A DNA stretch of 64,000 bases from Roseomonas marmotae (GTDB taxonomy: Bacteria > Pseudomonadota > Alphaproteobacteria > Acetobacterales > Acetobacteraceae). The stretch covers positions 3,106,501-3,170,500 of the forward strand of contig NZ_CP061091.1 of assembly GCF_017654485.1 (NCBI RefSeq), written 5' to 3'. The notes under the pieces are model-generated. The model had not been told where the DNA came from. It searched no databases and saw nothing but the letters and a program-made list of their open reading frames with translations. Shown here in pieces: positions 1 through 64,000 of this stretch; within the stretch, counting starts at the first letter, position 1; every line of letters starts with the position of its first letter. A program made the position numbers and the translations under genes.

Positions 1-103
1 GCGCCCACTGGTCATACGCTTTCCAAGTCTCGCTCCTGGATCGGTGGCTGGCGGAAAACGGCCGGCCTCCCATATGCAGACTATATTAAGGAACCCGATC
101 GAC

Positions 104-1108
104 ATGGTTGAAGTGGCGGACCCCATCGATCCCACCACTCTCGTCGCGGAAGTCGAGGCGCTCGGCACCCGACTGGCCCGCGTCAAGGCCGCGGTTGGCG
201 AGGTGATCTTCGGCCAGCCGGAGGTGGTTGAACAGGTCCTGATCACCATTCTCTCGGGCGGCCACGTGCTGCTGGTGGGCGTGCCCGGCCTGGGCAAGAC
301 CCGGCTGGTGGAGACTCTGGGCACCGTGCTGGGGCTGAATGAAAGCCGGGTGCAGTTCACGCCGGACCTGATGCCCGCCGATATCCTGGGCAGCGAGGTG
401 CTGGAGGAAAGCGGCGACGGCCGCCGGGCCTTCCGCTTCATCAAGGGCCCGGTCTTCTGCCAGCTGCTGATGGCGGACGAGATCAACCGCGCCTCCCCCC
501 GCACCCAGTCGGCGCTGCTGCAGGCGATGCAGGAACGTAAGGTGGCGGTGGCCGGCCAGTCCCATCCCCTGCCCGCCCCCTTCCATGTTCTGGCGACGCA
601 GAACCCGATCGAGCAGGAAGGCACCTATCCCCTGCCGGAAGCGCAGCTGGACCGCTTCCTGCTGGAAGTGAATGTCGGCTACCCCGACGAGGCGGCGGAA
701 CGCGCCATGCTGCTGGCCACCACCGGCGCGCATGACACCAAGGCCCGCCCGGCGATCACCGCCGCCGAGCTGATGGCGGCACAAGCGATGATCCGCCGCA
801 TTCCCGTGGGCGAGCAGGTGCTGGAAGCCATCCTGAAGCTGGTGCGCGACGCGCGGCCGGAGACGGGATCGCTGGAGGCGGTCCGTAAGCACCTGGCCTG
901 GGGGCCTGGCCCCCGTGCCGCCCAGGCGCTGATGCTGGCCACCCGCGCCCGCGCGGTTCTGGATGGCCGCCTGGCGCCCAGCGTCGAGGATGTCGTGGCC
1001 CTGGCCGACCCCGTGCTGCGGCATCGAATGGCGCTGAATTTCTCGGCCCGCGCCGATGGCGTGCAGCTTTCCGACGTGATTGGTGCGCTGAAGGCCAGCC
1101 TTGGCTGA
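104..1108 (+). CDS. MoxR-family AAA+ ATPase
   Basis: MoxR-type AAA+ ATPase, a chaperone-like enzyme usually encoded beside DUF58 and VWA proteins and thought to help mature protein complexes at the membrane. From the chosen start (334 residues) Walker A is GVPGLGKT (59-66), Walker B LLMADEINR (121-129), and sensor 1 lies in ATQNPIEQEG (164-173). The frame is open further upstream (GTG at 44, ATG at 74). The ATG at 104 is preferred because AAGGA lies 11 bases upstream and the length then matches the family. The stop overlaps the next gene's TTG start by 8 bases, so this is the first gene of a tight four-gene operon. Family assignment is secure; the client proteins are unknown. Confidence 0.93.
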   Translation: MVEVADPIDPTTLVAEVEALGTRLARVKAAVGEVIFGQPEVVEQVLITILSGGHVLLVGVPGLGKTRLVETLGTVLGLNESRVQFTPDLMPADILGSEVLEESGDGRRAFRFIKGPVFCQLLMADEINRASPRTQSALLQAMQERKVAVAGQSHPLPAPFHVLATQNPIEQEGTYPLPEAQLDRFLLEVNVGYPDEAAERAMLLATTGAHDTKARPAITAAELMAAQAMIRRIPVGEQVLEAILKLVRDARPETGSLEAVRKHLAWGPGPRAAQALMLATRARAVLDGRLAPSVEDVVALADPVLRHRMALNFSARADGVQLSDVIGALKASLG

Positions 1109-1991
1109 CCCCGGCACGGCCACCGCGCCCCGCGCCACGCCCCCCCGTGCCACGGCCCTGCGCGCCGAGGTCCTGGGGGCGAGGCTGCCGCCGCTGGTGG
1201 TGGCGGCCGAACGCGTCGCCGCGACGGTGATGCAGGGCGTCCATGGCCGCCGCCGTGCCGGCCAGGGCGACGCTTTCTGGCAGTTCCGCCCCTATACGCC
1301 CGGCGATGCGCTGAACCGGCTGGACTGGCGGCAGAGCGCCAAATCCGACCGGCTCTTCGTGCGGGAGACGGAGTGGGAAGCCGCCCAGAGCATCGCCCTC
1401 TGGCGTGATGCGGGGCAGACCATGCACTGGTCTTCCACCACCAACCTGCCGCGCAAATCGGAACGGGCGGAGCTGCTGCTGCTGGCGCTTGCCTCGCTGC
1501 TGCTGCGCGGCGGGGAGCGGGTGCGGCTGCTGGGCGACCGCCGCGCCTATGCCGGGCGCGGGCTGCTGCCTTCCCTCGCCGAGGCGCTGGGGCGCCATAC
1601 CGGCCCGGCCGCCGATGAGAGCCTGCCCCGCCACGCCCGCGCGGTTCTCTTCGGGGATTTCCTGGCGCCGCTGGAAGACACCCGCGCCGCCGTCGCCTCC
1701 CTCTCCGCCCGCGGCGTCACCGGCCATCTGGTGCAGGTGCTGGACCCGGCGGAGGAGACGCTGCCCTATACCGGCCGCATCCGCTTCGAAGCCCTGATCG
1801 CCGGGGAAGCCCCGCTGCTGCTGCCGCGCGTGGAAGGCATCCGCGCGCTCTATGCCGAGCGGCTGGCAGCGCATCGCCAGGGACTGACCACCATTGCCGC
1901 CGCCGCCGGCTGGCGCTTCACCACCCACCGCACCGACGCGCCGCCCGAGGCCGCGCTGCTGGCGCTGTGGCAGGCGCTCTCGCCGGGATAG
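1101..1991 (+). CDS. DUF58 domain-containing protein
   Basis: DUF58 protein of 296 residues, the usual partner of MoxR ATPases. The family hallmark YTPGDALNRLDWR (residues 65-77), followed by AKSDRLFVRETEWE, is present. The start is a TTG inside the end of the moxR-like gene with GAAGG six bases upstream; no ATG occurs earlier in the frame, and the first internal methionine lies within the conserved region. The N-terminal 25 residues are low in complexity (Ala/Pro/Thr/Arg). No membrane segment is evident, unlike many DUF58 proteins that carry two N-terminal helices. It probably acts with the ATPase and the two membrane proteins downstream. Molecular function is unknown. Confidence 0.9.
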   Translation: MADPGTATAPRATPPRATALRAEVLGARLPPLVVAAERVAATVMQGVHGRRRAGQGDAFWQFRPYTPGDALNRLDWRQSAKSDRLFVRETEWEAAQSIALWRDAGQTMHWSSTTNLPRKSERAELLLLALASLLLRGGERVRLLGDRRAYAGRGLLPSLAEALGRHTGPAADESLPRHARAVLFGDFLAPLEDTRAAVASLSARGVTGHLVQVLDPAEETLPYTGRIRFEALIAGEAPLLLPRVEGIRALYAERLAAHRQGLTTIAAAAGWRFTTHRTDAPPEAALLALWQALSPG

Positions 1992-1998
1992 GAGCCTC

Positions 1999-4740
1999 AT
2001 GCTGCAACTCGGCCCGATCGGTTTCGTGCTGCCCTGGCTGCTGCTGGCCCTGCCGCTGCTGCCGCTGATCTGGTGGCTGCTGCGCGTCACGCCCCCGGCG
2101 CCGCGCCGCCAGACCTTCCCGGCCCTGCGGTTGCTACGGGACCTGCCGGCGCCGGAACAGACGCCCAGCCGCACGCCCTGGTGGCTGCTGCTGCTGCGGC
2201 TGACGGCGGCGGCGCTGATCGTGCTGGGGCTGGCCCGTCCGGTCTGGGGCCCTGGCGCCGCTACGGATGGGGAAGGCCCGCTGCTGCTGGTGGTGGATGA
2301 CGGCTGGGCCGCCGCCGCCGACTGGCCGGCCCGCATGGCCGCCGCCCAGGCCGCGCTGGATGCCGCATCGCGCGAGGGGCGCCGCACCGCCCTGCTGACC
2401 ACCGCCCCCACCGAAACCGCCGGGAATGACGGCGGCGCCATCCAGCCCAGCGGGCTGATGCCGGCGGAGGAACTGCGCGCCCGGTTGGCCGCCCTGCGCC
2501 CCAAGCCCTGGGCGCCGGACCGCGCGGCGGCGCTGGCGGGGTTCCAGTCCTGGCGGCAGGCCCATTCCGGCCCGCTCTCCAGCCTCTGGCTGGCCGATGG
2601 GCTGGAGCACCGGCCGGAAGGTGAGGACAGCGCGCCACTGGCCCGCGCCCTGGCCGAGGCCGGCCCGCTGACGCTGGCGCGCAGCGAGGGCCGTGCCACC
2701 CGGGTCCTGGCGCCCCCACGGGCCGAGCCGGACCGGCTGCTGCTCTCCCTGCGCCAGACGCCCACGGCGCTGGGCGGGCAGGCCACCATCCTGGCCCGCA
2801 CCGGCGACGGCCGCGCCCTGGCCAGCACCAGCATCGACCTGCCCGCCGGCGCCACCGGCGGCGAGGCCGCGATGGAGCTGCCGTTGGAAATCCGCAATCA
2901 GGTCGTGCGGCTGGAGGTGGAGGGCGAGGACAGCGCCGCCACCGCCGTGCTGCTGGACGAGCGCTTCCGCCGCCGCCCGGTCGGGATGGTCGGGCCGAGC
3001 CAGGCAGGCAACGAGACCCCCCTGATCGGCACGCTCTACTATCTTGAACGTGCCCTCTCCCCCACCGCCGAGCTGCGCTCGGGCGATATCGGGCAGCTTC
3101 TGGGCCGGCAGCTTTCCGTGATGGTGCTGGCCGACCGCCCGGTGGCCGAGAGGCACGAGGAGGAGCTGCTGGAGCAATGGGTGCAGAAGGGCGGCACGCT
3201 GCTGCGCTTCGCCGGGCCGCGCCTGGCCGAGCACCCGGACAGCCTGCTGCCCGTGCGACTACGGGCGGGTGAGCGGCAGCTGGGCGGCTCGCTCTCCTGG
3301 GAGCGGCCGCAGCGGCTGGCGCCCTTCCCCGAGAACTCCCCCTTCTTCGGCCTGACCCCGCCCGCCGAGGTAACGATCTCCACCCAGGTGCTGGCCGAGC
3401 CGGACCCGCGCCTGAGCGAGCGGAGCTGGGCGCGGCTGGCTGATGGCACGCCGCTGGTGACGGCGGAGACACGCGGCGCCGGGCGCATTGTGCTCTTTCA
3501 TGTGACCGCCAATGCCGAATGGTCCAACCTGCCGCTCTCCGGCCTGTTCGTGGACATGCTGCGGCGGGTGGTGGCGCTCTCCTCCGGCGTGGTGGGGGCG
3601 GAAGGCAGCGCGCCGCTGGCGCCGGTCGAGACGATGGACGGCTTCGGCCGGCTCGGCCCTGCCCCTGGTGGCACGGCCGCCATCCCCGCCAGCGCCTTCG
3701 CGGAGGCCCTGCCCGGCCCGCGCCATCCGCCCGGCTGGTATGGCCAGCCTGGCGAGGGGGCCGAGCGCCGCGCCTTGAACCTCTCCGCCAGCCTGCCCGC
3801 CCCGCGCGTGATGGCGCCGCCGCCGGACGGCACCCGCCTGCAAACCATCGGCGGCGTGCCGGCGGAACGCGACCTGGGCCCATGGCTGCTGGGGCTGGCG
3901 CTTCTGCTGCTGGCGGTGGACCTCGTGCTGTCCCTGGCGCAGCGCGGGCTGGTCGGCCGGCCGGCGCGGCTGGCTATGCTGGGGCTGCTGGCCCTGGGGC
4001 TTGGCGCCGCGCCGCTCTCCGGCGCCCGGGCCCAGGATGACTCCATGCCGCTGGTGACGCGCATCGGCTATGTCGCGACCGACGACCCCTCGGCCGATGA
4101 GATGGTGCGCCAGGGGCTGGCCGGCCTGTCCGACTACGTCAACCGCCGGACCGCCGCCGCGCTGGGCGAGCCTGTCGCCGTGCGGCCGGGGCAGGACGAC
4201 CTTTCCGTGCTGCCGCTGCTGTACTGGGCCGTGCTGCCGGACGCGCAGCCACCCGGCAGCGCCGCCGTGGCCGCGCTGAACGACTATATGCGCCACGGCG
4301 GCATCATCCTCTTCGACACACGGGACGAAGGCTCGGGCGAAGGCTTCGCCCCTGGCGCGCGGGAGGCCCTGCAGCGCGTCACGCGCAGCCTGGAGATCCC
4401 GCCGCTGACATCGGTGACGCCCGAGCATGTTCTGACCCGCGCCTTCTACCTGCTTCAGGACCTGCCCGGCCGCTTCACCGGCGGGCAGGTCTGGGTGTCG
4501 CGGGAGGAGGACCGGGCCAATGACAGCGTCAGCCCCGTCATCATCGGCGGGCATGACTGGGCCGGCGCCTGGGCCGTGGATGCGCGGGGCGGCAACCCCT
4601 ATGCCGCCATCCCCGGCGGGGCGCGGCAGCGGACGCTGGCCTATCGCTTCGGCGTCAACCTCGTGATGTATGCGCTGACCGGCAACTACAAAGGCGATCA
4701 GGTGCATGTGCCGGCCATCCTGGAAAGGCTGGGCAACTGA
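1999..4740 (+). CDS. BatA-like membrane protein with C-terminal DUF4159
   Basis: Membrane protein of 913 residues. The N-terminus is BatA-like, with helices near residues 5-25 and 58-75 flanking the PRRQTFPALRLL stretch typical of the family. A VWA-like segment follows in which the metal site is degenerate (VVDDGWAAA where DxSxS is expected). Two further helices lie near 635-680, ending in an Ala-rich sequence that resembles a signal peptide, and the last ~220 residues form a DUF4159 domain (from MPLVTRIGYVATDD). The frame is open 105 bases upstream, but the ATG at 1999 has GGAG just ahead and follows the DUF58 stop closely. Its stop shares one base with the next start, indicating translational coupling. 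Role: envelope component of a MoxR system, function undefined. Confidence 0.88.
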   Translation: MLQLGPIGFVLPWLLLALPLLPLIWWLLRVTPPAPRRQTFPALRLLRDLPAPEQTPSRTPWWLLLLRLTAAALIVLGLARPVWGPGAATDGEGPLLLVVDDGWAAAADWPARMAAAQAALDAASREGRRTALLTTAPTETAGNDGGAIQPSGLMPAEELRARLAALRPKPWAPDRAAALAGFQSWRQAHSGPLSSLWLADGLEHRPEGEDSAPLARALAEAGPLTLARSEGRATRVLAPPRAEPDRLLLSLRQTPTALGGQATILARTGDGRALASTSIDLPAGATGGEAAMELPLEIRNQVVRLEVEGEDSAATAVLLDERFRRRPVGMVGPSQAGNETPLIGTLYYLERALSPTAELRSGDIGQLLGRQLSVMVLADRPVAERHEEELLEQWVQKGGTLLRFAGPRLAEHPDSLLPVRLRAGERQLGGSLSWERPQRLAPFPENSPFFGLTPPAEVTISTQVLAEPDPRLSERSWARLADGTPLVTAETRGAGRIVLFHVTANAEWSNLPLSGLFVDMLRRVVALSSGVVGAEGSAPLAPVETMDGFGRLGPAPGGTAAIPASAFAEALPGPRHPPGWYGQPGEGAERRALNLSASLPAPRVMAPPPDGTRLQTIGGVPAERDLGPWLLGLALLLLAVDLVLSLAQRGLVGRPARLAMLGLLALGLGAAPLSGARAQDDSMPLVTRIGYVATDDPSADEMVRQGLAGLSDYVNRRTAAALGEPVAVRPGQDDLSVLPLLYWAVLPDAQPPGSAAVAALNDYMRHGGIILFDTRDEGSGEGFAPGAREALQRVTRSLEIPPLTSVTPEHVLTRAFYLLQDLPGRFTGGQVWVSREEDRANDSVSPVIIGGHDWAGAWAVDARGGNPYAAIPGGARQRTLAYRFGVNLVMYALTGNYKGDQVHVPAILERLGN

Positions 4741-6839
4741 TGCAAAGCGCCATCGCCGGGCTCGATTTCGCCCCCATCCTGCCACTCTGGCTGCTCATCG
4801 CCCTGGGCGTGGTGGCGCTGCTGGCCCTTTCCATGGCGCTGTGGCGCCGCGCGCGCGGCGTCTGGTGGCGCGCCCTTTCCTTCGCCCTGCTGCTGCTGGC
4901 CCTGGCCAATCCGCGGCTGGTGGAGGAGACGCGGGAGGGCCGGCCCGATATCGCCCTGCTGGTGCAGGACCGCAGCGACAGCGCCCGCATCGGCGACCGG
5001 GGCGCGCAGCTCGATGCCGCCCGCGCCGCGCTGGAGCGGGAGGCCGCCCGCTTCCCGGACCTGGAACTGCGCGTGCTGGACCTGCCGGAAGGCGGCAACC
5101 AGGGCACGCGGCTGATGACGGCCGTCGAGCGCGCCCTGGCCGACATCCCCCGCGCCCGTCTGGCCGGCGTGCTGGCCCTGACCGATGGACAGGCGCATGA
5201 CGTGCCGGAGGCGGCGGGCTTCGACGCCCCCTTCCACACCATCCTGCCCGGCGGCCCTGGCGAGGTGGACCGCCGCATCCGCGTGATCGAGGCGCCGGGC
5301 TTCGGCATCGTCGGCCGCAGCGTAGAGCTGCGGGTGGCGGTGGAGGACCTGGGCGTGCCGGTGAACGAGGCGCAGGGTGCCGTGCGCCTGACCATCCGCC
5401 GTGATGGCAACGCGCCCCGCGTGGAAAGCGTGCCGCTGGGTCGGGAGCACCGGATCACCGTGCCGATCGAGCGCGGCGGGCCGACAGTGGTGGAGGTCGC
5501 GGCGGATGAGCGGCCGGGCGAGGTCTCGGCCCTGAACAACCGCGCCGTGGTGACCATCAACGGGGTGCGGGACCGGCTGCGGGTGCTGCTGGTCTCCGGC
5601 GAGCCGCATTCGGGCGAGCGCACCTGGAGGCGGCTGCTGAAGGCTGATCCCGGCGTGGACCTCGTGCATTTCACCATCCTGCGCCCGCCGGAAAAGGATG
5701 ATCTGACGCCGCTGAACGAGCTGGCGCTGATCGCCTTCCCGGTGCGTGAGCTGTTCCAGGTGAAGCTGCGGGAATTCGACCTGATCGTCTTCGACCGCTT
5801 CGCCAACCGGGGCATCCTGCCACCCACCTACCTCCGCAACATCGCCGAATACGTGCGCGGCGGCGGGGCGCTGCTGCTCTCGGTCGGTCCGGAATTCCTG
5901 GGGCCGACCAGTCTGGCCGCAACCCCGCTGGGGCAGGTGCTGCCGGCGCGCCCCTTCTCCGGCCCCGAGGCCATGGCGGAAGGCGCCTTCCGCCCGCGCG
6001 TGACGGAGGCCGGCGCCCGCCACCCCGTGACCCAGGGCCTCAGCGGCGCCAACCAGGGCAATACGCAGCCGCAATGGGGCCGCTGGTACCGCTACCTGCG
6101 CGCCAATACCGAGAGCGGCACCACGGTGATGGACAGCGGCGACAACTCGCCCCTGCTGCAGCTGGACCGGGTGGGGGAAGGCCGGGTGGCGCTGCTGCTC
6201 TCCGACCAGATCTGGCTCTGGTCACGCGGCCATGACGGCGGCGGCCCGCAGGCGGAGTTGCTGCGCCGCGCCGCGCATTGGCTGATGAAGGAGCCGGAGC
6301 TGGAGGAGGAGGATCTGGTCGCCCAGGTCGAAGGCGGCACCCTGACCGTCACCCGCCGCAGCCTGGAGGGCGGCCCGCCGCCGGAGATCGCCGTCACCGC
6401 GCCCGATGGCACCATCGCCCGCCGCCGGCCGGAAGCGGAAGGCGGCGGGCGCGCGGTGCTGACCTTGCCGGCGGAGCAGCCGGGCGTCTGGCAGGCCAGC
6501 GACGGCCGCCGCACGGCCTTCGCCGCCGCCGCCGCCGCCAATCCGATGGAAATCGCCGATCTGCGCGCCGATCCGGCCAAGCTGGCCCCCATCGCGCATG
6601 CGACCGGCGGCGGCACCCGCTGGCTGGGCACGGGCGAGGCGCCGGCGGTGCCGGAACTGCGGCGCGTGGCGGCCGGGCGCGACATGTCCGGCGGCGCCAA
6701 CAGGGGCTGGCTGGGCCTGCGGCGCAACCAGGACCATATCGTCACGGGCATCGCGGCCCTGCCGCTGCTGCCCCCCTGGCTGGCCCTGCCGCTGGTGCTG
6801 GGCGTGGCCGTCATTGCCTGGCGGCGGGAGGGACGCTGA
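4740..6839 (+). CDS. VWA/GATase1-like membrane protein of the MoxR operon
   Basis: Protein of 699 residues with two N-terminal helices (about 13-30 and 40-60) and one C-terminal helix (about 675-693), so most of it is probably periplasmic. After the second helix, a VWA-like region keeps an apparent DxSxS metal-binding motif (QDRSDSAR) and a later LALTDGQAHD. The middle (FDLIVFDRF to GGALLLSVGPEF) resembles the class-I glutamine-amidotransferase-like fold found in this family without an obvious catalytic Cys. It is the last gene of the MoxR-DUF58-DUF4159 operon and overlaps its predecessor by one base. The intact-looking metal site here contrasts with the degenerate one in the preceding protein. 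Exact function unknown. Confidence 0.87.
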   Translation: MQSAIAGLDFAPILPLWLLIALGVVALLALSMALWRRARGVWWRALSFALLLLALANPRLVEETREGRPDIALLVQDRSDSARIGDRGAQLDAARAALEREAARFPDLELRVLDLPEGGNQGTRLMTAVERALADIPRARLAGVLALTDGQAHDVPEAAGFDAPFHTILPGGPGEVDRRIRVIEAPGFGIVGRSVELRVAVEDLGVPVNEAQGAVRLTIRRDGNAPRVESVPLGREHRITVPIERGGPTVVEVAADERPGEVSALNNRAVVTINGVRDRLRVLLVSGEPHSGERTWRRLLKADPGVDLVHFTILRPPEKDDLTPLNELALIAFPVRELFQVKLREFDLIVFDRFANRGILPPTYLRNIAEYVRGGGALLLSVGPEFLGPTSLAATPLGQVLPARPFSGPEAMAEGAFRPRVTEAGARHPVTQGLSGANQGNTQPQWGRWYRYLRANTESGTTVMDSGDNSPLLQLDRVGEGRVALLLSDQIWLWSRGHDGGGPQAELLRRAAHWLMKEPELEEEDLVAQVEGGTLTVTRRSLEGGPPPEIAVTAPDGTIARRRPEAEGGGRAVLTLPAEQPGVWQASDGRRTAFAAAAAANPMEIADLRADPAKLAPIAHATGGGTRWLGTGEAPAVPELRRVAAGRDMSGGANRGWLGLRRNQDHIVTGIAALPLLPPWLALPLVLGVAVIAWRREGR

Positions 6840-6902
6840 GGCCCTTCTGCCCTTTCGCAGCCATGATCCTGACTTCTTATCCAAGAGTTGGAGGATTTCG
6901 TT

Positions 6903-7247
6903 ATGCGTATGGCAATGGCCTTGATCTGCCCCCTGATGCTCGGTGCCTGCGCGATGGGGCCCACGCTGGAACAGCAGCTGGCCACCTATGTGGGCCGCAG
7001 CGAGACGGAGCTGGTGGCCGGGCTCGGCGTGCCGGTCCGCAGCTATGAGACGGGGGGCCTTCTCTTCCTGCAATTCGTGCGTCAGAGCGCGGTGCCCGTC
7101 GAGCAGCCCCAGCCCTTCTTCTACGGCCCCTACCGCTACGGTCCCTGGCTGAACTACACCTCCTATGTCGAGGTGCGCTGCGACATCACCTTCGCCCTGC
7201 GTGACCGCCGGGTGGAAAGCTTCACGCTGAACGGGCAGGGCTGCTAG
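6903..7247 (+). CDS. Small predicted lipoprotein
   Basis: Predicted lipoprotein of 114 residues. The N-terminus MRMAMALICPLMLGAC carries a lipobox with the lipidated Cys at position 16. The mature part has a YVGRSETELVAGLGVPVRSYETGG stretch resembling the SmpA/OmlA-like folds common in short envelope lipoproteins, followed by a Pro/Tyr-rich loop and a Cys pair (CDI and QGC). A good ribosome-binding site (GGAGG about 8 bases upstream) selects the ATG at 6903 over an ATG 15 bases earlier. It lies 63 bases after the MoxR operon and may be cotranscribed. The function cannot be named from sequence. Confidence 0.8.
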   Translation: MRMAMALICPLMLGACAMGPTLEQQLATYVGRSETELVAGLGVPVRSYETGGLLFLQFVRQSAVPVEQPQPFFYGPYRYGPWLNYTSYVEVRCDITFALRDRRVESFTLNGQGC

Positions 7248-7356
7248 CCGAGGCTGGGCATTTCAGGGCAACGCGAGGCCAGCATACAGCATTATGCTCC
7301 CTGATTCTGTTGTTGCGGTTCCCTTGAACGCCGCTTTACCGGTAGAAGGTGCCGCC

Positions 7357-7965
7357 ATGCGCCGCTCCATCTCTTCCCCCCGTCTTTTGCCCCTCGCAGC
7401 CCTGGCGCTGCTGTTGCCGGCCCTGCCTGCCCTGGCGCAGGCGCCGCGTGGGCCGCTGACACCTTCTGGCCCCACCGGCCCCTCGGCGGCGCCGCCGCCG
7501 GCCCTGCCCGGCCTGGCAAACCGCAACCCGGCGACGGTCATCCCGCCCGATGCCAATTTCAACCTCCTCGGCCCGACCGAGGCGCTGTTCGATTCCATCA
7601 ACCGGGGTGACCTGACCTCGGCGCGGGACGCGGTGTCGCGCGGTGCCGACCTCAACGGGCGCAACGTGTTGGGGCTGACACCGTTGGAATCAGCGGTGGA
7701 CCAGGGGCGGAACGACATTGTCTTCTACCTGCTCTCCGTCCGTGGCGCCGTAGCCTCCTCCGCCCCGCCGCCGCCCTCCCTGCCAGGGCTGAGCCGCAAT
7801 GTCGCCCGGCCTGAGCCGGCGCCGCGCCCGCCGGTCCGCGCGCCGCAGCGCAGCGCCCCCACGGCGGCGCCGTCCGCCGGCAGGGCCGCGCCCCATCCCG
7901 TCGACGGTGGCGCCGCGCGGCCGGATGTGGGCTTCCTGGGCTTCGACGCCGGGCGTGGCGGGTAA
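7357..7965 (+). CDS. Exported ankyrin-repeat-like protein
   Basis: Protein of 202 residues with a clear signal peptide (MRRSISSPRLLPLAALALLL, cleaved after ALA-QA). After a Pro/Ala-rich linker comes a short ankyrin-like segment, ALFDSINRGDLTSARDAV, then SRGADLNGRNVLGLTPL and ESAVDQGRNDIVFYLL, equal to about one and a half repeats. The C-terminal third is Pro/Ala/Arg-rich and probably disordered. The ATG at 7357 is chosen because GAAGGT lies 7 bases upstream and the signal peptide starts there, although the frame opens at 7294. The next gene is on the opposite strand and converges. A periplasmic ankyrin protein may act in protein-protein contacts; no specific role can be assigned. Confidence 0.78.
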   Translation: MRRSISSPRLLPLAALALLLPALPALAQAPRGPLTPSGPTGPSAAPPPALPGLANRNPATVIPPDANFNLLGPTEALFDSINRGDLTSARDAVSRGADLNGRNVLGLTPLESAVDQGRNDIVFYLLSVRGAVASSAPPPPSLPGLSRNVARPEPAPRPPVRAPQRSAPTAAPSAGRAAPHPVDGGAARPDVGFLGFDAGRGG

Positions 7966-8016
7966 CGTACCTCCGGCCAGGTGGGCTTCAGTTAGGCCAT
8001 TGCGCCGCCCGCCGGC

Positions 8017-8700
8017 TCAGCGGGCGCAGTCCAACAGGCTGCCCAGTTGCCCGACCCGCCGGCGGATGACCTCCGCCCGGCTCTGCACATAGGGACCGGG
8101 TGAGGCCGCCGACCGTTCCAGCGGGTTCGGCAAGACCACGGCCAGCCGCGCCGCCTGTCCCGCCGTCAACTGGGCGGCGGAGCGGTCGAAGAAGGCGCGG
8201 GAGGCGGCCTCCGCCCCATAGATGCCGGGGCCGAACTCGACGATGTTCAGATAGACCTCCAGCACCCGCTGGCGCGGCCAGAGCAACGCGATCTGCGGCG
8301 TCAGCCAGGCTTCCAGCACCTTTCGCAGCGGGTCGCGCCCAGGCCAGAGGAAGAGGTTCTTGGCCACCTGCATGGTGATGGTGCTGGCCCCACGGGGCCG
8401 CTCCCCGTTCAGCGCCGCCTCCACCTGCCCGCGCAGCTGCTGGAAGTCGAAGCCCAGGCTCTGCTCGCAGAAGAGATTATCCTCCGCCGCGATGACGCTT
8501 TGCGGCAGGGACTGGGCGATCTGGTCATAGGCTACCCATTCCCTGGAAAGCCCATAGCCCTGCGCCGCCCGCAGCAGCATCAGCGGCGTCACCGGCACCG
8601 GCACGAAGCGGAAGAGCAGGATCAGCAGCGGCGGCCCCAGCAGCAGCACCAGCGCCAGGCGCTTCAGCCAGCGCGGGGCGCGGCCCGGGGCCAGGCGCAT
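8017..8700 (-). CDS. mtgA: Monofunctional biosynthetic peptidoglycan transglycosylase
   Basis: MtgA, a GT51 glycosyltransferase that polymerises lipid II into glycan strands at the inner membrane. The 227 residues begin with a basic stretch and one membrane anchor (about 13-32). The catalytic Glu is in AAEDNLFCEQ (E73), and the second family motif GASTITMQVAKNLFLWPGR lies at 104-122, followed by LEVYLNIVEFGPGIYG. There is no transpeptidase domain, which fits the monofunctional subgroup. Its ATG shares one base with the stop of the nuclease-like gene upstream on the same strand, so the two are probably cotranscribed. Assignment is secure. Confidence 0.95.
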   Translation of the reverse strand: MRLAPGRAPRWLKRLALVLLLGPPLLILLFRFVPVPVTPLMLLRAAQGYGLSREWVAYDQIAQSLPQSVIAAEDNLFCEQSLGFDFQQLRGQVEAALNGERPRGASTITMQVAKNLFLWPGRDPLRKVLEAWLTPQIALLWPRQRVLEVYLNIVEFGPGIYGAEAASRAFFDRSAAQLTAGQAARLAVVLPNPLERSAASPGPYVQSRAEVIRRRVGQLGSLLDCAR

Positions 8701-9332
8701 CAGCCGCGCCCGCAGGCGTTGGCGCGGCCGCGATGGTCCCAGGGAAATTCGAAGCGCCCGCCCCAGGCACCGCTCCGGGCCGCCTTGGCGGCGCGCTCCT
8801 CATCCGCATAGGCGCCATCGGAGTAGCGCTTGCAGTCGAAGGCGAAGCCGGTGCGGACCATGGCGGCATTCAGGTCCACCACCCCGTTCCCGTCCCGGCG
8901 AGGCACGGTGCAGGTGGCGACCATGCGGCCATAGGTTTCCGAGCCATCGGGGGTGCAGGTCACCTCCGCGCCGCCGATCAGCGCCACCAGCGCGTCCCGC
9001 GCCTGCTTGCCGCAGTCATAGCGGCCGGTGCCGCTGCGGGTGCAGGTCTGGTCACTCTCCAGCGCGTCGATGCCGCGCATGCGGATGCGGGTCCGGCCGA
9101 GGTCCAGCGTATCTCCGTCGATGATGCGGGCGAGGCCGCTCACCGGCTCGATGCTGCCCCGTGGCACGCGGTGGGTCGTCTCCCGCTGGCTATTGTCGAG
9201 GCTGGAGAAGGCGCGTACGGCGGCGCGAAAGACACGCTCCAGCCCGGCATCGGTCATCTGGTTGGCGCTGAACAGCCCCAGCACGGCAGCAATCAGGGCG
9301 ATCCAGGGGGCAGCGGGGCGCTTGCGGCTCAT
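8700..9332 (-). CDS. Thermonuclease (SNase)-family protein, membrane-anchored or exported
   Basis: Staphylococcal-nuclease-like protein. An N-terminal hydrophobic segment (APWIALIAAVLGLFSA) suggests an anchor or uncleaved signal. The SNase fold follows: IIDGDTLDLGRTRIRMRGIDALESDQ carries the metal-binding Asp and the catalytic Arg and Glu, and YGRMVATC carries the second catalytic Arg. Cys pairs (TCTRSGTGRYDCG, TCTPDG, ATC) would suit an oxidising periplasm. The ATG at 9332 is used; an upstream ATG at 9374 would add 14 polar residues before the hydrophobic segment, and neither start has a strong ribosome-binding site. The stop overlaps the mtgA start by one base. The substrate (host or environmental nucleic acid) is unknown. 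Confidence 0.85.
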   Translation of the reverse strand: MSRKRPAAPWIALIAAVLGLFSANQMTDAGLERVFRAAVRAFSSLDNSQRETTHRVPRGSIEPVSGLARIIDGDTLDLGRTRIRMRGIDALESDQTCTRSGTGRYDCGKQARDALVALIGGAEVTCTPDGSETYGRMVATCTVPRRDGNGVVDLNAAMVRTGFAFDCKRYSDGAYADEERAAKAARSGAWGGRFEFPWDHRGRANACGRG

Positions 9333-9418
9333 GGGTGGGGAATCAGCATGGTCATGGCCGGGCCTCTCTGCCATGCCCGGCGCGGCGCCGCATCACCCCG
9401 CCGGGCATCCTTACGCCA

Positions 9419-10363
9419 TCACATCAGATGCGGCAGGTTCAGCGGCGGGCGTTCCGGCGGCACCTCCTCAGGCTCCACCACCTTCGGGGCACGCGGGTCG
9501 TGGTCCAGGTGCCAGGCCTGGGCATCCCGCCACATGGCATGGGCCTTGGTGAACTCCGCCCCCAGCAGGAAGATCTGCGCCGAGTAGTAGATCCAGAGCA
9601 GCACGACGATGACCGATCCCGCCGCGCCATAGGTGGAGCCGATCGCGCTGCGGCCGAGATAGAGGCCGATCAGCATCTTGCCGAGATCGAACAGCCCGGC
9701 GGTGACGATGGCGCCCACCACCACGTCCCGCCACTCCAGCCGGCGGTCTGGCAGGATCTTGTAGATGGCGGCGATCAGGGCCGAGACCAGCCCGAGCGAG
9801 ACAAAGATATCGGTAACGCGCACCACCATGGCGATGCCGGGCAAGCTGGTATTCAGCGACGCCCGCAGCGCGGCCAGCAGCGCGCTGATCACCAGCGAGA
9901 CCAGCAGCAGGAAGCCCAGCGTCGCCACCAGCCCCAGGCTGAGCGCCCTTGCCCGGAGAAGGGAGGAGACGGTGATGTCCGGCACCTCCGCCCTCCAGAT
10001 CTTGTTGAGGCTGGCCTGGATCTCCCCGAAGACGCCGGATGCGGTGATGAGCAGGGTGACGATGCCGATCACGCTGGCCACCATGCCGCTGGTGGGGTTG
10101 GAGGCGCTGCGGATGATGTCCTGCACCACCTCGGCCCCCGCCTGCCCCATCAGCCCGCCGAGCTGCTCCACCACCGCGCCGCGCGCCGCATCCTCCCCGA
10201 AGGCAAGGCCGGCGATAGCGACGGCGATGATCAGCACCGGAGCCAGGGAGGTGACGGTATAGAATGCGATGGCGGCGCCGCGGCTGAGCGCCTCATCATC
10301 GATGAAGCCGAGGACAGTCTGCCGGGCCAACCACCAGATCTTATAGGCTAGCCGCTTCAACAT
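9419..10363 (-). CDS. YihY/virulence factor BrkB family membrane protein
   Basis: Integral membrane protein of 314 residues of the YihY/BrkB family (formerly misnamed RNase BN). The N-terminal family signature is present (DEALSRGAAIAFYTVTSLAP, about residues 23-42), and about six hydrophobic helices follow, including a long one with TSGMVASVIGIVTLLITASG. GSTYGAAGSVIVVLLWIYYSAQIFLLGAEFT near the C-terminus is also diagnostic. The C-terminal tail is charged and Pro-rich. It sits alone, 140 bases downstream of the tetR stop on the same strand and ahead of the nuclease/mtgA pair. The physiological role of the family is not established. Confidence 0.92.
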   Translation of the reverse strand: MLKRLAYKIWWLARQTVLGFIDDEALSRGAAIAFYTVTSLAPVLIIAVAIAGLAFGEDAARGAVVEQLGGLMGQAGAEVVQDIIRSASNPTSGMVASVIGIVTLLITASGVFGEIQASLNKIWRAEVPDITVSSLLRARALSLGLVATLGFLLLVSLVISALLAALRASLNTSLPGIAMVVRVTDIFVSLGLVSALIAAIYKILPDRRLEWRDVVVGAIVTAGLFDLGKMLIGLYLGRSAIGSTYGAAGSVIVVLLWIYYSAQIFLLGAEFTKAHAMWRDAQAWHLDHDPRAPKVVEPEEVPPERPPLNLPHLM

Positions 10364-10504
10364 GGGACGGCCCTTCTCGATGCCGACTCAAAAACGGAAG
10401 CGTAACAGGGCTGGTTGCGCTGCCGTGGCAGAAGCACGCCGCTGTGTCGGCGCGGCCACAGGCGGAGCCGGGACAGGCGGGATGCGAGGCGGCCCTGGTG
10501 TCCT

Positions 10505-11134
10505 TCAGGAGTTGGAGGCTGTCTCCGCCTCCAGCCCCGCCATGGCCGGCGCGGCGCCGCGCAGGATGAGGTCGGTGGCCAGCCGGGCGTAATCCTCCCG
10601 CGACAGCCCGCGCCCGTCCCGGAACCAGAGGTAGCTCCAGTTCAGCATGCCGAAGAGCGACATGGTCAGCGGCTTCAGCAGGTGCCGCTGCGGCGCGGCC
10701 GAGGGCACGGCCGCCGCGATGGCTTCGGCGAAGACGGCGACGATCCGGCGTTCCAGCTCCCGCAGCACCTCCTGCCGCTCCGGCGGCAGCAGCTGCAGGT
10801 TGGCGATCTGGATCTGGTGCTCGGCATCCGCGTCCCGGTAGGTCTCCAGCAGCGCGGCGGAGAGGGCATGCAGCCGGGCCTCCGGCTCGGCGGTGGAGGC
10901 GAAGGCGCGCTCCACCGTCTCCACCAGCGTCTCCAGGTGCAGATGCAGAATATCGAAGAGCACCTCCTCCTTTGAGGCGTAGTAATGGTACAGCAGTGCC
11001 TTGGAGGCGCCGCAGGCCTGCGCCACCATGGTGATCGAGGTGCCGGTGAAGCCGTGGCGCGCGAAGAGGCCGGCCGAGGTCTTCAGGATCTGGCGGCGCT
11101 TCTCGTCGTAATCTTCTGCCCGTGTCCGAGCCAT
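10505..11134 (-). CDS. TetR-family regulator, probable PaaR-like repressor
   Basis: TetR-family repressor of 209 residues. The N-terminal helix-turn-helix spans about residues 14-60 (RRQILKTSAGLFARHGFTGTSITMVAQACGASKALLYHYYASKEEVL split by the usual turn); the rest is the ligand-binding domain. The frame extends 186 bases upstream, but the ATG at 11134 is preceded by GGAAGAGG, and the family N-terminus starts there. It is divergent from a branched-chain-type ABC transporter. The spacer holds a 20-bp palindrome (11229-11248) that recurs upstream of two phenylacetate operons in this window. From that I infer that it controls itself, the transporter and paa genes, with a CoA ester such as phenylacetyl-CoA a likely inducer. 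The TetR call is certain; the regulon is inference. Confidence 0.9.
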   Translation of the reverse strand: MARTRAEDYDEKRRQILKTSAGLFARHGFTGTSITMVAQACGASKALLYHYYASKEEVLFDILHLHLETLVETVERAFASTAEPEARLHALSAALLETYRDADAEHQIQIANLQLLPPERQEVLRELERRIVAVFAEAIAAAVPSAAPQRHLLKPLTMSLFGMLNWSYLWFRDGRGLSREDYARLATDLILRGAAPAMAGLEAETASNS

Positions 11135-11228
11135 GCTGACCTCTTCCGGCGCGTTGTCCTTCGCCGGGCGATTAAGCGAGCGATCGGTCGGCGAATGCAA
11201 CCCGTCGGCCCCCGGGAAAGCACTTGCT

Positions 11229-11248
11229 TTGATCGACCGGCCGGTCAA
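11229..11248. promoter_or_regulatory. Palindromic operator, site A (tetR / ABC transporter)
   Basis: TTGATCGACCGGCCGGTCAA, an imperfect 20-bp palindrome with a perfect GACCGGCCGGTC core. It lies 95 bases upstream of the tetR start and 117 bases upstream of the transporter binding-protein start. Fourteen of 20 positions are identical with sites B (30495) and C (38034). Size and symmetry fit a TetR operator. Confidence 0.7.
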
Positions 11249-11365
11249 TTCTTTCGGCATTGCCCGCCCAGGGCGCATCGGCCCCTCCATCAGGAGGCCG
11301 GAGCGCCGGGCCAATGACATTCAAGGGAACGTTGAAGTTCCCGGAGTCCAAGGAGAGAGAAGTCG

Positions 11366-12517
11366 ATGCGGAATCTCGCCGCCGGCCTGACGCTGGCGCT
11401 CGGCCTGACCACGGCAGCCACGGCCGCCGAACCCGTCCGGGTCGGCGTCGTCATTTCCGAGACCGGGCCCGGTGCCTCGCTGGGCATCCCCGAAGGCCGC
11501 TCCATCCGGCTGCTGCCGAAGGAATTCAGCGGGCAGCCGGTCGAGTGGATCGTGCTGGACGACGGTTCCGACACCACCCGCGCCGTGACGAACATGCGAA
11601 AGCTGATCACCGACAACCGCGTGGACGCGGTGGTCGGCTCCACCGTCACGCCCGCCTCCATCGCCATGGTCGAGGTCGCGGCGGAGCAGAAGGTGCCGAC
11701 CATCTCGCTGGCCGGTTCCGCCACCATCGTCTCCCCGGTGGATGAGAAGCGCCGCTGGGTCTTCAAGACCGCGCAGAACGACGCGCTGATGGCCACCGCC
11801 GTCGCCGACCACATGGCCAAGGCCGGCGTGAAGCGGCTGGCGCTGGTCAGCGTCAGCGATTCCTATGGCGATGGCTGGCTGGGCATCTTCAAGCCGCTGC
11901 TGGAGCAGCGGAACATCGCCGTGGCGGCCGATGAGCGCTATGCCCGCACGGATACCAGCGTCACCGGCCAGAGCCTGAAGGTCATCGCCGGCCGCCCCGA
12001 CGCGGTCTTCATCATCTCCGCCGGCACTCCGGCCGCGCTGCCGGCCAAGACGCTGCGCGAGCGCGGCTTCCGCGGCGCGATGTACCAGACTCATGGCGTG
12101 GCGAATGCCGATTTCCTCCGCATCGGCGGCAAGGATGTCGAAGGCACCATCCTCCCCGTCGGCCCCGTGGTGGTGGCGGACCAGCTGCCGGAGACCCACC
12201 CCTCCCGCGATGTCGCCCGCCAGTATCGCGACGCCTATGAGGCCGCGCATGGCGCCGGCAGCGTCTCCGCCTTCGGCTCCTATGCCTATGACGCCGGCAT
12301 TCTGCTGCAGCACGCCATTCCCGTGGCGCTGAAGACCGCCCAGCCCGGCACGCCGGAATTCCGCGCGGCGCTGCGCGATGCGCTGGAGGGGCTGAAAGGC
12401 GTCGTCTACGTGAACGGCACCGCGACCATGTCGCCCGCCGACCATGTCGGCCAGGACGAGAACGCGCGGGTGATGGCCGTCATCAAGGATGGCAAGTGGC
12501 AGGCCCTGCCGCAGTAA
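11366..12517 (+). CDS. Branched-chain-type ABC transporter substrate-binding protein
   Basis: Periplasmic binding protein (383 residues) of the type I LivJ/LivK fold. It has a signal peptide (MRNLAAGLTLALGLTTAATAA) followed by VRVGVVISETGPGASLG, the usual start of the mature protein, and later VVGSTVTPASIAMVEVA and LVSVSDSYGDGWLG. AAGGAG lies 9 bases upstream of the ATG. It is the first gene of a four-gene transporter operon that includes a permease, a permease-ATPase fusion and an ATPase. Proteins of this family import amino acids, but many proteobacterial members carry aromatic or other carboxylic acids. Because a putative PaaR-type operator precedes the operon, phenylacetate or a related aromatic acid is a reasonable guess, not a demonstrated substrate. 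Confidence 0.9.
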   Translation: MRNLAAGLTLALGLTTAATAAEPVRVGVVISETGPGASLGIPEGRSIRLLPKEFSGQPVEWIVLDDGSDTTRAVTNMRKLITDNRVDAVVGSTVTPASIAMVEVAAEQKVPTISLAGSATIVSPVDEKRRWVFKTAQNDALMATAVADHMAKAGVKRLALVSVSDSYGDGWLGIFKPLLEQRNIAVAADERYARTDTSVTGQSLKVIAGRPDAVFIISAGTPAALPAKTLRERGFRGAMYQTHGVANADFLRIGGKDVEGTILPVGPVVVADQLPETHPSRDVARQYRDAYEAAHGAGSVSAFGSYAYDAGILLQHAIPVALKTAQPGTPEFRAALRDALEGLKGVVYVNGTATMSPADHVGQDENARVMAVIKDGKWQALPQ

Positions 12518-12558
12518 GAGCCTGACTTCAACGACCTGACCTCCGCCGGGGATTGGCC

Positions 12559-13599
12559 GTGGATCTCTCGATATTTCTCGTGCTCGTGCAGGATGGCATC
12601 GTCAACGGTGCCATCTATGGCCTGCTGGCGCTGGCGCTGGTGATTGTCTTCACGGTCACCCGCGTCATCCTGGTGCCGATCGGTGAATTCGTCGCCTTCG
12701 GGGCGCTGACCCTGGCGGCGCTGGAAACCGGCACGCTGCCGGGCACGGTCTGGTTGCTGCTGATCCTCGGCGCCGCCTCGGCGGCCTGCCGGCTCTGGGC
12801 CTCCCGCCGCCATGCCACGGCGAGAAGCATGACGATGCAGGTGGCGACGTCGCTGCTGCTGCCGCTGGTGGTGGCGGCTCTGGCCTGGGCGGCCGTGGCC
12901 TGGGAAGCGCCGCTCATCGCCAAGATCATCATCGCCCTGGCCATCGTGGCGCCGATGGGCCCCTATCTCTACGACATCGTCTACCGGCCCATGGCCGATG
13001 CCAGCGTGCTGGTGCTGCTGATCGTCTCCGTCGCGCTGCATCTGGCAATGCAGGGGCTGGGGCTGGTCTTCTTCGGCGCCGAAGGCTCCCGCACCTCCAG
13101 CCTCTCCGATGCCACGCTCGAGATCGGGCCACTCTTCATCACCGGACAGTCGCTGGTGATCGTGCTGATGACCATCGCGCTGATCGTCGCGCTCTTCCTG
13201 TTCTTCGAGCGCACGCTGCTCGGCAAGTCCCTGCGTGCCACCGCCGTCAACCGGCTGGGCGCGCGCCTTGTGGCCATCTCGCCCGCGCTCTGCGGGCATG
13301 TCGCCTTCACGCTCGCGGCCAGCATCGGCGCGCTGGGCGGCATCATGATCTCCGCCATCACCACGATCTATTACGACACCGGCTTCCTGATCGCGCTGAA
13401 GGGTTTCGTCGCCGCCGTCATCGGCGGGCTGGTCAGCTACCCGCTGGCCGCGGCGGGCGCGATCCTGATCGGGCTGGTGGAGAGCTTCGCCTCCTTCCAC
13501 GCCAGCGCCTTCAAGGAAGTGCTGGTCTTCATGATCATCATCCCCGTGCTGCTATGGCGTTCCTTCACCACGCCCGTGGCGTTGGACGAGGAGGAGTAA
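12559..13599 (+). CDS. Branched-chain-type ABC transporter permease (LivH-like)
   Basis: Inner-membrane permease of about 346 residues, LivH family. IVNGAIYGLLALALVIVFTVTRVI at the N-terminus and FERTLLGKSLRATAVNRLGARLVAIS in the cytoplasmic loop that contacts the ATPase are characteristic. It is longer than a standard LivH (about 290) because of an insertion with extra helices around residues 65-120. The frame can start with TTG at 12553 or GTG at 12559; the GTG has GGGGA at a better distance. The next gene starts 3 bases after the stop, so translation is probably coupled. It would form the transmembrane channel with the LivM half of the next protein. Confidence 0.88.
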   Translation: MDLSIFLVLVQDGIVNGAIYGLLALALVIVFTVTRVILVPIGEFVAFGALTLAALETGTLPGTVWLLLILGAASAACRLWASRRHATARSMTMQVATSLLLPLVVAALAWAAVAWEAPLIAKIIIALAIVAPMGPYLYDIVYRPMADASVLVLLIVSVALHLAMQGLGLVFFGAEGSRTSSLSDATLEIGPLFITGQSLVIVLMTIALIVALFLFFERTLLGKSLRATAVNRLGARLVAISPALCGHVAFTLAASIGALGGIMISAITTIYYDTGFLIALKGFVAAVIGGLVSYPLAAAGAILIGLVESFASFHASAFKEVLVFMIIIPVLLWRSFTTPVALDEEE

Positions 13600-13602
13600 G
13601 CC

Positions 13603-15393
13603 ATGGCCCCGATGCACCGCGTCGCTGCCGGCGCCGCGCTCGCCATCGCCATCGTCGCACCGCTGGTGCCGGGCTTCCCGCCCTTCTGGGTCACGCTGCT
13701 CAGCTATATCGGCCTCTCCGGCCTCGTCGTGCTGGGGCTGGTGGTGCTGACAGGCGTGGCGGGGCTGACCTCCTTCGGCCAGGCCATGTTCACGGGCTTC
13801 GGCGCCTATACCACCGCGATCCTGACCACCCGCTACGGGCTTTCCCCCTGGGTGACGCTGCCGATCTCGCTGCTGGTCACGGGCGGGCTGGCCTGGGCCA
13901 TCGGCGCCGTCACGCTGCGGCTGAAGGGCCATTACCTCGCCATCGCCACCATCGCCTGGAATGTCAGCTTCTTCTATCTGGTCGGCAACCTGGACTTCTT
14001 CCACCGCAATGACGGCATCAGCGGCATTCCCGCCATCCGGCTGGGCGGCATCGACTTCGGCGATACCCGCAACTTCTATTTCCTGGTGCTGGCCTGCGTG
14101 GTTCTGGCCATACTGCTGACGCGCAACCTGCTCGACTCCCGCCCGGGCCGCGCGATGCGCGCGCTGCGCGGCGGTGCCCTGGCGGCCGAATCCTTCGGGG
14201 TGAACACCTTCCAGGCCCGCATCCTGGCTTTCGTCTATGCGGGCGTGCTGGCGGGGCTCGCGGGCTGGCTCTACGCGCATCTGCAGCGCGCGGTGAACCC
14301 CTCCCCCTTCGGCATCAACATGAGCATCGACTACCTCCTGATGGCCGTGGCGGGCGGCGTGCACAACATCGGCGGCGCGCTGCTGGGCGCGGCCATCGTC
14401 ACGCTGCTGCGGGACCAGTTGCAGACTCTTCTGCCCTGGCTGCTGAACGCGCAGGGCAATTTCGAGACCATCGTCTTCGGCGCCCTGCTGATCCTGTTGC
14501 TGCAATTCTCGCCGCGCGGCATCTGGCCGCATCTGGCGAAGCTGGCCGGCCGCCTGCTGCCGAAGCCGGCCCAGCCCCCGATCCCCGCAGCCACCGAGGC
14601 GCAGATCCTGCCCCCGCGCCCGCAACCGGAACGCGGGCAGGAGATCCTGCGCGCCACCGCGCTGCGCAAGCAGTTCGGCGGGCTGGTGGCGGTCAATGAT
14701 GTCGGCTTCCGTCTGGATGCCGGCGAGGTGGTCGGGCTGATCGGCCCGAATGGCGCGGGCAAGAGCACCACCTTCAACCTGCTGACCGGCGTGCTTTCCG
14801 CCACCAAGGGCAGCGTGGCCTTCCTGGGCGAGGAAATCTGCGGCCGCAGCGCGCGCCACATCGCCACGCGCGGCGTGGCCCGCACCTTCCAGCATGTGAA
14901 GCTGGTGCATGGCATGACGGTGCTGGACAATGTGGCGCTGGGTGCGCATCTCCGCGCCTCCTCCGGCCCGCTCCGCGCCGCGTTGAAGCTGGACCGGGCG
15001 GAGGAAGCCAGGCTCTTCGCCCTTGCCTGGCAGCAGTTGCACCGCGTCGGACTGGCGCATTGCGCCTATCTGGTGGCGGATGAGCTGTCGCTTGGCCAGC
15101 AGCGGCTGGTCGAGATCGCCCGCGCGCTCTGCCTCGACCCCGTGCTGCTGCTGCTGGACGAGCCCGCCGCGGGCCTGCGCCATCTGGAAAAGGCGGCATT
15201 GGCGAAGCTGCTGGACAGGCTGCGGGCGGAAGGCATGACCATCCTGCTGGTCGAGCACGACATGGATTTCGTCATGAACCTGACGGACCGGCTTGTGGTG
15301 ATGAATTTTGGCACGGAGCTGGCGCAGGGCCGGCCGAAGGAGATCCAGGGCAACCCCGCCGTGATCGACGCCTATCTGGGAACCGCCGCATGA
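13603..15393 (+). CDS. Fused ABC transporter permease and ATPase (LivM-LivG)
   Basis: Single 596-residue protein that combines a LivM-type permease (about residues 1-310) and a LivG-type ATPase (about 345-596), joined by a Pro/Gln-rich linker (PKPAQPPIPAATEAQILPPR). The permease part has GLTSFGQAMFTGFGAYTTAIL and the loop SRPGRAMRALRGGALAAESFGVN. The ATPase has Walker A GPNGAGKSTTFN, an unusual signature LSLGQQRLVEIARAL and Walker B LLLLDEPAAGLRH. No frameshift is needed, so the fusion is genuine in this sequence. Such fusions are known among branched-chain-type transporters. It shares 4 bases (ATGA) with the next gene, the second ATPase. Confidence 0.92.
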   Translation: MAPMHRVAAGAALAIAIVAPLVPGFPPFWVTLLSYIGLSGLVVLGLVVLTGVAGLTSFGQAMFTGFGAYTTAILTTRYGLSPWVTLPISLLVTGGLAWAIGAVTLRLKGHYLAIATIAWNVSFFYLVGNLDFFHRNDGISGIPAIRLGGIDFGDTRNFYFLVLACVVLAILLTRNLLDSRPGRAMRALRGGALAAESFGVNTFQARILAFVYAGVLAGLAGWLYAHLQRAVNPSPFGINMSIDYLLMAVAGGVHNIGGALLGAAIVTLLRDQLQTLLPWLLNAQGNFETIVFGALLILLLQFSPRGIWPHLAKLAGRLLPKPAQPPIPAATEAQILPPRPQPERGQEILRATALRKQFGGLVAVNDVGFRLDAGEVVGLIGPNGAGKSTTFNLLTGVLSATKGSVAFLGEEICGRSARHIATRGVARTFQHVKLVHGMTVLDNVALGAHLRASSGPLRAALKLDRAEEARLFALAWQQLHRVGLAHCAYLVADELSLGQQRLVEIARALCLDPVLLLLDEPAAGLRHLEKAALAKLLDRLRAEGMTILLVEHDMDFVMNLTDRLVVMNFGTELAQGRPKEIQGNPAVIDAYLGTAA

Positions 15394-16115
15394 CGATCCT
15401 CAGCGTGCAGGGCGCCACCGTCAGCTACGACGCCATCCTGGCCGTCTCCGACGTCTCCCTCAGCGTGCCGAAGGGGACCGTGATCACCATCCTCGGGCCG
15501 AATGGCGCCGGGAAATCCTCGCTGCTGAACGCCATCATGGGCGTGGTGCCGGCCAGCGGCGGCATCAGCTTCGCCGGGCGGGACCTGAGAGGCGAGAGCG
15601 TGGAGGCCCGTGTGGCCGACGGCCTCAGCCTGGTGCCAGAGAAGCGCGAGCTGTTCTCCAGCATGACGGTGGAGGACAATCTCCGCCTCGGCCGTTTCCG
15701 CCTGCGCCACAAGGGCAGCGCGGAGCCCCTGCTGAACGAGATGTTCGCCCTGTTCCCGCGCCTGAAGGAAAGGCGCCGGCAGCTGGCGGGCACCCTCTCG
15801 GGCGGGGAGAGGCAGATGCTGGCCATGGCCCGCGCCCTGATGGGCGAGCCGCGCCTGCTGATGCTGGACGAGCCCAGCCTCGGCCTTGCCCCGTTGATCG
15901 TGCGGGAGATCCTGCAGACCGTCGCCAATCTGCGCGACAACGGCACGTCAATCCTGCTGGTGGAGCAGAATGCCAGGGCCGCGCTGCGTATCGCCGATTA
16001 CGGCTACGTGCTGGAGAATGGCCGCGTGATGCTGGAAGGCGAGCCGGCGATGTTGCAGGCGGACCAACGCATCATCGAATCGTATCTGGGGGTGCGTTCG
16101 GCCGTCTCCGTCTGA
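15390..16115 (+). CDS. Branched-chain-type ABC transporter ATPase (LivF-like)
   Basis: ATP-binding protein of 241 residues, LivF type. It has Walker A GPNGAGKSSLL, signature LSGGERQMLAMARAL, Walker B LLMLDEPSLGLAP and the H-loop-equivalent SILLVEQNA, in which Gln replaces His as in other LivF proteins. It overlaps the permease-ATPase fusion by 4 bases, completing the transporter: binding protein, LivH, LivM-LivG and LivF. A small inverted repeat (TGAGAG/CTCTCA, 16113-16129) covers the stop codon, but no T-tract follows, so it is at most a weak termination signal. Confidence 0.94.
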   Translation: MTILSVQGATVSYDAILAVSDVSLSVPKGTVITILGPNGAGKSSLLNAIMGVVPASGGISFAGRDLRGESVEARVADGLSLVPEKRELFSSMTVEDNLRLGRFRLRHKGSAEPLLNEMFALFPRLKERRRQLAGTLSGGERQMLAMARALMGEPRLLMLDEPSLGLAPLIVREILQTVANLRDNGTSILLVEQNARAALRIADYGYVLENGRVMLEGEPAMLQADQRIIESYLGVRSAVSV

Positions 16116-16260
16116 GAGCCGGCCTCTCACACCCTGTTGTCTGGCGCCTGAGCCGGTCTGCTATTGCAGATGGCGGCCCGGCGGGCTGAAGCTCCGGCCA
16201 TACCCGGCGGCACCAGTTCCGCCGCCGGCCGGGACGTCCAGGCAACAAAGGTCACAGGCC

Positions 16261-17229
16261 ATGAAAATCACCCGCCGCTCGGCACTCCTCGCCCCCGCCG
16301 CGCTGGCCGCCCTCCGCGTTCCACTGGCCAGGGCCCAGGGCGGCTTTCCCAGCCAGACCGTCCGCATCATCGTGCCCTATAGCCCGGGCGGAGCCTCCGA
16401 TATCGCGGCGCGCCTGATCGCGGAGAAGCTGACGCCGCTGTGGAAGCAGTCGGTGGTGGTGGAGAACCGCACGGGCGCCAATGGCATCGTCGGCAGCGAT
16501 ACCGTGGCCAAGGCGGCGCCGGATGGCACCACGCTGGGCTTCGTCTCCGTGAACCACGCGGTGAACGCGGCGCTCTACACCACGCCCTTCGACACGCTGA
16601 AGGATTTCACTGTCCTCAGCATCATCTACTCCGTGCCACTGGTGCTGGTGGCGGCGCCGGACTTCCCCGCGAATTCGGTACAGGACCTCGCGAAGATGGT
16701 GAAGGCGAAGCCGGGCGAGATCACCTTCGCCAATACCGGCGGCGCCGTGCATCTGGCCGCCGAGATGTTCGCCCATCAGGTCGGCGCGGCCATGACCAAC
16801 GTGCCCTATCGCGGCTCCACCGCCGCGCATCCGGACCTGATCGGCCGCCGGGTGGACGTGATGTTCGACACGCTGCCGGCGGTGCTGGGCCATGTGCAGG
16901 GCGGCAAGCTGAAGGCGCTGGCCACCACCGCGGCGCAGCGCCTGCCCATGCTTCCAGACCTGCCCACCGTTGCGGAAAGCGGCTTCCCGGGTTTCGAGGC
17001 CTCGACCTGGGGCGCCATCATCGCCCCTGCCGGGCTGCCGGGGCCGGTGGCACAGAAGATCGCCACCGATGCCGCCGCGCAGCTGAAGGAGGAATCCGTG
17101 AAGGAGAGGATGACCACCCTCGGCGCCACCCCCGTCGGCAGCACGCCGGAGCAGGCACAGGACTTCGTGCGGGCCGAGGTGGCGAAGTGGCAGGCCGTCG
17201 TCACCCAGGCCGGCATCCAGAAGCAGTAA
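16261..17229 (+). CDS. Bug/TctC-family tripartite tricarboxylate transporter substrate-binding protein
   Basis: Periplasmic binding protein of 322 residues, Bug/TctC family. It has a signal peptide with twin arginines (MKITRRSALLAPAALAALRV, ending near LARAQG) and the family opening FPSQTVRIIVPYSPGGASDIAARLIAE, VENRTGANG and GSDTVAKAAPDG. The DxxRR-type lid sequence DLIGRRVDVMFDTLPAV is also typical. No TctA or TctB membrane gene is adjacent, so it is an orphan, as is usual for this hugely expanded family in Rhodospirillales and Burkholderiales. It lies 145 bases after livF, in the same direction but with its own leader. The ligand (a carboxylic acid in characterised members) is unknown. Confidence 0.92.
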   Translation: MKITRRSALLAPAALAALRVPLARAQGGFPSQTVRIIVPYSPGGASDIAARLIAEKLTPLWKQSVVVENRTGANGIVGSDTVAKAAPDGTTLGFVSVNHAVNAALYTTPFDTLKDFTVLSIIYSVPLVLVAAPDFPANSVQDLAKMVKAKPGEITFANTGGAVHLAAEMFAHQVGAAMTNVPYRGSTAAHPDLIGRRVDVMFDTLPAVLGHVQGGKLKALATTAAQRLPMLPDLPTVAESGFPGFEASTWGAIIAPAGLPGPVAQKIATDAAAQLKEESVKERMTTLGATPVGSTPEQAQDFVRAEVAKWQAVVTQAGIQKQ

Positions 17230-17238
17230 GCGGGTTGC

Positions 17239-17260
17239 GCCGGCGCCTCAGGGCGCCGGC
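17239..17260. terminator. Terminator-like hairpin between convergent genes
   Basis: Perfect 9-bp inverted repeat GCCGGCGCC/GGCGCCGGC with a TCAG loop, 10 bases after the tctC-like stop. The loop contains the stop codon of the convergent E2 gene (17248-17250), so one arm encodes that protein's last residues. No T-tract is seen on either side. It may act in both directions. Confidence 0.5.
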
Positions 17261-18450
17261 CAGCTCTCCAGCACCTCGACGAAGCGCGTCAGCCAGGCAT
17301 TGGTCTGCGCGCCATCGATGACGCGGTGGTCGATGGTGAGCGAGACGTAGCTCATGGGCCGGATCAGCATGGCGTCGCTGCCGCCGACCTCCCGCACCAC
17401 CACCCGCTTCTCCAGCTTGCCGATGCCGAGGATGGCGGATTGCGGCTGGTTGATGATGATCGGCGTCGCCACCAGCGAGCCCGAGACACCATGGTTGGAG
17501 ATGGTGAAAGTGCCGCCGCGCACGTCTTCCGGCGCCAGCCTGTTGGCGCGGGCGCGCTGCGTCACCTCCTGAAGCCGCTGCGCGATGCCGAGCAGCGAGA
17601 GCGACTGCGCCTCATGGATCACCGGCACGATCAGCCCCTGGTCCCCCAGCGCGGTGCCGATGCCGATATTCATGCTGGAGAAGACCTCCAGATGCTCCTC
17701 ATGCCAGCGGCTGTTCACCGTCGGCGCGACCTTCATGGCCTCCACGCAGGCCTGCACGAAATAGGCGGTGAAGGTCAGGTTCACGCCCTGGGTGGCGAAT
17801 TCCGCCTTCGTCACCGCGCGATGGGCGATGACGGCGGACAGGTCGGCCTCGAAGACCGCCGTCACATGCGGGGCCGTGGCCACGGACTGCGCCATATGCT
17901 CGGCGATGCGCCGGCGCATCGGGCTATGCGGGACGATGCTGGACCGAAGCCCGGAAGGCGCCTGCGCGGCCGGCGCAGGCTGTGGCGGCGGCGGTGGGGC
18001 CGGGGGCCGCGCGCGCTGCTCCAGCGCCTGGACCACATCCTCCCGCGTCAGGCGCCCGCCCTTGCCGGTGCCGGCCACGCTGCCGGGGTCGATGCCGCTT
18101 TCGCTGACCAGCTTGCGCACGGCCGGCGAAAGGCGCAGCTCGGGTTCCGCATGCACCTGCGGCGGCCTGGGGCGCTCAGCGGGCGCGGCGGCGGCCGTGG
18201 CCCCTTCCCCCGGCTCGATATGGCCGAGCAGCGCGCCCGGCTCCACATCCCCCGTGGCGATCAGGATGGCGGCGAGGCGGCCGGAGGCGGGGGACGCGAC
18301 CTCCATGGCGACCTTGTCGGTCTCCAGTTCCACCAGCGGCTCGCCTTCTCGCACCACCTCGCCCACCTGCCGGAACCAGGTGCGGATGGCGGCGGTGGTG
18401 CCCTCCTGCGCGATGGGGGAGCGGATCTCAGTGACCGTCATCGTTTCCAT
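17248..18450 (-). CDS. Dihydrolipoamide acyltransferase (E2) of a 2-oxo acid dehydrogenase complex
   Basis: E2 component, 400 residues. It has an N-terminal lipoyl domain (about 1-80) with the lipoylated Lys in ETDKVAMEV, an Ala/Pro linker, a peripheral-subunit-binding domain (about 108-145: SPAVRKLVSESGIDPGSVAGTGKGGRLTREDV region) and a C-terminal acyltransferase domain. The catalytic His-Asp motif is SLTIDHRVIDGAQ, and ISNHGVSGS is also present. It starts 2 bases after the stop of the fused E1 gene, so the two are cotranslated. The partner E1 looks like the branched-chain type, which makes acyl-CoA from 2-oxoisovalerate-like acids the likely product. No E3 (dihydrolipoamide dehydrogenase) gene lies here; it must be shared from elsewhere. 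Confidence 0.92.
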   Translation of the reverse strand: METMTVTEIRSPIAQEGTTAAIRTWFRQVGEVVREGEPLVELETDKVAMEVASPASGRLAAILIATGDVEPGALLGHIEPGEGATAAAAPAERPRPPQVHAEPELRLSPAVRKLVSESGIDPGSVAGTGKGGRLTREDVVQALEQRARPPAPPPPPQPAPAAQAPSGLRSSIVPHSPMRRRIAEHMAQSVATAPHVTAVFEADLSAVIAHRAVTKAEFATQGVNLTFTAYFVQACVEAMKVAPTVNSRWHEEHLEVFSSMNIGIGTALGDQGLIVPVIHEAQSLSLLGIAQRLQEVTQRARANRLAPEDVRGGTFTISNHGVSGSLVATPIIINQPQSAILGIGKLEKRVVVREVGGSDAMLIRPMSYVSLTIDHRVIDGAQTNAWLTRFVEVLESWPAP

Positions 18451-18452
18451 CG

Positions 18453-20549
18453 TCAGAAACCCACCAGTTCCAGGATTTTGTCGCGGATGCGCTCGACCGA
18501 GGGCACCACATGGTTCAGCAGCACCGGGTTATGCGGGCTGGGCACATCCGGCATGGTCAGGCGGGAAACAGGGGCATCCAGCTCCATGAAGGCCTCATCG
18601 GCCACCACGGCGGCGATCTCGGCGCCGAAGCCGGCGGTGCGGAGGTCCTCATGCACGATCAGGCAGCGATGCGTGCGCGTGACCGAGGCCAGCACCGCCT
18701 CCTTGTCCCAGGGCATCAGCGTGCGGAGGTCGATGACCTCGACGGATTGCCCGCTGCCGCGCGCCGCATCCTCGCAGCGCTCGACCATGGCGCCCCAGGT
18801 GACGATGGTCAGCTTCTCGCCGGCCATGGTGGTGCGGGCGCAGCCGAAGGGAATGACGTAGTCGTCGCCGGGATAGGGGCGCCGCGCCCAGGCGGCGTCC
18901 AGCATGGCGCGGTGCTCCAGGAACATCACGGGGTCGTCGCCCCGCAGCGCGCCGCGCAGCAGGCCCACCGCGTCCTCGGCATTGGAAGGGACGGCAACCT
19001 TCCAGCCGGGGGAATGGACGAACTGCACCTCATTGGTCTGGCTGTGCCAGGGGTCGCCGCATTTGAAGAAGCCGACGGGCATGCGCAGCACCATGGGCGC
19101 GGCGAAGCGGTTGTTGGTGCGCCAGCGCATGGTGCCGCAGTCGTTGATCTGCTCCACCGCCGGGTCGGCATATTTGCGGAACTGGATCTCCGGCACCGGC
19201 ATCAGCCCCGCCATGGCCATGCCGACGGCCCTACCAACGATGCCCTCTTCGGAAAGGCTGGTGTCGAAGACGCGCTTCTCGCCGAACTTCTCCTGCAGGC
19301 CCAGCGTCACGGCATGGACGCCGCCCTTGGGGCCGATATCCTCACCGAACAGGAGCACGCGCGGATTGATGGCCAGTTCATGGTCCAGCGTGCGTCGGAT
19401 GGCGGTGACCATGTTGATGCGCGCGCCTTCCGGCCTCGGCACGTCGCTGCCGGCAGGCGGCGTGATGCCGGCGGCGCGTAGCCCGCCCATCACCTGCTGC
19501 CCGGCTTCCGAGAAGACATGGCGCATCACTGTCTCCGGCCGCGCCACCGGGCGCTGCTCGGCCCTGGCGCGGGCCGCTTCCACCGCCTGCGCGGCCTCGG
19601 CGGCCAGTTCGTTCCATTCCGCGTCGCCCAGCACCGCAGGCACCAGGAAGTCGCGCAGCCGGGGCAGCGGGTCGCGTGCCCATTCGGCCTCCACCGCGGT
19701 GGAGGATTTGTAGGTCTGGGTATCCTGGAAGCTGTGGCCCTGCAGGCGCGGCACGGTCAGGCGCAGCAAACAGGGACCCTGGCGGCCCCGCACATGGTCC
19801 TGCGCCTGCCGGATCAGGGACGCCGCCACCGCCGGGTCCGTGCCGTCGCCGGAGAGGATATGCAGATTGCCGAAGCTGGCGAGATTGGCGGCGATATTGG
19901 CGCCCGGCGTCTGGAAGACGGAGGGGACGGAAATGCCATAGCCGTTATCCTCGATATAGAAGAGGACAGGCAGCTTCTGCGTCGTCGCGATGGTCAGGGC
20001 CGACCAGAAGCCGTTGGTGGCGACGGAGCCATCGCCGCCCAGCACCACGCCGATGGCGCGGGCATAACTCTCATCCCCCAGCACGGTGCGATGGTATTCG
20101 ACGGCCTGCGCCCAGCCCACCGTCGGCGTGTATTGCGCACCGACGCCGCCGCACATCGGCAGGGCCGAGGCGCCCCGGGGATTGGGATAGTTGAAGACGA
20201 CCCCGATATCCCGCCCGTCCGAATAGCCGCCGGCCCGGGCCATGGAGGAGCCCAGCGCCTCCTCGATCTCCACCCCCAGCGCCAGCAGCATGGGGCGGGA
20301 GCGGTAATAGCCGCAGGCGGCGTCGTGCCGCTCGGTCAGGCCCAGGCCGAGGATGATCTGCGCCAGGTCATGCCCGCGCGCCGAGAACTGGTAGAGGACC
20401 TTCTTCTCCGGCACGAGGGTCTTCTCCTCCAGCGCGTCCAGGGCGCGGGAGACATGCAGCAGATAGGCGACGCGGCGCCAGTCGACGGCGGGGTCGGGGG
20501 TGGCGCTGCGCGCGGAAGACGATGGCTTGGAGAGGGCGATCGATCCCAT
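18453..20549 (-). CDS. Fused alpha-beta E1 of a (branched-chain) 2-oxo acid dehydrogenase
   Basis: Thiamine-diphosphate-dependent E1 with alpha and beta chains fused in one 698-residue protein. The alpha part (about 20-340) has the ThDP motif GDGSVATNGFWSALTIATTQKLPVLF; the beta part (about 385-698) has NMVTAIRRTLDHELAINPRVLLFGEDIG and FDTSLSEEGIVGRAVGMAMAG. YYRSRPMLLALG and the substrate-channel pattern resemble branched-chain or aromatic oxo-acid E1 rather than pyruvate E1. The frame opens 10 codons earlier (20579); the ATG at 20549 has GGGGAAC nearby and is preferred. It is divergent from an Lrp-family gene, the arrangement known for bkd operons controlled by BkdR. The oxo-acid substrate is inferred, not shown. 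Confidence 0.9.
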   Translation of the reverse strand: MGSIALSKPSSSARSATPDPAVDWRRVAYLLHVSRALDALEEKTLVPEKKVLYQFSARGHDLAQIILGLGLTERHDAACGYYRSRPMLLALGVEIEEALGSSMARAGGYSDGRDIGVVFNYPNPRGASALPMCGGVGAQYTPTVGWAQAVEYHRTVLGDESYARAIGVVLGGDGSVATNGFWSALTIATTQKLPVLFYIEDNGYGISVPSVFQTPGANIAANLASFGNLHILSGDGTDPAVAASLIRQAQDHVRGRQGPCLLRLTVPRLQGHSFQDTQTYKSSTAVEAEWARDPLPRLRDFLVPAVLGDAEWNELAAEAAQAVEAARARAEQRPVARPETVMRHVFSEAGQQVMGGLRAAGITPPAGSDVPRPEGARINMVTAIRRTLDHELAINPRVLLFGEDIGPKGGVHAVTLGLQEKFGEKRVFDTSLSEEGIVGRAVGMAMAGLMPVPEIQFRKYADPAVEQINDCGTMRWRTNNRFAAPMVLRMPVGFFKCGDPWHSQTNEVQFVHSPGWKVAVPSNAEDAVGLLRGALRGDDPVMFLEHRAMLDAAWARRPYPGDDYVIPFGCARTTMAGEKLTIVTWGAMVERCEDAARGSGQSVEVIDLRTLMPWDKEAVLASVTRTHRCLIVHEDLRTAGFGAEIAAVVADEAFMELDAPVSRLTMPDVPSPHNPVLLNHVVPSVERIRDKILELVGF

Positions 20550-20625
20550 GTCCGTTCCCCTGTTCCGGCCTGGCTTCAAGGGCCGGCCGATGATGCATTT
20601 CCTGAAGGCTAGGCTTCATTCCCGG

Positions 20626-20647
20626 GCAAAACCGTTCCTCTTTTTGC
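20626..20647. promoter_or_regulatory. AT-rich inverted repeat, possible Lrp-type operator
   Basis: GCAAAA and TTTTGC flank a 10-base centre in the spacer between the divergent E1 gene and the Lrp-family gene. A second small repeat, TGAAG-6-CTTCA, lies at 20603-20618. Short palindromes with AT flanks are typical of Lrp/AsnC sites, so autoregulation plus control of the E1-E2 operon is plausible. No consensus could be tested. Confidence 0.35.
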
Positions 20648-20736
20648 GGGATACGGCGGAAGGCAGGCATGATGCCCTCGCCTTGGGCGACAAGCCGGCA
20701 TATCCATGCCCGATCTGCGAATCAGGGGGAGCAGCC

Positions 20737-21207
20737 ATGCCTCAGACGGAGGAACTGGACCAATTCGAGCGCGCGATCCTGGCCGCCCTGCAGAAGAATG
20801 CACGGCAGAGCGTGCAGGAGCTGGCGGAGAAGATCGGCCTCTCCACCTCCCCCACCTGGCGGCGGCTGAAGGCGATGCAGGATGCCGGGGTCATCCTGGA
20901 GTATGTGGCGCGTCTGGATGCGGCGAAGTTGGGCTACGGGCAGACGGTCTTCGCCAATGTGACGCTGGCCAAGCACAACCGCGACGCGTTGCTGGATTTC
21001 GAGAAGGCGATCGTGGAGCGGCCGGAGGTGCTGCAATGCTTCTCCATGACCGGCAGCGCGGATTACATCATCCGCGCAGTGGTCAAGGACGCCGCCCATT
21101 ACGAGCGGTTCCTTCAAGAGGTCGTCTTCATCAATCCCGCGGTGCAGCATATTTCCTCGCATTTCGCGCTGCGGGAGATCAAGAACACCTCGGCCCTGCC
21201 GATTTAG
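20737..21207 (+). CDS. Lrp/AsnC-family transcriptional regulator
   Basis: Lrp/AsnC regulator of 156 residues. The N-terminal winged helix-turn-helix (LDQFERAILAALQKNARQSV, then ELAEKIGLSTSPTWRRLKAM) is followed by the RAM ligand-binding domain (about 65-145), with the characteristic FEKAIVERPEVLQCFSMTGSADYI. The ATG at 20737 follows GGGGGAG; a longer open frame upstream is ignored. It is divergent from the fused E1/E2 operon, so by analogy with BkdR, an Lrp homologue, it probably activates that operon in response to amino acids. That link is inferred from position. Confidence 0.93.
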   Translation: MPQTEELDQFERAILAALQKNARQSVQELAEKIGLSTSPTWRRLKAMQDAGVILEYVARLDAAKLGYGQTVFANVTLAKHNRDALLDFEKAIVERPEVLQCFSMTGSADYIIRAVVKDAAHYERFLQEVVFINPAVQHISSHFALREIKNTSALPI

Positions 21208-21546
21208 AGGCTCGACCTATCCATCGCATCCTGCGGCGCGGCTTCCATCCCCTGTCGATGGCAGCCGCGCCACCAACGGGTCGTGCGTAGCGGCACATCC
21301 CAATGTCACCTCTACCTCCACCGGTAGCCGCTTCCAGGCTGGCTCGGCGCCCAGCATCACTTTTCCTTGGCAAGGGCCCACGACCGCACGACGCATGACA
21401 AGCTGCAGATCGTTTCGAGCTGATTGAAGGATTCCGGTCGACCATACCCGGTGACGGCAGGTGTCCTGCCAAGCTGCCGTTCATGCAGCAAAGTTCAGCA
21501 TCCTTCCTGGCACGGCCAGAGCCGTTATCACAGGGGAGCACCTGCC
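21208..21546. other. Gap of 339 bases without a gene
   Basis: Contains the stem-loop at 21235-21271 after the Lrp gene and then the leader of the flavocytochrome gene. GC appears lower than in the flanking genes. Open frames on both strands here have no recognisable protein character. I see no tRNA or repeat. Confidence 0.5.
21235..21271 (+). terminator. Strong stem-loop downstream of the Lrp gene
   Basis: GGCGCGGCT pairs with AGCCGCGCC (9 bp); after one mismatch, CCATC pairs with GATGG, closing a 7-base loop. It begins 28 bases after the stop codon. No T-run follows, so it would be a factor-assisted terminator or an mRNA 3' stabiliser. Confidence 0.5.
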
Positions 21547-22902
21547 ATGAGGCGCGCACGGTCCGTATTCTGGGGAGGGCTGGCCGTGCTCAGCATCCTC
21601 TGGCTTCTTGCTGATCCAGGGTCGCTGGCGCCGGACCACCTTTTTACGCTTCGCGCTTCTGCGATGCAGTACAGCGGCATTCTGGCGATGGGCTGCATGA
21701 GCCTTGCCATGCTTCTCGCCATGCGGCCGCGTTGGCCTGAAAGGTGGACGGGCGGACTCGACAAGATGTATCGCCTGCACAAATGGCTGGGCATCGGCGG
21801 GCTCGCACTGGCCGTCACCCACTGGCTCTGGGCGCAAGGACCGAGATGGGCCGTGTCCCTTGGCTGGGTGGCGCGCCCGCAACGCAGTCCGCGGGTGCCT
21901 GCTGAAGGCTGGGTGGAACCATTCCTACTGTCGCAGCGGCATACCGCCGAGAGTCTTGGCGAGTGGACTTTCTACGCAAGCGTCATCCTGATCGCCGTCG
22001 CCCTGGCCCGGCCTGTCCCCTATCACCTGTTCCACAAGTCGCACCGCCTCCTCGCTGTCCTGTACCTGATCCTGGTATTTCACAGTGTCGTGCTGACCAA
22101 GTTCAGCTACTGGTCCACGCCCGTCGGCGCGGTCATGGCGTTGCTGATGGCCGCCGGGACAGTGGCTGCCGTTGTGTCGATACTGCGCCGGATCGGCATG
22201 AGCCGGAAGGTGGAAGGCAGGATTACGAGGCTGCATTACTACCCCGCGCTTCATGTGCTCGAGTGCGAGATAGACGTTCCCAAGGGCTGGCCTGGACACA
22301 AGGCTGGACAGTTCGCCTTCGTCACCTCGGACATGTCGGAGGGCGCGCACCCCTTCACGATCGCTTCCACCTGGGACCCGGCCAGGCATCATCTCTCCTT
22401 CGTCGTGAAGGAGCTCGGGGACTATACACGGCGTCTGCACGAGACTCTTCATGTCGGTGATCTGGTGCAGGTCGAGGGGCCGTATGGCTTCTTTACCTTC
22501 GATGACGGTTCGCCGCGTCAGATCTGGGTGGGCGGGGGAGTCGGCATCACGCCTTTCATCGCCCGGATGAAGTATCTCGCGCAGGAAGGCTCAGCCATAC
22601 CTGGCACGTCCCTGCGGCATGACATCGATCTGTTCCATCCCACCGCCGAATACAGCGACGAAGCCATTGCCAGGCTGCAAGCCGATGCGGCAGCCGCGGG
22701 TGTGCGCCTGCATGTGCTTCATACCCGGCGCGAGGGCCGGCTGACCGGCGACCGCATCCGGGAAGCCGTGCCCGACTGGCGGGGCGCCAGCATCTGGTTC
22801 TGCGGCCCGTCCGGCCTTGGCGAGGCTCTCAGACAGGACTTCGGTCGTCATGGGTTTCAGGTCGCCAGGCGCTTTCATCAAGAGCTGTTCGAGTTGAGAT
22901 GA
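21547..22902 (+). CDS. Ferric-reductase-like transmembrane flavocytochrome
   Basis: Membrane oxidoreductase of 451 residues. The N-terminal half has about six helices of the ferric-reductase-like type with paired haem-ligand His candidates (HKWLGIGGLALAVTHW and HKSHRLLAVLYLILVFHS). The cytoplasmic half is an FAD/NAD(P)H module: HPFTIAS binds FAD, GGVGITPFIARMK binds nucleotide, and FCGPSGLGEALRQDF is near the C-terminus. The ATG at 21547 follows GGGGAG; the frame extends 123 bases upstream without good coding character. Electrons would pass from NAD(P)H through FAD and haem to an unknown acceptor (ferric iron, ferredoxin-type partner or oxygen). Base composition looks lower in GC than its neighbours, hinting at acquisition. 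Confidence 0.88.
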   Translation: MRRARSVFWGGLAVLSILWLLADPGSLAPDHLFTLRASAMQYSGILAMGCMSLAMLLAMRPRWPERWTGGLDKMYRLHKWLGIGGLALAVTHWLWAQGPRWAVSLGWVARPQRSPRVPAEGWVEPFLLSQRHTAESLGEWTFYASVILIAVALARPVPYHLFHKSHRLLAVLYLILVFHSVVLTKFSYWSTPVGAVMALLMAAGTVAAVVSILRRIGMSRKVEGRITRLHYYPALHVLECEIDVPKGWPGHKAGQFAFVTSDMSEGAHPFTIASTWDPARHHLSFVVKELGDYTRRLHETLHVGDLVQVEGPYGFFTFDDGSPRQIWVGGGVGITPFIARMKYLAQEGSAIPGTSLRHDIDLFHPTAEYSDEAIARLQADAAAAGVRLHVLHTRREGRLTGDRIREAVPDWRGASIWFCGPSGLGEALRQDFGRHGFQVARRFHQELFELR

Positions 22903-23022
22903 GCAGCGCACGGGAGGAGGTGACGCTTTCTGCCCGGACTTCCGTGGTCCATCGGGTGCGGATGGCGGCTGCCCGGCGGCCTCTGCCGCAGAGTCGTCCT
23001 GCGCTGCCACCTCCCCCGGAGA

Positions 23023-24270
23023 TCAGAACCGCTCGGCGGCATAGGCCTCCAGCGAGGCATTGCCCGGCCGCCCCAGGATGGCCGGCGCCAGCAGTTCCGC
23101 CGTGCTCGCCGCGCCGGTCAGGCCCAGATGCCCGTGGCCGAAGGCGAAGGCCAGGTTCGGCAGCTTCCTGGAGGGGCCGATGACCGGCAGGGAATCCGGC
23201 AGGCAGGGCCGGTGCCCCATCCAGAAGCCCTCTGATTCCTCGGTGCTGGCATCAGGCAGCACCGCCTTCAGGTCGCGGTAGAGCAGCTCGGCCCGGCGCG
23301 GCGTCGGCGGCTTCTCGGTGCCGCCGAATTCCACGGTGCCGCCGACGCGGATGCCGCCTTCCATGGGCGTGATGAAAACCTTGCGGTCGGCGGGGACGAT
23401 GCAGCGCCCCAGTTGCAGCCCGGCGCGCGGCAGCATGACGTGGTAGCCGCGCTGGCTCTCCAGCGGGATGCGGTAGCCGAGCGGCGCCAGCAGGCGGGCG
23501 GACCAGGCGCCGGCGGCGATGGCGACGCTATCCGCCGCATGGTGCCCGGCCTCCCCACGGATGCCGCTGGCGCGGCCCTCCGCGACCGTGATCTCCAGCG
23601 CGCGGTCCCGCACGAAGCGGGCGCCGTTGCGCGTCAGGGCTTCCGCCAGGGCCAGGCAGTAGCGGTGCGGGTTGGCGCAATGCGCGTGGTCCGGCAGGAA
23701 CTGGCCGACCGTGTAGTCCGGCCCCACCGCCGGCTCCAGCGCCATGATGCCGTCGCGGTCCAGCGTCTCGATGCGCGCCCCATGCTCGCGGCGCAAAGCC
23801 CAGCTGGCCGTATCCTTCGCCAACTGCTCCCGGGAACGATAGAGGTAGAGATGTCCGGCACAGACCACGAGTTCCGGCGCGCCGATCTCCCGTGCCAGCG
23901 CCTGATGCTGCTCCACAGCCAGATGATGCAGCGTGCCCAGCGCGCGGGCCACTTCCGCCACCCGCGCGGGGCGGGCGGAGGCGACGAAGCGGGCGAACCA
24001 CGGCATGGCGCGCAGCCAGTAATTGGCCGGGACATGCAGCGCCGCGTCGGGGTCCAGCAGCATCTTCGGCACGTCGCGCAGCACGCCCGGCATGGCAAGC
24101 GGCACCACGGAGCTGGCGCTGATGGCGCCGGCATTGCCGAAGCTGGCCCCCTGCCCCGGCGGCTGCGGGTCCAGCACCGTCACCGTGGCGCCACCGCGTT
24201 GCAGCTTCCAGGCCAGGGCGAGGCCGACGATCCCGGCGCCGACCACCAGAATATGCGGAGAAGCGGTCAT
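23023..24270 (-). CDS. DadA-like FAD-dependent amino acid dehydrogenase/oxidase
   Basis: FAD-dependent oxidoreductase of 415 residues in the DAO/DadA family. The N-terminal dinucleotide-binding motif is VVGAGIVGLALAWKLQRGG (about 8-26), followed by PGQGASFGNAGAISASSVVPLAMPG, the D-amino-acid dehydrogenase signature. The C-terminal MGHRPCLPDSLPVIGPSRKLPNLAFAFGHGHLGLTGA pattern closes the fold. Characterised relatives deaminate D-amino acids or L-hydroxyproline-type substrates at the membrane and feed electrons to the respiratory chain. The gene is followed on the same strand, after 6 bases in genomic order, by the asparaginase-like gene, so the two may be one unit for amino-acid salvage. The substrate is not resolved. 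Confidence 0.9.
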   Translation of the reverse strand: MTASPHILVVGAGIVGLALAWKLQRGGATVTVLDPQPPGQGASFGNAGAISASSVVPLAMPGVLRDVPKMLLDPDAALHVPANYWLRAMPWFARFVASARPARVAEVARALGTLHHLAVEQHQALAREIGAPELVVCAGHLYLYRSREQLAKDTASWALRREHGARIETLDRDGIMALEPAVGPDYTVGQFLPDHAHCANPHRYCLALAEALTRNGARFVRDRALEITVAEGRASGIRGEAGHHAADSVAIAAGAWSARLLAPLGYRIPLESQRGYHVMLPRAGLQLGRCIVPADRKVFITPMEGGIRVGGTVEFGGTEKPPTPRRAELLYRDLKAVLPDASTEESEGFWMGHRPCLPDSLPVIGPSRKLPNLAFAFGHGHLGLTGAASTAELLAPAILGRPGNASLEAYAAERF

Positions 24271-24276
24271 CCCGTC

Positions 24277-25224
24277 TCAGCCCTGCTGCAGCGGCTGGCG
24301 GTAGATGCCGGTCCAGGCCACGCCATCGGCGGCGATCATGCCGCGATACATGCCCTGGCTGTTGAAGGGCAGCGAGACCCGCCCGGCCGCGTCGATGGCG
24401 ATCAGCCCGCCCGAGCCGCCGATCCGGCCCAGTTCCTCCACCACCGCCTCCGCCGCGACATCCAGCGCATCGCCGCGGTAACGCATGCGCGCTGCGATGT
24501 CATGCGCGGCGGCCCAGCGGATGAAATACTCGCCATGGCCGGTCGCGGAGATGGCGCAGGTCTCGTTGTCGGCCCAGGTGCCGGCGCCGAAGACCGGACT
24601 GTCCCCCACGCGCCCCGGCAGCTTCGCCGTCATGCCACCCGTGGAGGTAGCCGCCGCCAGGTTGCCGTGTCGGTCGCGCGCGACGGCGCCGACCGTGCCG
24701 TGCTTGGCCTCGTCGCTGCGCGTGTCGGGGGCGGCAGAGGCCTGGCGCGCCAGTTCGTCCTGCAAGGCCTGCCAGCGCCGCTCGGTGTAGAAATACCCGG
24801 CGGGCGCGAAGGTGATGCCCTGGGCTCGGCAGAATTCCATCGCGCCCTCACCCACCAGCAGCACGTGCTCGGAGTTTTCCAGCACCGCGCGCGCGGCCTG
24901 CACGGGGTTGCGCGGCCCCATGATGCCGGCCACGGCGCCGGCCCCACGGTCCTCGCCCCGCATCACTGCGGCGTCCATCTCCTGCAGGCCCGCGCGGGTG
25001 AAGACGGCGCCGCGCCCGGCGTTGAACAGCGGGTTGTCCTCCAGCGCCATCACCGCCGCCGTCACGGCATCCAGCGCGCTGCCGCCCCCGGCCAGCACGG
25101 CATGGCCGGCGTTCAGGCTGTCGCGCAGGCCGGCGTGGTACTGCGCCTCGGCCTCGGGCGTCATGGACTCGCGGCGGATGGTGCCGGCACCACCATGGAC
25201 GGCCAGCGCGAAGGTATCGGGCAT
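24277..25224 (-). CDS. Isoaspartyl peptidase/L-asparaginase (Ntn hydrolase)
   Basis: Type 2 asparaginase/isoaspartyl dipeptidase of 315 residues. It is made as a precursor that cleaves itself before the catalytic Thr in KHGTVGAVARD. The start FALAVHGGAGTIRRE, the segment ALDAVTAAVMALEDNPLFNAGRGAVF and the glycine-rich STGGMTAKLPGRVGDSPVFGAGTWAD are all diagnostic. The ATG at 25224 is preferred over a start 45 bases upstream because the family N-terminus begins there; the ribosome-binding site is weak. It lies upstream of, and in line with, the DadA-like gene and is divergent from the hydratase gene. It probably recycles isoaspartyl dipeptides or asparagine. Confidence 0.92.
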   Translation of the reverse strand: MPDTFALAVHGGAGTIRRESMTPEAEAQYHAGLRDSLNAGHAVLAGGGSALDAVTAAVMALEDNPLFNAGRGAVFTRAGLQEMDAAVMRGEDRGAGAVAGIMGPRNPVQAARAVLENSEHVLLVGEGAMEFCRAQGITFAPAGYFYTERRWQALQDELARQASAAPDTRSDEAKHGTVGAVARDRHGNLAAATSTGGMTAKLPGRVGDSPVFGAGTWADNETCAISATGHGEYFIRWAAAHDIAARMRYRGDALDVAAEAVVEELGRIGGSGGLIAIDAAGRVSLPFNSQGMYRGMIAADGVAWTGIYRQPLQQG

Positions 25225-25406
25225 CAAGGGCAACTTTCCGGTTGAGGCGCGGCGGGGCCTGTCCCGCAACGGTCCAGGGTATCGGGCGCATGATGATATT
25301 GGGAGTGGCCCGCATGAGGGAATACGGGTTCTGGCCCCGGGCCATGGCAGCGGCCGGAGGAACCCGGCATCCTCGGCTGCTGCTGAGACAGGACGAGGGA
25401 AAGACC

Positions 25407-26183
25407 ATGGTGCAGAACAGTCCGGAACGCGCGGCGCAGTTGCTGGTGGCGGTCCGTCAGGGGCAGGAACGGCTGAAGGACCTGCCGGAGGATCTGCGCC
25501 CCCGCAGCACCGAGCAGGCCTATGCCATCCAGGATGGCGTCATCCGGCTGCTCGGCCCCATTGGCGGCTGGAAGGTGAGCCCGAAGAGCGGCCATGCCGA
25601 GCCCGGCTGCTCGCCCATCAGCGCGGCGCTGATCCAGGCTTCGCCCGCTTCCCTCGCGCAGTCAGCGGTGCCGGGCGCCGAGATCGAGGTTGAGATCGAG
25701 ATCGAGATCGAGATCGCCGTGACGCTGGGCCACGACCTGCCGCCACGCGCCACCCCCTATACGCCGGAGGATCTGCGCGCCGCCATCGCCGCGCTGCATC
25801 CAGCGGTGGAGCTGCTCAGTTCCCGTTTCCGGGACCGCAGGGCCGCCGCGCCGCTGAGCCTGCTGGCCGACAGCCAGAGCAACGCCGCCGTGGTGCTGGG
25901 CGCCGGGCTGGCGGAATGGGAGGGGCTGGACCTCCGCGAGGTCGCGATGCACCTGCGGCTGGATCGAGAGCAGGTGGCGGCCGTGAATGGCGGCGCAGGG
26001 ATCGAGGATGTACTCGCCGCCCTGGCTTGGCTGGCCAACCATGCCGCAGCCCGGACAGGCGGGCTGAGGAAAGGCGAGGTGGTCATCACGGGCGCGCGGA
26101 TCGGCCCCTGGTCGCGCGGCGATGCGACGGAGGTGGAGGCAGATGTCGCTGGACTCGGCACCGTCGCCATCACCTTCACCTGA
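25407..26183 (+). CDS. 2-keto-4-pentenoate hydratase/MhpD-family protein with EI-repeat expansion
   Basis: Protein of 258 residues in the MhpD/fumarylacetoacetate-hydrolase-like family, whose members hydrate 2-oxopent-4-enoate or decarboxylate 4-oxalocrotonate in aromatic meta-cleavage pathways. RSTEQAYAIQDGV, GGWKVSPKSG, HPAVELLSSRF and LADSQSNAAVVLG are family-typical. GAGGGA precedes the ATG; the frame extends upstream but without support. Near residue 92 the normal single EIEI-type strand is expanded to a run of alternating Glu and Ile/Val encoded by a GAGATC tandem repeat (25680-25715). The gene stands alone between an asparaginase-like gene (divergent) and paaZ (convergent). It may belong to another aromatic pathway; its activity is unproven. 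Confidence 0.85.
   Translation: MVQNSPERAAQLLVAVRQGQERLKDLPEDLRPRSTEQAYAIQDGVIRLLGPIGGWKVSPKSGHAEPGCSPISAALIQASPASLAQSAVPGAEIEVEIEIEIEIAVTLGHDLPPRATPYTPEDLRAAIAALHPAVELLSSRFRDRRAAAPLSLLADSQSNAAVVLGAGLAEWEGLDLREVAMHLRLDREQVAAVNGGAGIEDVLAALAWLANHAAARTGGLRKGEVVITGARIGPWSRGDATEVEADVAGLGTVAITFT
25680..25715 (+). repeat. In-frame GAGATC tandem repeat
   Basis: Four perfect copies of GAGATC (25692-25715) preceded by the variant pair GAGATC-GAGGTT (25680-25691). The 6-bp unit keeps the frame and encodes Glu-Ile dipeptides. It bears the hallmarks of slipped-strand expansion. Confidence 0.85.
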
Positions 26184-26227
26184 CAAGGACAGGCGGGGGC
26201 CGCGCATCCGCCCCCCGTCCCCCGGCG

Positions 26228-28267
26228 TCACGGCGCCGGGCGCGCGCTCATGGTCAGCACGTCGTACTGCGCGACCGTCTCGTCATTCTGGTTGAAGACC
26301 TCGGCATCCCAGCGCACCTCGCCATAATCCGGCAGGCGGGCGGAACGCTTCGACTTCACCGTCAGCCGCACGCGGATCGAATCGCCGGGCGAGACCGGCT
26401 TCAGGAAACGCAGCCGCTCCAGCCCGTAATTCGCCAGCAGCGGCCCTGGTGCCGGGTCCACGAACAAACCGGCCGCGAAGCTCAGGATCAGGTAGCCATG
26501 CGCCACGCGCCCCGGGAAGAAGGGGTTCGCCTTGGCGGCTTCCTCATCCATATGCGCGTAGAACCTGTCGCCGGTGAAATTGGCGAAATGCTCGATATCC
26601 TCGAGCGAGATGGTGCGCGCGGGGGTCACCACCGTGTCGCCGATGGCGATCTCGTCGAAGTTCTTGCGGAAGGGATGCGGCCCTTCCACCTTCGTCGGCG
26701 CGCCCTGTCCCCAGGTCTTCGTCAGGGCGGTCAGCTTGGCGGGCGAACCCTGCAAGGCCGTGCGCTGCATGTAGTGATACACGCCGCGCAGCCCGCCCAT
26801 CTCCTCGCCGCCGCCGGCGCGGCCGGGGCCGCCATGCACCAGGGCCGGCAGGGGCGAGCCATGGCCCGTCGCTTCCTTGGCGCTGTCGCGGTCGACCAGA
26901 TAGAGGCGGCCATGGAAGGGCGCGAGGCCCATCACCAGCTGTTCCGTCACATCGGCGTCGTAGGAGAAGGCGGAGGCGACGAGGCTGCCCTCCCCGCGCT
27001 GCGCCAGGTCGATGGCCTGGTCCAGCCCGTCATAGGGCAGCAGGGTGGAGACGGGGCCGAAGGCCTCGACATGGTTCACCCGTTCCGCGCGAATCGGCTC
27101 GGCGCAATGCAGCAGCACCGGGGAGAGGAAGGCGCCGGCATCGGCATCGGCATCCACCACCGTGCAATGCAGCGGATCACCGAAGACGATCTCGGATTCC
27201 CCGGCCAGCTTCGCGATGTTCTCTCGCACGTCGCGGCGCTGCTGCTGGCTGGCCAACGGGCCCACGGCCACCTTCTCGTCACGCGGATTGCCGATGGCGA
27301 GCTTACCCAGCCGCGCCGCCAGCGCATCGCGAACCGCCTCCACACGCTCGCGCGGCACGATCACGCGGCGGATGGCCGTGCATTTCTGCCCGGCCTTGGC
27401 CGTCATCTCCCGCGCCACTTCCTTGATGAAGAGGTCGAATTCCGGGCTCTCCGGCGTCACGTCCGTGCCGAGGATGGCCGCGTTCAGCGAATCCCGCTCC
27501 GCGATGAAGCGCACGGCATTGCGCGAGACGGTCGGGTGGTCACGCAGCTTGCCGGAGGTGATGGCGGAGCCGGTGAAGGAGACGACATCCTGCCCGTTCA
27601 GATGCTCCAGCAGGTCGCCGGTGGAGCCGGCGACGAACTGTACCGCGCCCGGTGGCAGGATGCCGGATTCGACGATCATGGCGAACATGGCATGGGCCAG
27701 ATAGGCCGTGGCCGTCGCCGGCTTGGTGATGACGGGGACGCCGGCCAGGATGGTCGGCGCCAGCTTCTCCAGCATGCCCCAGCAGGGGAAGTTGAAGGCA
27801 TTCACATGCACGGCCACGCCGTGCAGCGGCGTCATGATATGCGCGCCGACGAAGCTGCCGTTCTTCGAGAGCGGCTCGAACGCACCGTCCAGCACGAAGC
27901 GCTCGCTCGGCAGTTCCTTCCGGCCGCGCGAGGCATAGGCGAAGAGCGTGCCGATGCCGCCGTCGATATCGATCCAGCTATCCCGCCGGGTGGCGCCGGT
28001 ATCGTAGGAAAGCTCGTAGAGAGCCTCCTTCCGCTCGGTCAGATGCACCGCAAGGCGCTTCAGCATCTCCGCGCGCTGGTGGAAGGTCAGCGCGCGCAGC
28101 GCCGGGCCGCCCACCTGCCGTGCATGGCGCACCATGGCCCCGAAATCCACCCCGGCCGAGGAGGCCGTGGCGATCACGCGGCCATCGACCGCGCTTGGGA
28201 TCTCCACCGCACCGGCGCCGGGGGCGACCCAGCGGTTCTCGGCGTAGCTTTGCAGTGTCAGGACCAT
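26228..28267 (-). CDS. paaZ: Oxepin-CoA hydrolase / 3-oxo-5,6-dehydrosuberyl-CoA semialdehyde dehydrogenase
   Basis: PaaZ, the ring-opening bifunctional enzyme of aerobic phenylacetate catabolism, 679 residues. The N-terminal aldehyde dehydrogenase domain (1 to about 520) has the general base in [10 protein letters not shown] (E257) and the catalytic Cys in AGQKCTAIR (C296). The C-terminal MaoC-like hydratase domain (about 535-679) opens the oxepin ring; its active site lies around [15 protein letters not shown]. Both sets of catalytic residues are present, so both half-reactions should work, unlike single-domain orphans that only hydrolyse. The gene is directly downstream of the fused hydratase/dehydrogenase gene on the same strand (22 bases), so they share the operon that starts at operator B. 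Confidence 0.96.
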
Positions 28268-28289
28268 GGTGCTTCCATCCTGTGTTGGG

Positions 28290-30383
28290 TCAGCCGGGCG
28301 CGGCGCGCCCGCGCTGCCATTCCTTGAAAGTGCTGCCGGCCTCGGCTAGTTCGCGCAGCAGGGGCGCGGGCTCGGAGCCCACGCCACCGGCCTCGGCGGC
28401 GGCCTCCACCTCCGCCAGCACGGCGCGCAGGCCGCGTTGGTCGGCGGCGAACAGCGGCCCGCCCTTGATGCGCGGGAAGCCGTAGCCATTGGTGAAGACG
28501 AGATCGATGTCGGAGGGCCGCAGGCTGATGCCCTCGGCCACGATCTTCGCGCCCTCATTCGCCATCACGGCCAGAAGCCGGTTCTGGATCTCCTCGGCCG
28601 TGAAGCGGCGCGGCGTGATTCCGGCGGCCTCGCGCTCGGCGGCGATGATCGCATCCACCGCCGGGTCCGGCTCGGCCTTGCCGCTGGCATAGCTGTACCA
28701 GCCGGCGCCGGTCTTGCGGCCCAGGCGCCCGGCCTCGCAGAGCCGGTCGGGAATGGCGACGTAACGCTCCCCCGGGTCGCGCGTGGCGGCGCGGCGCTTG
28801 CGCATGGCCCAGGCGATATCCAGCCCGGACATGTCGCCTACCGCGAAGATTCCCATGGCGAAGCCATAGGATTCCATTGCCGCGTCCACCTCGCGCGGGC
28901 TGGCGCCATCCTCCACCAGATATTCGGCGTGGCGGCGATAGACGGCATAGATGCGGTTGCCGATGAAGCCTTCGCAGACGCCGGAGACGATGGGCAGCTT
29001 GCCGAGCTTCTTGCCGAAGGCGAGTCCGGTGGCCAGCACGCCCGGCGCCGTCTTCGCGCCGCGCACCACCTCCAGCAGCTTCATGATGTTGGCGGGGGCG
29101 AAGAAGTGCAGCCCCAGCACATCCTGCGGCCGGTTGGTGAAGGCGGCGATCTCGTCGGGGTCGAGATAGGAGGTATTCGTCGCCAGCACCGCGCCCGGCT
29201 TCGCCACCGCATCCAGGCGGCGGAAGATATCCTCCTTCACCGTCAGATCCTCGAAAGCGGCCTCGATGATCAGGTCCGCCAGGGCCAGGCTGTTCCAGTC
29301 CTCGGTGGGCGTGATGCGCACCACGTGCTCGGCCGCCGCGGCATCGGTCAGCCGGCCGCTCTTGGCCTGCTTGCCATAGGCATCGCGCAGCCGGGCCGCG
29401 CAGGCGGCGGCGGATCTGGCATCGCGCTCGATCACCGTCACCGGCAGGCCAGCATCGGCCACGGCCATGGCGATGCCGCTGCCCATGGTGCCGCCGCCGA
29501 TCACGGCCACATGCCCGACTGCGCGGGGCGTGACGCCCTTCAGGCCGGGCACGCGCGACGCCTCACGCTCGGCGAGGAAGAGATGCCGCAGCGCGGCGGC
29601 CTCGGCACTGGCGCGCAGCGGCAGGAAGACCTCGCGCTCGCGCTTCAGGCCGGCTTCGAAATCCATGCCGGCGGTCTCGCGCAGCAGCTCCACCACGACG
29701 GGAATGGCCGGCACGCCCTTGGCCTTCTTCAGGGCGGACTGGGCGGCGGCTTCCACGGCGGCGGGGTCGGCGGGCGGGATGGGCAGCGCGGAGACATGGC
29801 GCTTCGCGGCACCGGGCGCCAGCCGCACGGCCTCGGCCAGCAGTTCCCCTTCCAAGATGCCGTCGATGATGCCGAGCTTCGCGGCTTCCGGCGCGCGCAG
29901 GATCTTGGCCTCGCCGATCAGCTCGATGGCCTTGGCGGTGCCCACCAGGCGCGGCAGCCGCTGCGTGCCGCCGGAGCCCGGCAGGATGCCCAGGCGGGTC
30001 TCCACCAGCCCGACGCTGGCCTTGGGCGTCGCGAGGCGCAGGTCGCAGGCCATGGCGATTTCCAGCCCGCCTCCCAGTGCCACGCCATCGATGGCGGCGA
30101 CCACGGGCTGCGGGATGGCCTCGATCGCCCGGATCACGTCGGGCAGGATCGGCTCATCCGGCGGCAGGTCCATTTCCTTGATGTCGGCGCCGGCGATGAA
30201 GCGGCCGGAGCCGCCATGCAGCACCACCGCCGTCACGCTGTCGTCAGCCGCCAATGCACGGGCCGCGTCCAGCAGCCCCTGCCGCACCGGGCGCGACAAC
30301 GCGTTCACCGGGGCATAGTCGATCCGCACCAGCGCGACGGAGCCTTCGCGGCTGACCGATACGGCGGGGTTCTGACTGTCCAT
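28290..30383 (-). CDS. Fused enoyl-CoA hydratase/3-hydroxyacyl-CoA dehydrogenase (FadB/J-like) of the paa cluster
   Basis: Bifunctional protein of 697 residues. The crotonase domain (about 1-200) has RFIAGADIKEM, GVALGGGLEIAMACDLR and VETRLGILPGSGGTQRLPR with both catalytic Glu positions. The NAD-binding domain starts at VIGGGTMGSGIAMAVADAG (about 292), with the catalytic His in LGLHFFAPANIMKLLEVV, followed by two C-terminal dehydrogenase domains. GGAGGAAGC precedes the ATG. In the paa cluster it most likely performs the steps done by separate PaaF (2,3-dehydroadipyl-CoA hydratase) and PaaH (3-hydroxyadipyl-CoA dehydrogenase) in E. coli. Neither separate gene is in this window. It is the first gene of the operon with paaZ, divergent from paaG across operator B. 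A general fatty-acid role cannot be excluded. Confidence 0.93.
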   Translation of the reverse strand: MDSQNPAVSVSREGSVALVRIDYAPVNALSRPVRQGLLDAARALAADDSVTAVVLHGGSGRFIAGADIKEMDLPPDEPILPDVIRAIEAIPQPVVAAIDGVALGGGLEIAMACDLRLATPKASVGLVETRLGILPGSGGTQRLPRLVGTAKAIELIGEAKILRAPEAAKLGIIDGILEGELLAEAVRLAPGAAKRHVSALPIPPADPAAVEAAAQSALKKAKGVPAIPVVVELLRETAGMDFEAGLKREREVFLPLRASAEAAALRHLFLAEREASRVPGLKGVTPRAVGHVAVIGGGTMGSGIAMAVADAGLPVTVIERDARSAAACAARLRDAYGKQAKSGRLTDAAAAEHVVRITPTEDWNSLALADLIIEAAFEDLTVKEDIFRRLDAVAKPGAVLATNTSYLDPDEIAAFTNRPQDVLGLHFFAPANIMKLLEVVRGAKTAPGVLATGLAFGKKLGKLPIVSGVCEGFIGNRIYAVYRRHAEYLVEDGASPREVDAAMESYGFAMGIFAVGDMSGLDIAWAMRKRRAATRDPGERYVAIPDRLCEAGRLGRKTGAGWYSYASGKAEPDPAVDAIIAAEREAAGITPRRFTAEEIQNRLLAVMANEGAKIVAEGISLRPSDIDLVFTNGYGFPRIKGGPLFAADQRGLRAVLAEVEAAAEAGGVGSEPAPLLRELAEAGSTFKEWQRGRAAPG

Positions 30384-30494
30384 TACATGCTTCCTCCATC
30401 AGGCGCGGCGCAGGGTATGGCTGGCCGTTCGAATGGCAACCACCTGCATCCACACGCCTGACCGAATTTCCGGCTTCCGGACACCGGAAATTAT

Positions 30495-30514
30495 TTGACC
30501 AACCGGACGGTCAA
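30495..30514. promoter_or_regulatory. Palindromic operator, site B (fused dehydrogenase / paaG)
   Basis: TTGACCAACCGGACGGTCAA, symmetric except for two central position pairs. It sits in the 211-base gap between the divergent dehydrogenase-paaZ and paaG-paaK operons, 112 and 81 bases from the two starts. It matches sites A (11229) and C (38034) at 14 of 20 positions. The TTGACC arms also resemble -35 boxes, so binding would be expected to block RNA polymerase. Confidence 0.75.
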
Positions 30515-30594
30515 TGCAAGGAATAAAGCGACGCCGGCTTGCGGCCAAGACGAGAGACCATCCATGGTCCGCGAGCACCGGAAGGAGAAACGGG

Positions 30595-31386
30595 ATGGAT
30601 CAGGTCCTGCGGGTCGAGAAGCGTGACGGCTGGTGGAAGCTGGTATTGAACCGGCCCGACAAGCTGAACGCCTTCAACGAGGCCCTTCACACCGCGCTCT
30701 ACGCCGCGCTGGGCGAGGCAGCGGATGCGGAAGTTTGCCGCGCCGTGCTGCTGACTGGCGAAGGGCGCGGCTTCTGCGCGGGCCAGGACCTGGGTGACCG
30801 CCGCCCCGGCCAGGGTGGCCCGCCCGACCTGGGCCAGACGCTGGAGCGTTTCTACAACCCGCTGATCAGCCGCATCCGCAGCCTGCCCAAGCCGGTGGTC
30901 TGCGCGGTGAACGGCGTGGCGGCCGGGGCCGGCGCCAATATCGCCATCGCCTGCGATATCGTGCTGGCGGCGCAGTCGGCCCGCTTCATCCAGTCCTTCT
31001 CAAAGATCGCACTTGTGCCGGATTCAGGAGGCACTTTCCTGCTGCCGCGATTGATCGGGGAGGCGCGTGCCAAGGCCCTGATGTTCACGGCGGAGCCCCT
31101 GCCCGCCCCGATCGCCGCCGAATGGGGCATGATCTGGAAGGCGGTGGCCGACGACCAGCTCCAGACCGAGGCCGAGGCCCTGACCCAGCGCCTGGCCGCC
31201 CAGTCCACCGAGGGGCTGGGGCGGATCAAGCAGGCGCTGGAGGCTTCGGCCACCAACAGCCTGGACCAGCAACTGGACCTGGAGCGCGACCTGCAGCGCC
31301 AGGCCGGCCGCTCGCCCGACTACGCGGAAGGCGTGCTTGCCTTCCTGGAGAAGCGCCCGCCCAGCTTCGGCAAACGCACGGACTGA
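30595..31386 (+). CDS. paaG: 2-(1,2-epoxy-1,2-dihydrophenyl)acetyl-CoA isomerase
   Basis: PaaG, a crotonase-fold isomerase of 263 residues that converts the phenylacetyl-CoA epoxide to the seven-membered oxepin-CoA. The oxyanion-hole segments are GEGRGFCAGQDLGDR and VNGVAAGAGANIAIACDIVLAA. The acid/base Asp is in SKIALVPDSGGTFLLPRLIG, where Asp replaces the Glu of hydratases, which is diagnostic for PaaG. AAGGAG precedes the ATG at 30595; the open frame begins at 30514 but the extra residues are not family-like. paaK follows 25 bases later in the same operon. Operator B lies 81 bases upstream. Confidence 0.95.
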   Translation: MDQVLRVEKRDGWWKLVLNRPDKLNAFNEALHTALYAALGEAADAEVCRAVLLTGEGRGFCAGQDLGDRRPGQGGPPDLGQTLERFYNPLISRIRSLPKPVVCAVNGVAAGAGANIAIACDIVLAAQSARFIQSFSKIALVPDSGGTFLLPRLIGEARAKALMFTAEPLPAPIAAEWGMIWKAVADDQLQTEAEALTQRLAAQSTEGLGRIKQALEASATNSLDQQLDLERDLQRQAGRSPDYAEGVLAFLEKRPPSFGKRTD

Positions 31387-31411
31387 AAGAATAACCGGAG
31401 GAAGCACCACG

Positions 31412-32728
31412 ATGAGCGCAACGGTCCTGGAAAATTCCCCTGTCCTGGCGGCGGTGGAGCGGGCCTCCCGCGAGGAGATCCGCGCCCTGCAGAAGGAGCG
31501 CATGGCGAAGATCCTGCGGCACGCCTACGACAACGTGCCGCATTACCGCCGCAGCTTCGACGCCGCCGGGGTGCATCCCGACGACTTCAAGGAGCTTTCG
31601 GACATCGCGAAGTTTCCCTTCACGGTGAAGACGGACCTCCGGGACAACTACCCCTTCGGCCTGCTGGCGGTGCCGCAGGAGAAGATCGCGCGCATCCACG
31701 GCTCCTCCGGCACCACCGGCAAGCCCATCGTCGTCGGCTATACCAAGGGCGACATCGACAACTGGGCGGAGTTGATGGCCCGCTCTATCCACGCCGCCGG
31801 CGGCCGCCCCGGCATGAAGGTGCATGTGGCCTATGGCTATGGCCTCTTCACCGGCGGCCTCGGCGCCCATTACGGGGCGGAGCGGCTGGGCTGCACCGTC
31901 ATCCCGATGTCCGGCGGCATGACCGAGCGGCAGGTGCAGCTCATCAACGACTTCAGGCCGGAGATCATCATGGTCACGCCCAGCTACATGCTGGCGCTGA
32001 TGGATGAGTTCCGCCGCCAGGGCCTGGACCCCCGCCAGTCCTCGCTGAAGATCGGCATCTTCGGCGCCGAGCCCTGGACCAATGCCATGCGGCAGGAGAT
32101 CGAGCAGGCCTTCGACATGCAGGCCGTGGACATCTACGGCCTGTCCGAGGTGATGGGTCCCGGCGTGGCGCAGGAATGCGTGGAGACCAAGGACGGCCTG
32201 CATATCTGGGAGGACCACTTCTACCCCGAGGTGATCAACCCCGAGACGGGTGAGGTCCTGCCGGATGGCGAGTTGGGCGAGCTGGTCTTCACCACGCTGA
32301 CCAAGGAGGGCCAGCCGGTCATCCGCTACCGCACGCGCGACCTGACGCGGCTGCTGCCCGGCACCGCCCGCCCGGGCATGCGGCGGATGGAGAAGGTCAC
32401 AGGCCGCTCGGACGACATGATCATCCTGCGGGGCGTCAATGTCTTCCCTTCGCAGATCGAGGAAGTGCTGCTGGCGCAGAACTGGTGCAGCGGCCATTTC
32501 CAGATCCGCCTGACGCGGGAGGGGCGGATGGACTGCATGACCATCCATGCCGAATGCCGCGCCGGAGACTGGGATGGCGAGGGCCTGAAGCAGGAGGCCG
32601 GAGCGCTGATCGAGCAGATCAAGAACACCATCGGCATCACCACCAGGGTGGTGATCGAGCAGCCCGGCTCGGTCGAGCGCTCCATCGGCAAGATGCGGCG
32701 CGTGATCGACCGCCGGAACCAGGGCTGA
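31412..32728 (+). CDS. paaK: Phenylacetate-CoA ligase
   Basis: PaaK, the ATP- and CoA-dependent ligase that activates phenylacetate to phenylacetyl-CoA, the first committed step and source of the pathway inducer. It has 438 residues, normal for the family. The phosphate-binding loop is GSSGTTGK (97-104); VAYGYGLFTGGLGAHYGAERLG and DIYGLSEVMGPGVA are typical, and the C-terminal lid carries GRSDDMIILRGVNVFPSQIEE and the catalytic Lys region SIGKMRRVIDRR. GGAGG lies 10 bases ahead of the ATG. It is cotranscribed with paaG and ends 161 bases before the YciI-like gene. Confidence 0.97.
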   Translation: MSATVLENSPVLAAVERASREEIRALQKERMAKILRHAYDNVPHYRRSFDAAGVHPDDFKELSDIAKFPFTVKTDLRDNYPFGLLAVPQEKIARIHGSSGTTGKPIVVGYTKGDIDNWAELMARSIHAAGGRPGMKVHVAYGYGLFTGGLGAHYGAERLGCTVIPMSGGMTERQVQLINDFRPEIIMVTPSYMLALMDEFRRQGLDPRQSSLKIGIFGAEPWTNAMRQEIEQAFDMQAVDIYGLSEVMGPGVAQECVETKDGLHIWEDHFYPEVINPETGEVLPDGELGELVFTTLTKEGQPVIRYRTRDLTRLLPGTARPGMRRMEKVTGRSDDMIILRGVNVFPSQIEEVLLAQNWCSGHFQIRLTREGRMDCMTIHAECRAGDWDGEGLKQEAGALIEQIKNTIGITTRVVIEQPGSVERSIGKMRRVIDRRNQG

Positions 32729-32782
32729 GGCCCGGCTAACCGGAAGGAGGCAGGGCCGCGGCGGCGGCCTTGCCAAACCGGC

Positions 32783-32791
32783 GGGGGGGGG
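32783..32791 (+). repeat. Run of nine G residues
   Basis: Homopolymer of 9 G in the gap between paaK and the YciI-like gene, about 100 bases upstream of the latter's start. Runs of this length are prone to slippage and to sequencing error. It lies outside any recognised gene. Confidence 0.8.
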
Positions 32792-32889
32792 AAGCGCCCG
32801 GCCACAATGCCTTGAGCCGCTACCAAACCTCTTTTCACCGGACATGATTCCGGCAGGCTGTCACGCCTCTCGAACGGAGGAGGCCGGAC

Positions 32890-33312
32890 ATGCGCGTTAT
32901 GGTTCTGGTCAAGGCAACGAAGGACAGCGAGGCAGGCACCATGCCGCCCGCCGGGTTGCTGGAGGCCATGGGCAAGTTCAACCAGCAACTCGCCGATGCC
33001 GGCATCCTGCTGGCCGGCGAGGGGTTGAAGCCCTCGTCCAAGGGAAAGAGGGTGGCCTTCGATGGCCCGGACCGCGGCGTCACCGACGGCCCCTTCCCGG
33101 CCACCGGGGAGTTGGTGGCGGGCTTCTGGCTCTGGAAGGTCAAGGATATCGACGAGGCCGTGGAATGGGTGAAGCACTGCCCCAACCCCATGCCCGGCCC
33201 CAGCGAGATCGAGATCCGCCCGGTCTATGAGGCCGAGGATTTCGGCGAGGCCATGTCGCCGGAACTGGCCGCGCAGGAACAGCGGCTGCGCGACCAGATC
33301 GGCGGTGGCTGA
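32890..33312 (+). CDS. YciI/DGPF-family protein
   Basis: Small cytoplasmic protein of 140 residues in the YCII/DGPF family (ferredoxin-like fold). MRVMVLVKATKDSEAG opens the domain, and GVTDGPFPATGELVAGFWLWKVKDIDEAVEWVKHCP contains the DGPF motif with the following helix. The strong ribosome-binding site GGAGGAGG fixes the ATG. It is in line with paaG-paaK but separated by 161 bases, and converges on paaE with only 3 bases between stops. YciI-type proteins often accompany sigma factors or degradative enzymes, but no biochemical role is settled, so a link with phenylacetate is only positional. Confidence 0.88.
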   Translation: MRVMVLVKATKDSEAGTMPPAGLLEAMGKFNQQLADAGILLAGEGLKPSSKGKRVAFDGPDRGVTDGPFPATGELVAGFWLWKVKDIDEAVEWVKHCPNPMPGPSEIEIRPVYEAEDFGEAMSPELAAQEQRLRDQIGGG

Positions 33313-33315
33313 GCC

Positions 33316-34410
33316 TCACACCTGGTCGTAGTCGATGACGACACGCTCGCTGGTCGGCCGCGACTGGCAGGTCAGGACGAAGCCCGCCTTGGTCTCCCAG
33401 GGCTCCAGCGAGTAGTTCACTTCCATCTCCACCGTGCCCTCGACCACCTTGGCGCGGCAGGTGCTGCACATGCCGCCCTTGCAGGCATAGGGCAGGTCGA
33501 GGCCGGCCCGCAGGGCGGCGTCCAGGATGGCCTCGCCCTCCGCCACCTTCACCTCGCGGCGGTTGCCATCGACGATCAGCGCGGCGGTGCGGTGCGCCGC
33601 CTCGGCCTCGGCGGCGCTGGGCACCACCTTCGGGCGCGGCCTGCCGCCGAGGGCGGAGACGAAGCGCTCGATATGCACCCGTTCCTCCGGCACGCCCATC
33701 TCGCGCAGCGTGGCCTCGATCTCCTCGCTCATGCCCGTGGGGCCGCAGACGAAGACATGGTTCACCTGTCCGGCTGGAACGATATGGCGCAGCAGCACGC
33801 GCACCTTCTCGCCATCCAGGCGGCCGTTCAGGATGGCGATGTCCTGTTCTTCCTGCGACAGCACATGGAAGACCGAGAGGCGGCCGAGAAAGCGGTCCTT
33901 CAGCTCCTCCAACTGCTCGCGGAACAGCATCTCGCCGCCCGAGCGGTTGCCGTAGAAAAGGAAGAAGCGGCTCTGCGGCTCCCGCGCCAGCACGCCGCGG
34001 ATAATGGAGAGGATGGGCGTGATGCCGGAGCCAGCGGCGAAGCCCGCATGGATGCGCGCCTCGCCCGGTGCCGGCGCCACGCCGAAGCGGCCGGTGGGGG
34101 TCATCACATCCAGCTCGTCACCCGCCCGCAACGCGGTATTGGCCCAGGTGGAGAAGGCGCCGCCATCCACCTGCTTCACCGCGATCCGCAGCTCGCCATC
34201 CTCGGGGCCCGAGCAGATGGAATAGGAGCGGCGCACTTCCTCATCATCCATCCGGGTGCGCAGCGTCAGATACTGGCCGGGCTCGAAGGCATAGAGGGGG
34301 CGCATCTCCTCCGGCACCTCGAAGGCGATGGAGACGGCGTCGCGCGTCTCCCGCTTCAGGTCGGCGATGCGCAGGCGGTGGAAGCGGGGTGTCGTGGCGG
34401 TGGCGGACAT
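33316..34410 (-). CDS. paaE: 1,2-phenylacetyl-CoA epoxidase reductase subunit
   Basis: PaaE, the reductase that passes electrons from NADPH through FAD and a [2Fe-2S] centre to the PaaABC oxygenase. It has 364 residues from the chosen ATG. The FAD-binding RRSYSICSGP is near residues 59-68, the nucleotide-binding GSGITPILSIIRGVL follows, FVCGPTGMSEEIE is the C-terminal NAD(P) element, and the plant-type ferredoxin domain has its Cys ligands in YACKGGMCSTCRAKV and LTCQSR. A start 63 bases upstream is possible but would overlap paaD. It is the last gene of the paaABCDE operon. Confidence 0.96.
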   Translation of the reverse strand: MSATATTPRFHRLRIADLKRETRDAVSIAFEVPEEMRPLYAFEPGQYLTLRTRMDDEEVRRSYSICSGPEDGELRIAVKQVDGGAFSTWANTALRAGDELDVMTPTGRFGVAPAPGEARIHAGFAAGSGITPILSIIRGVLAREPQSRFFLFYGNRSGGEMLFREQLEELKDRFLGRLSVFHVLSQEEQDIAILNGRLDGEKVRVLLRHIVPAGQVNHVFVCGPTGMSEEIEATLREMGVPEERVHIERFVSALGGRPRPKVVPSAAEAEAAHRTAALIVDGNRREVKVAEGEAILDAALRAGLDLPYACKGGMCSTCRAKVVEGTVEMEVNYSLEPWETKAGFVLTCQSRPTSERVVIDYDQV

Positions 34411-34421
34411 GGCTGCTTCCG

Positions 34422-34919
34422 TCAATGGCATTTGAAATAGTCGAAGGGCTCGCGGCAACTCTCGCAGCGCCACAGCGCCTTGCAGGAGGTCGAGCCGAAT
34501 TCGGCGAGCAGGCTGGTGTCGTCGGAGCCGCAGCGCGGGCAGGTCACGACATCGCGGCCGAACAGCGCGCGGCGCCCGCTACCGGGCTGCGGCGGCGCGA
34601 TGCCGTATTCGCGCAGCTTGCGGCGGCCATCCTCGCTCATCCAGTCCGTGGTCCAGGCCGGGGCCAGCACGGTGCGGACTTCCCGGTCCTCGATCCCGGC
34701 CCTGGAGAGCGCGAGGTCGATCTCGAAGGCGATCATGTTCATCGCCGGGCAGCCGGAATAGGTGGGGGTGATGTCCACGCGGACATGCCCATCCTCCACC
34801 ACCACATCCCGCAGCACGCCCAGATCGGCGATGGTCAGCACCGGGATCTCCGGGTCCACCACCGTGCTCGCGGCCTCGATCGCTTTCTGCCGCAGCGTGC
34901 TGTCACTCTGCTGCGCCAT
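34422..34919 (-). CDS. paaD: 1,2-phenylacetyl-CoA epoxidase subunit PaaD (maturation protein)
   Basis: PaaD, needed for assembly or activity of the epoxidase and thought to help cofactor maturation. About 165 residues. The N-terminal MIP18/DUF59 domain has VVDPEIPVLTIADLGVLRDV and YSGCPAMNMIAFEID; the C-terminal zinc ribbon has CPRCGSDD and CKALWRCESC. The frame can also begin with GTG at 34928, overlapping the paaC stop by 4 bases. The ATG at 34919 is preferred because GGTGA lies 5 bases ahead. It sits between paaC and paaE, 11 bases from the latter. Confidence 0.94.
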   Translation of the reverse strand: MAQQSDSTLRQKAIEAASTVVDPEIPVLTIADLGVLRDVVVEDGHVRVDITPTYSGCPAMNMIAFEIDLALSRAGIEDREVRTVLAPAWTTDWMSEDGRRKLREYGIAPPQPGSGRRALFGRDVVTCPRCGSDDTSLLAEFGSTSCKALWRCESCREPFDYFKCH

Positions 34920-34924
34920 GGCCT

Positions 34925-35701
34925 TCACCAGGTGGCGCCGGGGTAGGTCCGGGCCAGCACCTGCATCTCCGCCAACATATGGCCGAGATGCTCGCTATGG
35001 ATGCCGCTGCGGCCGCCCTTCTGCATCCAGGTGCCGGCCGGCTTCTCCAGCGTCGCCTCGGCCAGCACCTCGGAGACCGTCTTCTCCCACTGCGCGCGGA
35101 AGCTGGCGGGGTCCAGCACGATGCCGGCCTGGATCAGCTCCTGCTCGGCGGCATCGGCCTCGAACATCTCGCCGGTATAGGGCCAGAGATGCGCCACGGC
35201 CTCGGCGGCGCGGCGGTGGCTTTCCTCCGTGCCGTCGCCCAGGCGGATCACCCATTCGGCGGTGTGGCGGAGGTGATAGGCGCTTTCCTTCTCCGACTTC
35301 GCGGCGATGGCCGCCAGCGTGGCGTCGGAGGAGTTCATCATCGCCCGCCAATACGGGTCGGCGAAGGCGGCGTAGAAGAACTGGCGCAGCATCGTGCGGG
35401 CGAAGTCGCCATTCGGCTGCTCGGCCAGCAGCAGGTTCCGGTACTGGCGGGAATCACGGAGGTAGGCGTAGCCGTCCTCGTCATGGCCGGCGCCCTCGAC
35501 CTCGGCCGCATAGCTGTAGAGGGAGCGCGCCTGGCCCAGCAGGTCCAGCCCGATATTGGCCAGCGCCATCTCCTCCTCCAGCGCCGGCCCCCGGCCGGTC
35601 CATTCGGAGAGGCGGTGGCCCATCACCAGCGCATCATCGGCGCGGCGCAGGCAATAGAGCACCAGCGGGGTCTCGGAGACCCGGATCGAGGTCGTCGCCA
35701 T
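34925..35701 (-). CDS. paaC: 1,2-phenylacetyl-CoA epoxidase structural subunit PaaC
   Basis: PaaC, the ferritin-fold structural partner of the catalytic PaaA subunit; PaaA and PaaC form the core of the ring-epoxidising complex. It has 258 residues, normal length. The helical signature EEEMALANIGLDLLGQARSLYSYAAEVEG and the region NGDFARTMLRQFFYAAFADPYW are conserved. PaaC lacks a functional di-iron site in characterised systems and acts as scaffold. It lies between paaB (24 bases) and paaD. Confidence 0.96.
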   Translation of the reverse strand: MATTSIRVSETPLVLYCLRRADDALVMGHRLSEWTGRGPALEEEMALANIGLDLLGQARSLYSYAAEVEGAGHDEDGYAYLRDSRQYRNLLLAEQPNGDFARTMLRQFFYAAFADPYWRAMMNSSDATLAAIAAKSEKESAYHLRHTAEWVIRLGDGTEESHRRAAEAVAHLWPYTGEMFEADAAEQELIQAGIVLDPASFRAQWEKTVSEVLAEATLEKPAGTWMQKGGRSGIHSEHLGHMLAEMQVLARTYPGATW

Positions 35702-35725
35702 GGTTTCGTTTCCTCCCGCGCCTGC

Positions 35726-36013
35726 TCACATATGCCCGACTTCGTCGGGCACCTCGTAGAAGGTCGGGTGGCGATAGATCTTGCTCTCCGCGGGCTCGAA
35801 CATCATGCCCTTCTCGGAGGGGTCGGAGGCGGTGATGGCGTTGGAGGGCACGACCCAGATCGAGAGCCCCTCCCCCCGCCGCGTATAGACGTCGCGCGCG
35901 GCCTGCAGCGCCATGGTCGCATCCGCCGCATGCAGCGAACCGACATGCTTATGCGAAAGCCCGTTGCGGCTGCGGATGAAGACTTCCCAGAGCGGGGTGA
36001 TGGTTTTCGTCAT
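35726..36013 (-). CDS. paaB: 1,2-phenylacetyl-CoA epoxidase subunit PaaB
   Basis: PaaB, a 95-residue subunit that bridges PaaAC pairs into the larger epoxidase assembly. The sequence LWEVFIRSRNGLSHKHVGSLHAADATMALQAARDVYTRRGEG is highly characteristic. It is 12 bases downstream of paaA and 24 bases upstream of paaC. No catalytic residues are expected. Confidence 0.97.
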   Translation of the reverse strand: MTKTITPLWEVFIRSRNGLSHKHVGSLHAADATMALQAARDVYTRRGEGLSIWVVPSNAITASDPSEKGMMFEPAESKIYRHPTFYEVPDEVGHM

Positions 36014-36025
36014 GATCGGCGTTCC

Positions 36026-37036
36026 TCAGGCAGCCTGCTGGCGGGCGCGGCGCTTCTCGGCGAAGGCCAGCGCGGCCTCGCGCACCCAGGCGCCTTCCTC
36101 ATGCGCCTTGTTGCGGGCGGCCAGCCGGTCGCGGTTGCAGGGACCGTTGCCGGCCAGGATCTGCTTGAATTCTTCCCAGTCGATCTGGCCACAGCGCCAA
36201 TGGCCGGTGGTGCCGTCGCCCTCCGCATCCGGCTCGAAGCGCAGGTCGGGGTCGGGCAGCGTCAGGCCGAGGTAATGCGCCTGCGGCACCGTGGCATCGA
36301 CGAATTTCTGGCGCAGCTCGTCGTTGGAGAAGCGCTTGATCTTCCAGCGGGTGGACTGGTCGGAATGCTGGCTGACGGCATCCGGCGGGCCGAACATCAT
36401 CAGGCAGGGCCACCACCAGCGGTTCAGCGCATCCTGCGCCATGGCCTTCTGCTCCTCCGTGCCACGGCAGAGCGTCAGCATGATCTCGTAGCCCTGGCGC
36501 TGGTGGAAGCTCTCCTCCTTGCAGACGCGGATCATGGCGCGCGCATAGGGGCCGTAGGAGCAGCGGCAGAGCGGGATCTGGTTCATGATGGCCGCGCCAT
36601 CCACCAGCCAGCCGATGGCGCCGATATCCGCCCAGGTCAGGGTCGGATAGTTGAAGATCGAGGAATACTTGGCCTTGCCGCTCAGAAGCTGGTCGGTCAG
36701 CTCCTCGCGCGAGACACCCAGGGTCTCGGCGGCGGCGTAGAGATACAGGCCGTGGCCGCATTCATCCTGCACCTTGGCCAGCAGCGCGGCCTTGCGGCGC
36801 AGGCTGGGGGCGCGGGTGATCCAGTTGCCTTCCGGCAGCATGCCGATGATCTCGGAATGCGCGTGCTGGGAGATCTGCCGCACCAGGGTCTTGCGATAGG
36901 CGGCCGGCATCCAGTCGTTGGGCTCGATCCGCTCCTCGGCATCCACGCGCGCCTGGAAGCGCGCTTCCAGCTCGATCTCCTCCGCGGCGCGGATGGCGGG
37001 GGCTTCGTCGCGGGCGTTCAGCGCCTGGGTGTACAT
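36026..37036 (-). CDS. paaA: 1,2-phenylacetyl-CoA epoxidase catalytic subunit PaaA
   Basis: PaaA, the di-iron subunit that inserts one oxygen atom of O2 into the aromatic ring of phenylacetyl-CoA. It has 336 residues. The iron-ligand motifs are DECGH (91-95) and EESFH (174-178), with additional ligands in the helices around them. AGGAGG lies just upstream of the ATG. It is the first gene of the paaABCDE operon, preceded by an 88-base AT-richer spacer that probably holds its promoter and PaaX site. The family assignment is secure. Confidence 0.97.
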
Positions 37037-37124
37037 GGCCGTCCTCCTGGATCGCCGGGGTTCGATCCCTTAGGAGGAATATATAACCGTTTTTGTCCAA
37101 ACCAAGAAAAATTTGTAACGCTTT
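37037..37124 (-). promoter_or_regulatory. AT-rich leader and probable promoter of paaABCDE
   Basis: On the minus strand a plausible promoter consists of TTGGTT (37105-37100), 16 bases, then TATATT (37083-37078), within a markedly AT-rich block in an otherwise GC-rich region. CGTTACAAATTT and CGGTTATATATT form an imperfect repeat here and may be PaaX half-sites. The assignment of the PaaX site is a guess. Confidence 0.45.
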
Positions 37125-37985
37125 TCACCGCTCCCGGAAGCGTGCGGCCAGATCCGGGCCGGGCGGCGGCAGCGGCCCTTCGGCGCGGGTGGCATGTTCC
37201 TCCAGCCAGGCCTCGGAAGCCGGCAGCAGCGCCCGGTAGAGCTGCCCGCACAGCGCGCGCGCCGTATCCCCCGCCCAGTCCGCCGGCAGCAGCGCGCGGG
37301 GCAGCGGCGGGTGGCGCAGCACGGCGCGGCGGTATTCGTGGATCAGCAGCACCCGCGCCACCAGCGCATCCACCCCCTCCAGCGCATGGCCCTGCTCCAT
37401 CCAGAGGGCCAGCGGCTCGAAGGCGGCGACGAAACGGCGGTAAGCTTCGGCCAGGGCTTCCAGCGGCCAGCATTGCCCGGCCAGCCGGCGGGCATCCTGG
37501 GTGTCCGCCTCGGCCAGCAGCGTAATGGCAGCGGCGGCTTCCGGCGGTACCTCCACCCCTTCTGGCGCCACCCAGAGCCCCGGCTGGGCCATTCCGAAAC
37601 CGGCCTGTTGCAACGCGGCGCGCATCTCCGCGCCTTCCGCCAGCACCAGCCGGAAACGCCCGGGCGCGGCGGGGGCATGGGGGGCGTAGATGCGCCCGGC
37701 GGCCTCGGCGAAAGTCGCCTGACCCTTCCCGGCCAGGGCATAGAAGCTGTTGCGGCCCTGGCGGCTGCGCTCCAGCCATCCGTCGGCGGAAAGGCGCGAC
37801 ATGGCCGTGCGCACCGCACCCTCCGCCACGCCCATGGCCTGGAAGATCTCCGTCAGCGTCGCCAAGCTGACGGCACCCCCGCGCGGCACGATGGCGTCGC
37901 CGAACACCGTGATCACCACCGACCAGGTGCGCGAGGGCGCGCTGTTGAGGTGGTGCAGAATCTCCAGCAGGGGCGCAGCGGTCAT
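37125..37985 (-). CDS. paaX: Phenylacetate-responsive repressor PaaX
   Basis: PaaX, a GntR-like winged-helix repressor released by phenylacetyl-CoA, 286 residues. The DNA-binding part has SLATLTEIFQAMGVAEGAVRTAMSRLSADGWL (about 40-72); the middle and C-terminal parts carry PGRFRLVLAE, PLEALAEAYRRF and LIHEYRRAVLRHPPLPRALLPADWAG, typical of PaaX. AAGGAG precedes the ATG. It lies directly upstream of paaA on the same strand and is divergent from paaI across operator C, so the phenylacetate genes seem to be under both PaaX and a TetR-type regulator. Confidence 0.95.
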   Translation of the reverse strand: MTAAPLLEILHHLNSAPSRTWSVVITVFGDAIVPRGGAVSLATLTEIFQAMGVAEGAVRTAMSRLSADGWLERSRQGRNSFYALAGKGQATFAEAAGRIYAPHAPAAPGRFRLVLAEGAEMRAALQQAGFGMAQPGLWVAPEGVEVPPEAAAAITLLAEADTQDARRLAGQCWPLEALAEAYRRFVAAFEPLALWMEQGHALEGVDALVARVLLIHEYRRAVLRHPPLPRALLPADWAGDTARALCGQLYRALLPASEAWLEEHATRAEGPLPPPGPDLAARFRER

Positions 37986-38033
37986 GCACTCCTTCTAGCG
38001 AAGCGCCACCGCTTGAACAGCGGGCGCAACTAT

Positions 38034-38053
38034 TTGACCGGGCGGTCGGTGAA
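38034..38053. promoter_or_regulatory. Palindromic operator, site C (paaX / paaI)
   Basis: TTGACCGGGCGGTCGGTGAA lies between paaX (49 bases from its start) and paaI (32 bases from its start). It is less symmetric than sites A and B, but 14 of 20 positions are shared by all three. Confidence 0.65.
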
Positions 38054-38084
38054 TGACACCCTGCCAGGCAGGAGGAACCGCCGC

Positions 38085-38531
38085 ATGACCGCTGACACCC
38101 AGACCCTCGACTCTCAGGCCGTGGCGGAAGCCAGCGCGCAGGCCATGTGGCGCAATGACGCGGCCTCCCAGGGCCTGGGGATGCGGCTGCTGCGGGTGGC
38201 GCCGGGCGAGGCCGAGATCGCGATGGAGATCGAGCCACGCATGGCCAATGGCCACGGCTCCTGCCACGGCGGCTTCCTCTTCGCGCTGGCGGACAGCACC
38301 TTCGCCTTCGCCTGCAACAGCTTCGACCGCCGCACCGTCGCGCAGGCCTGCAACATCACCTATCTGCGGCCGGGCAAGGTGGGCACGACCGTGACGGCGC
38401 GGGCGCGCATGGTGGCGCAGTCCGGGCGCAGCGGCATCTACGAGGTCCGCATCACCGACCCCGAGGGCGAGATGATCGCCCTCTTCCAGGGTCAGTCGCG
38501 CGAGATCGGCGGCAGCGTGACCGGTGCCTGA
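38085..38531 (+). CDS. paaI: PaaI hydroxyphenylacetyl-CoA thioesterase
   Basis: PaaI, a hotdog-fold thioesterase of 148 residues that releases CoA from dead-end hydroxyphenylacetyl-CoA products and so protects the CoA pool. The hotdog core is NGHGSCHGGFLFALADSTFAFACNS, with the catalytic Asp in LADS and the conserved His-Gly-Gly upstream, followed by AQACNITYLRPGKVGTTVTARA. GGAGG lies 10 bases ahead of the ATG; the long open frame upstream is an artefact across paaX. It is divergent from paaX and converges with the outer-membrane protein gene. Confidence 0.95.
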   Translation: MTADTQTLDSQAVAEASAQAMWRNDAASQGLGMRLLRVAPGEAEIAMEIEPRMANGHGSCHGGFLFALADSTFAFACNSFDRRTVAQACNITYLRPGKVGTTVTARARMVAQSGRSGIYEVRITDPEGEMIALFQGQSREIGGSVTGA

Positions 38532-38542
38532 GGGGAATCCGG

Positions 38543-39736
38543 TCAGAATCTCCAGGCGATCTGCGCGCCGATGGTATCGCTGGTCTCGCCCTCTTCCAGC
38601 AGGTGGCGCCAGCCGATGAGGGCATCGACGCCCTTCAGCCAGGGGACCAGCGACTCCAGCTCATAGGCGATGGAGACGGTATTGAGGCGCGCGCTCTCCG
38701 GCTCGCCACCCCGGTCCTTCAGCCAGGCATGGACATAGGAGAGGCTGACAGGCCCGCGCGTCACCTCCGCCCCCAGCGTCACCACATCCCGCCGGATGCC
38801 GCGGATGCCGTCGGCATTCTCCTGCCGCACCCATTCCGCCAGCGGCTGCAACACCACCTCGCGCGGCAGCTCGATCTCCATGGCCAGGCCGGCGACATAG
38901 CCGCGCTCGGCCGCGGCGGTGCCGGCCTCCAGGCTGTCCAGCCCGGCACGGCGCAGCGACCAGCCGAGGTTGTAGGTCAGCCTGCCCCAGGGCAGCGGCA
39001 CCTGCTCGCCTTCCAGGGAAAGCACGAGGCTGCGGTAGCCGCGCCTGTTGTCGGCACCGCCGAAGGCCCGGCGATTGCGGGCGGCGAAGCGGGTGTCGGT
39101 GACGGTCTCCCCGCTCAGCGGGTCCAGCAGCGCCGTCTCCACCGGCCAGCGCCGCGCGAGGAGTGAGGAGGAGAGCGCCGAGGTATCGGCATGGAAGACC
39201 TCGATCTGCAGGCTGTGATCGCCGATCCGCTCCGTGGTGCCCGTGAGGTCGGAGAGGGAGAGCCGCGCGCCCGCGCCGATCTTCTCGGTCAGCTCATAGG
39301 TATCGGCGATATCGTCGCCGTAGATATCGGGCGCCCGGTCCCAGGCGAAGCCGAAGCGCGGGTGGATCTTGCCGGCGAAGAGCCGCAGCGGCCCGGCGTC
39401 CCACCGCAGGAAGAGCTGGTCGACCCAGGCGGCATGGGCGTGGAAGATGCGGTCGCTGCCATCCTCCGGCCGGTCCACCCTGCCGAAGTCGAAGACGCCC
39501 TGGATGGAGAATCCGGCCGGCAGCACGAAGCGCCCGGTCAGTTCGAGCTTGTCGACATAAAGCTCGGTGAAGGCGGAGCGGCTGCCGGCGCGGCCGACAT
39601 GATCCAGGTTCAGCTCCGCCTCGAACTCCACATCCTCGAACCGAAATGCCTCCTGCCCCAGCGCCATTCCCGGCAGCAGGGCGACGCAGAAGGCCATGGC
39701 CAGACGCCCCGGCAGCAGGGACTGGGAATCGGGCAC
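38543..39736 (-). CDS. Predicted outer-membrane beta-barrel protein
   Basis: Exported protein of 397 residues with a signal peptide (MAFCVALLPGMALG, cleaved near GQEA) and many alternating polar/hydrophobic strands with aromatic girdle residues. It ends in Trp-Arg-Phe, the terminal Phe expected for BAM-dependent barrels. Motifs such as LRLFAGKIHPRFGFAWDRAPD resemble phosphate- or anion-selective porin-like proteins. The GTG at 39736 is chosen because GGGGGAGG lies just upstream; an ATG at 39775 lacks such a site. No named family can be assigned. It converges with paaI (11 bases), so a role in aromatic-acid uptake is possible but unsupported. Confidence 0.8.
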   Translation of the reverse strand: MPDSQSLLPGRLAMAFCVALLPGMALGQEAFRFEDVEFEAELNLDHVGRAGSRSAFTELYVDKLELTGRFVLPAGFSIQGVFDFGRVDRPEDGSDRIFHAHAAWVDQLFLRWDAGPLRLFAGKIHPRFGFAWDRAPDIYGDDIADTYELTEKIGAGARLSLSDLTGTTERIGDHSLQIEVFHADTSALSSSLLARRWPVETALLDPLSGETVTDTRFAARNRRAFGGADNRRGYRSLVLSLEGEQVPLPWGRLTYNLGWSLRRAGLDSLEAGTAAAERGYVAGLAMEIELPREVVLQPLAEWVRQENADGIRGIRRDVVTLGAEVTRGPVSLSYVHAWLKDRGGEPESARLNTVSIAYELESLVPWLKGVDALIGWRHLLEEGETSDTIGAQIAWRF

Positions 39737-39789
39737 GCGTATCCTCCCCCAAAGATTGAAGCGATACGGCAACATATCGGGCGGAAGGT

Positions 39790-40734
39790 TCAGGCGAAGC
39801 CGGCTTCGCGCAGACGTGCGGCGACGCGGCCGCTTTCATCCAGCGGCGCCGGTGGGTGCGGCAGGCCGGGCGCCGAGATCGGGCTGGCATAGCCGGCTTC
39901 GTAGAGGCTGCGCGCCAGGGCCGCATGGCGGCCGGGCGCCTCCCCCGCCACCAGCACCGGCCTGCCGGTGGCGCAGGCTTCCGACAGCATCGAGACGCTG
40001 TCGGCGGTGACGATCACCGCATCCGCCCAGGCCAGGAAGCCTGCGATCGGGTTCGGGCCGGCATCGCCCCAGCGGAAAAGCCGGTGCGGCAGGTCCCGCA
40101 GATCGGCGGCGATGCGGGCGGTGGCCTCGGACCCGGTGCGGCGGCTGGTGGTGGCCAGGAAGGTGGCGCCGGGAAAGTGGCGGCGCGCCGCCGGGACCAG
40201 ACTGGCGGCGGTTTCCAGGTCCAGCCCTTCCCCCCGCACCCGACCACCCACCAGCAGCGCCACGCGCGGCCCCGGCAGGCGGCCGAGCTCCGCCCATTCG
40301 CTCCGCGCCGCCGCCAGCCGCGCCGGGGACATCCGGTGGGTGGCGCCCAGGATGGGCATCAGGTTCGGCGCCGGTGCGGGCGCGTCATGCCGCCCTACCA
40401 CCAGCAGGTCGAAGCGCGCGGCGCCGAAGCCCGGGCGCATGCAATGCACGGTGCGGGCGCCGCGCCGCCCCAGCCAGAGCGCCACCGGCGCCGCACGCCG
40501 GCCGGCGGAAATCACCAGTTTCGGCCAGGGTGGCGCGATGCCCGCCCGTGCCCCAGGGGTCAGCCCGGCCAGGCTGGGCCAGGGCCAGGGCAGCCGCGCC
40601 AGCCTGCCCCAGGCCAGCGGCACGGTGCGGAAGGGACGCTCCAGCCGCTCGGCGATGCCGAGGGCCTGGGCGGCAGTGCCCGCACGCGGATCGGCCAGAA
40701 CCCAGACCGATGCCTCGGCCGCCGGATGCGTCAT
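39790..40734 (-). CDS. Mitochondrial fission ELM1 family protein
   Basis: Protein of 314 residues of the bacterial ELM1 family (GT-B-like fold; the name comes from a plant homologue). WVLADPRAGTAAQALGIAERL at the N-terminus, PKLVISAGRRAAPVALWLGRR in the middle, and DAVIVTADSVSMLSEACATGRPVLVAGEAPGRHAALARSL toward the C-terminus are diagnostic. Its function in bacteria is unknown; a glycosyltransferase activity has been suggested from the fold. It is divergent from pyrE with 54 bases between the starts. The minus-strand gene downstream, the outer-membrane protein, begins 54 bases later. Confidence 0.88.
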   Translation of the reverse strand: MTHPAAEASVWVLADPRAGTAAQALGIAERLERPFRTVPLAWGRLARLPWPWPSLAGLTPGARAGIAPPWPKLVISAGRRAAPVALWLGRRGARTVHCMRPGFGAARFDLLVVGRHDAPAPAPNLMPILGATHRMSPARLAAARSEWAELGRLPGPRVALLVGGRVRGEGLDLETAASLVPAARRHFPGATFLATTSRRTGSEATARIAADLRDLPHRLFRWGDAGPNPIAGFLAWADAVIVTADSVSMLSEACATGRPVLVAGEAPGRHAALARSLYEAGYASPISAPGLPHPPAPLDESGRVAARLREAGFA

Positions 40735-40788
40735 GGACGTGCCGCGCGACGGGCGTTACGAACCGCGCCAGAAGGAGTTCTTGCCGCC

Positions 40789-41514
40789 ATGACCGCCATG
40801 CATCTTTCCGATTGGGACCGCGACGCCGCGCTGACCACCGCCCGTATCCTACTGGAGATCAAGGCGGTCAACTTCCAGCCGGACGAGCCCTATACCTATA
40901 CCAGCGGTTGGAAGAGCCCGGTTTATATCGACTGCCGCAAGATCATTTCCTTCCCGCGCGCCCGCACCCGCATCTGCGACCTGGCGGTGGAGAAGATCAA
41001 CCGCCACATCGGTTTCGAGAGCATCGAGGCCGTGACGGGCGGTGAGACCGCCGGCATCCCCTATGCCGCCTGGATCGCCGACCGCATGAATGCGCCGATG
41101 TCCTATGTGCGGAAGAAGCCCAAGGGCTTCGGCAAGAACGCGCAGATCGAGGGCGACGTGCCGGTGGGCAAGAAGACCCTGCTGGTGGAGGACCTGACCA
41201 CCGACGGCGGCAGCAAGATCCGCTTCGCCCAGGCGATGCGCGATGCCGGCGTGGTGGTGGACCATACCTTCGTGGTCTTCTTCTACGGCGTCTTCCCTGG
41301 CGTGCAGGAGAAGCTGGCGAACATCAACCTGAACCTGCTGCACCTGGCCACCTGGTGGGACGTGCTGGAGGTGTGCCGCGAGCGCCCCTACTTCTCCGAG
41401 CCTGCCCTGAAGGAAGTCCGCAAGTTCCTGGAAGACCCCGTGACCTGGAGCCGCGACCGTGGCGGCGTGGCCAGCATGGAAGAGGCCGAGCAGTACAAGG
41501 CCAAGGCCGGCTGA
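40789..41514 (+). CDS. pyrE: Orotate phosphoribosyltransferase
   Basis: PyrE joins orotate and PRPP to give orotidine 5'-phosphate in pyrimidine synthesis. It has 241 residues, somewhat longer than the ~210 of E. coli because of a C-terminal extension (EVRKFLEDPVTWSRDRGG). YTYTSGWKSPVYIDCRK is the orotate/PRPP region, AVTGGETAGIPYAAWIA follows, and LLVEDLTTDGGSK is the PRPP-binding motif. AAGGAG lies 11 bases upstream of the first ATG; an ATG three codons on is also possible. A strong intrinsic terminator follows. The upstream part of the open frame belongs to the opposite-strand gene. Confidence 0.95.
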   Translation: MTAMHLSDWDRDAALTTARILLEIKAVNFQPDEPYTYTSGWKSPVYIDCRKIISFPRARTRICDLAVEKINRHIGFESIEAVTGGETAGIPYAAWIADRMNAPMSYVRKKPKGFGKNAQIEGDVPVGKKTLLVEDLTTDGGSKIRFAQAMRDAGVVVDHTFVVFFYGVFPGVQEKLANINLNLLHLATWWDVLEVCRERPYFSEPALKEVRKFLEDPVTWSRDRGGVASMEEAEQYKAKAG

Positions 41515-41541
41515 GCCACCGCCTGCCTCCCGCGCGGCAGG

Positions 41542-41575
41542 AAGGCGGCGTGCCGGCTGGCACGCCGCCTTTTTT
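41542..41575 (+). terminator. Intrinsic terminator of pyrE
   Basis: Stem AAGGCGGCGTGCC paired with GGCACGCCGCCTT (13 bp), loop GGCT, followed by a run of T continuing the right arm. It starts 28 bases after the pyrE stop. This is the clearest rho-independent terminator in the window. Confidence 0.93.
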
Positions 41576-41586
41576 CGGGCCTTGAT

Positions 41587-41602
41587 TGTAGCCTTGGCTA
41601 CA
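41587..41602. promoter_or_regulatory. Palindromic operator candidate upstream of mntH
   Basis: TGTAGCC-TT-GGCTACA, a perfect 7-bp inverted repeat with a 2-base centre, 50 bases upstream of the Nramp start and just after the pyrE terminator. Size and spacing suit a dimeric metal-responsive repressor of the DtxR/MntR or Fur/Mur type. The identity of the regulator is inferred only from the metal transporter downstream. Confidence 0.6.
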
Positions 41603-41651
41603 GGCCCAATATGCGACACGAGAACGATACCGCCGGCATGGAGAATGCCTG

Positions 41652-43013
41652 ATGGATGACAGCCCGCCGACGGCGACCGCCCTGCCCGCCCAGGGGAAGG
41701 ACGCCGTGCCGGGATCATCCCATCACCCCAGCAGCCTCAGCGAGATCCATCGCAGCGTGGCGGTGCCCAGGGCCGCCAGCTGGCTGCGGCGGCTGCTGGC
41801 CTTCATCGGCCCCGGCTACATGGTGGCCGTGGGCTATATGGACCCCGGCAACTGGGCCACGGCCATCGCCGGCGGCTCCGCCTTCGGCTACACGCTGCTC
41901 AGCGTCGCGCTGCTCTCCTCCCTCATGGCCATGCTGTTGCAGGCCATCTGCGCCCGAATCGGCATCGCCTCCGGCCGGGACCTGGCACAGCTCTGCCGGG
42001 AACGATTCCCGCGCTGGGTCGCCTTTCCCCTGTGGCTGCTGGCCGAAGGCGCGATCTGCGCCACCGATCTGGCCGAGGTCATCGGCACCGCCATCGCCCT
42101 GCAACTGCTGTTCGGACTGCCGCTGCTGGAGGGCGTGCTGCTGACGGTGCTCGACACGCTGCTGATCCTCTGGCTGCAGCACAAGGGCATGCGCTGGCTG
42201 GAAGCCTTCGTCATCGGGCTGATCGCGCTCATCGCCTTCTGCTTCATCGTCCAGCTCGCCATGGCCGATCCGGCCTGGGGCGAGGTGCTGCGCGGCTATC
42301 TGCCCTCCGCCTCCATCGTCACGGACAAGGCGCAGCTTTATCTCGCGCTGGGCATCCTGGGCGCGACGGTGATGCCGCATAACCTCTATCTGCACACCGC
42401 CCTCGTGCAGTCCCGTGACACCGCGCAGGACGAGGCCGGCAAGCGGGAGGCCATCCGCTTCGCCAGTATCGACAGCACGGTGGCGCTGGTCATCGCGCTG
42501 CTGATCAATTCCGCCATCCTGATCCTCGCCGCCGCAGCCTTCCATGTGCATGGCCATACCGAGGTGGCGGAGATCGGCGACGCCCATACCCTGCTGGCGC
42601 CCCTGCTGGGTGCTGCGGCGCCGGTGCTCTTCGCCATCGCGCTGCTGGCCTGCGGACTGAATTCCACCGTCACCGCCACCATTGCCGGCCAGGTGGTGAT
42701 GGAGGGCTTCCTGCGGATACGCCTGCCCCCGGCGCTGCGGCGGCTGGTGACGCGGCTCATCGCCGTCATCCCAGCCGTGGTCGTCACCTGGCTCTATGGG
42801 GAGCGGGGCACGGCGGAACTGCTGGTGCTGTCCCAGGTCGTCCTCTCGCTGCAACTGCCCTTCGCCGTCATTCCGCTGATGCTCTTCGCGGGGGACCGCG
42901 GGCGGCTCGGCCGGCTGGCGGCGCCGCACTGGCAACTGGCGCTGGGATGGTCCTCGGCGGCGCTGATCGTGGTGCTGAACGTAATCCTGATGCGGGATTT
43001 CTTCTTCGGCTGA
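41652..43013 (+). CDS. mntH: Nramp-family divalent metal cation transporter (MntH-like)
   Basis: Proton-coupled Mn(II)/Fe(II) importer of the Nramp family, 453 residues with about 11 helices. The metal-binding helix 1 motif is [16 protein letters not shown] and the helix 6 motif is [18 protein letters not shown], both intact, with [24 protein letters not shown] further on. The N-terminal ~45 residues are a hydrophilic extension. A palindrome 50 bases upstream suggests metal-dependent repression. It is a single-gene unit bounded by the pyrE terminator and a convergent DUF2171 gene. Whether Mn or Fe is preferred cannot be read from sequence. Confidence 0.95.
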
Positions 43014-43064
43014 GTGCAAAAAGAAGCCTCGAGGCACACTTCCCGGGGCTGGCGCCTGCCGAGC

Positions 43065-43322
43065 TCACTGCTGATCGCTCAACCGACGCGTTTCACGCCC
43101 CCACTCGTCCTTCGCCTCGGCCTTCGCGCGGTTCAGCACGATCTTGCCTTCCTGCACCGCCTCGACGAGGTCGAGATGCAGGTAGTGGTGCTCGCCACCG
43201 GCAGCAAGGTCATTCTTCGCCGGCTTCAGGCGCCGGCCCTCCAGATCCTCCACCGTGCCAACATGGCCGCCATCGAAACCGACGACCTCTATGTGCTCGC
43301 TGATCTGGGATGCATCGGCCAT
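43065..43322 (-). CDS. DUF2171-family protein
   Basis: Small protein of about 85 residues. MADASQISEHIEVVGFDGGHVGTVEDLEGRR, then LKPAKNDLAAGGEHHYLHLDLVEAV and KIVLNRAKAEAKDEW match the DUF2171 pattern (PRC-barrel-like beta fold). An open frame starts 111 bases upstream, but the family N-terminus begins at the ATG of 43322; no convincing ribosome-binding site is visible, so the start is uncertain. It lies convergent to mntH and upstream of no other minus-strand gene. Function is unknown; relatives often occur in stress- or plant-associated Acetobacteraceae and Methylobacteria. Confidence 0.68.
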   Translation of the reverse strand: MADASQISEHIEVVGFDGGHVGTVEDLEGRRLKPAKNDLAAGGEHHYLHLDLVEAVQEGKIVLNRAKAEAKDEWGRETRRLSDQQ

Positions 43323-43539
43323 CTCGGGCTCGGCGCCCTCGGGCCAGGGTTCCCCGCGGGGTGACGCGGCGTTCACAGGCAGGACAGCCGCCCATTCACG
43401 GATCAGCAGCCCTGGTTGCACCATGGGCCTCAACAGAGCCCCAAACCCTGATGTGGAACAAGCCGCAGGAGCAGCCTGAGCAGGAATGCCGAGGCAGCAG
43501 AGGATGGTCCTTGCTGCCTCCGGCTTCCCGCGTTCTGGA

Positions 43540-45678
43540 TCAGGCGATCAGGATGCCGTTCTCGATCCAGGGGCTGGTCAGCGCCAGATGCTCGTCGCTC
43601 TCGGAGATGGCCAGCGCCACTTCCGCCCGCGACAGGCCCTGCGCGAGCATGTCGGTCCAGAAGGCCAGTCCAGCCTCGTCCGGCGTGCGATCCAGCGCCG
43701 TGCGGTAGAGCGAGGCGACAAAGGCATCATCCGCCACATTGCCGACGTTCTGCTGGTACTCCACCGACGTCAGCATGCCGCGAGCGACCTCCACCCCGTT
43801 GCTTCCTGCCTGAAGGAGAGCGGTGAAGGTGACCAGGCCGGCCGCATCCGGCCCCCGGCCCAGCAGCGTGTCGTAGAGCCGCGCCACCTCGGCGGCGCCG
43901 GTATCGAGGCGCCAGAAGCCCTGCGCGGTCACTTCGGTGGTCAAGGCCCGGTTCTCCAGGCTTTCACTGAAGCCAGCCAGTACCGCGCCGCGGCTCATGC
44001 CGCCAGCCAGCAGTTCGTCCCAGAATATCGCGCCGGCAGCATCCGGCGCCCGCCCCAGTAGGTCGTGGTAGAGCATGGCCACGAAGCCCGCATTGTCCGC
44101 CGGGGAACCGTGGCGACTGGTGAACTCGTCGCTGCCCAGGATGCCGTCGGCCACGCTGGACAGGCTGGCGCCGGCCTCAAGCTGCGCGCTCCAGAAGCTT
44201 AGGCCATGGGCTTCCGGTGTTCGCTCCAGCGCCATGGCGTAAAGCCTGGCTACCATGGCTTCCGGCGCATCCGCGTCCAGCACCAGGCGGCCGTCGAGGA
44301 AGCGGACCTCCTCCACGCCGGAGAGGGTATCGGTGCCCTCGGCCGTGGTCAGCTGCAGCAGCCCTTCGACCGAGAGGGCACGGCCGCTGCCATGGAAGGT
44401 CAGGCCATCCATGATCACGATGTCGAAGCCGGCGCCGCCGTCGATCCGGTCATCCCCGGCACCGCCCCGCAGCGTGTCGTTGCCTTCGCCGCCTTCCAGC
44501 CAGTCGTTGCCGTCATCGCCCCGCAGGTCGTCGTTGCCGCCGCGGCCGACCAGATGGTCGTCGCCCCCGCCACCGAAGAACATGTCCGCAGCCTCCGTGC
44601 CGAGCAGGGTATCGGCCTGCGCCGAGCCCTGGACCGCCTCGATGCTGATCAGCGTATCCGTGCCGCCCTGCCCATCCTGTGCCGTGCCGAGGGCGAGATC
44701 CACCAGGGTCGGCGCGGTGGCTCCCTCCAGCAGCAGCCAATCGAAGCCGACGCCGCCGTCCAGCAGGTCATTCCCGGCGCCACCACGCAGGCTGTCGTCG
44801 CCGGCACCACTCCGCAGGATATTGTCCGCCGCATCCCCCAGCAGGATGTCGTTCTGGTCGGTGCCGGTGAGGTTCTCGAAGCCGGAGATGCTGTCGATGC
44901 CGAAGTGATAGTTGCGGTTGATCTGGGCCGTTCCGGCCGTCAGGTCCGCGATGATCCCGTAATAGATGGTCCTGCCGTGAGAAACCTCGTCGATCTGCGA
45001 GGTGAAGTTCTTGAACACCAGGGTGTCCTGGCCTTCACCGCCGTCGAGGCGGGCGCCCACGTCATAGACGAAACGGCCATACAGCTGCCGCTTGCTGAAG
45101 ATGATGGTGTCATCGCCGCTGCCGCCCTCCAGCACCGTCACCGGCGCAGGCGGTGCTTCCAGCCCAATATAGGAATCCGCGGTGGTTTCCAGCACGTCAT
45201 TGCCGCCGCCGCCCTGCATCACTTGGCCGCCCACAAGCCGCTCATCCGCGTCCGAGCCGATCACCGTCCGGAAGCCATGGACTTCCTCGATACCACCTAC
45301 GGTGCTGGTGACGCTGCCGGGGGCGCCAGAGGTGATGAACCCGGTGCTGAGGTCGATGGTGGCATAGAGGGTGCCGATACCGGCGCCCAGGCGCAGGACA
45401 TCCCAACCGTCGCCACCCTGGAAGCTGCTGCCGTTGATGGCCCGCAGCACCAGGGTGTCGTTGCCACTGCCGCCATCCAGGATGTCGGTGCCGTCCTCGC
45501 CATCCAGCCAGTCATCGCCGGCACCACCCAGAAGCTCGTCGTTACCAGCGCCGCCGAAGAGCTGATCATTCCCTTCCCCGCCCTCCAGGCGGTCGTTGCC
45601 GCCCAGGCCGCGGATCTCATCCGCCTCAGCCGTGCCGACCAGAACATCATTTCCCGGAGTGCCGACTACCAAAGCCAT
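43540..45678 (-). CDS. RTX calcium-binding protein with four C-terminal DUF4214 repeats
   Basis: Secreted protein of 712 residues without a Sec signal. Gly/Asp nonapeptides of the GGxGxDxLx type occur in clusters at about residues 5-75, 280-310 and 360-420 (for example GGEGNDQLFGGAGNDELLGG), binding calcium in a beta-roll. Between them are irregular beta-rich stretches. The last ~240 residues hold four DUF4214 repeats of about 50 residues (from about 471, 528, 594 and 650) with the pattern LYxxxLxRxPDxxGxxFW. Such proteins usually leave by a type I system that reads an uncleaved C-terminal signal. No type I secretion genes are near. The ATG lacks a good ribosome-binding site but follows a promoter-like sequence closely. 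Substrate or role (adhesin, S-layer, enzyme) is unknown. Confidence 0.88.
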   Translation of the reverse strand: MALVVGTPGNDVLVGTAEADEIRGLGGNDRLEGGEGNDQLFGGAGNDELLGGAGDDWLDGEDGTDILDGGSGNDTLVLRAINGSSFQGGDGWDVLRLGAGIGTLYATIDLSTGFITSGAPGSVTSTVGGIEEVHGFRTVIGSDADERLVGGQVMQGGGGNDVLETTADSYIGLEAPPAPVTVLEGGSGDDTIIFSKRQLYGRFVYDVGARLDGGEGQDTLVFKNFTSQIDEVSHGRTIYYGIIADLTAGTAQINRNYHFGIDSISGFENLTGTDQNDILLGDAADNILRSGAGDDSLRGGAGNDLLDGGVGFDWLLLEGATAPTLVDLALGTAQDGQGGTDTLISIEAVQGSAQADTLLGTEAADMFFGGGGDDHLVGRGGNDDLRGDDGNDWLEGGEGNDTLRGGAGDDRIDGGAGFDIVIMDGLTFHGSGRALSVEGLLQLTTAEGTDTLSGVEEVRFLDGRLVLDADAPEAMVARLYAMALERTPEAHGLSFWSAQLEAGASLSSVADGILGSDEFTSRHGSPADNAGFVAMLYHDLLGRAPDAAGAIFWDELLAGGMSRGAVLAGFSESLENRALTTEVTAQGFWRLDTGAAEVARLYDTLLGRGPDAAGLVTFTALLQAGSNGVEVARGMLTSVEYQQNVGNVADDAFVASLYRTALDRTPDEAGLAFWTDMLAQGLSRAEVALAISESDEHLALTSPWIENGILIA

Positions 45679-46512
45679 CGCGAAAAGCCCGAACTGTTTT
45701 TATCGCTACAGTTTATTCATGTTCTGGTGTCGTGACAATATGGCCGGCCACCCTCCGTTAGTCACGCAAAGGATCAGTGCAGAGACAAAAATGGCAGCCG
45801 GAGGTTTAGAACAAGAATTCATGGTTACTACGTTGAGCAGCCAAAATTATACATCTACCGCAACTTAATACTGCGCTCCTGTCTGAAGCCTGGGCTCCGG
45901 ATTTATCAACGGGTCTCCTGCATTTTGCTTCTGTAGTGGTTCCATGACGGCCGCAGGTGCTGTCACAGCCGACCCATTCTGACTCACCACGACACAGACG
46001 GAGCGGTTCTCACGCCCTTCCCGCTCTCTCACGGGGCGCCGCAGGTCGACGACCGGCATGTGGTCGCAACCTCATCCACGTCATCCGCAACGGCGCTGGC
46101 ACGATGCGCCCCCACCTTCATCTCCGCGATCTGCCCTGCCACCACTCTCTTCTTCTGGATCGATAAGGCCTGAGCCTAGGCTGGGCCGGCCGGCAGGGGT
46201 GAAGACCGGCCGGCAGAGAACCCCAGCAAGGCTCCCCTGCGCGCCCCGCTTGTCTGCACCGGCCTCGCCGCAGGCCAGCTCGCTAGCCACCTCATTCCCG
46301 GGGTCGAGGCACAGTCCTCCCCGCTGGCGCTGACGCCGCAGATCACCAACCTCACTGCATCGACAGAGGACGAGATCGCCCCCCCCGCTCCCAATACCGA
46401 CCTGCGCTCCCGCAGCTTGGTGGCGGCGCCGGAGGAGGGAGGCGGCGGTGAATGCGCGTCCCTCCACGCCTTGGCCCTACCACACCGCCGCATCAGGCCC
46501 CATCATCGGCCC
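45679..46512. other. Gap of 834 bases, AT-richer, with possible gene remnant
   Basis: The left half (to about 45950) is the AT-richest stretch of the window and contains the RTX promoter. The right half is GC-rich. From 46180 the reading frame is open into the peptide-binding-protein gene and reads like protein (for example LVCTGLAAGQLASHLIPGVEAQ) but has no start codon with support and no family match I recognise. A direct repeat CCGGCCGGCAG occurs twice at about 46185-46215. This may be debris of a lost gene. Confidence 0.45.
45710..45738 (-). promoter_or_regulatory. Sigma-70-like promoter of the RTX gene
   Basis: On the minus strand, TTGTCA (45738-45733), a 17-base spacer and TAAACT (45715-45710). 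The predicted transcript start would lie about 25 bases before the RTX ATG. Spacing is ideal and the surrounding AT content is high. Confidence 0.5.
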
Positions 46513-48171
46513 ATGCGCCACGCCCTCGCTGCCTTCCTGGCCCTCGGCCTCGCCATGCCCGCCGCCGCCCAGCCGGCGCGCGACAGCCTGACCATCGGCA
46601 TCACGCAATACCCCGCCAATTTCCACCCGAATATCGAGAACATGGCCGCCAAGGCCTATATCCTCGGCTTCGCGCTGCGCCCGGTCACGGCCTACGACCA
46701 GGACTGGAAGCTCACCTGCCTGGCCTGCGACACCCTCCCCAGCCTGGAGAACGGGCAGGCGCGGCTGGAGCAGACGCCGGATGGCAAGCCCGGCATCCGC
46801 ATTACCTGGCGCCTCCGGGAAGGTGAGACATGGGGCGACGGCACCCCCGTCACGGCGGAGGATATGCGCTTCGCCTGGGAGGCAGGCCGCGCCTTCGAGA
46901 CCGGCTTCGGCCCGGCGGAGCTCTACCGCTCGGCCTATGAATTCATCGTCGAGGATGCCCGCAGCTTCACGGTGCGCTTCGACAAGGTGACCTTCGACTT
47001 CGCGGGGCTTGGCCAGTTCCAGCCCCTGCCCGCCCGCATCGAGCGCCCGATCTGGGAAGCCGACAAGGCAGGCTACCGCACCCGCAGCGCCTATGAGACC
47101 GCCACCACCAACCCGGCGCTCTACAATGGTCCCTACCGCATCGCCGCCACCCAGCCCGGCGCGGGCGTGACGCTGGAGCGCAACGAGCACTGGTCCGGCC
47201 CCGTCCCCGCCTTTCGCCGCATCAACATCCGCGCGGTGGAGAATACGACGGCCATGGAGGCGCAGCTGCTGGCCGGGCAGGTGGACATGATCGCGGGCGA
47301 GCTGGGCCTGCCGCTGGAGCAGGCGGCGGCGCTGCAGAAGCGCACCGGCGACCGCTTCCAGTTCAGCTATCGCCCCGGCCTCTCCTACGAGCATATCGAC
47401 ATCAACCTGCAGAACCCCGTGCTGGCGGACAGCCGGGTGCGGCAGGCGCTGCTGATGGCGGCCGACCGTGGGCAGATCGTCGCGCGGCTCTATGAGGGGC
47501 GGCAGCCGGTGGCGCTGGGCAATGTGCATCCGGAGGACCGGATGTACGACCCGGAGGTGCCCGTCTGGCCCTATGACCCCACGCGCGCCTGGGCGCTGCT
47601 GGAGGAAGCCGGCTGGCGCCCCGGCCCCGACGGCATCCGCCGCAATACGGCGGGCGAGCGGCTGGCCTTCGACCTCATGACCACCGCCGGCAACCGGGCG
47701 CGGGAGCAGGTGCAGCAGATCCTGGCGGGCATGTGGCGCGCCATCGGCGCCGAGGCGCGCATCCGCAACGAGCCGCCCCGCATCTTTTTCGGGGAGACGG
47801 TGAGCCAGCGGAAGTTCACGGGCATGGCCATGTTCGCCTGGATCAGCAGCCCGGAGAACGTCCCCCGCACCCTCTTCCACAGCGACGAGGTCCCGACCGC
47901 GGCGCGCAACTGGTCCGGCCAGAACTACACCGGCTTCACCAGCCCCGAAGCCGATAGGCTGATCGAGGCCCTGCCGGTGGAGCTGGACCCGGAGAAGCGC
48001 CGCCCGCTCTGGTCCGAATTGCAGCGGCTGGTGGCGACCGAACTGCCCGCCCTGCCGCTCTGGCACCGCTCCGACCCGCATATCTGGCCGCGCTGGCTGG
48101 AAGGCGTGCGCCCGACCGGGCACCAGAACTATTCCTCGCTCTGGGTCACGGAGTGGCGGGTGAAGCCTTGA
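46513..48171 (+). CDS. Peptide/nickel-type ABC transporter substrate-binding protein
   Basis: Periplasmic solute-binding protein family 5 member, 552 residues. The signal peptide is MRHALAAFLALGLAMPAAAQ. The mature protein begins SLTIGITQYPANFHPNIEN, followed by WRLREGETWGDGTPVTAEDMRFAW, NGPYRIAATQPGAGVTLERNEHW and a C-terminal lobe with NYTGFTSPEADRLIEALP. The ATG at 46513 is set by the signal peptide; no clear ribosome-binding site precedes it, and the frame is open for 330 bases upstream. It heads an operon with two permeases whose starts overlap. No ATPase genes follow, so the ATPases are elsewhere or the system borrows them. The substrate (oligopeptide or other) is unknown. Confidence 0.9.
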   Translation: MRHALAAFLALGLAMPAAAQPARDSLTIGITQYPANFHPNIENMAAKAYILGFALRPVTAYDQDWKLTCLACDTLPSLENGQARLEQTPDGKPGIRITWRLREGETWGDGTPVTAEDMRFAWEAGRAFETGFGPAELYRSAYEFIVEDARSFTVRFDKVTFDFAGLGQFQPLPARIERPIWEADKAGYRTRSAYETATTNPALYNGPYRIAATQPGAGVTLERNEHWSGPVPAFRRINIRAVENTTAMEAQLLAGQVDMIAGELGLPLEQAAALQKRTGDRFQFSYRPGLSYEHIDINLQNPVLADSRVRQALLMAADRGQIVARLYEGRQPVALGNVHPEDRMYDPEVPVWPYDPTRAWALLEEAGWRPGPDGIRRNTAGERLAFDLMTTAGNRAREQVQQILAGMWRAIGAEARIRNEPPRIFFGETVSQRKFTGMAMFAWISSPENVPRTLFHSDEVPTAARNWSGQNYTGFTSPEADRLIEALPVELDPEKRRPLWSELQRLVATELPALPLWHRSDPHIWPRWLEGVRPTGHQNYSSLWVTEWRVKP

Positions 48172-49100
48172 GGCTGCTCCTCGCCCGGCTGCCGCAGATC
48201 GCCGTCACGCTGCTGTTGCTCTCTCTGGTGGCCTGGATGGCCATCGGGCTGATGCCGGGCGACCCGGCCTCTCTGGCCATGATGTCCGACCCGCGCCTGA
48301 CGGCCGGGGATATCGCCCGCCTCCGCGCGCTGCACGGGTTGGATCAGCCCCTGATGACGCGATACCTGGTCTGGGCCGGCGGCGTGCTGCGGGGCGAATT
48401 CGGCTATTCCCGCCTCTTCGCCCAGCCCGTGGCCGCCGTGCTCTGGCCGGCGCTGCGCTCGACGCTGGTGCTGGTGGGGTTGGCCCTGCTGCTGGCGGCG
48501 CTCTCGGGCGTGGCGCTGGGGGCGCTGGCGGCGCTCCGCCCCCGCGCCGGGGCGCTGGTGGATGCGCTGGCGCTGCTGGCGCAGGCCGTGCCCTCCTTCT
48601 GGCTGGGCATCCTGCTGATCATTCTTTTCGCGGTCACGCTGGGCTGGCTGCCGGCGGGCGGCCTGCCGGGCGAGGGCCAGCCGGCCTGGCAATTCCTGGT
48701 GCTGCCCGTCGCCACCATCGCCTTCGGGCAGATGGCCGCCTATGCCCGCCACGCCGCCGCCGCCCTGACCCAGGCGCTGCGCCAGCCCTGGGCGCGCAGC
48801 GCGCGGGCACGCGGGGCCTCCGACCACCGTGTGCTCTGGCGCCACGCCCTGCCCAATGCGGGGGTGCCGCTGCTGACCCTGCTGGCGCTGGATATCGGCA
48901 GCCTCGTCTCCGGCGCGCTGGTGACAGAGACGGTCTTCGCCCGCCCCGGCATGGGCAAGCTGCTCTACGACGCCGTCATGGGCAATGACTACAACCTCGC
49001 CCTGCTGGCGCTGCTGCTGGTGGCGCTGGTGACCATGCTCGCCACCCTGGCGGCCGATCTCGCCCAGCGCTGGCTGGACCCGCGGCTGGAGGCCGCATGA
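48168..49100 (+). CDS. Dipeptide/oligopeptide-type ABC transporter permease (DppB-like)
   Basis: Inner-membrane permease of about 310 residues of the DppB/OppB family. RLPQIAVTLLLLSLVAWMAIGLMPGDPA is the typical first helix with the GDP motif, and the cytoplasmic loop is RQPWARSARARGASDHRVLWRHALPNA (the ATPase-contact EAA-type loop). FARPGMGKLLYDAVMGNDY is near the last helix. Start candidates are GTG at 48153 and TTG at 48168; the TTG has GGTGA five bases upstream and overlaps the previous stop (TTGA), so it is used. Its stop overlaps the next ATG by 4 bases. Confidence 0.9.
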   Translation: MRLLLARLPQIAVTLLLLSLVAWMAIGLMPGDPASLAMMSDPRLTAGDIARLRALHGLDQPLMTRYLVWAGGVLRGEFGYSRLFAQPVAAVLWPALRSTLVLVGLALLLAALSGVALGALAALRPRAGALVDALALLAQAVPSFWLGILLIILFAVTLGWLPAGGLPGEGQPAWQFLVLPVATIAFGQMAAYARHAAAALTQALRQPWARSARARGASDHRVLWRHALPNAGVPLLTLLALDIGSLVSGALVTETVFARPGMGKLLYDAVMGNDYNLALLALLLVALVTMLATLAADLAQRWLDPRLEAA

Positions 49101-49924
49101 CGCGCCTGCGCCTCGGCCTGCTCATCCTGGCGCTGCTGTTCCTGGCCGCCCTCTCGGCACCGCTGCTGCAAGGCTGGATCGGCGCCGACCCGCACCAGCC
49201 CGACCTCTTCGCCCGCTACGAGCCCGCCTCCGCCGCCCATCCCCTGGGGGCGGACGAGCTGGGGCGGGACATCCTGCTGCGGCTCTTCTACGGCGCCCGC
49301 GTCTCGCTGCTGGTCGGTCTGGCGGCGGCGCTGGCGGCCAGCGCGCTGGGCACGGCGCTGGGCATGCTGGCGGCCTGGCGCGGCGGCTGGCTGGACGCAG
49401 TGCTGATGCGGCTGGCCGACGGGCTGCTGGCCCTGCCCGCCTTACCTCTGCTGGTGCTGCTGGCGGCGGTGGACCCGGCGCGCCTCGGCCTGCCGCGTGG
49501 CGAGGCCTGGACGGATATGCTGCGCATCATCGGCATCCTCGTGATCTTCGGCTGGGTGGGGGTGGCGCGGCTGGCGCGGGCGGCGACGCTCTCCGTCCTC
49601 GCCACCGATTATGTCCGTGCCGCCCGTGCCCTGGGCGTGACCGAGGCGCGGCTGCTGCGCCGGCACGTGCTGCCGGCCATCGCGGCGCCGGTGGCGGTCG
49701 CCGCCTCCCTCGCCGTGGCGGGCGCCATCCTGGCGGAGAGCGTGCTGAGCTTCCTCGGCCTCGGCATCCAGCCGCCGGCACCGTCCTGGGGGAACATGCT
49801 GGCCAATGCGCAGGAGGCGGTCTTCGCCGCGCCCTGGGCGGCCATCTGGCCGGGCCTCGCCATCCTGCTGGCTGTGGCTGCCTGCGGGCTGGTGGCGGAC
49901 GGGGTGGCGCGTGGCAAGGATTGA
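49097..49924 (+). CDS. Dipeptide/oligopeptide-type ABC transporter permease (DppC-like)
   Basis: Second permease of the peptide-type transporter, 275 residues. The family pattern HPLGADELGRDILLRLFYGARVSLLVGLAAAL is present, as are the loop YVRAARALGVTEARLLRRHVLPA and the C-terminal AESVLSFLGLGIQPPAPSWGNMLANAQ. It overlaps the DppB-like gene by 4 bases (ATGA). The operon ends here with no ATP-binding subunits. The next gene is unrelated and starts 45 bases later. Confidence 0.92.
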   Translation: MTRLRLGLLILALLFLAALSAPLLQGWIGADPHQPDLFARYEPASAAHPLGADELGRDILLRLFYGARVSLLVGLAAALAASALGTALGMLAAWRGGWLDAVLMRLADGLLALPALPLLVLLAAVDPARLGLPRGEAWTDMLRIIGILVIFGWVGVARLARAATLSVLATDYVRAARALGVTEARLLRRHVLPAIAAPVAVAASLAVAGAILAESVLSFLGLGIQPPAPSWGNMLANAQEAVFAAPWAAIWPGLAILLAVAACGLVADGVARGKD

Positions 49925-49969
49925 CGCCGTCGCGAAGCCGCAGTCTGGTGGCAGCGACGGAGCCAGGAC

Positions 49970-50443
49970 ATGTCCCGCACCACCCGCGCCACCCAGGCGC
50001 TGCAGAAGGCCGGCATCGCCTTCACCCTGCATCCCTATGACTACGACCCCGCGGCCGAGCGCATCGGCATGGCCGCCGCGGCAGCGCTGGGCATCGAGCC
50101 CCGGCAGATGCTGAAGACGCTGATGGCGGAGGCGGACGGCAAGCCCGTCTGCGTCGTCGCCCCATCCGACCGGGAGGTCAGCATGAAGCGGCTGGCCGCG
50201 CTCTTCGGCGCCAAGTCGGCACATATGATGAAGCCCGAGGCCGCCGAGCGGCTCACCGGCTACCATGTCGGCGGAATCAGCCCCTTCGGCCAGAAGCGCG
50301 CCGTGCCCACCGCCATCGAGGAAGCCGCGATGACGGAGGAGAGGGTCTTCATCAATGCCGGACAACGCGGATTGCTGGTCGCGCTCACTCCGGCGGATGC
50401 CAAGGATATTTTACGCGCACGCACCGGACCCCTGATAGCATGA
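49970..50443 (+). CDS. ybaK: YbaK-type Cys-tRNA(Pro) deacylase
   Basis: YbaK/EbsC-family editing enzyme of 157 residues that hydrolyses Cys (and to some extent other amino acids) wrongly attached to tRNA(Pro). TRATQALQKAGIAFTLHPYDYDP starts the domain, the substrate-site Lys is in LKTLMAEADGKPVCVVAPSDREVSMKRLA, and the hallmark GYHVGGISPFGQK follows. GINAGQRGLL-like residues (FINAGQRGLLVAL) close the pocket. It is a stand-alone gene. The assignment to YbaK rather than to ProX rests on the GGISPFGQK motif and overall length. Confidence 0.93.
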   Translation: MSRTTRATQALQKAGIAFTLHPYDYDPAAERIGMAAAAALGIEPRQMLKTLMAEADGKPVCVVAPSDREVSMKRLAALFGAKSAHMMKPEAAERLTGYHVGGISPFGQKRAVPTAIEEAAMTEERVFINAGQRGLLVALTPADAKDILRARTGPLIA

Positions 50444-50492
50444 CCGGTGCTATTCCCGATTCGCCATAAACCCGCCTCCGAGACAGTCCCAT

Positions 50493-50858
50493 ATGAAGGT
50501 CCTGCTGCAAGTCCTGGCCGTGATCATCGGCTTCCTGGTCGCCAGCGGCGAACTCGCCCGGCGCTGGGGGGATCCCCAGTTCGTGCCGCTGGCGCTGGAT
50601 GATCTGGCTGTGGCCGCCATGCTGTTCTGGGGCGCCTGGCGCGCGCGCGACCACGGCCCGGCGGCGCTGGTGGCCAGCTGGGGTCTCTTCAGCGGGCTGA
50701 TGCTGATGCTGCTGACGATCAACCTGAACTTCGTCGTCCAGGATATCGCCAAGCCCGGCCGCGTCTTCTACAGCGTCATCCTGACGGCCATGCTGGGGCT
50801 GGGCCTCTGGGCCACCTGGAATTCCCTGCGGCTGACGGAGGAGCGGACCCAATCCTGA
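50493..50858 (+). CDS. Small integral membrane protein of unknown function
   Basis: Hydrophobic protein of 121 residues with about four predicted helices (about 3-17, 34-48, 56-76, 93-110) separated by short charged loops (ELARRWGDPQFV, ARDHGP, EERTQS). I do not recognise a named family. The ATG is 13 bases after a run resembling a weak GAGA ribosome-binding site. It lies 49 bases after the deacylase gene and may be cotranscribed. No catalytic residues are evident. The next 190 bases lead to gpmI. Confidence 0.75.
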   Translation: MKVLLQVLAVIIGFLVASGELARRWGDPQFVPLALDDLAVAAMLFWGAWRARDHGPAALVASWGLFSGLMLMLLTINLNFVVQDIAKPGRVFYSVILTAMLGLGLWATWNSLRLTEERTQS

Positions 50859-51048
50859 CCCCGGCGCCGGCCAGCCAGGCCGTACCGCGGCCGCGTTAGC
50901 GCCGGCAGCCCAGCGTCATCATGCCCATGCCCAGGCCGCCCCGGGCATGGAGGCTGGACGCGCAGCGCGGCAACTTGCCGTGCGCCCCTGGCAAACGGTC
51001 CCCTCACGGTTTAATCCCTGGCCGGATTCAGACCAGGAGAAGACCGTC

Positions 51049-52593
51049 ATGCCGCATCCCAGGCCCGTCATGCTCGTCATCCTCGATGGCTGGGGCTGGC
51101 GGGAGGAAGCGGCGGACAACGCCGTGCGGCAGGCCCGAACGCCGTGCTTCGACACGCTCTGGGCCACCGGCCCGCACGCCTTCCTGCGCACCAGCGGCCC
51201 CGATGTCGGCCTGCCCGCGGGGCAGATGGGCAATTCCGAGGTCGGCCACCTGAATCTCGGCGCCGGGCGCGTGGTGATGCAGGACCTGCCGCGCATCGAC
51301 GCCGCCGTGGCCGATGGCTCCCTGGCGAAGATCCCGCAGGTGCAGGACCTGATCGCCAGGCTCCGCGCCAGCGGCGGCACGCTGCACCTGATGGGCCTGC
51401 TCTCGCCGGGCGGCGTGCACAGCCACCAGGATCACGCGCTGGCCCTGGCCAGGATCTTCGCCGGCGCCGGCATCCCCGTCGCCATCCATGCCTGGACGGA
51501 TGGGCGCGACACGCCCCCCAATGCCAGCCCGGAATACCTGGCCGCCTTCGAGCCGAAGCTGCCTGCCGGCGCCCGCATCGTCACCCTCTGCGGCCGCTAC
51601 TACGCCATGGACCGCGACAACCGCTGGGAGCGGGTGAAGCAGGCCTGGGACGCCATGGCCCTGGGCCAGGCGCCGAAGGCGTCCAGCGCCGCCGCCGCCA
51701 TCGAGACCGCCCATGCCACGGGCAAGACCGATGAATTCATCCCCGCCGCCGTCATCGGCGATTATGCCGGGATGCGCGACGGCGACGCGCTGCTCTGCTT
51801 CAACTTCCGTGCCGACCGCGTGCGGCAGATCATGACCGCGCTGGTGGACCCGCAGTTCAAGGGCTTCGAGCGCCCGGCCATGCCGAAGCTGGTGGGTGCC
51901 GCCGGCATGACCCAGTACTCGACCGCGCTGGATGTGTATCTCACCACGCTTTTCCCGCCGCAGTCGATGCAGGATATCCTGGGCGCCGTGGTCTCGGCCG
52001 CCGGCAAGCGGCAGATGCGCATGGCGGAGACGGAGAAGTATCCGCATGTCACCTACTTCTTCAACGGCGGCGGGGAAGTGCCCTTCGCCGGCGAGGAACG
52101 CGTGATGGTCCCCTCCCCCAAGGTCGCGACCTATGACCTGCAGCCGGAGATGTCGGCGCCCGAGCTGGCGCAGAAGGCGGTAGAGGCCATCAACTCCGCC
52201 CAGTACGACCTGATCGTGCTGAACTTCGCCAATGCCGACATGGTCGGCCATACCGGCAGCCTGGAAGCCGCGACGAAGGCCTGCGAGGTGGTGGATGCCG
52301 GGCTGGCCCGCATTGTGGACGCCGTGCGTGCCCAGGGCGGCGCCCTGCTGGTGACCGCCGACCACGGCAATGCCGAATTGATGCGCGACCCGAGGACAGG
52401 TGGCCCGCACACCGCCCATACCACCAACAAGGTGCCGGTGGTGCTGGTCGGCGGCCCGCCGGGCGCGGTGTTGCATGAGGGCCGGCTGGCCGATGTGGCG
52501 CCGACCCTGCTGGCGCTGATGGGCCTGCCCCAGCCGGCGGCCATGACCGGCCGGAGCCTGATCGGCACGGAAGCGGCCGGGACGGGCGGATAG
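51049..52593 (+). CDS. gpmI: 2,3-bisphosphoglycerate-independent phosphoglycerate mutase
   Basis: GpmI interconverts 3- and 2-phosphoglycerate in glycolysis and gluconeogenesis using two Mn(II) ions and a Ser nucleophile. It has 514 residues, the standard length. The metal-binding start is VILDGWGWRE (Asp13), the nucleophile is Ser63 in GQMGNSEVGHLNLGAG, and WTDGRDTPP, NFRADRVRQI and VTADHGNAELMRD are further conserved sites. AGGAG precedes the ATG; an extension upstream is not supported. It overlaps the envC-like start by one base; the order gpmI-envC-deacetylase also occurs in E. coli (gpmM-envC-yibQ). Confidence 0.97.
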   Translation: MPHPRPVMLVILDGWGWREEAADNAVRQARTPCFDTLWATGPHAFLRTSGPDVGLPAGQMGNSEVGHLNLGAGRVVMQDLPRIDAAVADGSLAKIPQVQDLIARLRASGGTLHLMGLLSPGGVHSHQDHALALARIFAGAGIPVAIHAWTDGRDTPPNASPEYLAAFEPKLPAGARIVTLCGRYYAMDRDNRWERVKQAWDAMALGQAPKASSAAAAIETAHATGKTDEFIPAAVIGDYAGMRDGDALLCFNFRADRVRQIMTALVDPQFKGFERPAMPKLVGAAGMTQYSTALDVYLTTLFPPQSMQDILGAVVSAAGKRQMRMAETEKYPHVTYFFNGGGEVPFAGEERVMVPSPKVATYDLQPEMSAPELAQKAVEAINSAQYDLIVLNFANADMVGHTGSLEAATKACEVVDAGLARIVDAVRAQGGALLVTADHGNAELMRDPRTGGPHTAHTTNKVPVVLVGGPPGAVLHEGRLADVAPTLLALMGLPQPAAMTGRSLIGTEAAGTGG

Positions 52594-53951
52594 TGCCGGC
52601 GCGGGGGTCCCCCCCGGGCCGGCTACTGGCCGCGCTGCTGGGCGGCCTGGCATCCGCCGCCCTGCCTCCGCTGGCCGCCGGCCTTTCCATCCCCGCCGCC
52701 GCCCAGCAGCCCAGCCCGCGCAGCCTGCGCGATGCCGAGCGCATCGCCCGTGAAGCCGGCGCCGCCGCCGAGGCGGCGCAGGCGGCCGCGCGCGCCGCCG
52801 AGGCCGCCGAGCGCCAGCTGGCCGAGCAGCGCGCCGCCGCCGGCCGCCGCGCCGTGGCGGCCGATGCGGCGCTGGATGCGGCCAGCGGCCGCGCCCGCGC
52901 CGCCGCCGCCGACCGCGACGCCGCCATCGAGGAGCTGAACCGCCAGGCCGCGGCCCTGGCTCCCTTGCTGCCGCTGATGGCCCGCCTGGGCCTCTGGCCG
53001 GCCGAGACGCTGCTGGCCGTGCCCACCGACCCTGAAACGGCCCTGCGCGGTACGCTGGTGCTGCGCAGTCTGGCGCGGCAGGTGGCCACCGAGGCCGCCG
53101 CCTTGAGGGCCGCCCAGCAGAAGGCCACCGCCGCCAGCGGCAAGGCGGAGCAGGAGGGCCTTGCCCTGGCCGAGGCCCGGGACGAGGCCCGCGCTGCCGC
53201 GGCCGAGGTGGAGGCCGCCCTGGCCGTCGCCCGCACCCACCGCACCGCGGCGCAGTCCGCGGCGGCCGAGGCCGCCAGGGAGGCCGCCACCGCCGCCGCC
53301 CGGGCCGAGGATATCCGTGGCATGCTGGAGCGGCTGGAGGAGGAGCGGAAGCGCGCCGAGGCCGAGGCCCGCGCCAGCGAGGCGCGCGAGCGTGCCGCTG
53401 CCGAGCGCGCCGCCCGGCAGCAGGCCGCCGCCCTGGCCGCCCGCCAGCGCGCCGCCCGCGACGCCGAGGCCCGTGCCGGCATCCAGCGGGAGCGCGAGGC
53501 GCTGGAGGCGCGCGAGACCGCACGGCGCGAGGCCGCCGCCCGCCCCCGGGCCCCGGAACCCGCCCCCGGTGGCCGTGCCGTGCCGGTGGCGGGGCGGCTG
53601 ACGCGGGATTTCGGCGCTTCCGGCGCCGGTGGTCCGGCGCGTGGCCTGACCTATGCCGCCCCGCCCGGCGCGCGCGTGGTCAGCCCCTGCGGCGGCCGCG
53701 CCGTCTTCTCCGGCCCCTTCCGCAGCTACGGGCTGCTGCTGATCGTCGATTGCGGCAACGGCCATCACTTCGTCCTGGCCGGGCTGGACCGGCTGGATGC
53801 CGAGGCCGGGTCACGCCTTCTGGCGGGAGAGCCAGTGGGGGTTCTCGGCAGCGGCGATTCAGGCGATGGTGGCAGGGCAACGCTCTATGTCGAGTTGCGG
53901 CGTAACGGCCAGCCGGTCGATCCGAAAGGATGGTTCCGGGTCAGGGGATAA
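52593..53951 (+). CDS. EnvC-like murein hydrolase activator
   Basis: EnvC-family protein of 452 residues: signal peptide (LLAALLGGLASAALPPLAAG, about residues 11-30), a long Ala/Glu/Arg-rich coiled coil (about 40-300) and a C-terminal LytM/M23-type domain (about 325-450). The zinc ligands of active M23 peptidases are missing: the HxxxD region reads RGLTYAAPPGARV, and the later His motif is also changed. As with E. coli EnvC, it should therefore activate cell-wall amidases at the division site rather than cut peptidoglycan itself. The start is a GTG sharing one base with the gpmI stop. The extreme Ala-rich coiled coil makes shadow frames long. Confidence 0.9.
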   Translation: MPARGSPPGRLLAALLGGLASAALPPLAAGLSIPAAAQQPSPRSLRDAERIAREAGAAAEAAQAAARAAEAAERQLAEQRAAAGRRAVAADAALDAASGRARAAAADRDAAIEELNRQAAALAPLLPLMARLGLWPAETLLAVPTDPETALRGTLVLRSLARQVATEAAALRAAQQKATAASGKAEQEGLALAEARDEARAAAAEVEAALAVARTHRTAAQSAAAEAAREAATAAARAEDIRGMLERLEEERKRAEAEARASEARERAAAERAARQQAAALAARQRAARDAEARAGIQREREALEARETARREAAARPRAPEPAPGGRAVPVAGRLTRDFGASGAGGPARGLTYAAPPGARVVSPCGGRAVFSGPFRSYGLLLIVDCGNGHHFVLAGLDRLDAEAGSRLLAGEPVGVLGSGDSGDGGRATLYVELRRNGQPVDPKGWFRVRG

Positions 53952-54113
53952 CCGGTTCCGGCGGCGGCAACGTCTCGGAATGTAAAACCCCGGGCCGCGG
54001 AACGGATGTTGCTTTAGGGTTTCCGGGCGCCCCATGGTGGATGGCCTTGGGGAAGGCCCGGGGACTTCCCGGTGGTGACGATAAGGATCGCGGACCGAAT
54101 GAAGGGTCACAGC

Positions 54114-55496
54114 ATGAAGCCTGGTTTGCGCATGGTGGGCGTGGTGGCGGCGGCTTTCGCCGCAGGGGCCGCGCTGGGGCCAGTGGTGGCGCCGCCGATC
54201 GTCTCCGCTGTCGCCCAGGAGAGCAACAGCCGCGCCGAGACCTACCGGATGCTGGAACTGTTCGGCGACGTGTTCGAGCGCGTCAGGGCCGAATATGTCG
54301 AGCCCGTCAATGACCGCGAGGTCATCGAGGCCGCCATCAACGGCATGCTGCAGGGCCTGGACCCACATAGCAGCTACATGAACACCCGCTCCTTCCGCGA
54401 CATGCAGGTGCAGACGCGGGGCGAGTTCGGCGGCCTGGGCATCGAGGTCAGCCAGGAAGGCGGCTACGTCAAGGTCATCAGCCCGATCGACGAGACCCCC
54501 GCGGCCAAGGCGGGCGTCAAGCCGGGCGACCTGATCACGCATCTCAACGGCGAGTCGGTGCAGGGCCTGAGCCTGCAGGAGGCCGTGGAGAAGATGCGCG
54601 GCGAGCGTGGCAGCCGCATCCAGCTGACCATCCGCCGCCCGGGCGCCGAGAGCCCGATCGAGATGAGCCTGACGCGCGAGGTGATCCGCCCGCAGGTGGC
54701 GCGCTTCCGGCTGGAGGGCAATGACGTCGGCTATGTCCGCCTCTCCTCCTTCAACGAGCAGACGGATGCGGCGCTGCGCAATGCCATCAGCACCATGCGG
54801 AAGCAGTCCGGGGACAAGCTGAAGGGGATCGTCCTCGACCTCCGCAACAATCCCGGCGGATTGCTGGACCAGGCGGTGCAGGTCGCCGACGACTTCCTGA
54901 CCCAGGGCGAGATCGTCTCCACCCGCGCCCGCCGCACCGAGGATTCGCAGCGCTGGAACGCCAAGGCCGGCGACATCACCGGCGACCTGCATGTGGTCGT
55001 GCTGGTCAATGGCGGCAGCGCCTCGGCCAGCGAGATCGTGGCCGGCGCCCTGCAGGACCATCGCCGCGCGGTGGTGCTGGGCACCAAGTCCTTCGGCAAG
55101 GGCAGCGTGCAGACCGTCATGCCGATCCCCGGCAACGGCGCCATCCGCCTGACCACCGCCCGCTACTACACGCCCTCCGGCCGCTCCATCCAGGGCCTGG
55201 GCATCACGCCGGATATCGAGGTGCTGGCGACGCGGGAGGAAGGGAATGCGCCGCTGCGCGACCGTGAGGCTGATCTGCGCCGCGCGCTCCGCAACGACAA
55301 CGACACGCATGAAGTGCCGCCCCTGCCGCCGCTCAACCTGCCGGCCGGGGTGAAGGAGCGCGTGCAGCGGATGCCGCCGGAAGGCGCGCCGTCCTTCGAC
55401 GCGACCAAGCCGGAGACCGACTTCCAGCTGCAGCAGGCCATTGGCTTCCTGCGGGCCTGGACGGCGGCCGAACCGCAGCGTCGCGCTTCGCGCTGA
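54114..55496 (+). CDS. ctpA: Carboxy-terminal processing protease (CtpA, S41 family)
   Basis: Periplasmic C-terminal processing peptidase, about 460 residues. It has a signal peptide (MKPGLRMVGVVAAAFAAGAA, ending near VAQE), a helical N-domain with LDPHSSYMN, a PDZ domain (about 80-160, with GGLGIEVSQEGGYVKVISPIDETPAAKAG) and the S41 domain with the catalytic Ser in NGGSASASEIVAGAL and the Lys in KSFGKGSVQT. Three starts are possible (GTG 54072, ATG 54099, ATG 54114); the last has GAAGGG 7 bases upstream. Its position after gpmI-envC and before the deacetylase is conserved in many alphaproteobacteria and suggests work on envelope or division proteins. Confidence 0.95.
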   Translation: MKPGLRMVGVVAAAFAAGAALGPVVAPPIVSAVAQESNSRAETYRMLELFGDVFERVRAEYVEPVNDREVIEAAINGMLQGLDPHSSYMNTRSFRDMQVQTRGEFGGLGIEVSQEGGYVKVISPIDETPAAKAGVKPGDLITHLNGESVQGLSLQEAVEKMRGERGSRIQLTIRRPGAESPIEMSLTREVIRPQVARFRLEGNDVGYVRLSSFNEQTDAALRNAISTMRKQSGDKLKGIVLDLRNNPGGLLDQAVQVADDFLTQGEIVSTRARRTEDSQRWNAKAGDITGDLHVVVLVNGGSASASEIVAGALQDHRRAVVLGTKSFGKGSVQTVMPIPGNGAIRLTTARYYTPSGRSIQGLGITPDIEVLATREEGNAPLRDREADLRRALRNDNDTHEVPPLPPLNLPAGVKERVQRMPPEGAPSFDATKPETDFQLQQAIGFLRAWTAAEPQRRASR

Positions 55497-55509
55497 CGAG
55501 GCGGCATCG

Positions 55510-56520
55510 ATGAGCCCGGCCCCTCCTCCGGGCCGGAGCCTCTGGCGGGCGCTCGTGCTGTTCTGGGTGGTGGTGACGCTGGGTGCGGGCGGCACGCTGG
55601 GCGTGCTGGCCTGGCTCGGCGCCCCGCCCGCCCTGGCGCCCCGCGCCCTGGTGCCGCCACCCCAGGCGGCGCCGGAGGATGAACCCGCCGCCTCGGAGCC
55701 CATGCCTGCCAGGCCAGCGATGGAAGCCCGCGCGCCCGCCCCGGTTCCCGAGACGCTGCCCTCCGCGCCGGAACCGGCCGCGCCCCTGGCCCTGCCCGAG
55801 GCACCGGAACCGCCGCCGCTGCCCAGCGCCGGCATGACCAGGACCGAGCATCCGATACCGCCGCCCGACCCGGCGCTGCTGGAGCAGGGCGAGGCCGGTC
55901 CCCTGCCGCGCATCGGCGCCGATGGGCGGGAGCCGCGCCAGGCCTATGCACGCGCCTTCGACCGGGCCGATACGCGCCCGCGCGTGGCGCTGGCGGTGAT
56001 GGGCGCCAGCGAGCCGGCGTTGCGCCGCCTGCCCGGTCCCGTTGGCCTGGCCCTGGCCGAGGGCCCGGCGGGGCTGCTGGAGGCCGCGCGGGCGCGGGGC
56101 ATGGAGACCCTGCTGCTGCTGCCGGCCGAGATCGACGCGCCGGACCCCGTCCTGGCGCGCTTCACCGGCTATGTCGGCGCGCTGGGGGCGGGGGAGGTGC
56201 CGGGCTGGATGCAGCAGGCGCTCAGGGAACGCGGCCTCCTGCTGGTGGATGCACGCCCCGGCGGGGCGACGCCTGCCCAGGCCTGGGGCCGCGCCGCCGA
56301 CCTGTTACTGGAAGCGGCGCCGACGCGTGGCGAGATCGACCGGCAACTGGCGGAACTGGAGCGGCTGGCGCGGGAGCGCGGCTCGGCGCTGGGCATCCTG
56401 CCGGGTCCCCAGCCGCTGATGGTGGAACGTGTGGCCGCCTGGGCAGCAGGATTGCCCGAGAGAGGACTTGTGCTCGCGCCCGTGACGGCCATGATCCGGC
56501 GTCCCAGCGCCGAAAGGTAA
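55510..56520 (+). CDS. Divergent polysaccharide deacetylase family protein (YibQ-like)
   Basis: Membrane-anchored protein of 336 residues. It has one N-terminal helix (about 10-33), a long Pro/Ala/Glu linker (about 40-120) and a C-terminal domain of the divergent polysaccharide deacetylase family (YibQ-like; about 125-330). RVALAVMGASEPALRRLPGPVGLALA corresponds to the first strand, and GLLLVDARPG and GSALGILPGPQPLMVERVAAWAAGL to later ones. It starts 13 bases after the ctpA stop and ends just before rppH. The enzymatic activity of the family is not established; context suggests a cell-wall role with EnvC and CtpA. Confidence 0.88.
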   Translation: MSPAPPPGRSLWRALVLFWVVVTLGAGGTLGVLAWLGAPPALAPRALVPPPQAAPEDEPAASEPMPARPAMEARAPAPVPETLPSAPEPAAPLALPEAPEPPPLPSAGMTRTEHPIPPPDPALLEQGEAGPLPRIGADGREPRQAYARAFDRADTRPRVALAVMGASEPALRRLPGPVGLALAEGPAGLLEAARARGMETLLLLPAEIDAPDPVLARFTGYVGALGAGEVPGWMQQALRERGLLLVDARPGGATPAQAWGRAADLLLEAAPTRGEIDRQLAELERLARERGSALGILPGPQPLMVERVAAWAAGLPERGLVLAPVTAMIRRPSAER

Positions 56521-56525
56521 CTGCC

Positions 56526-57008
56526 ATGTCCGACCTGCCCTATCGCCGCAATGTGGGTGCCGCGCTGTTCAACCGCGACGGCCAGGTGCTGATCGCCCGC
56601 CGCGCCGATTTGCCCTCCGGCGCCGCCGCCTGGCAGTTGCCGCAGGGCGGGCTGGAGGAGGGCGAGGACCCCCGCGCCGCCGTGCTGCGCGAATTGTTCG
56701 AGGAGATCGGCATCGCCAGGGTCGAGATCATCGGCGAGATGCAGGACTGGCTGCATTACGACCTGCCGGACGAGCTGATCGGCAAGGCGCTGGGCGGGCG
56801 CTATCGCGGCCAGATGCAGAAATGGTTCGCCCTCCGCTTCACGGGTGAGGATCGCGAGATCCGCCTGGACCTGGACCCCCATCCGGAATTCGATGCCTGG
56901 CGCTGGGCGGATCTCACGGAACTGCCTGCCCTGGCCGTGGCCTTCCGCAAGCCGGTCTACAGCCGCCTGGTGCGGGAATTCGCGCGCTTCGCCACGCCGA
57001 AGGCCTGA
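56526..57008 (+). CDS. rppH: RNA pyrophosphohydrolase (Nudix)
   Basis: RppH converts the 5' triphosphate of mRNA to a monophosphate and so starts RNase E-dependent decay. It has 160 residues. LPYRRNVGAALFNRDGQVLIARR is the family N-terminus, and the Nudix box runs from GGLEEGED to RELFEEIG (about 39-60) with the metal-binding Glu residues intact. YDLPDELIGKALGGRYRGQMQKWFALRF is typical of RppH. It lies 5 bases after the deacetylase gene and ends the envelope block. A palindromic hairpin covers its stop region, facing the convergent malonyl-CoA decarboxylase gene. Confidence 0.96.
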   Translation: MSDLPYRRNVGAALFNRDGQVLIARRADLPSGAAAWQLPQGGLEEGEDPRAAVLRELFEEIGIARVEIIGEMQDWLHYDLPDELIGKALGGRYRGQMQKWFALRFTGEDREIRLDLDPHPEFDAWRWADLTELPALAVAFRKPVYSRLVREFARFATPKA

Positions 57009-57029
57009 GGCGCCGCCGCGGCGGCGCCT
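57008..57029. terminator. GC palindrome between rppH and malonyl-CoA decarboxylase
   Basis: AGGCGCCGCC-GC-GGCGGCGCCT, a near-perfect 22-bp palindrome that begins at the last base of the rppH stop and lies 8 bases beyond the end of the convergent gene. It can form a hairpin in either transcript. No T-run follows beyond two bases. Confidence 0.5.
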
Positions 57030-57036
57030 TGGCCGG

Positions 57037-58431
57037 CTAGCGCCCGCCGCGCGCCAGCTTGCGAAGCGCCGCAGGGGCGGCGCGGCTACCCTCGCCCACA
57101 TAAGCCTCGTGGTAGTCCTCGATCTTCGCGGGATCGTAGAGGTAGTTCACCATGAAGCTGAGGCTCTCCTTCAGCCCCTTCTCCGAGATGTCGCCACGCC
57201 AGTTGATCCGCTCCACCCTCGCGCCGTTGGAGAGGTGGAAATGCCCGACCGGGTCGCGGGCCCGGCGGCCATCCCGTCCGGTCTCCAGCACCAGGTAGCG
57301 GGCGCAGAGGCGCGTCAGTACCGGCTCCGCCTTGCCGATCCAGGCAAGAGAGAGCGGGCGGCGGGCGGCCAGAACCAGCAGCAGGGCGGAGATGCCGTCC
57401 GGCGTGCCGGCGGCCTCGGCCAGGGCCTTCGACTCCTCCTCCGTCAGCAGGCCGGGTTCCTCCTTCACCTCCTCCAGCCAACGGCGGAAGCCGGGGATGG
57501 GCGAGAGGGTGGCGAAGGTCTTCAGCCCCCGCAGTTCCTCCTGCAACAGGGCGACCACGCGCTTGATCAGTGAATTGCCGAAGGAGATGCCATCCAGCCC
57601 GCGCTGGCAGTTGTTGATGGAATAGAAGATGGCGGTATCCGCCAGCCGGGGGTCGAGCACCGGCGCCTTCTCGTCCAGCAGCTTCTGCACGGAACCGGAG
57701 AGGCCCTTCACCAGCGCCACCTCGACGAAGATCAGCGGCTCCTCCGGCATGCGCGGGTGGAAGAAGGCGTAGCAGCGGCGGTCGGAATCCAGCCGGTTCT
57801 TCAGGTCCCGCCAGGTGCGGATGCGATGCACGGCCTCATAGCCCACCAGCTTCTCCAGCAGCGAGGCCGGGGAATCCCAGTCGATCCGCCGCAGCTCCAG
57901 GAAGCCCAGGTCGAACCAGCTGGCCAGCAGACCGCAGAGGTCGCGCTCCAGCGCCTTCAGCATGGGGTCCTGGCCCATGAGCCGCATCAGGTCGGCCCGC
58001 ATATCCACCAGGAACTTCATGCCGTCGGGGATGGCGGTGAACTGCGTCAGCAGCTTCAGGCGCGGCGGCTCCAGCGCCTGCCGCAGCCGGGCCTTGGCGG
58101 CGGCGCGGGAGGCGGGGTCCTTCGCCGCGCTGACCTCGGCCATCGCGGCCTCGACGGCTTTGAAATCCGAATCGAACCCAGCCAGGGCCTGGAAGAAGGC
58201 CAGCCGATCCGCTGCCTCCGGCGCCGTCTGATAGGACTGGGCCAGCCCCGCCGCGCGGGCGCGGGCCGAGACCTCCCCGCCCGGCGCTTCCAGGCAGGCG
58301 CGCATCCGCGCCTCCCAGGACGCATCGGCCGAAGTTGCGCCGACCGAGGCCGCCATATCCCTCCAGAGCAGGGAAACCCGCTTCCAGGCCCGATCAAGCA
58401 ACCCTACTTCGGCAACGGCGACGTCTGACAT
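57037..58431 (-). CDS. Malonyl-CoA decarboxylase
   Basis: Malonyl-CoA decarboxylase of 464 residues (MCD family), which turns malonyl-CoA into acetyl-CoA and CO2. An N-terminal helical domain (about 1-190) is followed by the GNAT-fold catalytic domain. IFYSINNCQRGLDGISFGNSLIKRVV contains the conserved Ser/Asn region, and FATLSPIPGFRRWL and the C-terminal HFHLSNGARVERINWRGD hold further active-site residues, including the catalytic His. AGGGGGT lies ahead of the ATG at 58431; a longer open frame upstream is not family-like. No malonyl-CoA synthetase gene is adjacent. It probably clears malonyl-CoA or supports malonate use. Confidence 0.94.
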   Translation of the reverse strand: MSDVAVAEVGLLDRAWKRVSLLWRDMAASVGATSADASWEARMRACLEAPGGEVSARARAAGLAQSYQTAPEAADRLAFFQALAGFDSDFKAVEAAMAEVSAAKDPASRAAAKARLRQALEPPRLKLLTQFTAIPDGMKFLVDMRADLMRLMGQDPMLKALERDLCGLLASWFDLGFLELRRIDWDSPASLLEKLVGYEAVHRIRTWRDLKNRLDSDRRCYAFFHPRMPEEPLIFVEVALVKGLSGSVQKLLDEKAPVLDPRLADTAIFYSINNCQRGLDGISFGNSLIKRVVALLQEELRGLKTFATLSPIPGFRRWLEEVKEEPGLLTEEESKALAEAAGTPDGISALLLVLAARRPLSLAWIGKAEPVLTRLCARYLVLETGRDGRRARDPVGHFHLSNGARVERINWRGDISEKGLKESLSFMVNYLYDPAKIEDYHEAYVGEGSRAAPAALRKLARGGR

Positions 58432-58519
58432 GAAACCCCCTCTGCGGCAGGGCGACAGGCCCCTGGCACTGAAACCTGGAGAAACATCTGGTGAGCATCC
58501 TGCCGGAAGCCAGACGGTT

Positions 58520-58560
58520 CCGGAAGGGGCTTGCCATGCAGTGCAGCAAGCCCCTTCCGG
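58520..58560. repeat. 15-bp perfect inverted repeat (stem-loop)
   Basis: CCGGAAGGGGCTTGC and GCAAGCCCCTTCCGG enclose an 11-base loop. It lies 30 bases beyond the stop of the small exported-protein gene and 89 bases ahead of the malonyl-CoA decarboxylase start, both on the minus strand. It could end the small gene's transcript or structure the leader of the next. The minus-strand sequence after it (AACCGTCTGG) is not T-rich. Confidence 0.75.
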
Positions 58561-58589
58561 CTCCAGGAACATCCCTGACGCGGCGAGGT

Positions 58590-58787
58590 TTACTGCGCGA
58601 GCAGGGTAGCAGGCGGAAATGGCTGTTCGGTTACCGCCGTCCCCACCGGGCCGGCATCATGCGGGCTGGGGGCCTGTGCCTGGGCCGGCAGGGTCAGGGC
58701 CAGCATGGTCGCCAGAACCATCGGTCGCAGCCGGGCGGGACTTCGGCGCGGTTGCCTGAAGATCGGGCGTGTACGGTGCCGCAGCAT
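58590..58787 (-). CDS. Small exported protein of unknown function
   Basis: Predicted exported protein of 65 residues: a very basic N-terminus (MLRHRTRPIFRQPRRSPARLR), a hydrophobic core (PMVLATMLALTLPAQ) with a likely cleavage at AQAQA, and a short mature part of about 25 residues. The ribosome-binding site AAGGAGGAGAAG directly before the ATG is among the strongest in the window, which is the main reason to accept it. The product matches no family I know. It is on the same strand as, and upstream of, the malonyl-CoA decarboxylase gene, separated by a 15-bp stem-loop. Confidence 0.62.
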   Translation of the reverse strand: MLRHRTRPIFRQPRRSPARLRPMVLATMLALTLPAQAQAPSPHDAGPVGTAVTEQPFPPATLLAQ

Positions 58788-58854
58788 CTTCTCCTCCTTG
58801 CCGTCTGCGATAACAAGGAAACGAAGCGGCGGGGACGACGTTGCCTGCGGCCCC

Positions 58855-60309
58855 TTACTTCTCTACCGCCGCCATCCAGGCGGCGCGGATCTGGTGGAGC
58901 AGATCCTCGGCCACCAGGGGCGCGCCGGGCCGCGCATCGCCCAGCGCCAGCCCGGCCGCCTTTCCATGCAGCCAGACGGCGGCGCAGGCCGCCTGGAATG
59001 GCGGCATGTTCTGGGCCAGCAGCCCCCCCGCCAGGCCCGCGAGCACGTCGCCACTGCCGGCGGTGGCCAGGGCGGGTGGCGCATTGGCATTGATGGCCAC
59101 CCGCCCGTCCGGCGCGGCGATGATGCTGTCCGAGCCTTTCAGCACCACCACGGCGCCCGTCAGCGCCGCTGCCATCCGGGCGGCGGAAAGGCGGTCGCCC
59201 GGCGGGGAGCCGAAGACCTTCCCGAATTCCCCGGCATGCGGGGTGAGGATGGCGGCGCCCCGCAGCAGCTGGGGCTGGCCGGCGGCGGCGGTCAGCGCGC
59301 CGCCATCCACCACCGCCTGCCGCCCGGCCTCCACCACCCGGCGCAGCAGCGCCAGGGTGTCCGGCCCAGGCGGCAGGCCGGGGCCGAGCACCCAGGCATT
59401 GCGGCGCGCATCGGCCAGGAGATCCTCCGGCGGCGGCCCGGCCACCAGCAGGCCCGGCTCGCCCTGACGGAACAGGCTGGCCGTGGCGGCATCCTCGGCG
59501 GCCAGGGTGACGAGGCCGGCCCCCACGCGGCGCGCGGCCATGGCCGCCAGCCGGGCCGCGCCGGGCATGGCCGCGCCGCCGGGGATGGTGACATGCCCAT
59601 GGCTGAACTTGTGCTGCTCCGCCCCTCGCGCCGGCAGGTGCCAGAGGCCAGGGGCATTGTGGAAGGCCCGCGCCGGCACCGCCCGCAGCGCGGCTTCCGG
59701 CAGGCCGATATCGGCCAGCACCAGTTCCCCGCAGAGATCGCGCCCGGGCAGCAGCAGATGCCCCGGCTTCAGCCGGCCAAAACTCACCGTCACGGCCGCA
59801 CGGGGGGCAAAGCCGCGCACCTCACCGGTGGCGCCATCCAGGCCAGAGGGCACATCCACCGCCACCACCGACGCGCGCGCTGCCCGCAGCACCGCCGCCG
59901 CCGGCCCGTCCAGGTCGCGCGACAGTCCGGCGCCGAACAGCGCATCCAGCACCAGCCCGGCCCGGCCCAGGGCCTCCGGGGCGAAGGGCAGCATGGGCCC
60001 ACGCCATGCTGCCGCGGCGAGAGCGGCGTCGCTGCCCGGACGCGGCGGGGCCAGGGCGGCCACCGCCACCGGCCAGCCCTCCCGCTCCAGCAGCCGGGCT
60101 GCCATATAGCCGTCCCCGCCATTATTTCCGGGCCCAGCCAGCACCAGCAGGCGGCGCGGGCGGAAACGCCGCCGGATGGCCCGCGCCACCGCTGCCCCGG
60201 CCGCCTGCATCAGCGTGAGGCCCGGCGTGCCGGCGGCGATGGCGGCGCGATCCACCGCCGCCATTTCATCGGGGGTCAGCAGGGGCAGCGGGAAGCGGGA
60301 CGGAATCAT
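58855..60309 (-). CDS. nnr: Bifunctional NAD(P)H-hydrate epimerase / ADP-dependent NAD(P)H-hydrate dehydratase
   Basis: NAD(P)HX repair enzyme of 484 residues. The N-terminal YjeF_N epimerase domain (about 1-210) has LVLAGPGNNGGDGYMAARLL and VAVDVPSGLDGATGEV. The C-terminal dehydratase domain (about 225-480) has VLGPGLPPG, LTPHAGEFGKVFG, VVLKGSDSII and ATAGSGDVLAGLAGG, the last being the kinase-like catalytic motif. The N-domain interconverts the epimers of hydrated NAD(P)H, and the C-domain dehydrates the S form using ADP. Single-gene unit, divergent from the ABC transporter genes across about 200 bases. The mature start at ATG 60309 fits the family. Confidence 0.95.
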   Translation of the reverse strand: MIPSRFPLPLLTPDEMAAVDRAAIAAGTPGLTLMQAAGAAVARAIRRRFRPRRLLVLAGPGNNGGDGYMAARLLEREGWPVAVAALAPPRPGSDAALAAAAWRGPMLPFAPEALGRAGLVLDALFGAGLSRDLDGPAAAVLRAARASVVAVDVPSGLDGATGEVRGFAPRAAVTVSFGRLKPGHLLLPGRDLCGELVLADIGLPEAALRAVPARAFHNAPGLWHLPARGAEQHKFSHGHVTIPGGAAMPGAARLAAMAARRVGAGLVTLAAEDAATASLFRQGEPGLLVAGPPPEDLLADARRNAWVLGPGLPPGPDTLALLRRVVEAGRQAVVDGGALTAAAGQPQLLRGAAILTPHAGEFGKVFGSPPGDRLSAARMAAALTGAVVVLKGSDSIIAAPDGRVAINANAPPALATAGSGDVLAGLAGGLLAQNMPPFQAACAAVWLHGKAAGLALGDARPGAPLVAEDLLHQIRAAWMAAVEK

Positions 60310-60511
60310 TCCGAAAGGCTAGCCTACTGACGTGGTTTGGCCAGGGGATGCTGCCGGGACGGGCGGACTGCCCAGGGCTTGGGCAGGATTATGGTTCATC
60401 TGGTGCGACGGCGCCATTTCCCCAGTTCCGGACAGCGTCTTGCCGCTTGCCTGCCGCCCGCACCTCCCGCCAGTTTTCCCCGAGGCCGGCAGGCCGGCAT
60501 GGGGGGTTGGC

Positions 60512-61330
60512 ATGGCAATGCTGGAACGGCCTTTCGTCGAGATTGACGGGGTCTCGATGCGATATGGCGGGGCGGAGGGAACACTGGCGCTGAAGGATGC
60601 CAGCCTCTCCGTCGGCAAGGGTGAGTTCGTCGCCGTGGTCGGGCCATCCGGCTGCGGCAAATCGACCCTGATGCGGCTGGTGACGGGGCTGTGGCCATCT
60701 TCCGCCGGCAGCGTGATCGTGGCGGGGCGGGAGGTGGACAAGCCGCTCTCCATCGCCGGCATGGCCTTCCAGAACCCGACCCTGCTGCCCTGGCGCACTA
60801 TCCTCGACAACGTGATGCTGCCGCTGGAGGTCGTGGAGCCGCACCGCCGCCGGCTGCGCCGCGAACGCGCAATGTATGAGGACAAAGCGCGCAGGCTGCT
60901 GGCCATGGTGGGGCTGGCGGGCTTCGAGAAGAAATTCGCCTACCAGCTTTCCGGCGGCATGCAGCAGCGGGCCAGCCTCTGCCGCGCGCTGATCCACGAC
61001 CCGCAGCTGCTGATGCTGGACGAACCCTTCGGCGCGCTGGACATCTTCACGCGCGAGGATCTTTGGGAACAGTTGCAGCAGGTCTGCCTGACGCTGAAGC
61101 CCACGGTCATCCTGGTCACGCATGACCTGAAGGAGGCGGTCTATCTGGCGGACCGCGTGCTGGTCATGTCCTCCCGCCCCGGGCGCATCCTGGCGGAGCG
61201 GCGCGTCCCCTTCCCGCGCCCGCGCCTGCTGGACGACACTTACAGGCCGGAGTTCCAGGCGCTGGTGCATGAGCTGCGCGAGCATATCAGCGCCGCCCGC
61301 CGCGGTGAGGAGATCGCCCATGCCGCATGA
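60512..61330 (+). CDS. Nitrate/sulfonate/taurine-type ABC transporter ATPase
   Basis: ATP-binding subunit of 272 residues, SsuB/TauB/NrtD class. It has Walker A GPSGCGKSTLM, Q-loop MAFQNPTLLPWRTILDNV (a class hallmark), signature LSGGMQQRASLCRAL, Walker B LLMLDEPFGALD and switch VTHDLKEAVYL. The frame opens 180 bases earlier, but the ATG at 60512 marks the family N-terminus, with GGGGGTTGG upstream. The C-terminal part ends over the start of the permease gene (11-base overlap). The pair could import an organic sulfur, nitrogen or pyrimidine-like solute; no binding protein is encoded here. Confidence 0.92.
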   Translation: MAMLERPFVEIDGVSMRYGGAEGTLALKDASLSVGKGEFVAVVGPSGCGKSTLMRLVTGLWPSSAGSVIVAGREVDKPLSIAGMAFQNPTLLPWRTILDNVMLPLEVVEPHRRRLRRERAMYEDKARRLLAMVGLAGFEKKFAYQLSGGMQQRASLCRALIHDPQLLMLDEPFGALDIFTREDLWEQLQQVCLTLKPTVILVTHDLKEAVYLADRVLVMSSRPGRILAERRVPFPRPRLLDDTYRPEFQALVHELREHISAARRGEEIAHAA

Positions 61331-62195
61331 CCTGCCGCCCGCCGGCCAGCCGCGCCGCGGCGAGGCCAATGCGCGCCGGGTGGAGGCGCTGCTGGCCGCC
61401 GCGCGCCGGCGGCGCCGGCTGCAACGCCTGCTGCCCTGGCTGATCATCCTCGTCAGCTTCCTGGCCTGGGAAGTGGCCGTGCGTGCCCTGGAGGTGCCGG
61501 CCTTCGTGCTGCCGGCCCCCAGCGCCGTGGCGGAGAGCATGGTGAAGTGGTGGTGGCCGCTGCTGGACAATGCCTGGCAGACGCTGATGACCACACTGAT
61601 CGGCTTCGCGCTGGCCATCGTCTTCGGTCTGCTGCTGGGGGTGGCGATCGGTAGCTCCACCCTGCTCTATCACGGGCTCTACCCGCTGCTGATCGGCTTC
61701 AACTCCGTCCCCAAGGTGGCGGTGGTGCCGATCCTCGTGATCTGGTTCGGCATCGGCACCGTGCCCGCCGTCATCACGGCCTTCCTGATCAGCTTCTTCC
61801 CCATCGTCGTGAATGTCGCGACGGGCATCGCGACCGTGGAGCCGGAACTGCGGGACGTGCTGCGCGCGCTGGGCGCGCGGCCCATCGACATCATCCGCAA
61901 GGTCGGGCTGCCGCGCGCCATGCCCTATTTCTTCGCCTCGCTGAAGATCGCCATCACGGTGGCCTTCGTCGGCTCGATCATGGCGGAGACGGTCGCGGCC
62001 AATAAGGGCATCGGCTACCTGATGATCCTGGCCTCCTCCCGCTTCGACGTGCCGCTGGTCTTCGCCGGGCTCTTCATCACGGGGGTCATGGGCGTGCTGA
62101 TGTATGCCCTGGCGGTGATGGTGGAGGAACGCACCACCGGCTGGGCCATGCGCGGGCAGGCCGACCAGAACGTGACGCCACTCGCAGGCGCCTGA
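61320..62195 (+). CDS. Nitrate/sulfonate/taurine-type ABC transporter permease
   Basis: Permease of 291 residues, SsuC/TauC class, with about six helices after a basic N-terminal stretch (RRRRRLQRLLPW). The ATPase-contact loop is VEPELRDVLRALGARPIDIIRKVGLPRAMPYF (EAA-type), and IGFNSVPKVAVVPILVIWFGIG and IMAETVAANKGIGYLM are further class motifs. GAGGAG lies ahead of the ATG, which sits inside the end of the ATPase gene. The substrate-binding gene usually found with this pair is absent; 75 bases later an unrelated sugar-acid kinase starts. Confidence 0.92.
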   Translation: MPHDLPPAGQPRRGEANARRVEALLAAARRRRRLQRLLPWLIILVSFLAWEVAVRALEVPAFVLPAPSAVAESMVKWWWPLLDNAWQTLMTTLIGFALAIVFGLLLGVAIGSSTLLYHGLYPLLIGFNSVPKVAVVPILVIWFGIGTVPAVITAFLISFFPIVVNVATGIATVEPELRDVLRALGARPIDIIRKVGLPRAMPYFFASLKIAITVAFVGSIMAETVAANKGIGYLMILASSRFDVPLVFAGLFITGVMGVLMYALAVMVEERTTGWAMRGQADQNVTPLAGA

Positions 62196-62240
62196 ACCGC
62201 TGGGCCGAAGCGGCTTGCGCGCGGGCCACGCCGCCTCCAC

Positions 62241-62264
62241 CCTCCCCGGAAACATACGGGGAGG
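62241..62264 (+). promoter_or_regulatory. Hairpin enclosing the dgoK ribosome-binding site
   Basis: CCTCCCCG (62241-62248) pairs perfectly with CGGGGAGG (62257-62264) across the loop GAAACATA. The right arm contains the GGGGAGG ribosome-binding site, which ends 6 bases before the dgoK ATG at 62271. In the folded state the site is masked, so translation would depend on opening the stem (by coupling, a ligand, a protein or temperature). Confidence 0.6.
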
Positions 62265-62270
62265 AACGGT

Positions 62271-63158
62271 ATGATCGGCGTGGATTGGGGCACCAGCAGC
62301 TTCCGGGCCTGGCGCATGGACAACCAGGGCGGGATCAAGGACCGCGTGGCGGCGCCGCGCGGCATCCTGACGGTGGAGGCGGGCGGCTTTCCCGCCGTGC
62401 TGCGGTCGCTGATCGGGCCCTGGCTGGATGACGGCGAGAATATCATCCTGATCTGCGGCATGGCCGGCAGCCGCCAGGGCTGGCAGGAGGCCCCCTACCT
62501 GCCCTGCCCCGCCGATGCCGCCGCCCTGGCCGGCGCGCTGCTGCCCGTGGAGTTCGAGGGCCGCCGCTGCTTCCTGGTCCCCGGCCTCTCCGCCCGCGAT
62601 CCGCAGGGCGTGCCGGAGGTGATGCGGGGCGAGGAGACCAAGATCCTCGGCCTGCTGGATCGCCTGCCCCCCGGCCGCAGCTTGGTGCTCAGCCCCGGCA
62701 GCCACAGCAAATGGGCCCTGGTGCAGGATGGCACCGTCCTCTCCTTCCTGACGCAGTTCACGGGCGAGGCCTATGCGGTGCTCTCCACCCACACCATCCT
62801 GGCCCGCACCCTCGATGCTACGGCGCCGCAGGACTGGGCGGCCTTCGATGACGGACTCGCACGGGCGCGGCAGCCCGGCGGGCTGCTGCACCACCTCTTC
62901 GGCCTGCGGACCCGCAACCTCTTCGGTGAGCTGACGGAGGCTGCCGCCGGCTCCTATCTCTCCGGCCTGCTGCTGGGGCATGAGGTGGCATCGGCGCTGC
63001 CGGAGGGCATGACCCGGGTCTTCCTGGTCGGCGACGGGGCCATGATGGCGCGCTATGCGCGGGCCCTGGCGAGCCTCGGCGTCGCCACCACGGAAGTGCC
63101 GGAGGAGGCCGCCGCGGCCGGCCTCTGGCGCATCGGCCAGAGCCTGCCGGCCCTTTGA
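62271..63158 (+). CDS. dgoK: 2-dehydro-3-deoxygalactonokinase
   Basis: DgoK phosphorylates 2-dehydro-3-deoxy-D-galactonate in the De Ley-Doudoroff pathway of galactose/galactonate use. It has 295 residues. The phosphate-binding start IGVDWGTSSFRAWRMD is family-specific, ICGMAGSRQGWQEAPYLPCPA follows, and LSPGSHSKWALVQDGTVLSFLTQFTGEAYAVLS is the central signature. The other pathway genes (dgoA aldolase, galactonate dehydratase) are not adjacent. A hairpin over its ribosome-binding site suggests translational control. It follows the ABC permease in the same direction after 75 bases and could be cotranscribed. Confidence 0.92.
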   Translation: MIGVDWGTSSFRAWRMDNQGGIKDRVAAPRGILTVEAGGFPAVLRSLIGPWLDDGENIILICGMAGSRQGWQEAPYLPCPADAAALAGALLPVEFEGRRCFLVPGLSARDPQGVPEVMRGEETKILGLLDRLPPGRSLVLSPGSHSKWALVQDGTVLSFLTQFTGEAYAVLSTHTILARTLDATAPQDWAAFDDGLARARQPGGLLHHLFGLRTRNLFGELTEAAAGSYLSGLLLGHEVASALPEGMTRVFLVGDGAMMARYARALASLGVATTEVPEEAAAAGLWRIGQSLPAL

Positions 63159-63262
63159 GTAAAACCATGGCCGCCATCTCTGCCAGGTGGCGGTAATGCC
63201 CCGTTCCAGCTAAAAGAAACGAATCCGGTCATATTACATGCCCGGCCTCATAGCGCGGCAAA

Positions 63263-64000
63263 ATGGAAACCCGGATGTTTGTCGACCTCGCCGATACCCT
63301 GATCCACTGCGTCGTGGAGGGCCCGGCGGAGGCGCCACCCGTGCTGCTGCTGCATTCCATCGGCACCACGCACGACATCTGGGAAGCCCAGGCCCAGGCC
63401 CTCCTCGCCCGGCGCTTCCGGGTCATCCGCCCGGATATGCGCGGCCATGGCATGAGCGGCGTCACCACGGGCGGCTACACCATGTCCGGGCTGGCACGGG
63501 ATGCCGTGGCGATGCTGGACGCGCTGGGCATCAGCGCGGCGCATGTGGCCGGCATTTCCATCGGCGGGCGGATCGCCCAGCAGATGGCGGCCGATGCGCC
63601 GGAACGGGTGCGCTCCCTCTGCCTGCTGAACACCGCGCTGGAATTCCCCACGCCGGCCGCCTGGGACGCCCGGATCGAGGAGGTGCTGCGCGAGGGCACG
63701 TGCTGCCTGGCGGATACGGTCATGCCGCGCTGGGTGATCGATACCGCGCTGCCCTCATCCCGCGGCCTGCGCCAGATGCTGCTGCGGACGGACCGCCACG
63801 GCTTTGCCGGCGCCTGCGCCGCGCTGAGGGATGCGGGCGCCGCCGAGCTGGCTGGCCGCATCGATACGCCCTGCGGCATCATTGCCGGTGAGTTGGACCC
63901 CGCCGTCCCGGCCGAGGCCGTGGCGCGGTTGCGGGCCGCCATTCCCGGCGCCAGCCTGACCACCATCCCCGGCGCCGGCCACATCACGACATATGAGTTC
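63263..64000 (+). CDS. pcaD: 3-oxoadipate enol-lactonase-like alpha/beta hydrolase (partial, cut by window end)
   Basis: Alpha/beta hydrolase, 246 residues visible with no stop before the window ends. VLLLHSIGTTHDIWEAQAQALLARRFRVIRPDMRGHGMS is the oxyanion/first-strand region, the nucleophile elbow is GISIGG, PERVRSLCLLNTA follows, and the acid is in GELDPAVP. The final GAGHITTYE near the end supplies the catalytic His, so only the last ~15-20 residues are missing. The pattern matches PcaD, which hydrolyses 3-oxoadipate enol-lactone in the protocatechuate branch of the beta-ketoadipate pathway, but other small esterases share it. The start could also be the ATG at 63275; neither has a good ribosome-binding site. 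No other pca gene is in view. Confidence 0.82.
   Translation, partial: METRMFVDLADTLIHCVVEGPAEAPPVLLLHSIGTTHDIWEAQAQALLARRFRVIRPDMRGHGMSGVTTGGYTMSGLARDAVAMLDALGISAAHVAGISIGGRIAQQMAADAPERVRSLCLLNTALEFPTPAAWDARIEEVLREGTCCLADTVMPRWVIDTALPSSRGLRQMLLRTDRHGFAGACAALRDAGAAELAGRIDTPCGIIAGELDPAVPAEAVARLRAAIPGASLTTIPGAGHITTYEF

Follow-up and report, generated by a model that had tools for sequence, protein, structure and literature searches.

The window, by which we mean the whole 64,000-nucleotide stretch of Roseomonas marmotae DNA that was analysed, carries a tetR gene divergent from a LIV-type ABC transporter operon, together with the genes of phenylacetate catabolism, the nearest sited paa promoter lying about 20 kb from tetR (Table 1). 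Most of the gene identities follow from family matches. The fused dehydrogenase scores below the cut-offs of all 25 NCBIfam families listed for it and probably does the work of both PaaF and PaaH; paaB lacks an annotation in the window, and the operon limits used below are putative, as suggested by position and homology.

Three 20-bp palindromes punctuate this region, with exactly the sequences and coordinates given in an earlier note on this DNA; on inspection, all three share the same letter in 14 of 20 columns, and each lies between divergent genes, as that note had also stated. Its inventory of three sites stands and is extended by a fourth, weaker site (GCGAGCGATCGGTCGGCGAA) nearer tetR. 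At site 3 the divergence of paaX and paaI holds, but paaX does not stand alone: it heads a same-strand run of paaX, paaA, paaC, paaD and paaE. The inner 14 bp of each of sites 1-3 agree at 12 of 14 positions with the published PaaR operator of Burkholderia cenocepacia, ACCGACCGGTCGGT, so that this type of operator is present at the paa promoters of the window. Site 1 resembles a terminator stem followed by a T-rich tail. A consensus scan for sigma-70 promoters near the sites returned none.

Table 1. Genes and candidate operators of the window (positions in the window; strand; basis or remark)
Feature	Position	Strand	Basis or remark
tetR, predicted PaaR-type TetR repressor, 209 aa	10505..11134	-	Pfam TetR_N + TetR_C_24; orthologues with paa genes
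Weaker palindrome GCGAGCGATCGGTCGGCGAA	11176..11195		tetR-proximal; 14/20 vs consensus; possible second (autoregulatory) operator
PaaR-type candidate operator 1, TTGATCGACCGGCCGGTCAA	11229..11248		between tetR (-) and ABC transporter operon (+)
LIV-type ABC substrate-binding protein (SBP), predicted phenylacetate/aryl-acid uptake	11366..12517	+	Peripla_BP_6
ABC transporter permease	12553..13599	+	BPD_transp_2
ABC permease fused to ATP-binding domain	13603..15393	+	BPD_transp_2 + ABC_tran
ABC ATP-binding protein, LivF-like	15390..16115	+	below LivF cut-off
paaZ	26228..28267	-	TIGR02278, 1062.5 bits vs cut-off 562.8
Fused enoyl-CoA hydratase/3-hydroxyacyl-CoA dehydrogenase, FadJ-like	28290..30383	-	see text
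PaaR-type candidate operator 2, TTGACCAACCGGACGGTCAA	30495..30514		between fused dehydrogenase-paaZ (-) and paaG-paaK (+)
paaG	30595..31386	+	TIGR02280, 385.4 bits vs cut-off 345.15
paaK	31337..32728	+	TIGR02155, 732.1 bits vs cut-off 646.3; TTG start; PaaK match from residue 41
paaE	33316..34473	-	TIGR02160 above cut-off
paaD	34422..34928	-	Pfam FeS_assembly_P + Zn_ribbon_PaaD
paaC	34925..35701	-	TIGR02158 above cut-off
paaA, first epoxidase gene after paaX	36026..37036	-	TIGR02156 above cut-off
paaX, predicted second pathway repressor	37125..37985	-	TIGR02277, 281.8 bits vs cut-off 264.55
PaaR-type candidate operator 3, TTGACCGGGCGGTCGGTGAA	38034..38053		between paaX-paaA... (-) and paaI (+)
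paaI	38085..38531	+	TIGR02286 above cut-off

The palindrome and the transporter in relatives

Conservation in relatives had been proposed as a check on the sites, and all three recur at the same places in the four of four close relatives that have a PaaX match; the weakest counterpart, that of site 3 in one of them (G153), still scores 16/20. At the position equivalent to the weak tetR-proximal site, two relatives (G152 and G153) score 16/20.

The wider comparison covered 80 named tetR loci, the best 80 by TetR similarity out of 368 relatives, with close relatives among them, and 12 further regions; the resulting 92 loci are not all distinct, because three pairs (L027/L042, L028/L087 and L037/L103) seem to come from the same genomes. 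They hold 98 sites of at least 16/20; the choice of this threshold shapes the consensus of 56 distinct sites. Sixty permuted-half palindrome controls gave 0-18 sites, with zero in 40 of them, and the control that gave 18, TTCACCGAGCGCTCGGTGAA, is itself similar to the consensus. Nearly all of the sites (97 of 98) fall outside genes mapped by tblastn with the window proteins, a measure that leaves aside unmapped genes, which might overlap some sites; in the 80 named loci, 88 of 89 sites have a tetR, sbp or paa gene no more than 400 bp downstream, and a 16/20 site is absent from 14 of these best 80 of 368. Motif discovery with no motif preset ranked TGACC-N8-GGTCA first (21 of 92 loci, against letter-shuffle maxima of 4-6). 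The other recurrent palindromes were G+C-rich or of AATTG/GATTG types, in at most 11 of 92 loci, and palindrome discovery in the upstream regions yielded no second clear motif that could serve as a PaaX box.

At 72 of the 80 named loci (best 80 of 368) the TetR orthologue is accompanied by paa genes, and at 43 tetR is followed directly by paaX; among these 43, a 16/20 site lies within 400 bp upstream of tetR in 17 and anywhere in the stretch in 36. These 43 of 80 loci with neighbouring tetR and paaX do not support the remark in the earlier note that it would be unusual for one pathway to have two unrelated repressors, and neither does the text seen of a 2026 study, which predicts PaaR and PaaX in one paa context for several groups, including Alphaproteobacteria (PMC13186573).

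In Methylobacterium aquaticum a site lies between paaG-paaI-paaK-tetR and, opposite to it, the same transporter, whose SBP is 62-65% identical to that of the window and divergent from paaG. Judged by this layout, the tetR/ABC block of the window resembles a fragment split off from a paa cluster. Vitreoscilla filiformis has an SBP homologue inside its paa cluster, the paa-linked SBP of Xanthobacter finds its best match in this genome in the window SBP, and a Paracoccus denitrificans PD1222 plasmid brings together in one stretch tetR, a LIV-type ABC operon and paa genes, with a 17/20 site ahead of paaG. Linkage of such an importer to paa genes and a PaaR-type site is thus found at window site 1, in M. 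aquaticum and in V. filiformis. It is possible, though on balance we doubt it, that the transporter belongs to the regulon but carries another cargo, either amino acids or a different aryl acid, or that tetR autoregulation affects it only as a bystander. Three homologous systems point that way: a Deinococcus sp. AJ005 plasmid SBP, among the nearest plasmid homologues, is without an annotated paa gene within 12 kb; in D. radiodurans the gene next to the operon encodes a long-chain acyl-CoA ligase, and paaK is some 4 kb off; and a Variovorax operon of the same type adjoins a different CoA-ligase/indolepyruvate-oxidoreductase cluster. Against this stand the homologues embedded in the paa clusters of M. 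aquaticum and V. filiformis, and the LIV-type SBP gene that adjoins tetR divergently in 23 of the 80 loci (best 80 of 368), with a site between them in 22.

The probable binder of the palindrome

The window TetR has the fold and DNA-binding domain of its family, with PF00440 and PF17932 above their gathering cut-offs and a match to 3ccy_A at E 1e-34 over 193 residues; it falls far below all NCBIfam cut-offs. It is 41% identical to the paa-linked beta-proteobacterial TetR of V. filiformis, and its orthologues keep company with paa genes both in clusters and in gene content. Among 150 genomes of the order, TetR occurs in 18, PaaA in 18 and both in 17, where four of the 17 (G019, G065, G073 and G112, Acetobacteraceae of one genus) have just a 35-41% TetR relative, located some 2 Mb away from paaA or on a different contig. 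In the class sample, PaaA is also present in 14 of 19 TetR genomes. The Variovorax match is 33% identical, and the 9 kb on each side of it lack the paaA-E operon and contain no site better than 14/20.

In the class comparison, a 16/20 site was found in 9 of 18 TetR-positive genomes and 0 of 19 TetR-negative ones (Fisher p 0.0004), the former represented by stretches around paaA and/or TetR and the latter by one stretch around paaA, with six also covered around paaX (one overlapping the paaA stretch); several of the stretches stop at contig ends. The contrast is softer at 15/20, with 14 of 18 against 4 of 19. The nine site-bearing genomes span 7 genera, and G220, which is among the nine, is without PaaA and has its site near tetR only; in the fetched stretches of the other 9 of 18 the 16/20 site is absent. 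The site thus follows the occurrence of TetR and not that of PaaX. Sinorhizobium meliloti 1021 and Ak57 are an apparent exception to this rule: paaX is present and a 17/20 site lies between paaG and a dehydrogenase gene, while the search, which covered the plasmid records, gave no TetR match.

This comparison disfavours PaaX as the binder, an arrangement that would place tetR and the transporter under PaaX via site 1 and that we consider improbable. S. meliloti, with its PaaX and 17/20 site, would fit it, as would the position of paaX next to site 3 and a PaaX score above the family cut-off. However, 11 of the 19 TetR-negative genomes that lack a 16/20 site have PaaX at E 1e-25, a cut-off that also defines the PaaX-negative label, under which tblastn shows PaaX-like stretches in two genomes (G374 and G307). 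V. filiformis combines its TetR (41%) and an 18/20 site before paaG with a 24.9-kb stretch in which PaaX is unmatched, and B. cenocepacia, which is reported to encode no homologue of PaaX, employs the same core together with PaaR (PMC2770484).

Very improbable, too, is the binding of sites 1-3 by a different TetR paralogue of this genome, such as a fatty-acid regulator. TetR regulators of acyl-CoA metabolism can have operator types in common, and the family includes a group of 35-41% relatives (E about 1e-22 to 1e-40). Yet site 1 adjoins this very tetR, the orthologues of this TetR are found with paa genes and the site, and the single match in the genome at E 1e-20 is this TetR (20 of 31 first-look candidates scored).

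The palindrome is nearly unique in the genome. Allowing up to 3 mismatches, TTGACCNACCGGNCGGTCAA finds only sites 1-3 in the window, on both strands each (6 matches), whereas 100 shuffled controls average 0.08 with a largest value of 2. Across the genome (4,833,053 bases, 10 contigs) the same search adds five other places, all at 3 mismatches; matches at that level are at chance level, because the backward-read control gives 12 forward and 5 reverse matches. All five are overlapped by an open reading frame of at least 220 codons, though in G+C-rich DNA such an overlap does not prove that they are coding. A search of the 4.83-Mb genome returns exactly sites 1-3 both with the palindromic consensus TTGACCGACCGGTCGGTCAA when 3 mismatches or fewer are allowed (control 2) and with TTRACCGNNCGNNCGGTYAA when no more than 1 is allowed (control 1). 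The search for equally good matches in unrelated places, which could have undone the regulon proposed in the earlier note, hence found none beyond sites 1-3. In many genomes control and motif matches are equal in number when counted regardless of place.

A chance or terminator origin of the palindromes has a negligible probability: site 1 does have a stem with a T-rich tail, but its flanking genes are divergent, by which we reject the terminator reading, and the three genome-wide matches to the palindromic consensus fall within one 27-kb region and recur in relatives, a conservation that contradicts both readings and, with the genome-wide searches, leads us to reject chance.

As a separate observation, a genome of the same genus without a TetR match (L180) has a 2-mismatch match beside a family-5 solute-binding protein gene, and TetR is absent among the four open reading frames tested in that neighbourhood.

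A proposed circuit and its known counterparts

We consider it highly probable that the TetR protein is a PaaR that represses three divergent promoter regions and is released by phenylacetyl-CoA, with PaaX as a second brake. The earlier note had proposed this PaaR identity, and it gains weight from the paa-linked orthologues, the co-occurrence of TetR and PaaA, the association of site with TetR and the B. cenocepacia operator core. By analogy with characterised PaaR proteins, this one would bind the palindrome of consensus TTRACCGNNCGNNCGGTYAA at each region and repress in both directions. From site 1, aided by the weaker helper site, it would act on its own gene and on the operon of the ABC transporter; from site 2, on the fused dehydrogenase-paaZ operon and the paaG-paaK operon; and from site 3, on paaI and the paaX-paaABCDE operon. 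PaaK would make phenylacetyl-CoA from imported phenylacetate, and this product would release PaaR, so that uptake and catabolism would switch on together. PaaX, encoded behind a PaaR site, would act as a second, PaaR-dependent brake, a role that its position and homology suggest, as they do the cargo of the transporter.

More tentatively, the circuit may extend across Alphaproteobacteria as two tiers, in which PaaR on top represses importer, enzymes and paaX through one conserved palindrome and PaaX, as the second brake, acts with a delay, which would make the circuit an incoherent feed-forward loop. In such a circuit PaaX would be made only after induction, since paaX would be repressed by PaaR, and it perhaps reads a signal different from that of PaaR. 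The placement of paaX and a LIV-type transporter behind predicted PaaR sites seems to be new. The 2026 study, whose text seen names Roseomonas in subclade AlpE, is a gene-content survey, and the words "transporter", "operator" and "binding site" do not occur in its main text (PMC13186573). Our results propose a DNA target for PaaR in Alphaproteobacteria, where the published Burkholderia core recurs, and suggest what may be the function of a transporter that would otherwise be labelled a carrier of branched-chain amino acids. Because paaX lies behind the predicted operator of PaaR, the reason why the pathway keeps two unrelated repressors becomes directly testable.

The operator of Corynebacterium glutamicum PaaR also has the arrangement ACCG-N6-CGGT; that protein is of the TetR type, as here, and comes from a different phylum. 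The PaaR of Thermus thermophilus, from another phylum, is likewise of the TetR type and, in the text seen, phenylacetyl-CoA reduces its DNA binding, but its operator, CNAACGNNCGTTNG, is unlike the consensus here (PMC9493321). E. coli PaaX, described as a GntR-type, phenylacetyl-CoA-responsive repressor of this pathway (PMC9493321, PMC4424350), has a counterpart above the family cut-off at 37125-37985 and is unrelated to TetR. A close parallel in operator is B. cenocepacia PaaR (BCAL0210), described as a TetR-type repressor of the paaA, paaZ and paaH promoters, with an operator core equal to the inner 14 bp of the consensus here (PMC2770484, PMC9493321). There, according to the text seen, paaR follows paaABCDE behind a DUF1835 gene in a genome without a PaaX homologue (PMC2770484), whereas the window encodes PaaX as well and has its tetR next to an ABC transporter, roughly 20 kb away from the paa genes.

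Candidate operators and pathway genes in the window

The earlier note had read three matching palindromes as tying a TetR gene, an ABC transporter operon and the phenylacetate (paa) operons into one regulon, and its letters and coordinates for the three sites proved exact on re-reading (see table). When the window was scanned for TTGACCNACCGGNCGGTCAA with up to three mismatches, the matches were confined to sites 1-3 (shuffled mean 0.08). We also searched the whole genome (4.83 Mb) for rival matches: sites 1-3 are the best three places, with five additional places at three mismatches, each under an open reading frame of at least 220 codons. With the palindromic consensus, sites 1-3 are the sole matches genome-wide, while backward-read controls gave 2 and 1.

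Features of the window, with distances to gene starts obtained by coordinate arithmetic
Feature	Position	Strand	Relation to neighboring genes
tetR, predicted PaaR-type repressor	10505-11134	-	
Site 1	11229-11248		~95 bp upstream of tetR; 118 bp upstream of the substrate-binding protein (SBP) gene
SBP gene, first of the LIV-type ABC operon	11366-12517	+	
Fused dehydrogenase gene	28290-30383		
Site 2	30495-30514		~112 bp upstream of the fused dehydrogenase gene; 81 bp upstream of paaG
Second short palindrome	30557-30568		between site 2 and paaG
paaX	37125-37985	-	
Site 3	38034-38053		~49 bp upstream of paaX; 32 bp upstream of paaI
RTX-repeat protein	43540-45678		

The window PaaZ, PaaG, PaaX, PaaI, PaaK, PaaE, PaaC and PaaA all pass their NCBIfam cut-offs, and PaaD was assigned via Pfam. 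The paaZ operon is headed by a fused, FadJ/FadB-like enoyl-CoA hydratase/3-hydroxyacyl-CoA dehydrogenase gene, whose product falls below cut-off for all 25 NCBIfam families listed and apparently stands in for separate PaaF and PaaH; genes resembling it lie near paa genes in a few relatives (e.g. loci L034, L036, L300). The window TetR consists of TetR_N and TetR_C_24 domains, and an NCBIfam search gave no family match near its cut-off for this protein. Unrelated to the PaaR finding, the window also encodes a protein of 712 aa that combines RTX calcium-binding repeats with DUF4214 domains.

Conservation of the palindrome and its neighborhood

We scanned 92 fetched loci for sites agreeing with the consensus at 16/20 positions or better, and found 98 sites, 97 of them outside mapped genes. 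Sixty palindromes with permuted halves, applied to the same 92 loci, produced 0 to 18 sites, with zero for 40 of the 60, and the one scoring 18 resembles the consensus itself. The consensus of the 56 distinct site sequences is TTRACCGNNCGNNCGGTYAA; motif discovery without a preset motif ranked the same palindrome first.

In the 80 named loci, picked by similarity to TetR as the best 80 of 368 relatives, at least one site is present in 66 and none in 14, and 88 of the 89 sites lie at most 400 bp upstream of tetR, sbp, paaG, paaI, paaZ or paaA. The fetched stretch contains paa genes in 72 of these loci and paaX in 47; tetR is followed directly by paaX on the same strand in 43, and a divergent LIV-type SBP gene adjoins tetR in 23, with a site between the two in 22. 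Eight loci contain no paa genes: four (L039-L042) have tetR opposite the ABC operon in the same layout as the window, one (L043) is a MAG contig on which ABC genes were not mapped, and three (L048, L055, L070) are short or one-sided stretches.

Judged by the TetR protein, the genome is closest among named organisms to three Pseudoroseomonas species, at 82-88% identity, and to Acetobacteraceae bacterium AT-5844, at 82%. Conservation of the sites in relatives, which the earlier note had left to be compared, was borne out: genomes G150-G153, from which L039-L042 derive, have sites at the same three places, inside or adjoining well-conserved blocks. A fifth relative, G154, a 2.9-Mb MAG with no PaaX match, has a one-mismatch site. 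The second short palindrome, ACCATCCATGGT, is unchanged across three of the five genomes aligned, with altered letters in G152 and G153; it is a possible candidate site for another regulator. Separately, a near-perfect palindrome, TTGACCGGCCGGTCGGTCAG, adjoins a family-5 solute-binding protein gene (L180, 1501-1520) in a genome of the same genus with no TetR, PaaA or PaaX match.

In an order-level sample of 150 genomes (TetR matches at E 1e-20), TetR and PaaA are each found in 18, with 17 common to both, and PaaX in 17, of which 16 also have TetR and PaaA; the four other same-genus genomes in this sample gave no match to any of the three. Weak matches (35-41% identity) account for five of the 18 TetR hits; four of them (in G019, G065, G073 and G112) also lie away from paaA and may therefore be paralogues. 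At the class level (n = 289), TetR occurs in 19 genomes, PaaA in 33 and PaaX in 26, with TetR and PaaA together in 14 and all three in 7.

TetR and PaaX as candidate binders of the palindrome

To compare the two candidate binders, we fetched stretches around paaA, paaX and TetR from 18 TetR-positive class genomes and 19 that are TetR-negative and PaaA-positive, and kept the 16/20 threshold already set in the 92-locus scan. Sites were present in 9/18 TetR-positive versus 0/19 TetR-negative genomes (Fisher p 0.0004); at 15/20, the counts were 14/18 and 4/19. The nine site-positive genomes span seven genera: in eight the sites lie upstream of paa genes, and in the ninth (G220), which has no PaaA match, the site is near tetR. 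Because 11 of the 19 TetR-negative genomes, site-less at 16/20, have PaaX, carrying PaaX is not in itself enough for a good site. It is very improbable that PaaX, rather than TetR, binds the palindromes, although Sinorhizobium meliloti 1021 and Ak57 point that way: both contain PaaX and, between paaG and a dehydrogenase gene, a 17/20 site (L328 19140, L326 19140), with no TetR match among the plasmid records that the search covered. TetR, the favored binder, occurs together with PaaX in Sinorhizobium chiapasense, where the sites score 17/20 and 16/20.

The transporter and the proposed mechanism

When a paa-linked SBP of Xanthobacter was compared with the window genome, the window SBP was the best match (217 bits; next, 117), so the two are probably counterparts despite just 36-38% identity. 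Closer SBP relatives are found on plasmids of Methylobacterium aquaticum (65%), Deinococcus (56-58%) and Vitreoscilla filiformis (55%). The M. aquaticum order is tetR-paaK-paaI-paaG, a 17/20 site, and then oppositely oriented sbp, permease, fused permease-ATPase and LivF; pcaF and paaZ flank the SBP gene of V. filiformis, where paaG is preceded by an 18/20 site. From these layouts, the tetR/ABC block of the window, which lies ~20 kb away from the paa genes, resembles a fragment of a cluster of this kind that moved apart and kept its operator; in which direction it moved is our inference. Deinococcus radiodurans has the same operon type ~4 kb from paaK, with a best site score not above 13/20, and the SBP gene of Deinococcus sp. 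AJ005 has no annotated paa neighbors. A Variovorax paradoxus plasmid carries the fused transporter type (L333 7914-12685) and a 33% TetR relative (L316 9001-9588) ~18 kb apart, next to a cluster that holds paaN and genes for an AMP-binding protein, a CoA transferase and an indolepyruvate oxidoreductase; this is a possible sister system handling another aryl-acid.

As described in two papers (PMC9493321, PMC4424350), PaaR elsewhere is a TetR repressor at paa promoters, released by phenylacetyl-CoA. By analogy, the window system most likely works in this way: TetR would repress the paa promoters until phenylacetyl-CoA releases it. Because paaX lies behind site 3 and follows tetR in those 43 of 80 loci, PaaX is likely itself a PaaR target; that it acts as a delayed brake is our guess.

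A literature search mostly outside subscription journals turned up no paper in which PaaR sites of Alphaproteobacteria are assigned to either paaX or a LIV-type ABC transporter. Already in print are PaaR, its operator core, PaaX and the predicted co-occurrence of PaaR and PaaX (PMC13186573). In Burkholderia cenocepacia, where PaaX is reportedly absent, the PaaR operator given in the published accounts (PMC2770484, PMC9493321), ACCGACCGGTCGGT, coincides letter for letter with the inner part of the consensus found here.
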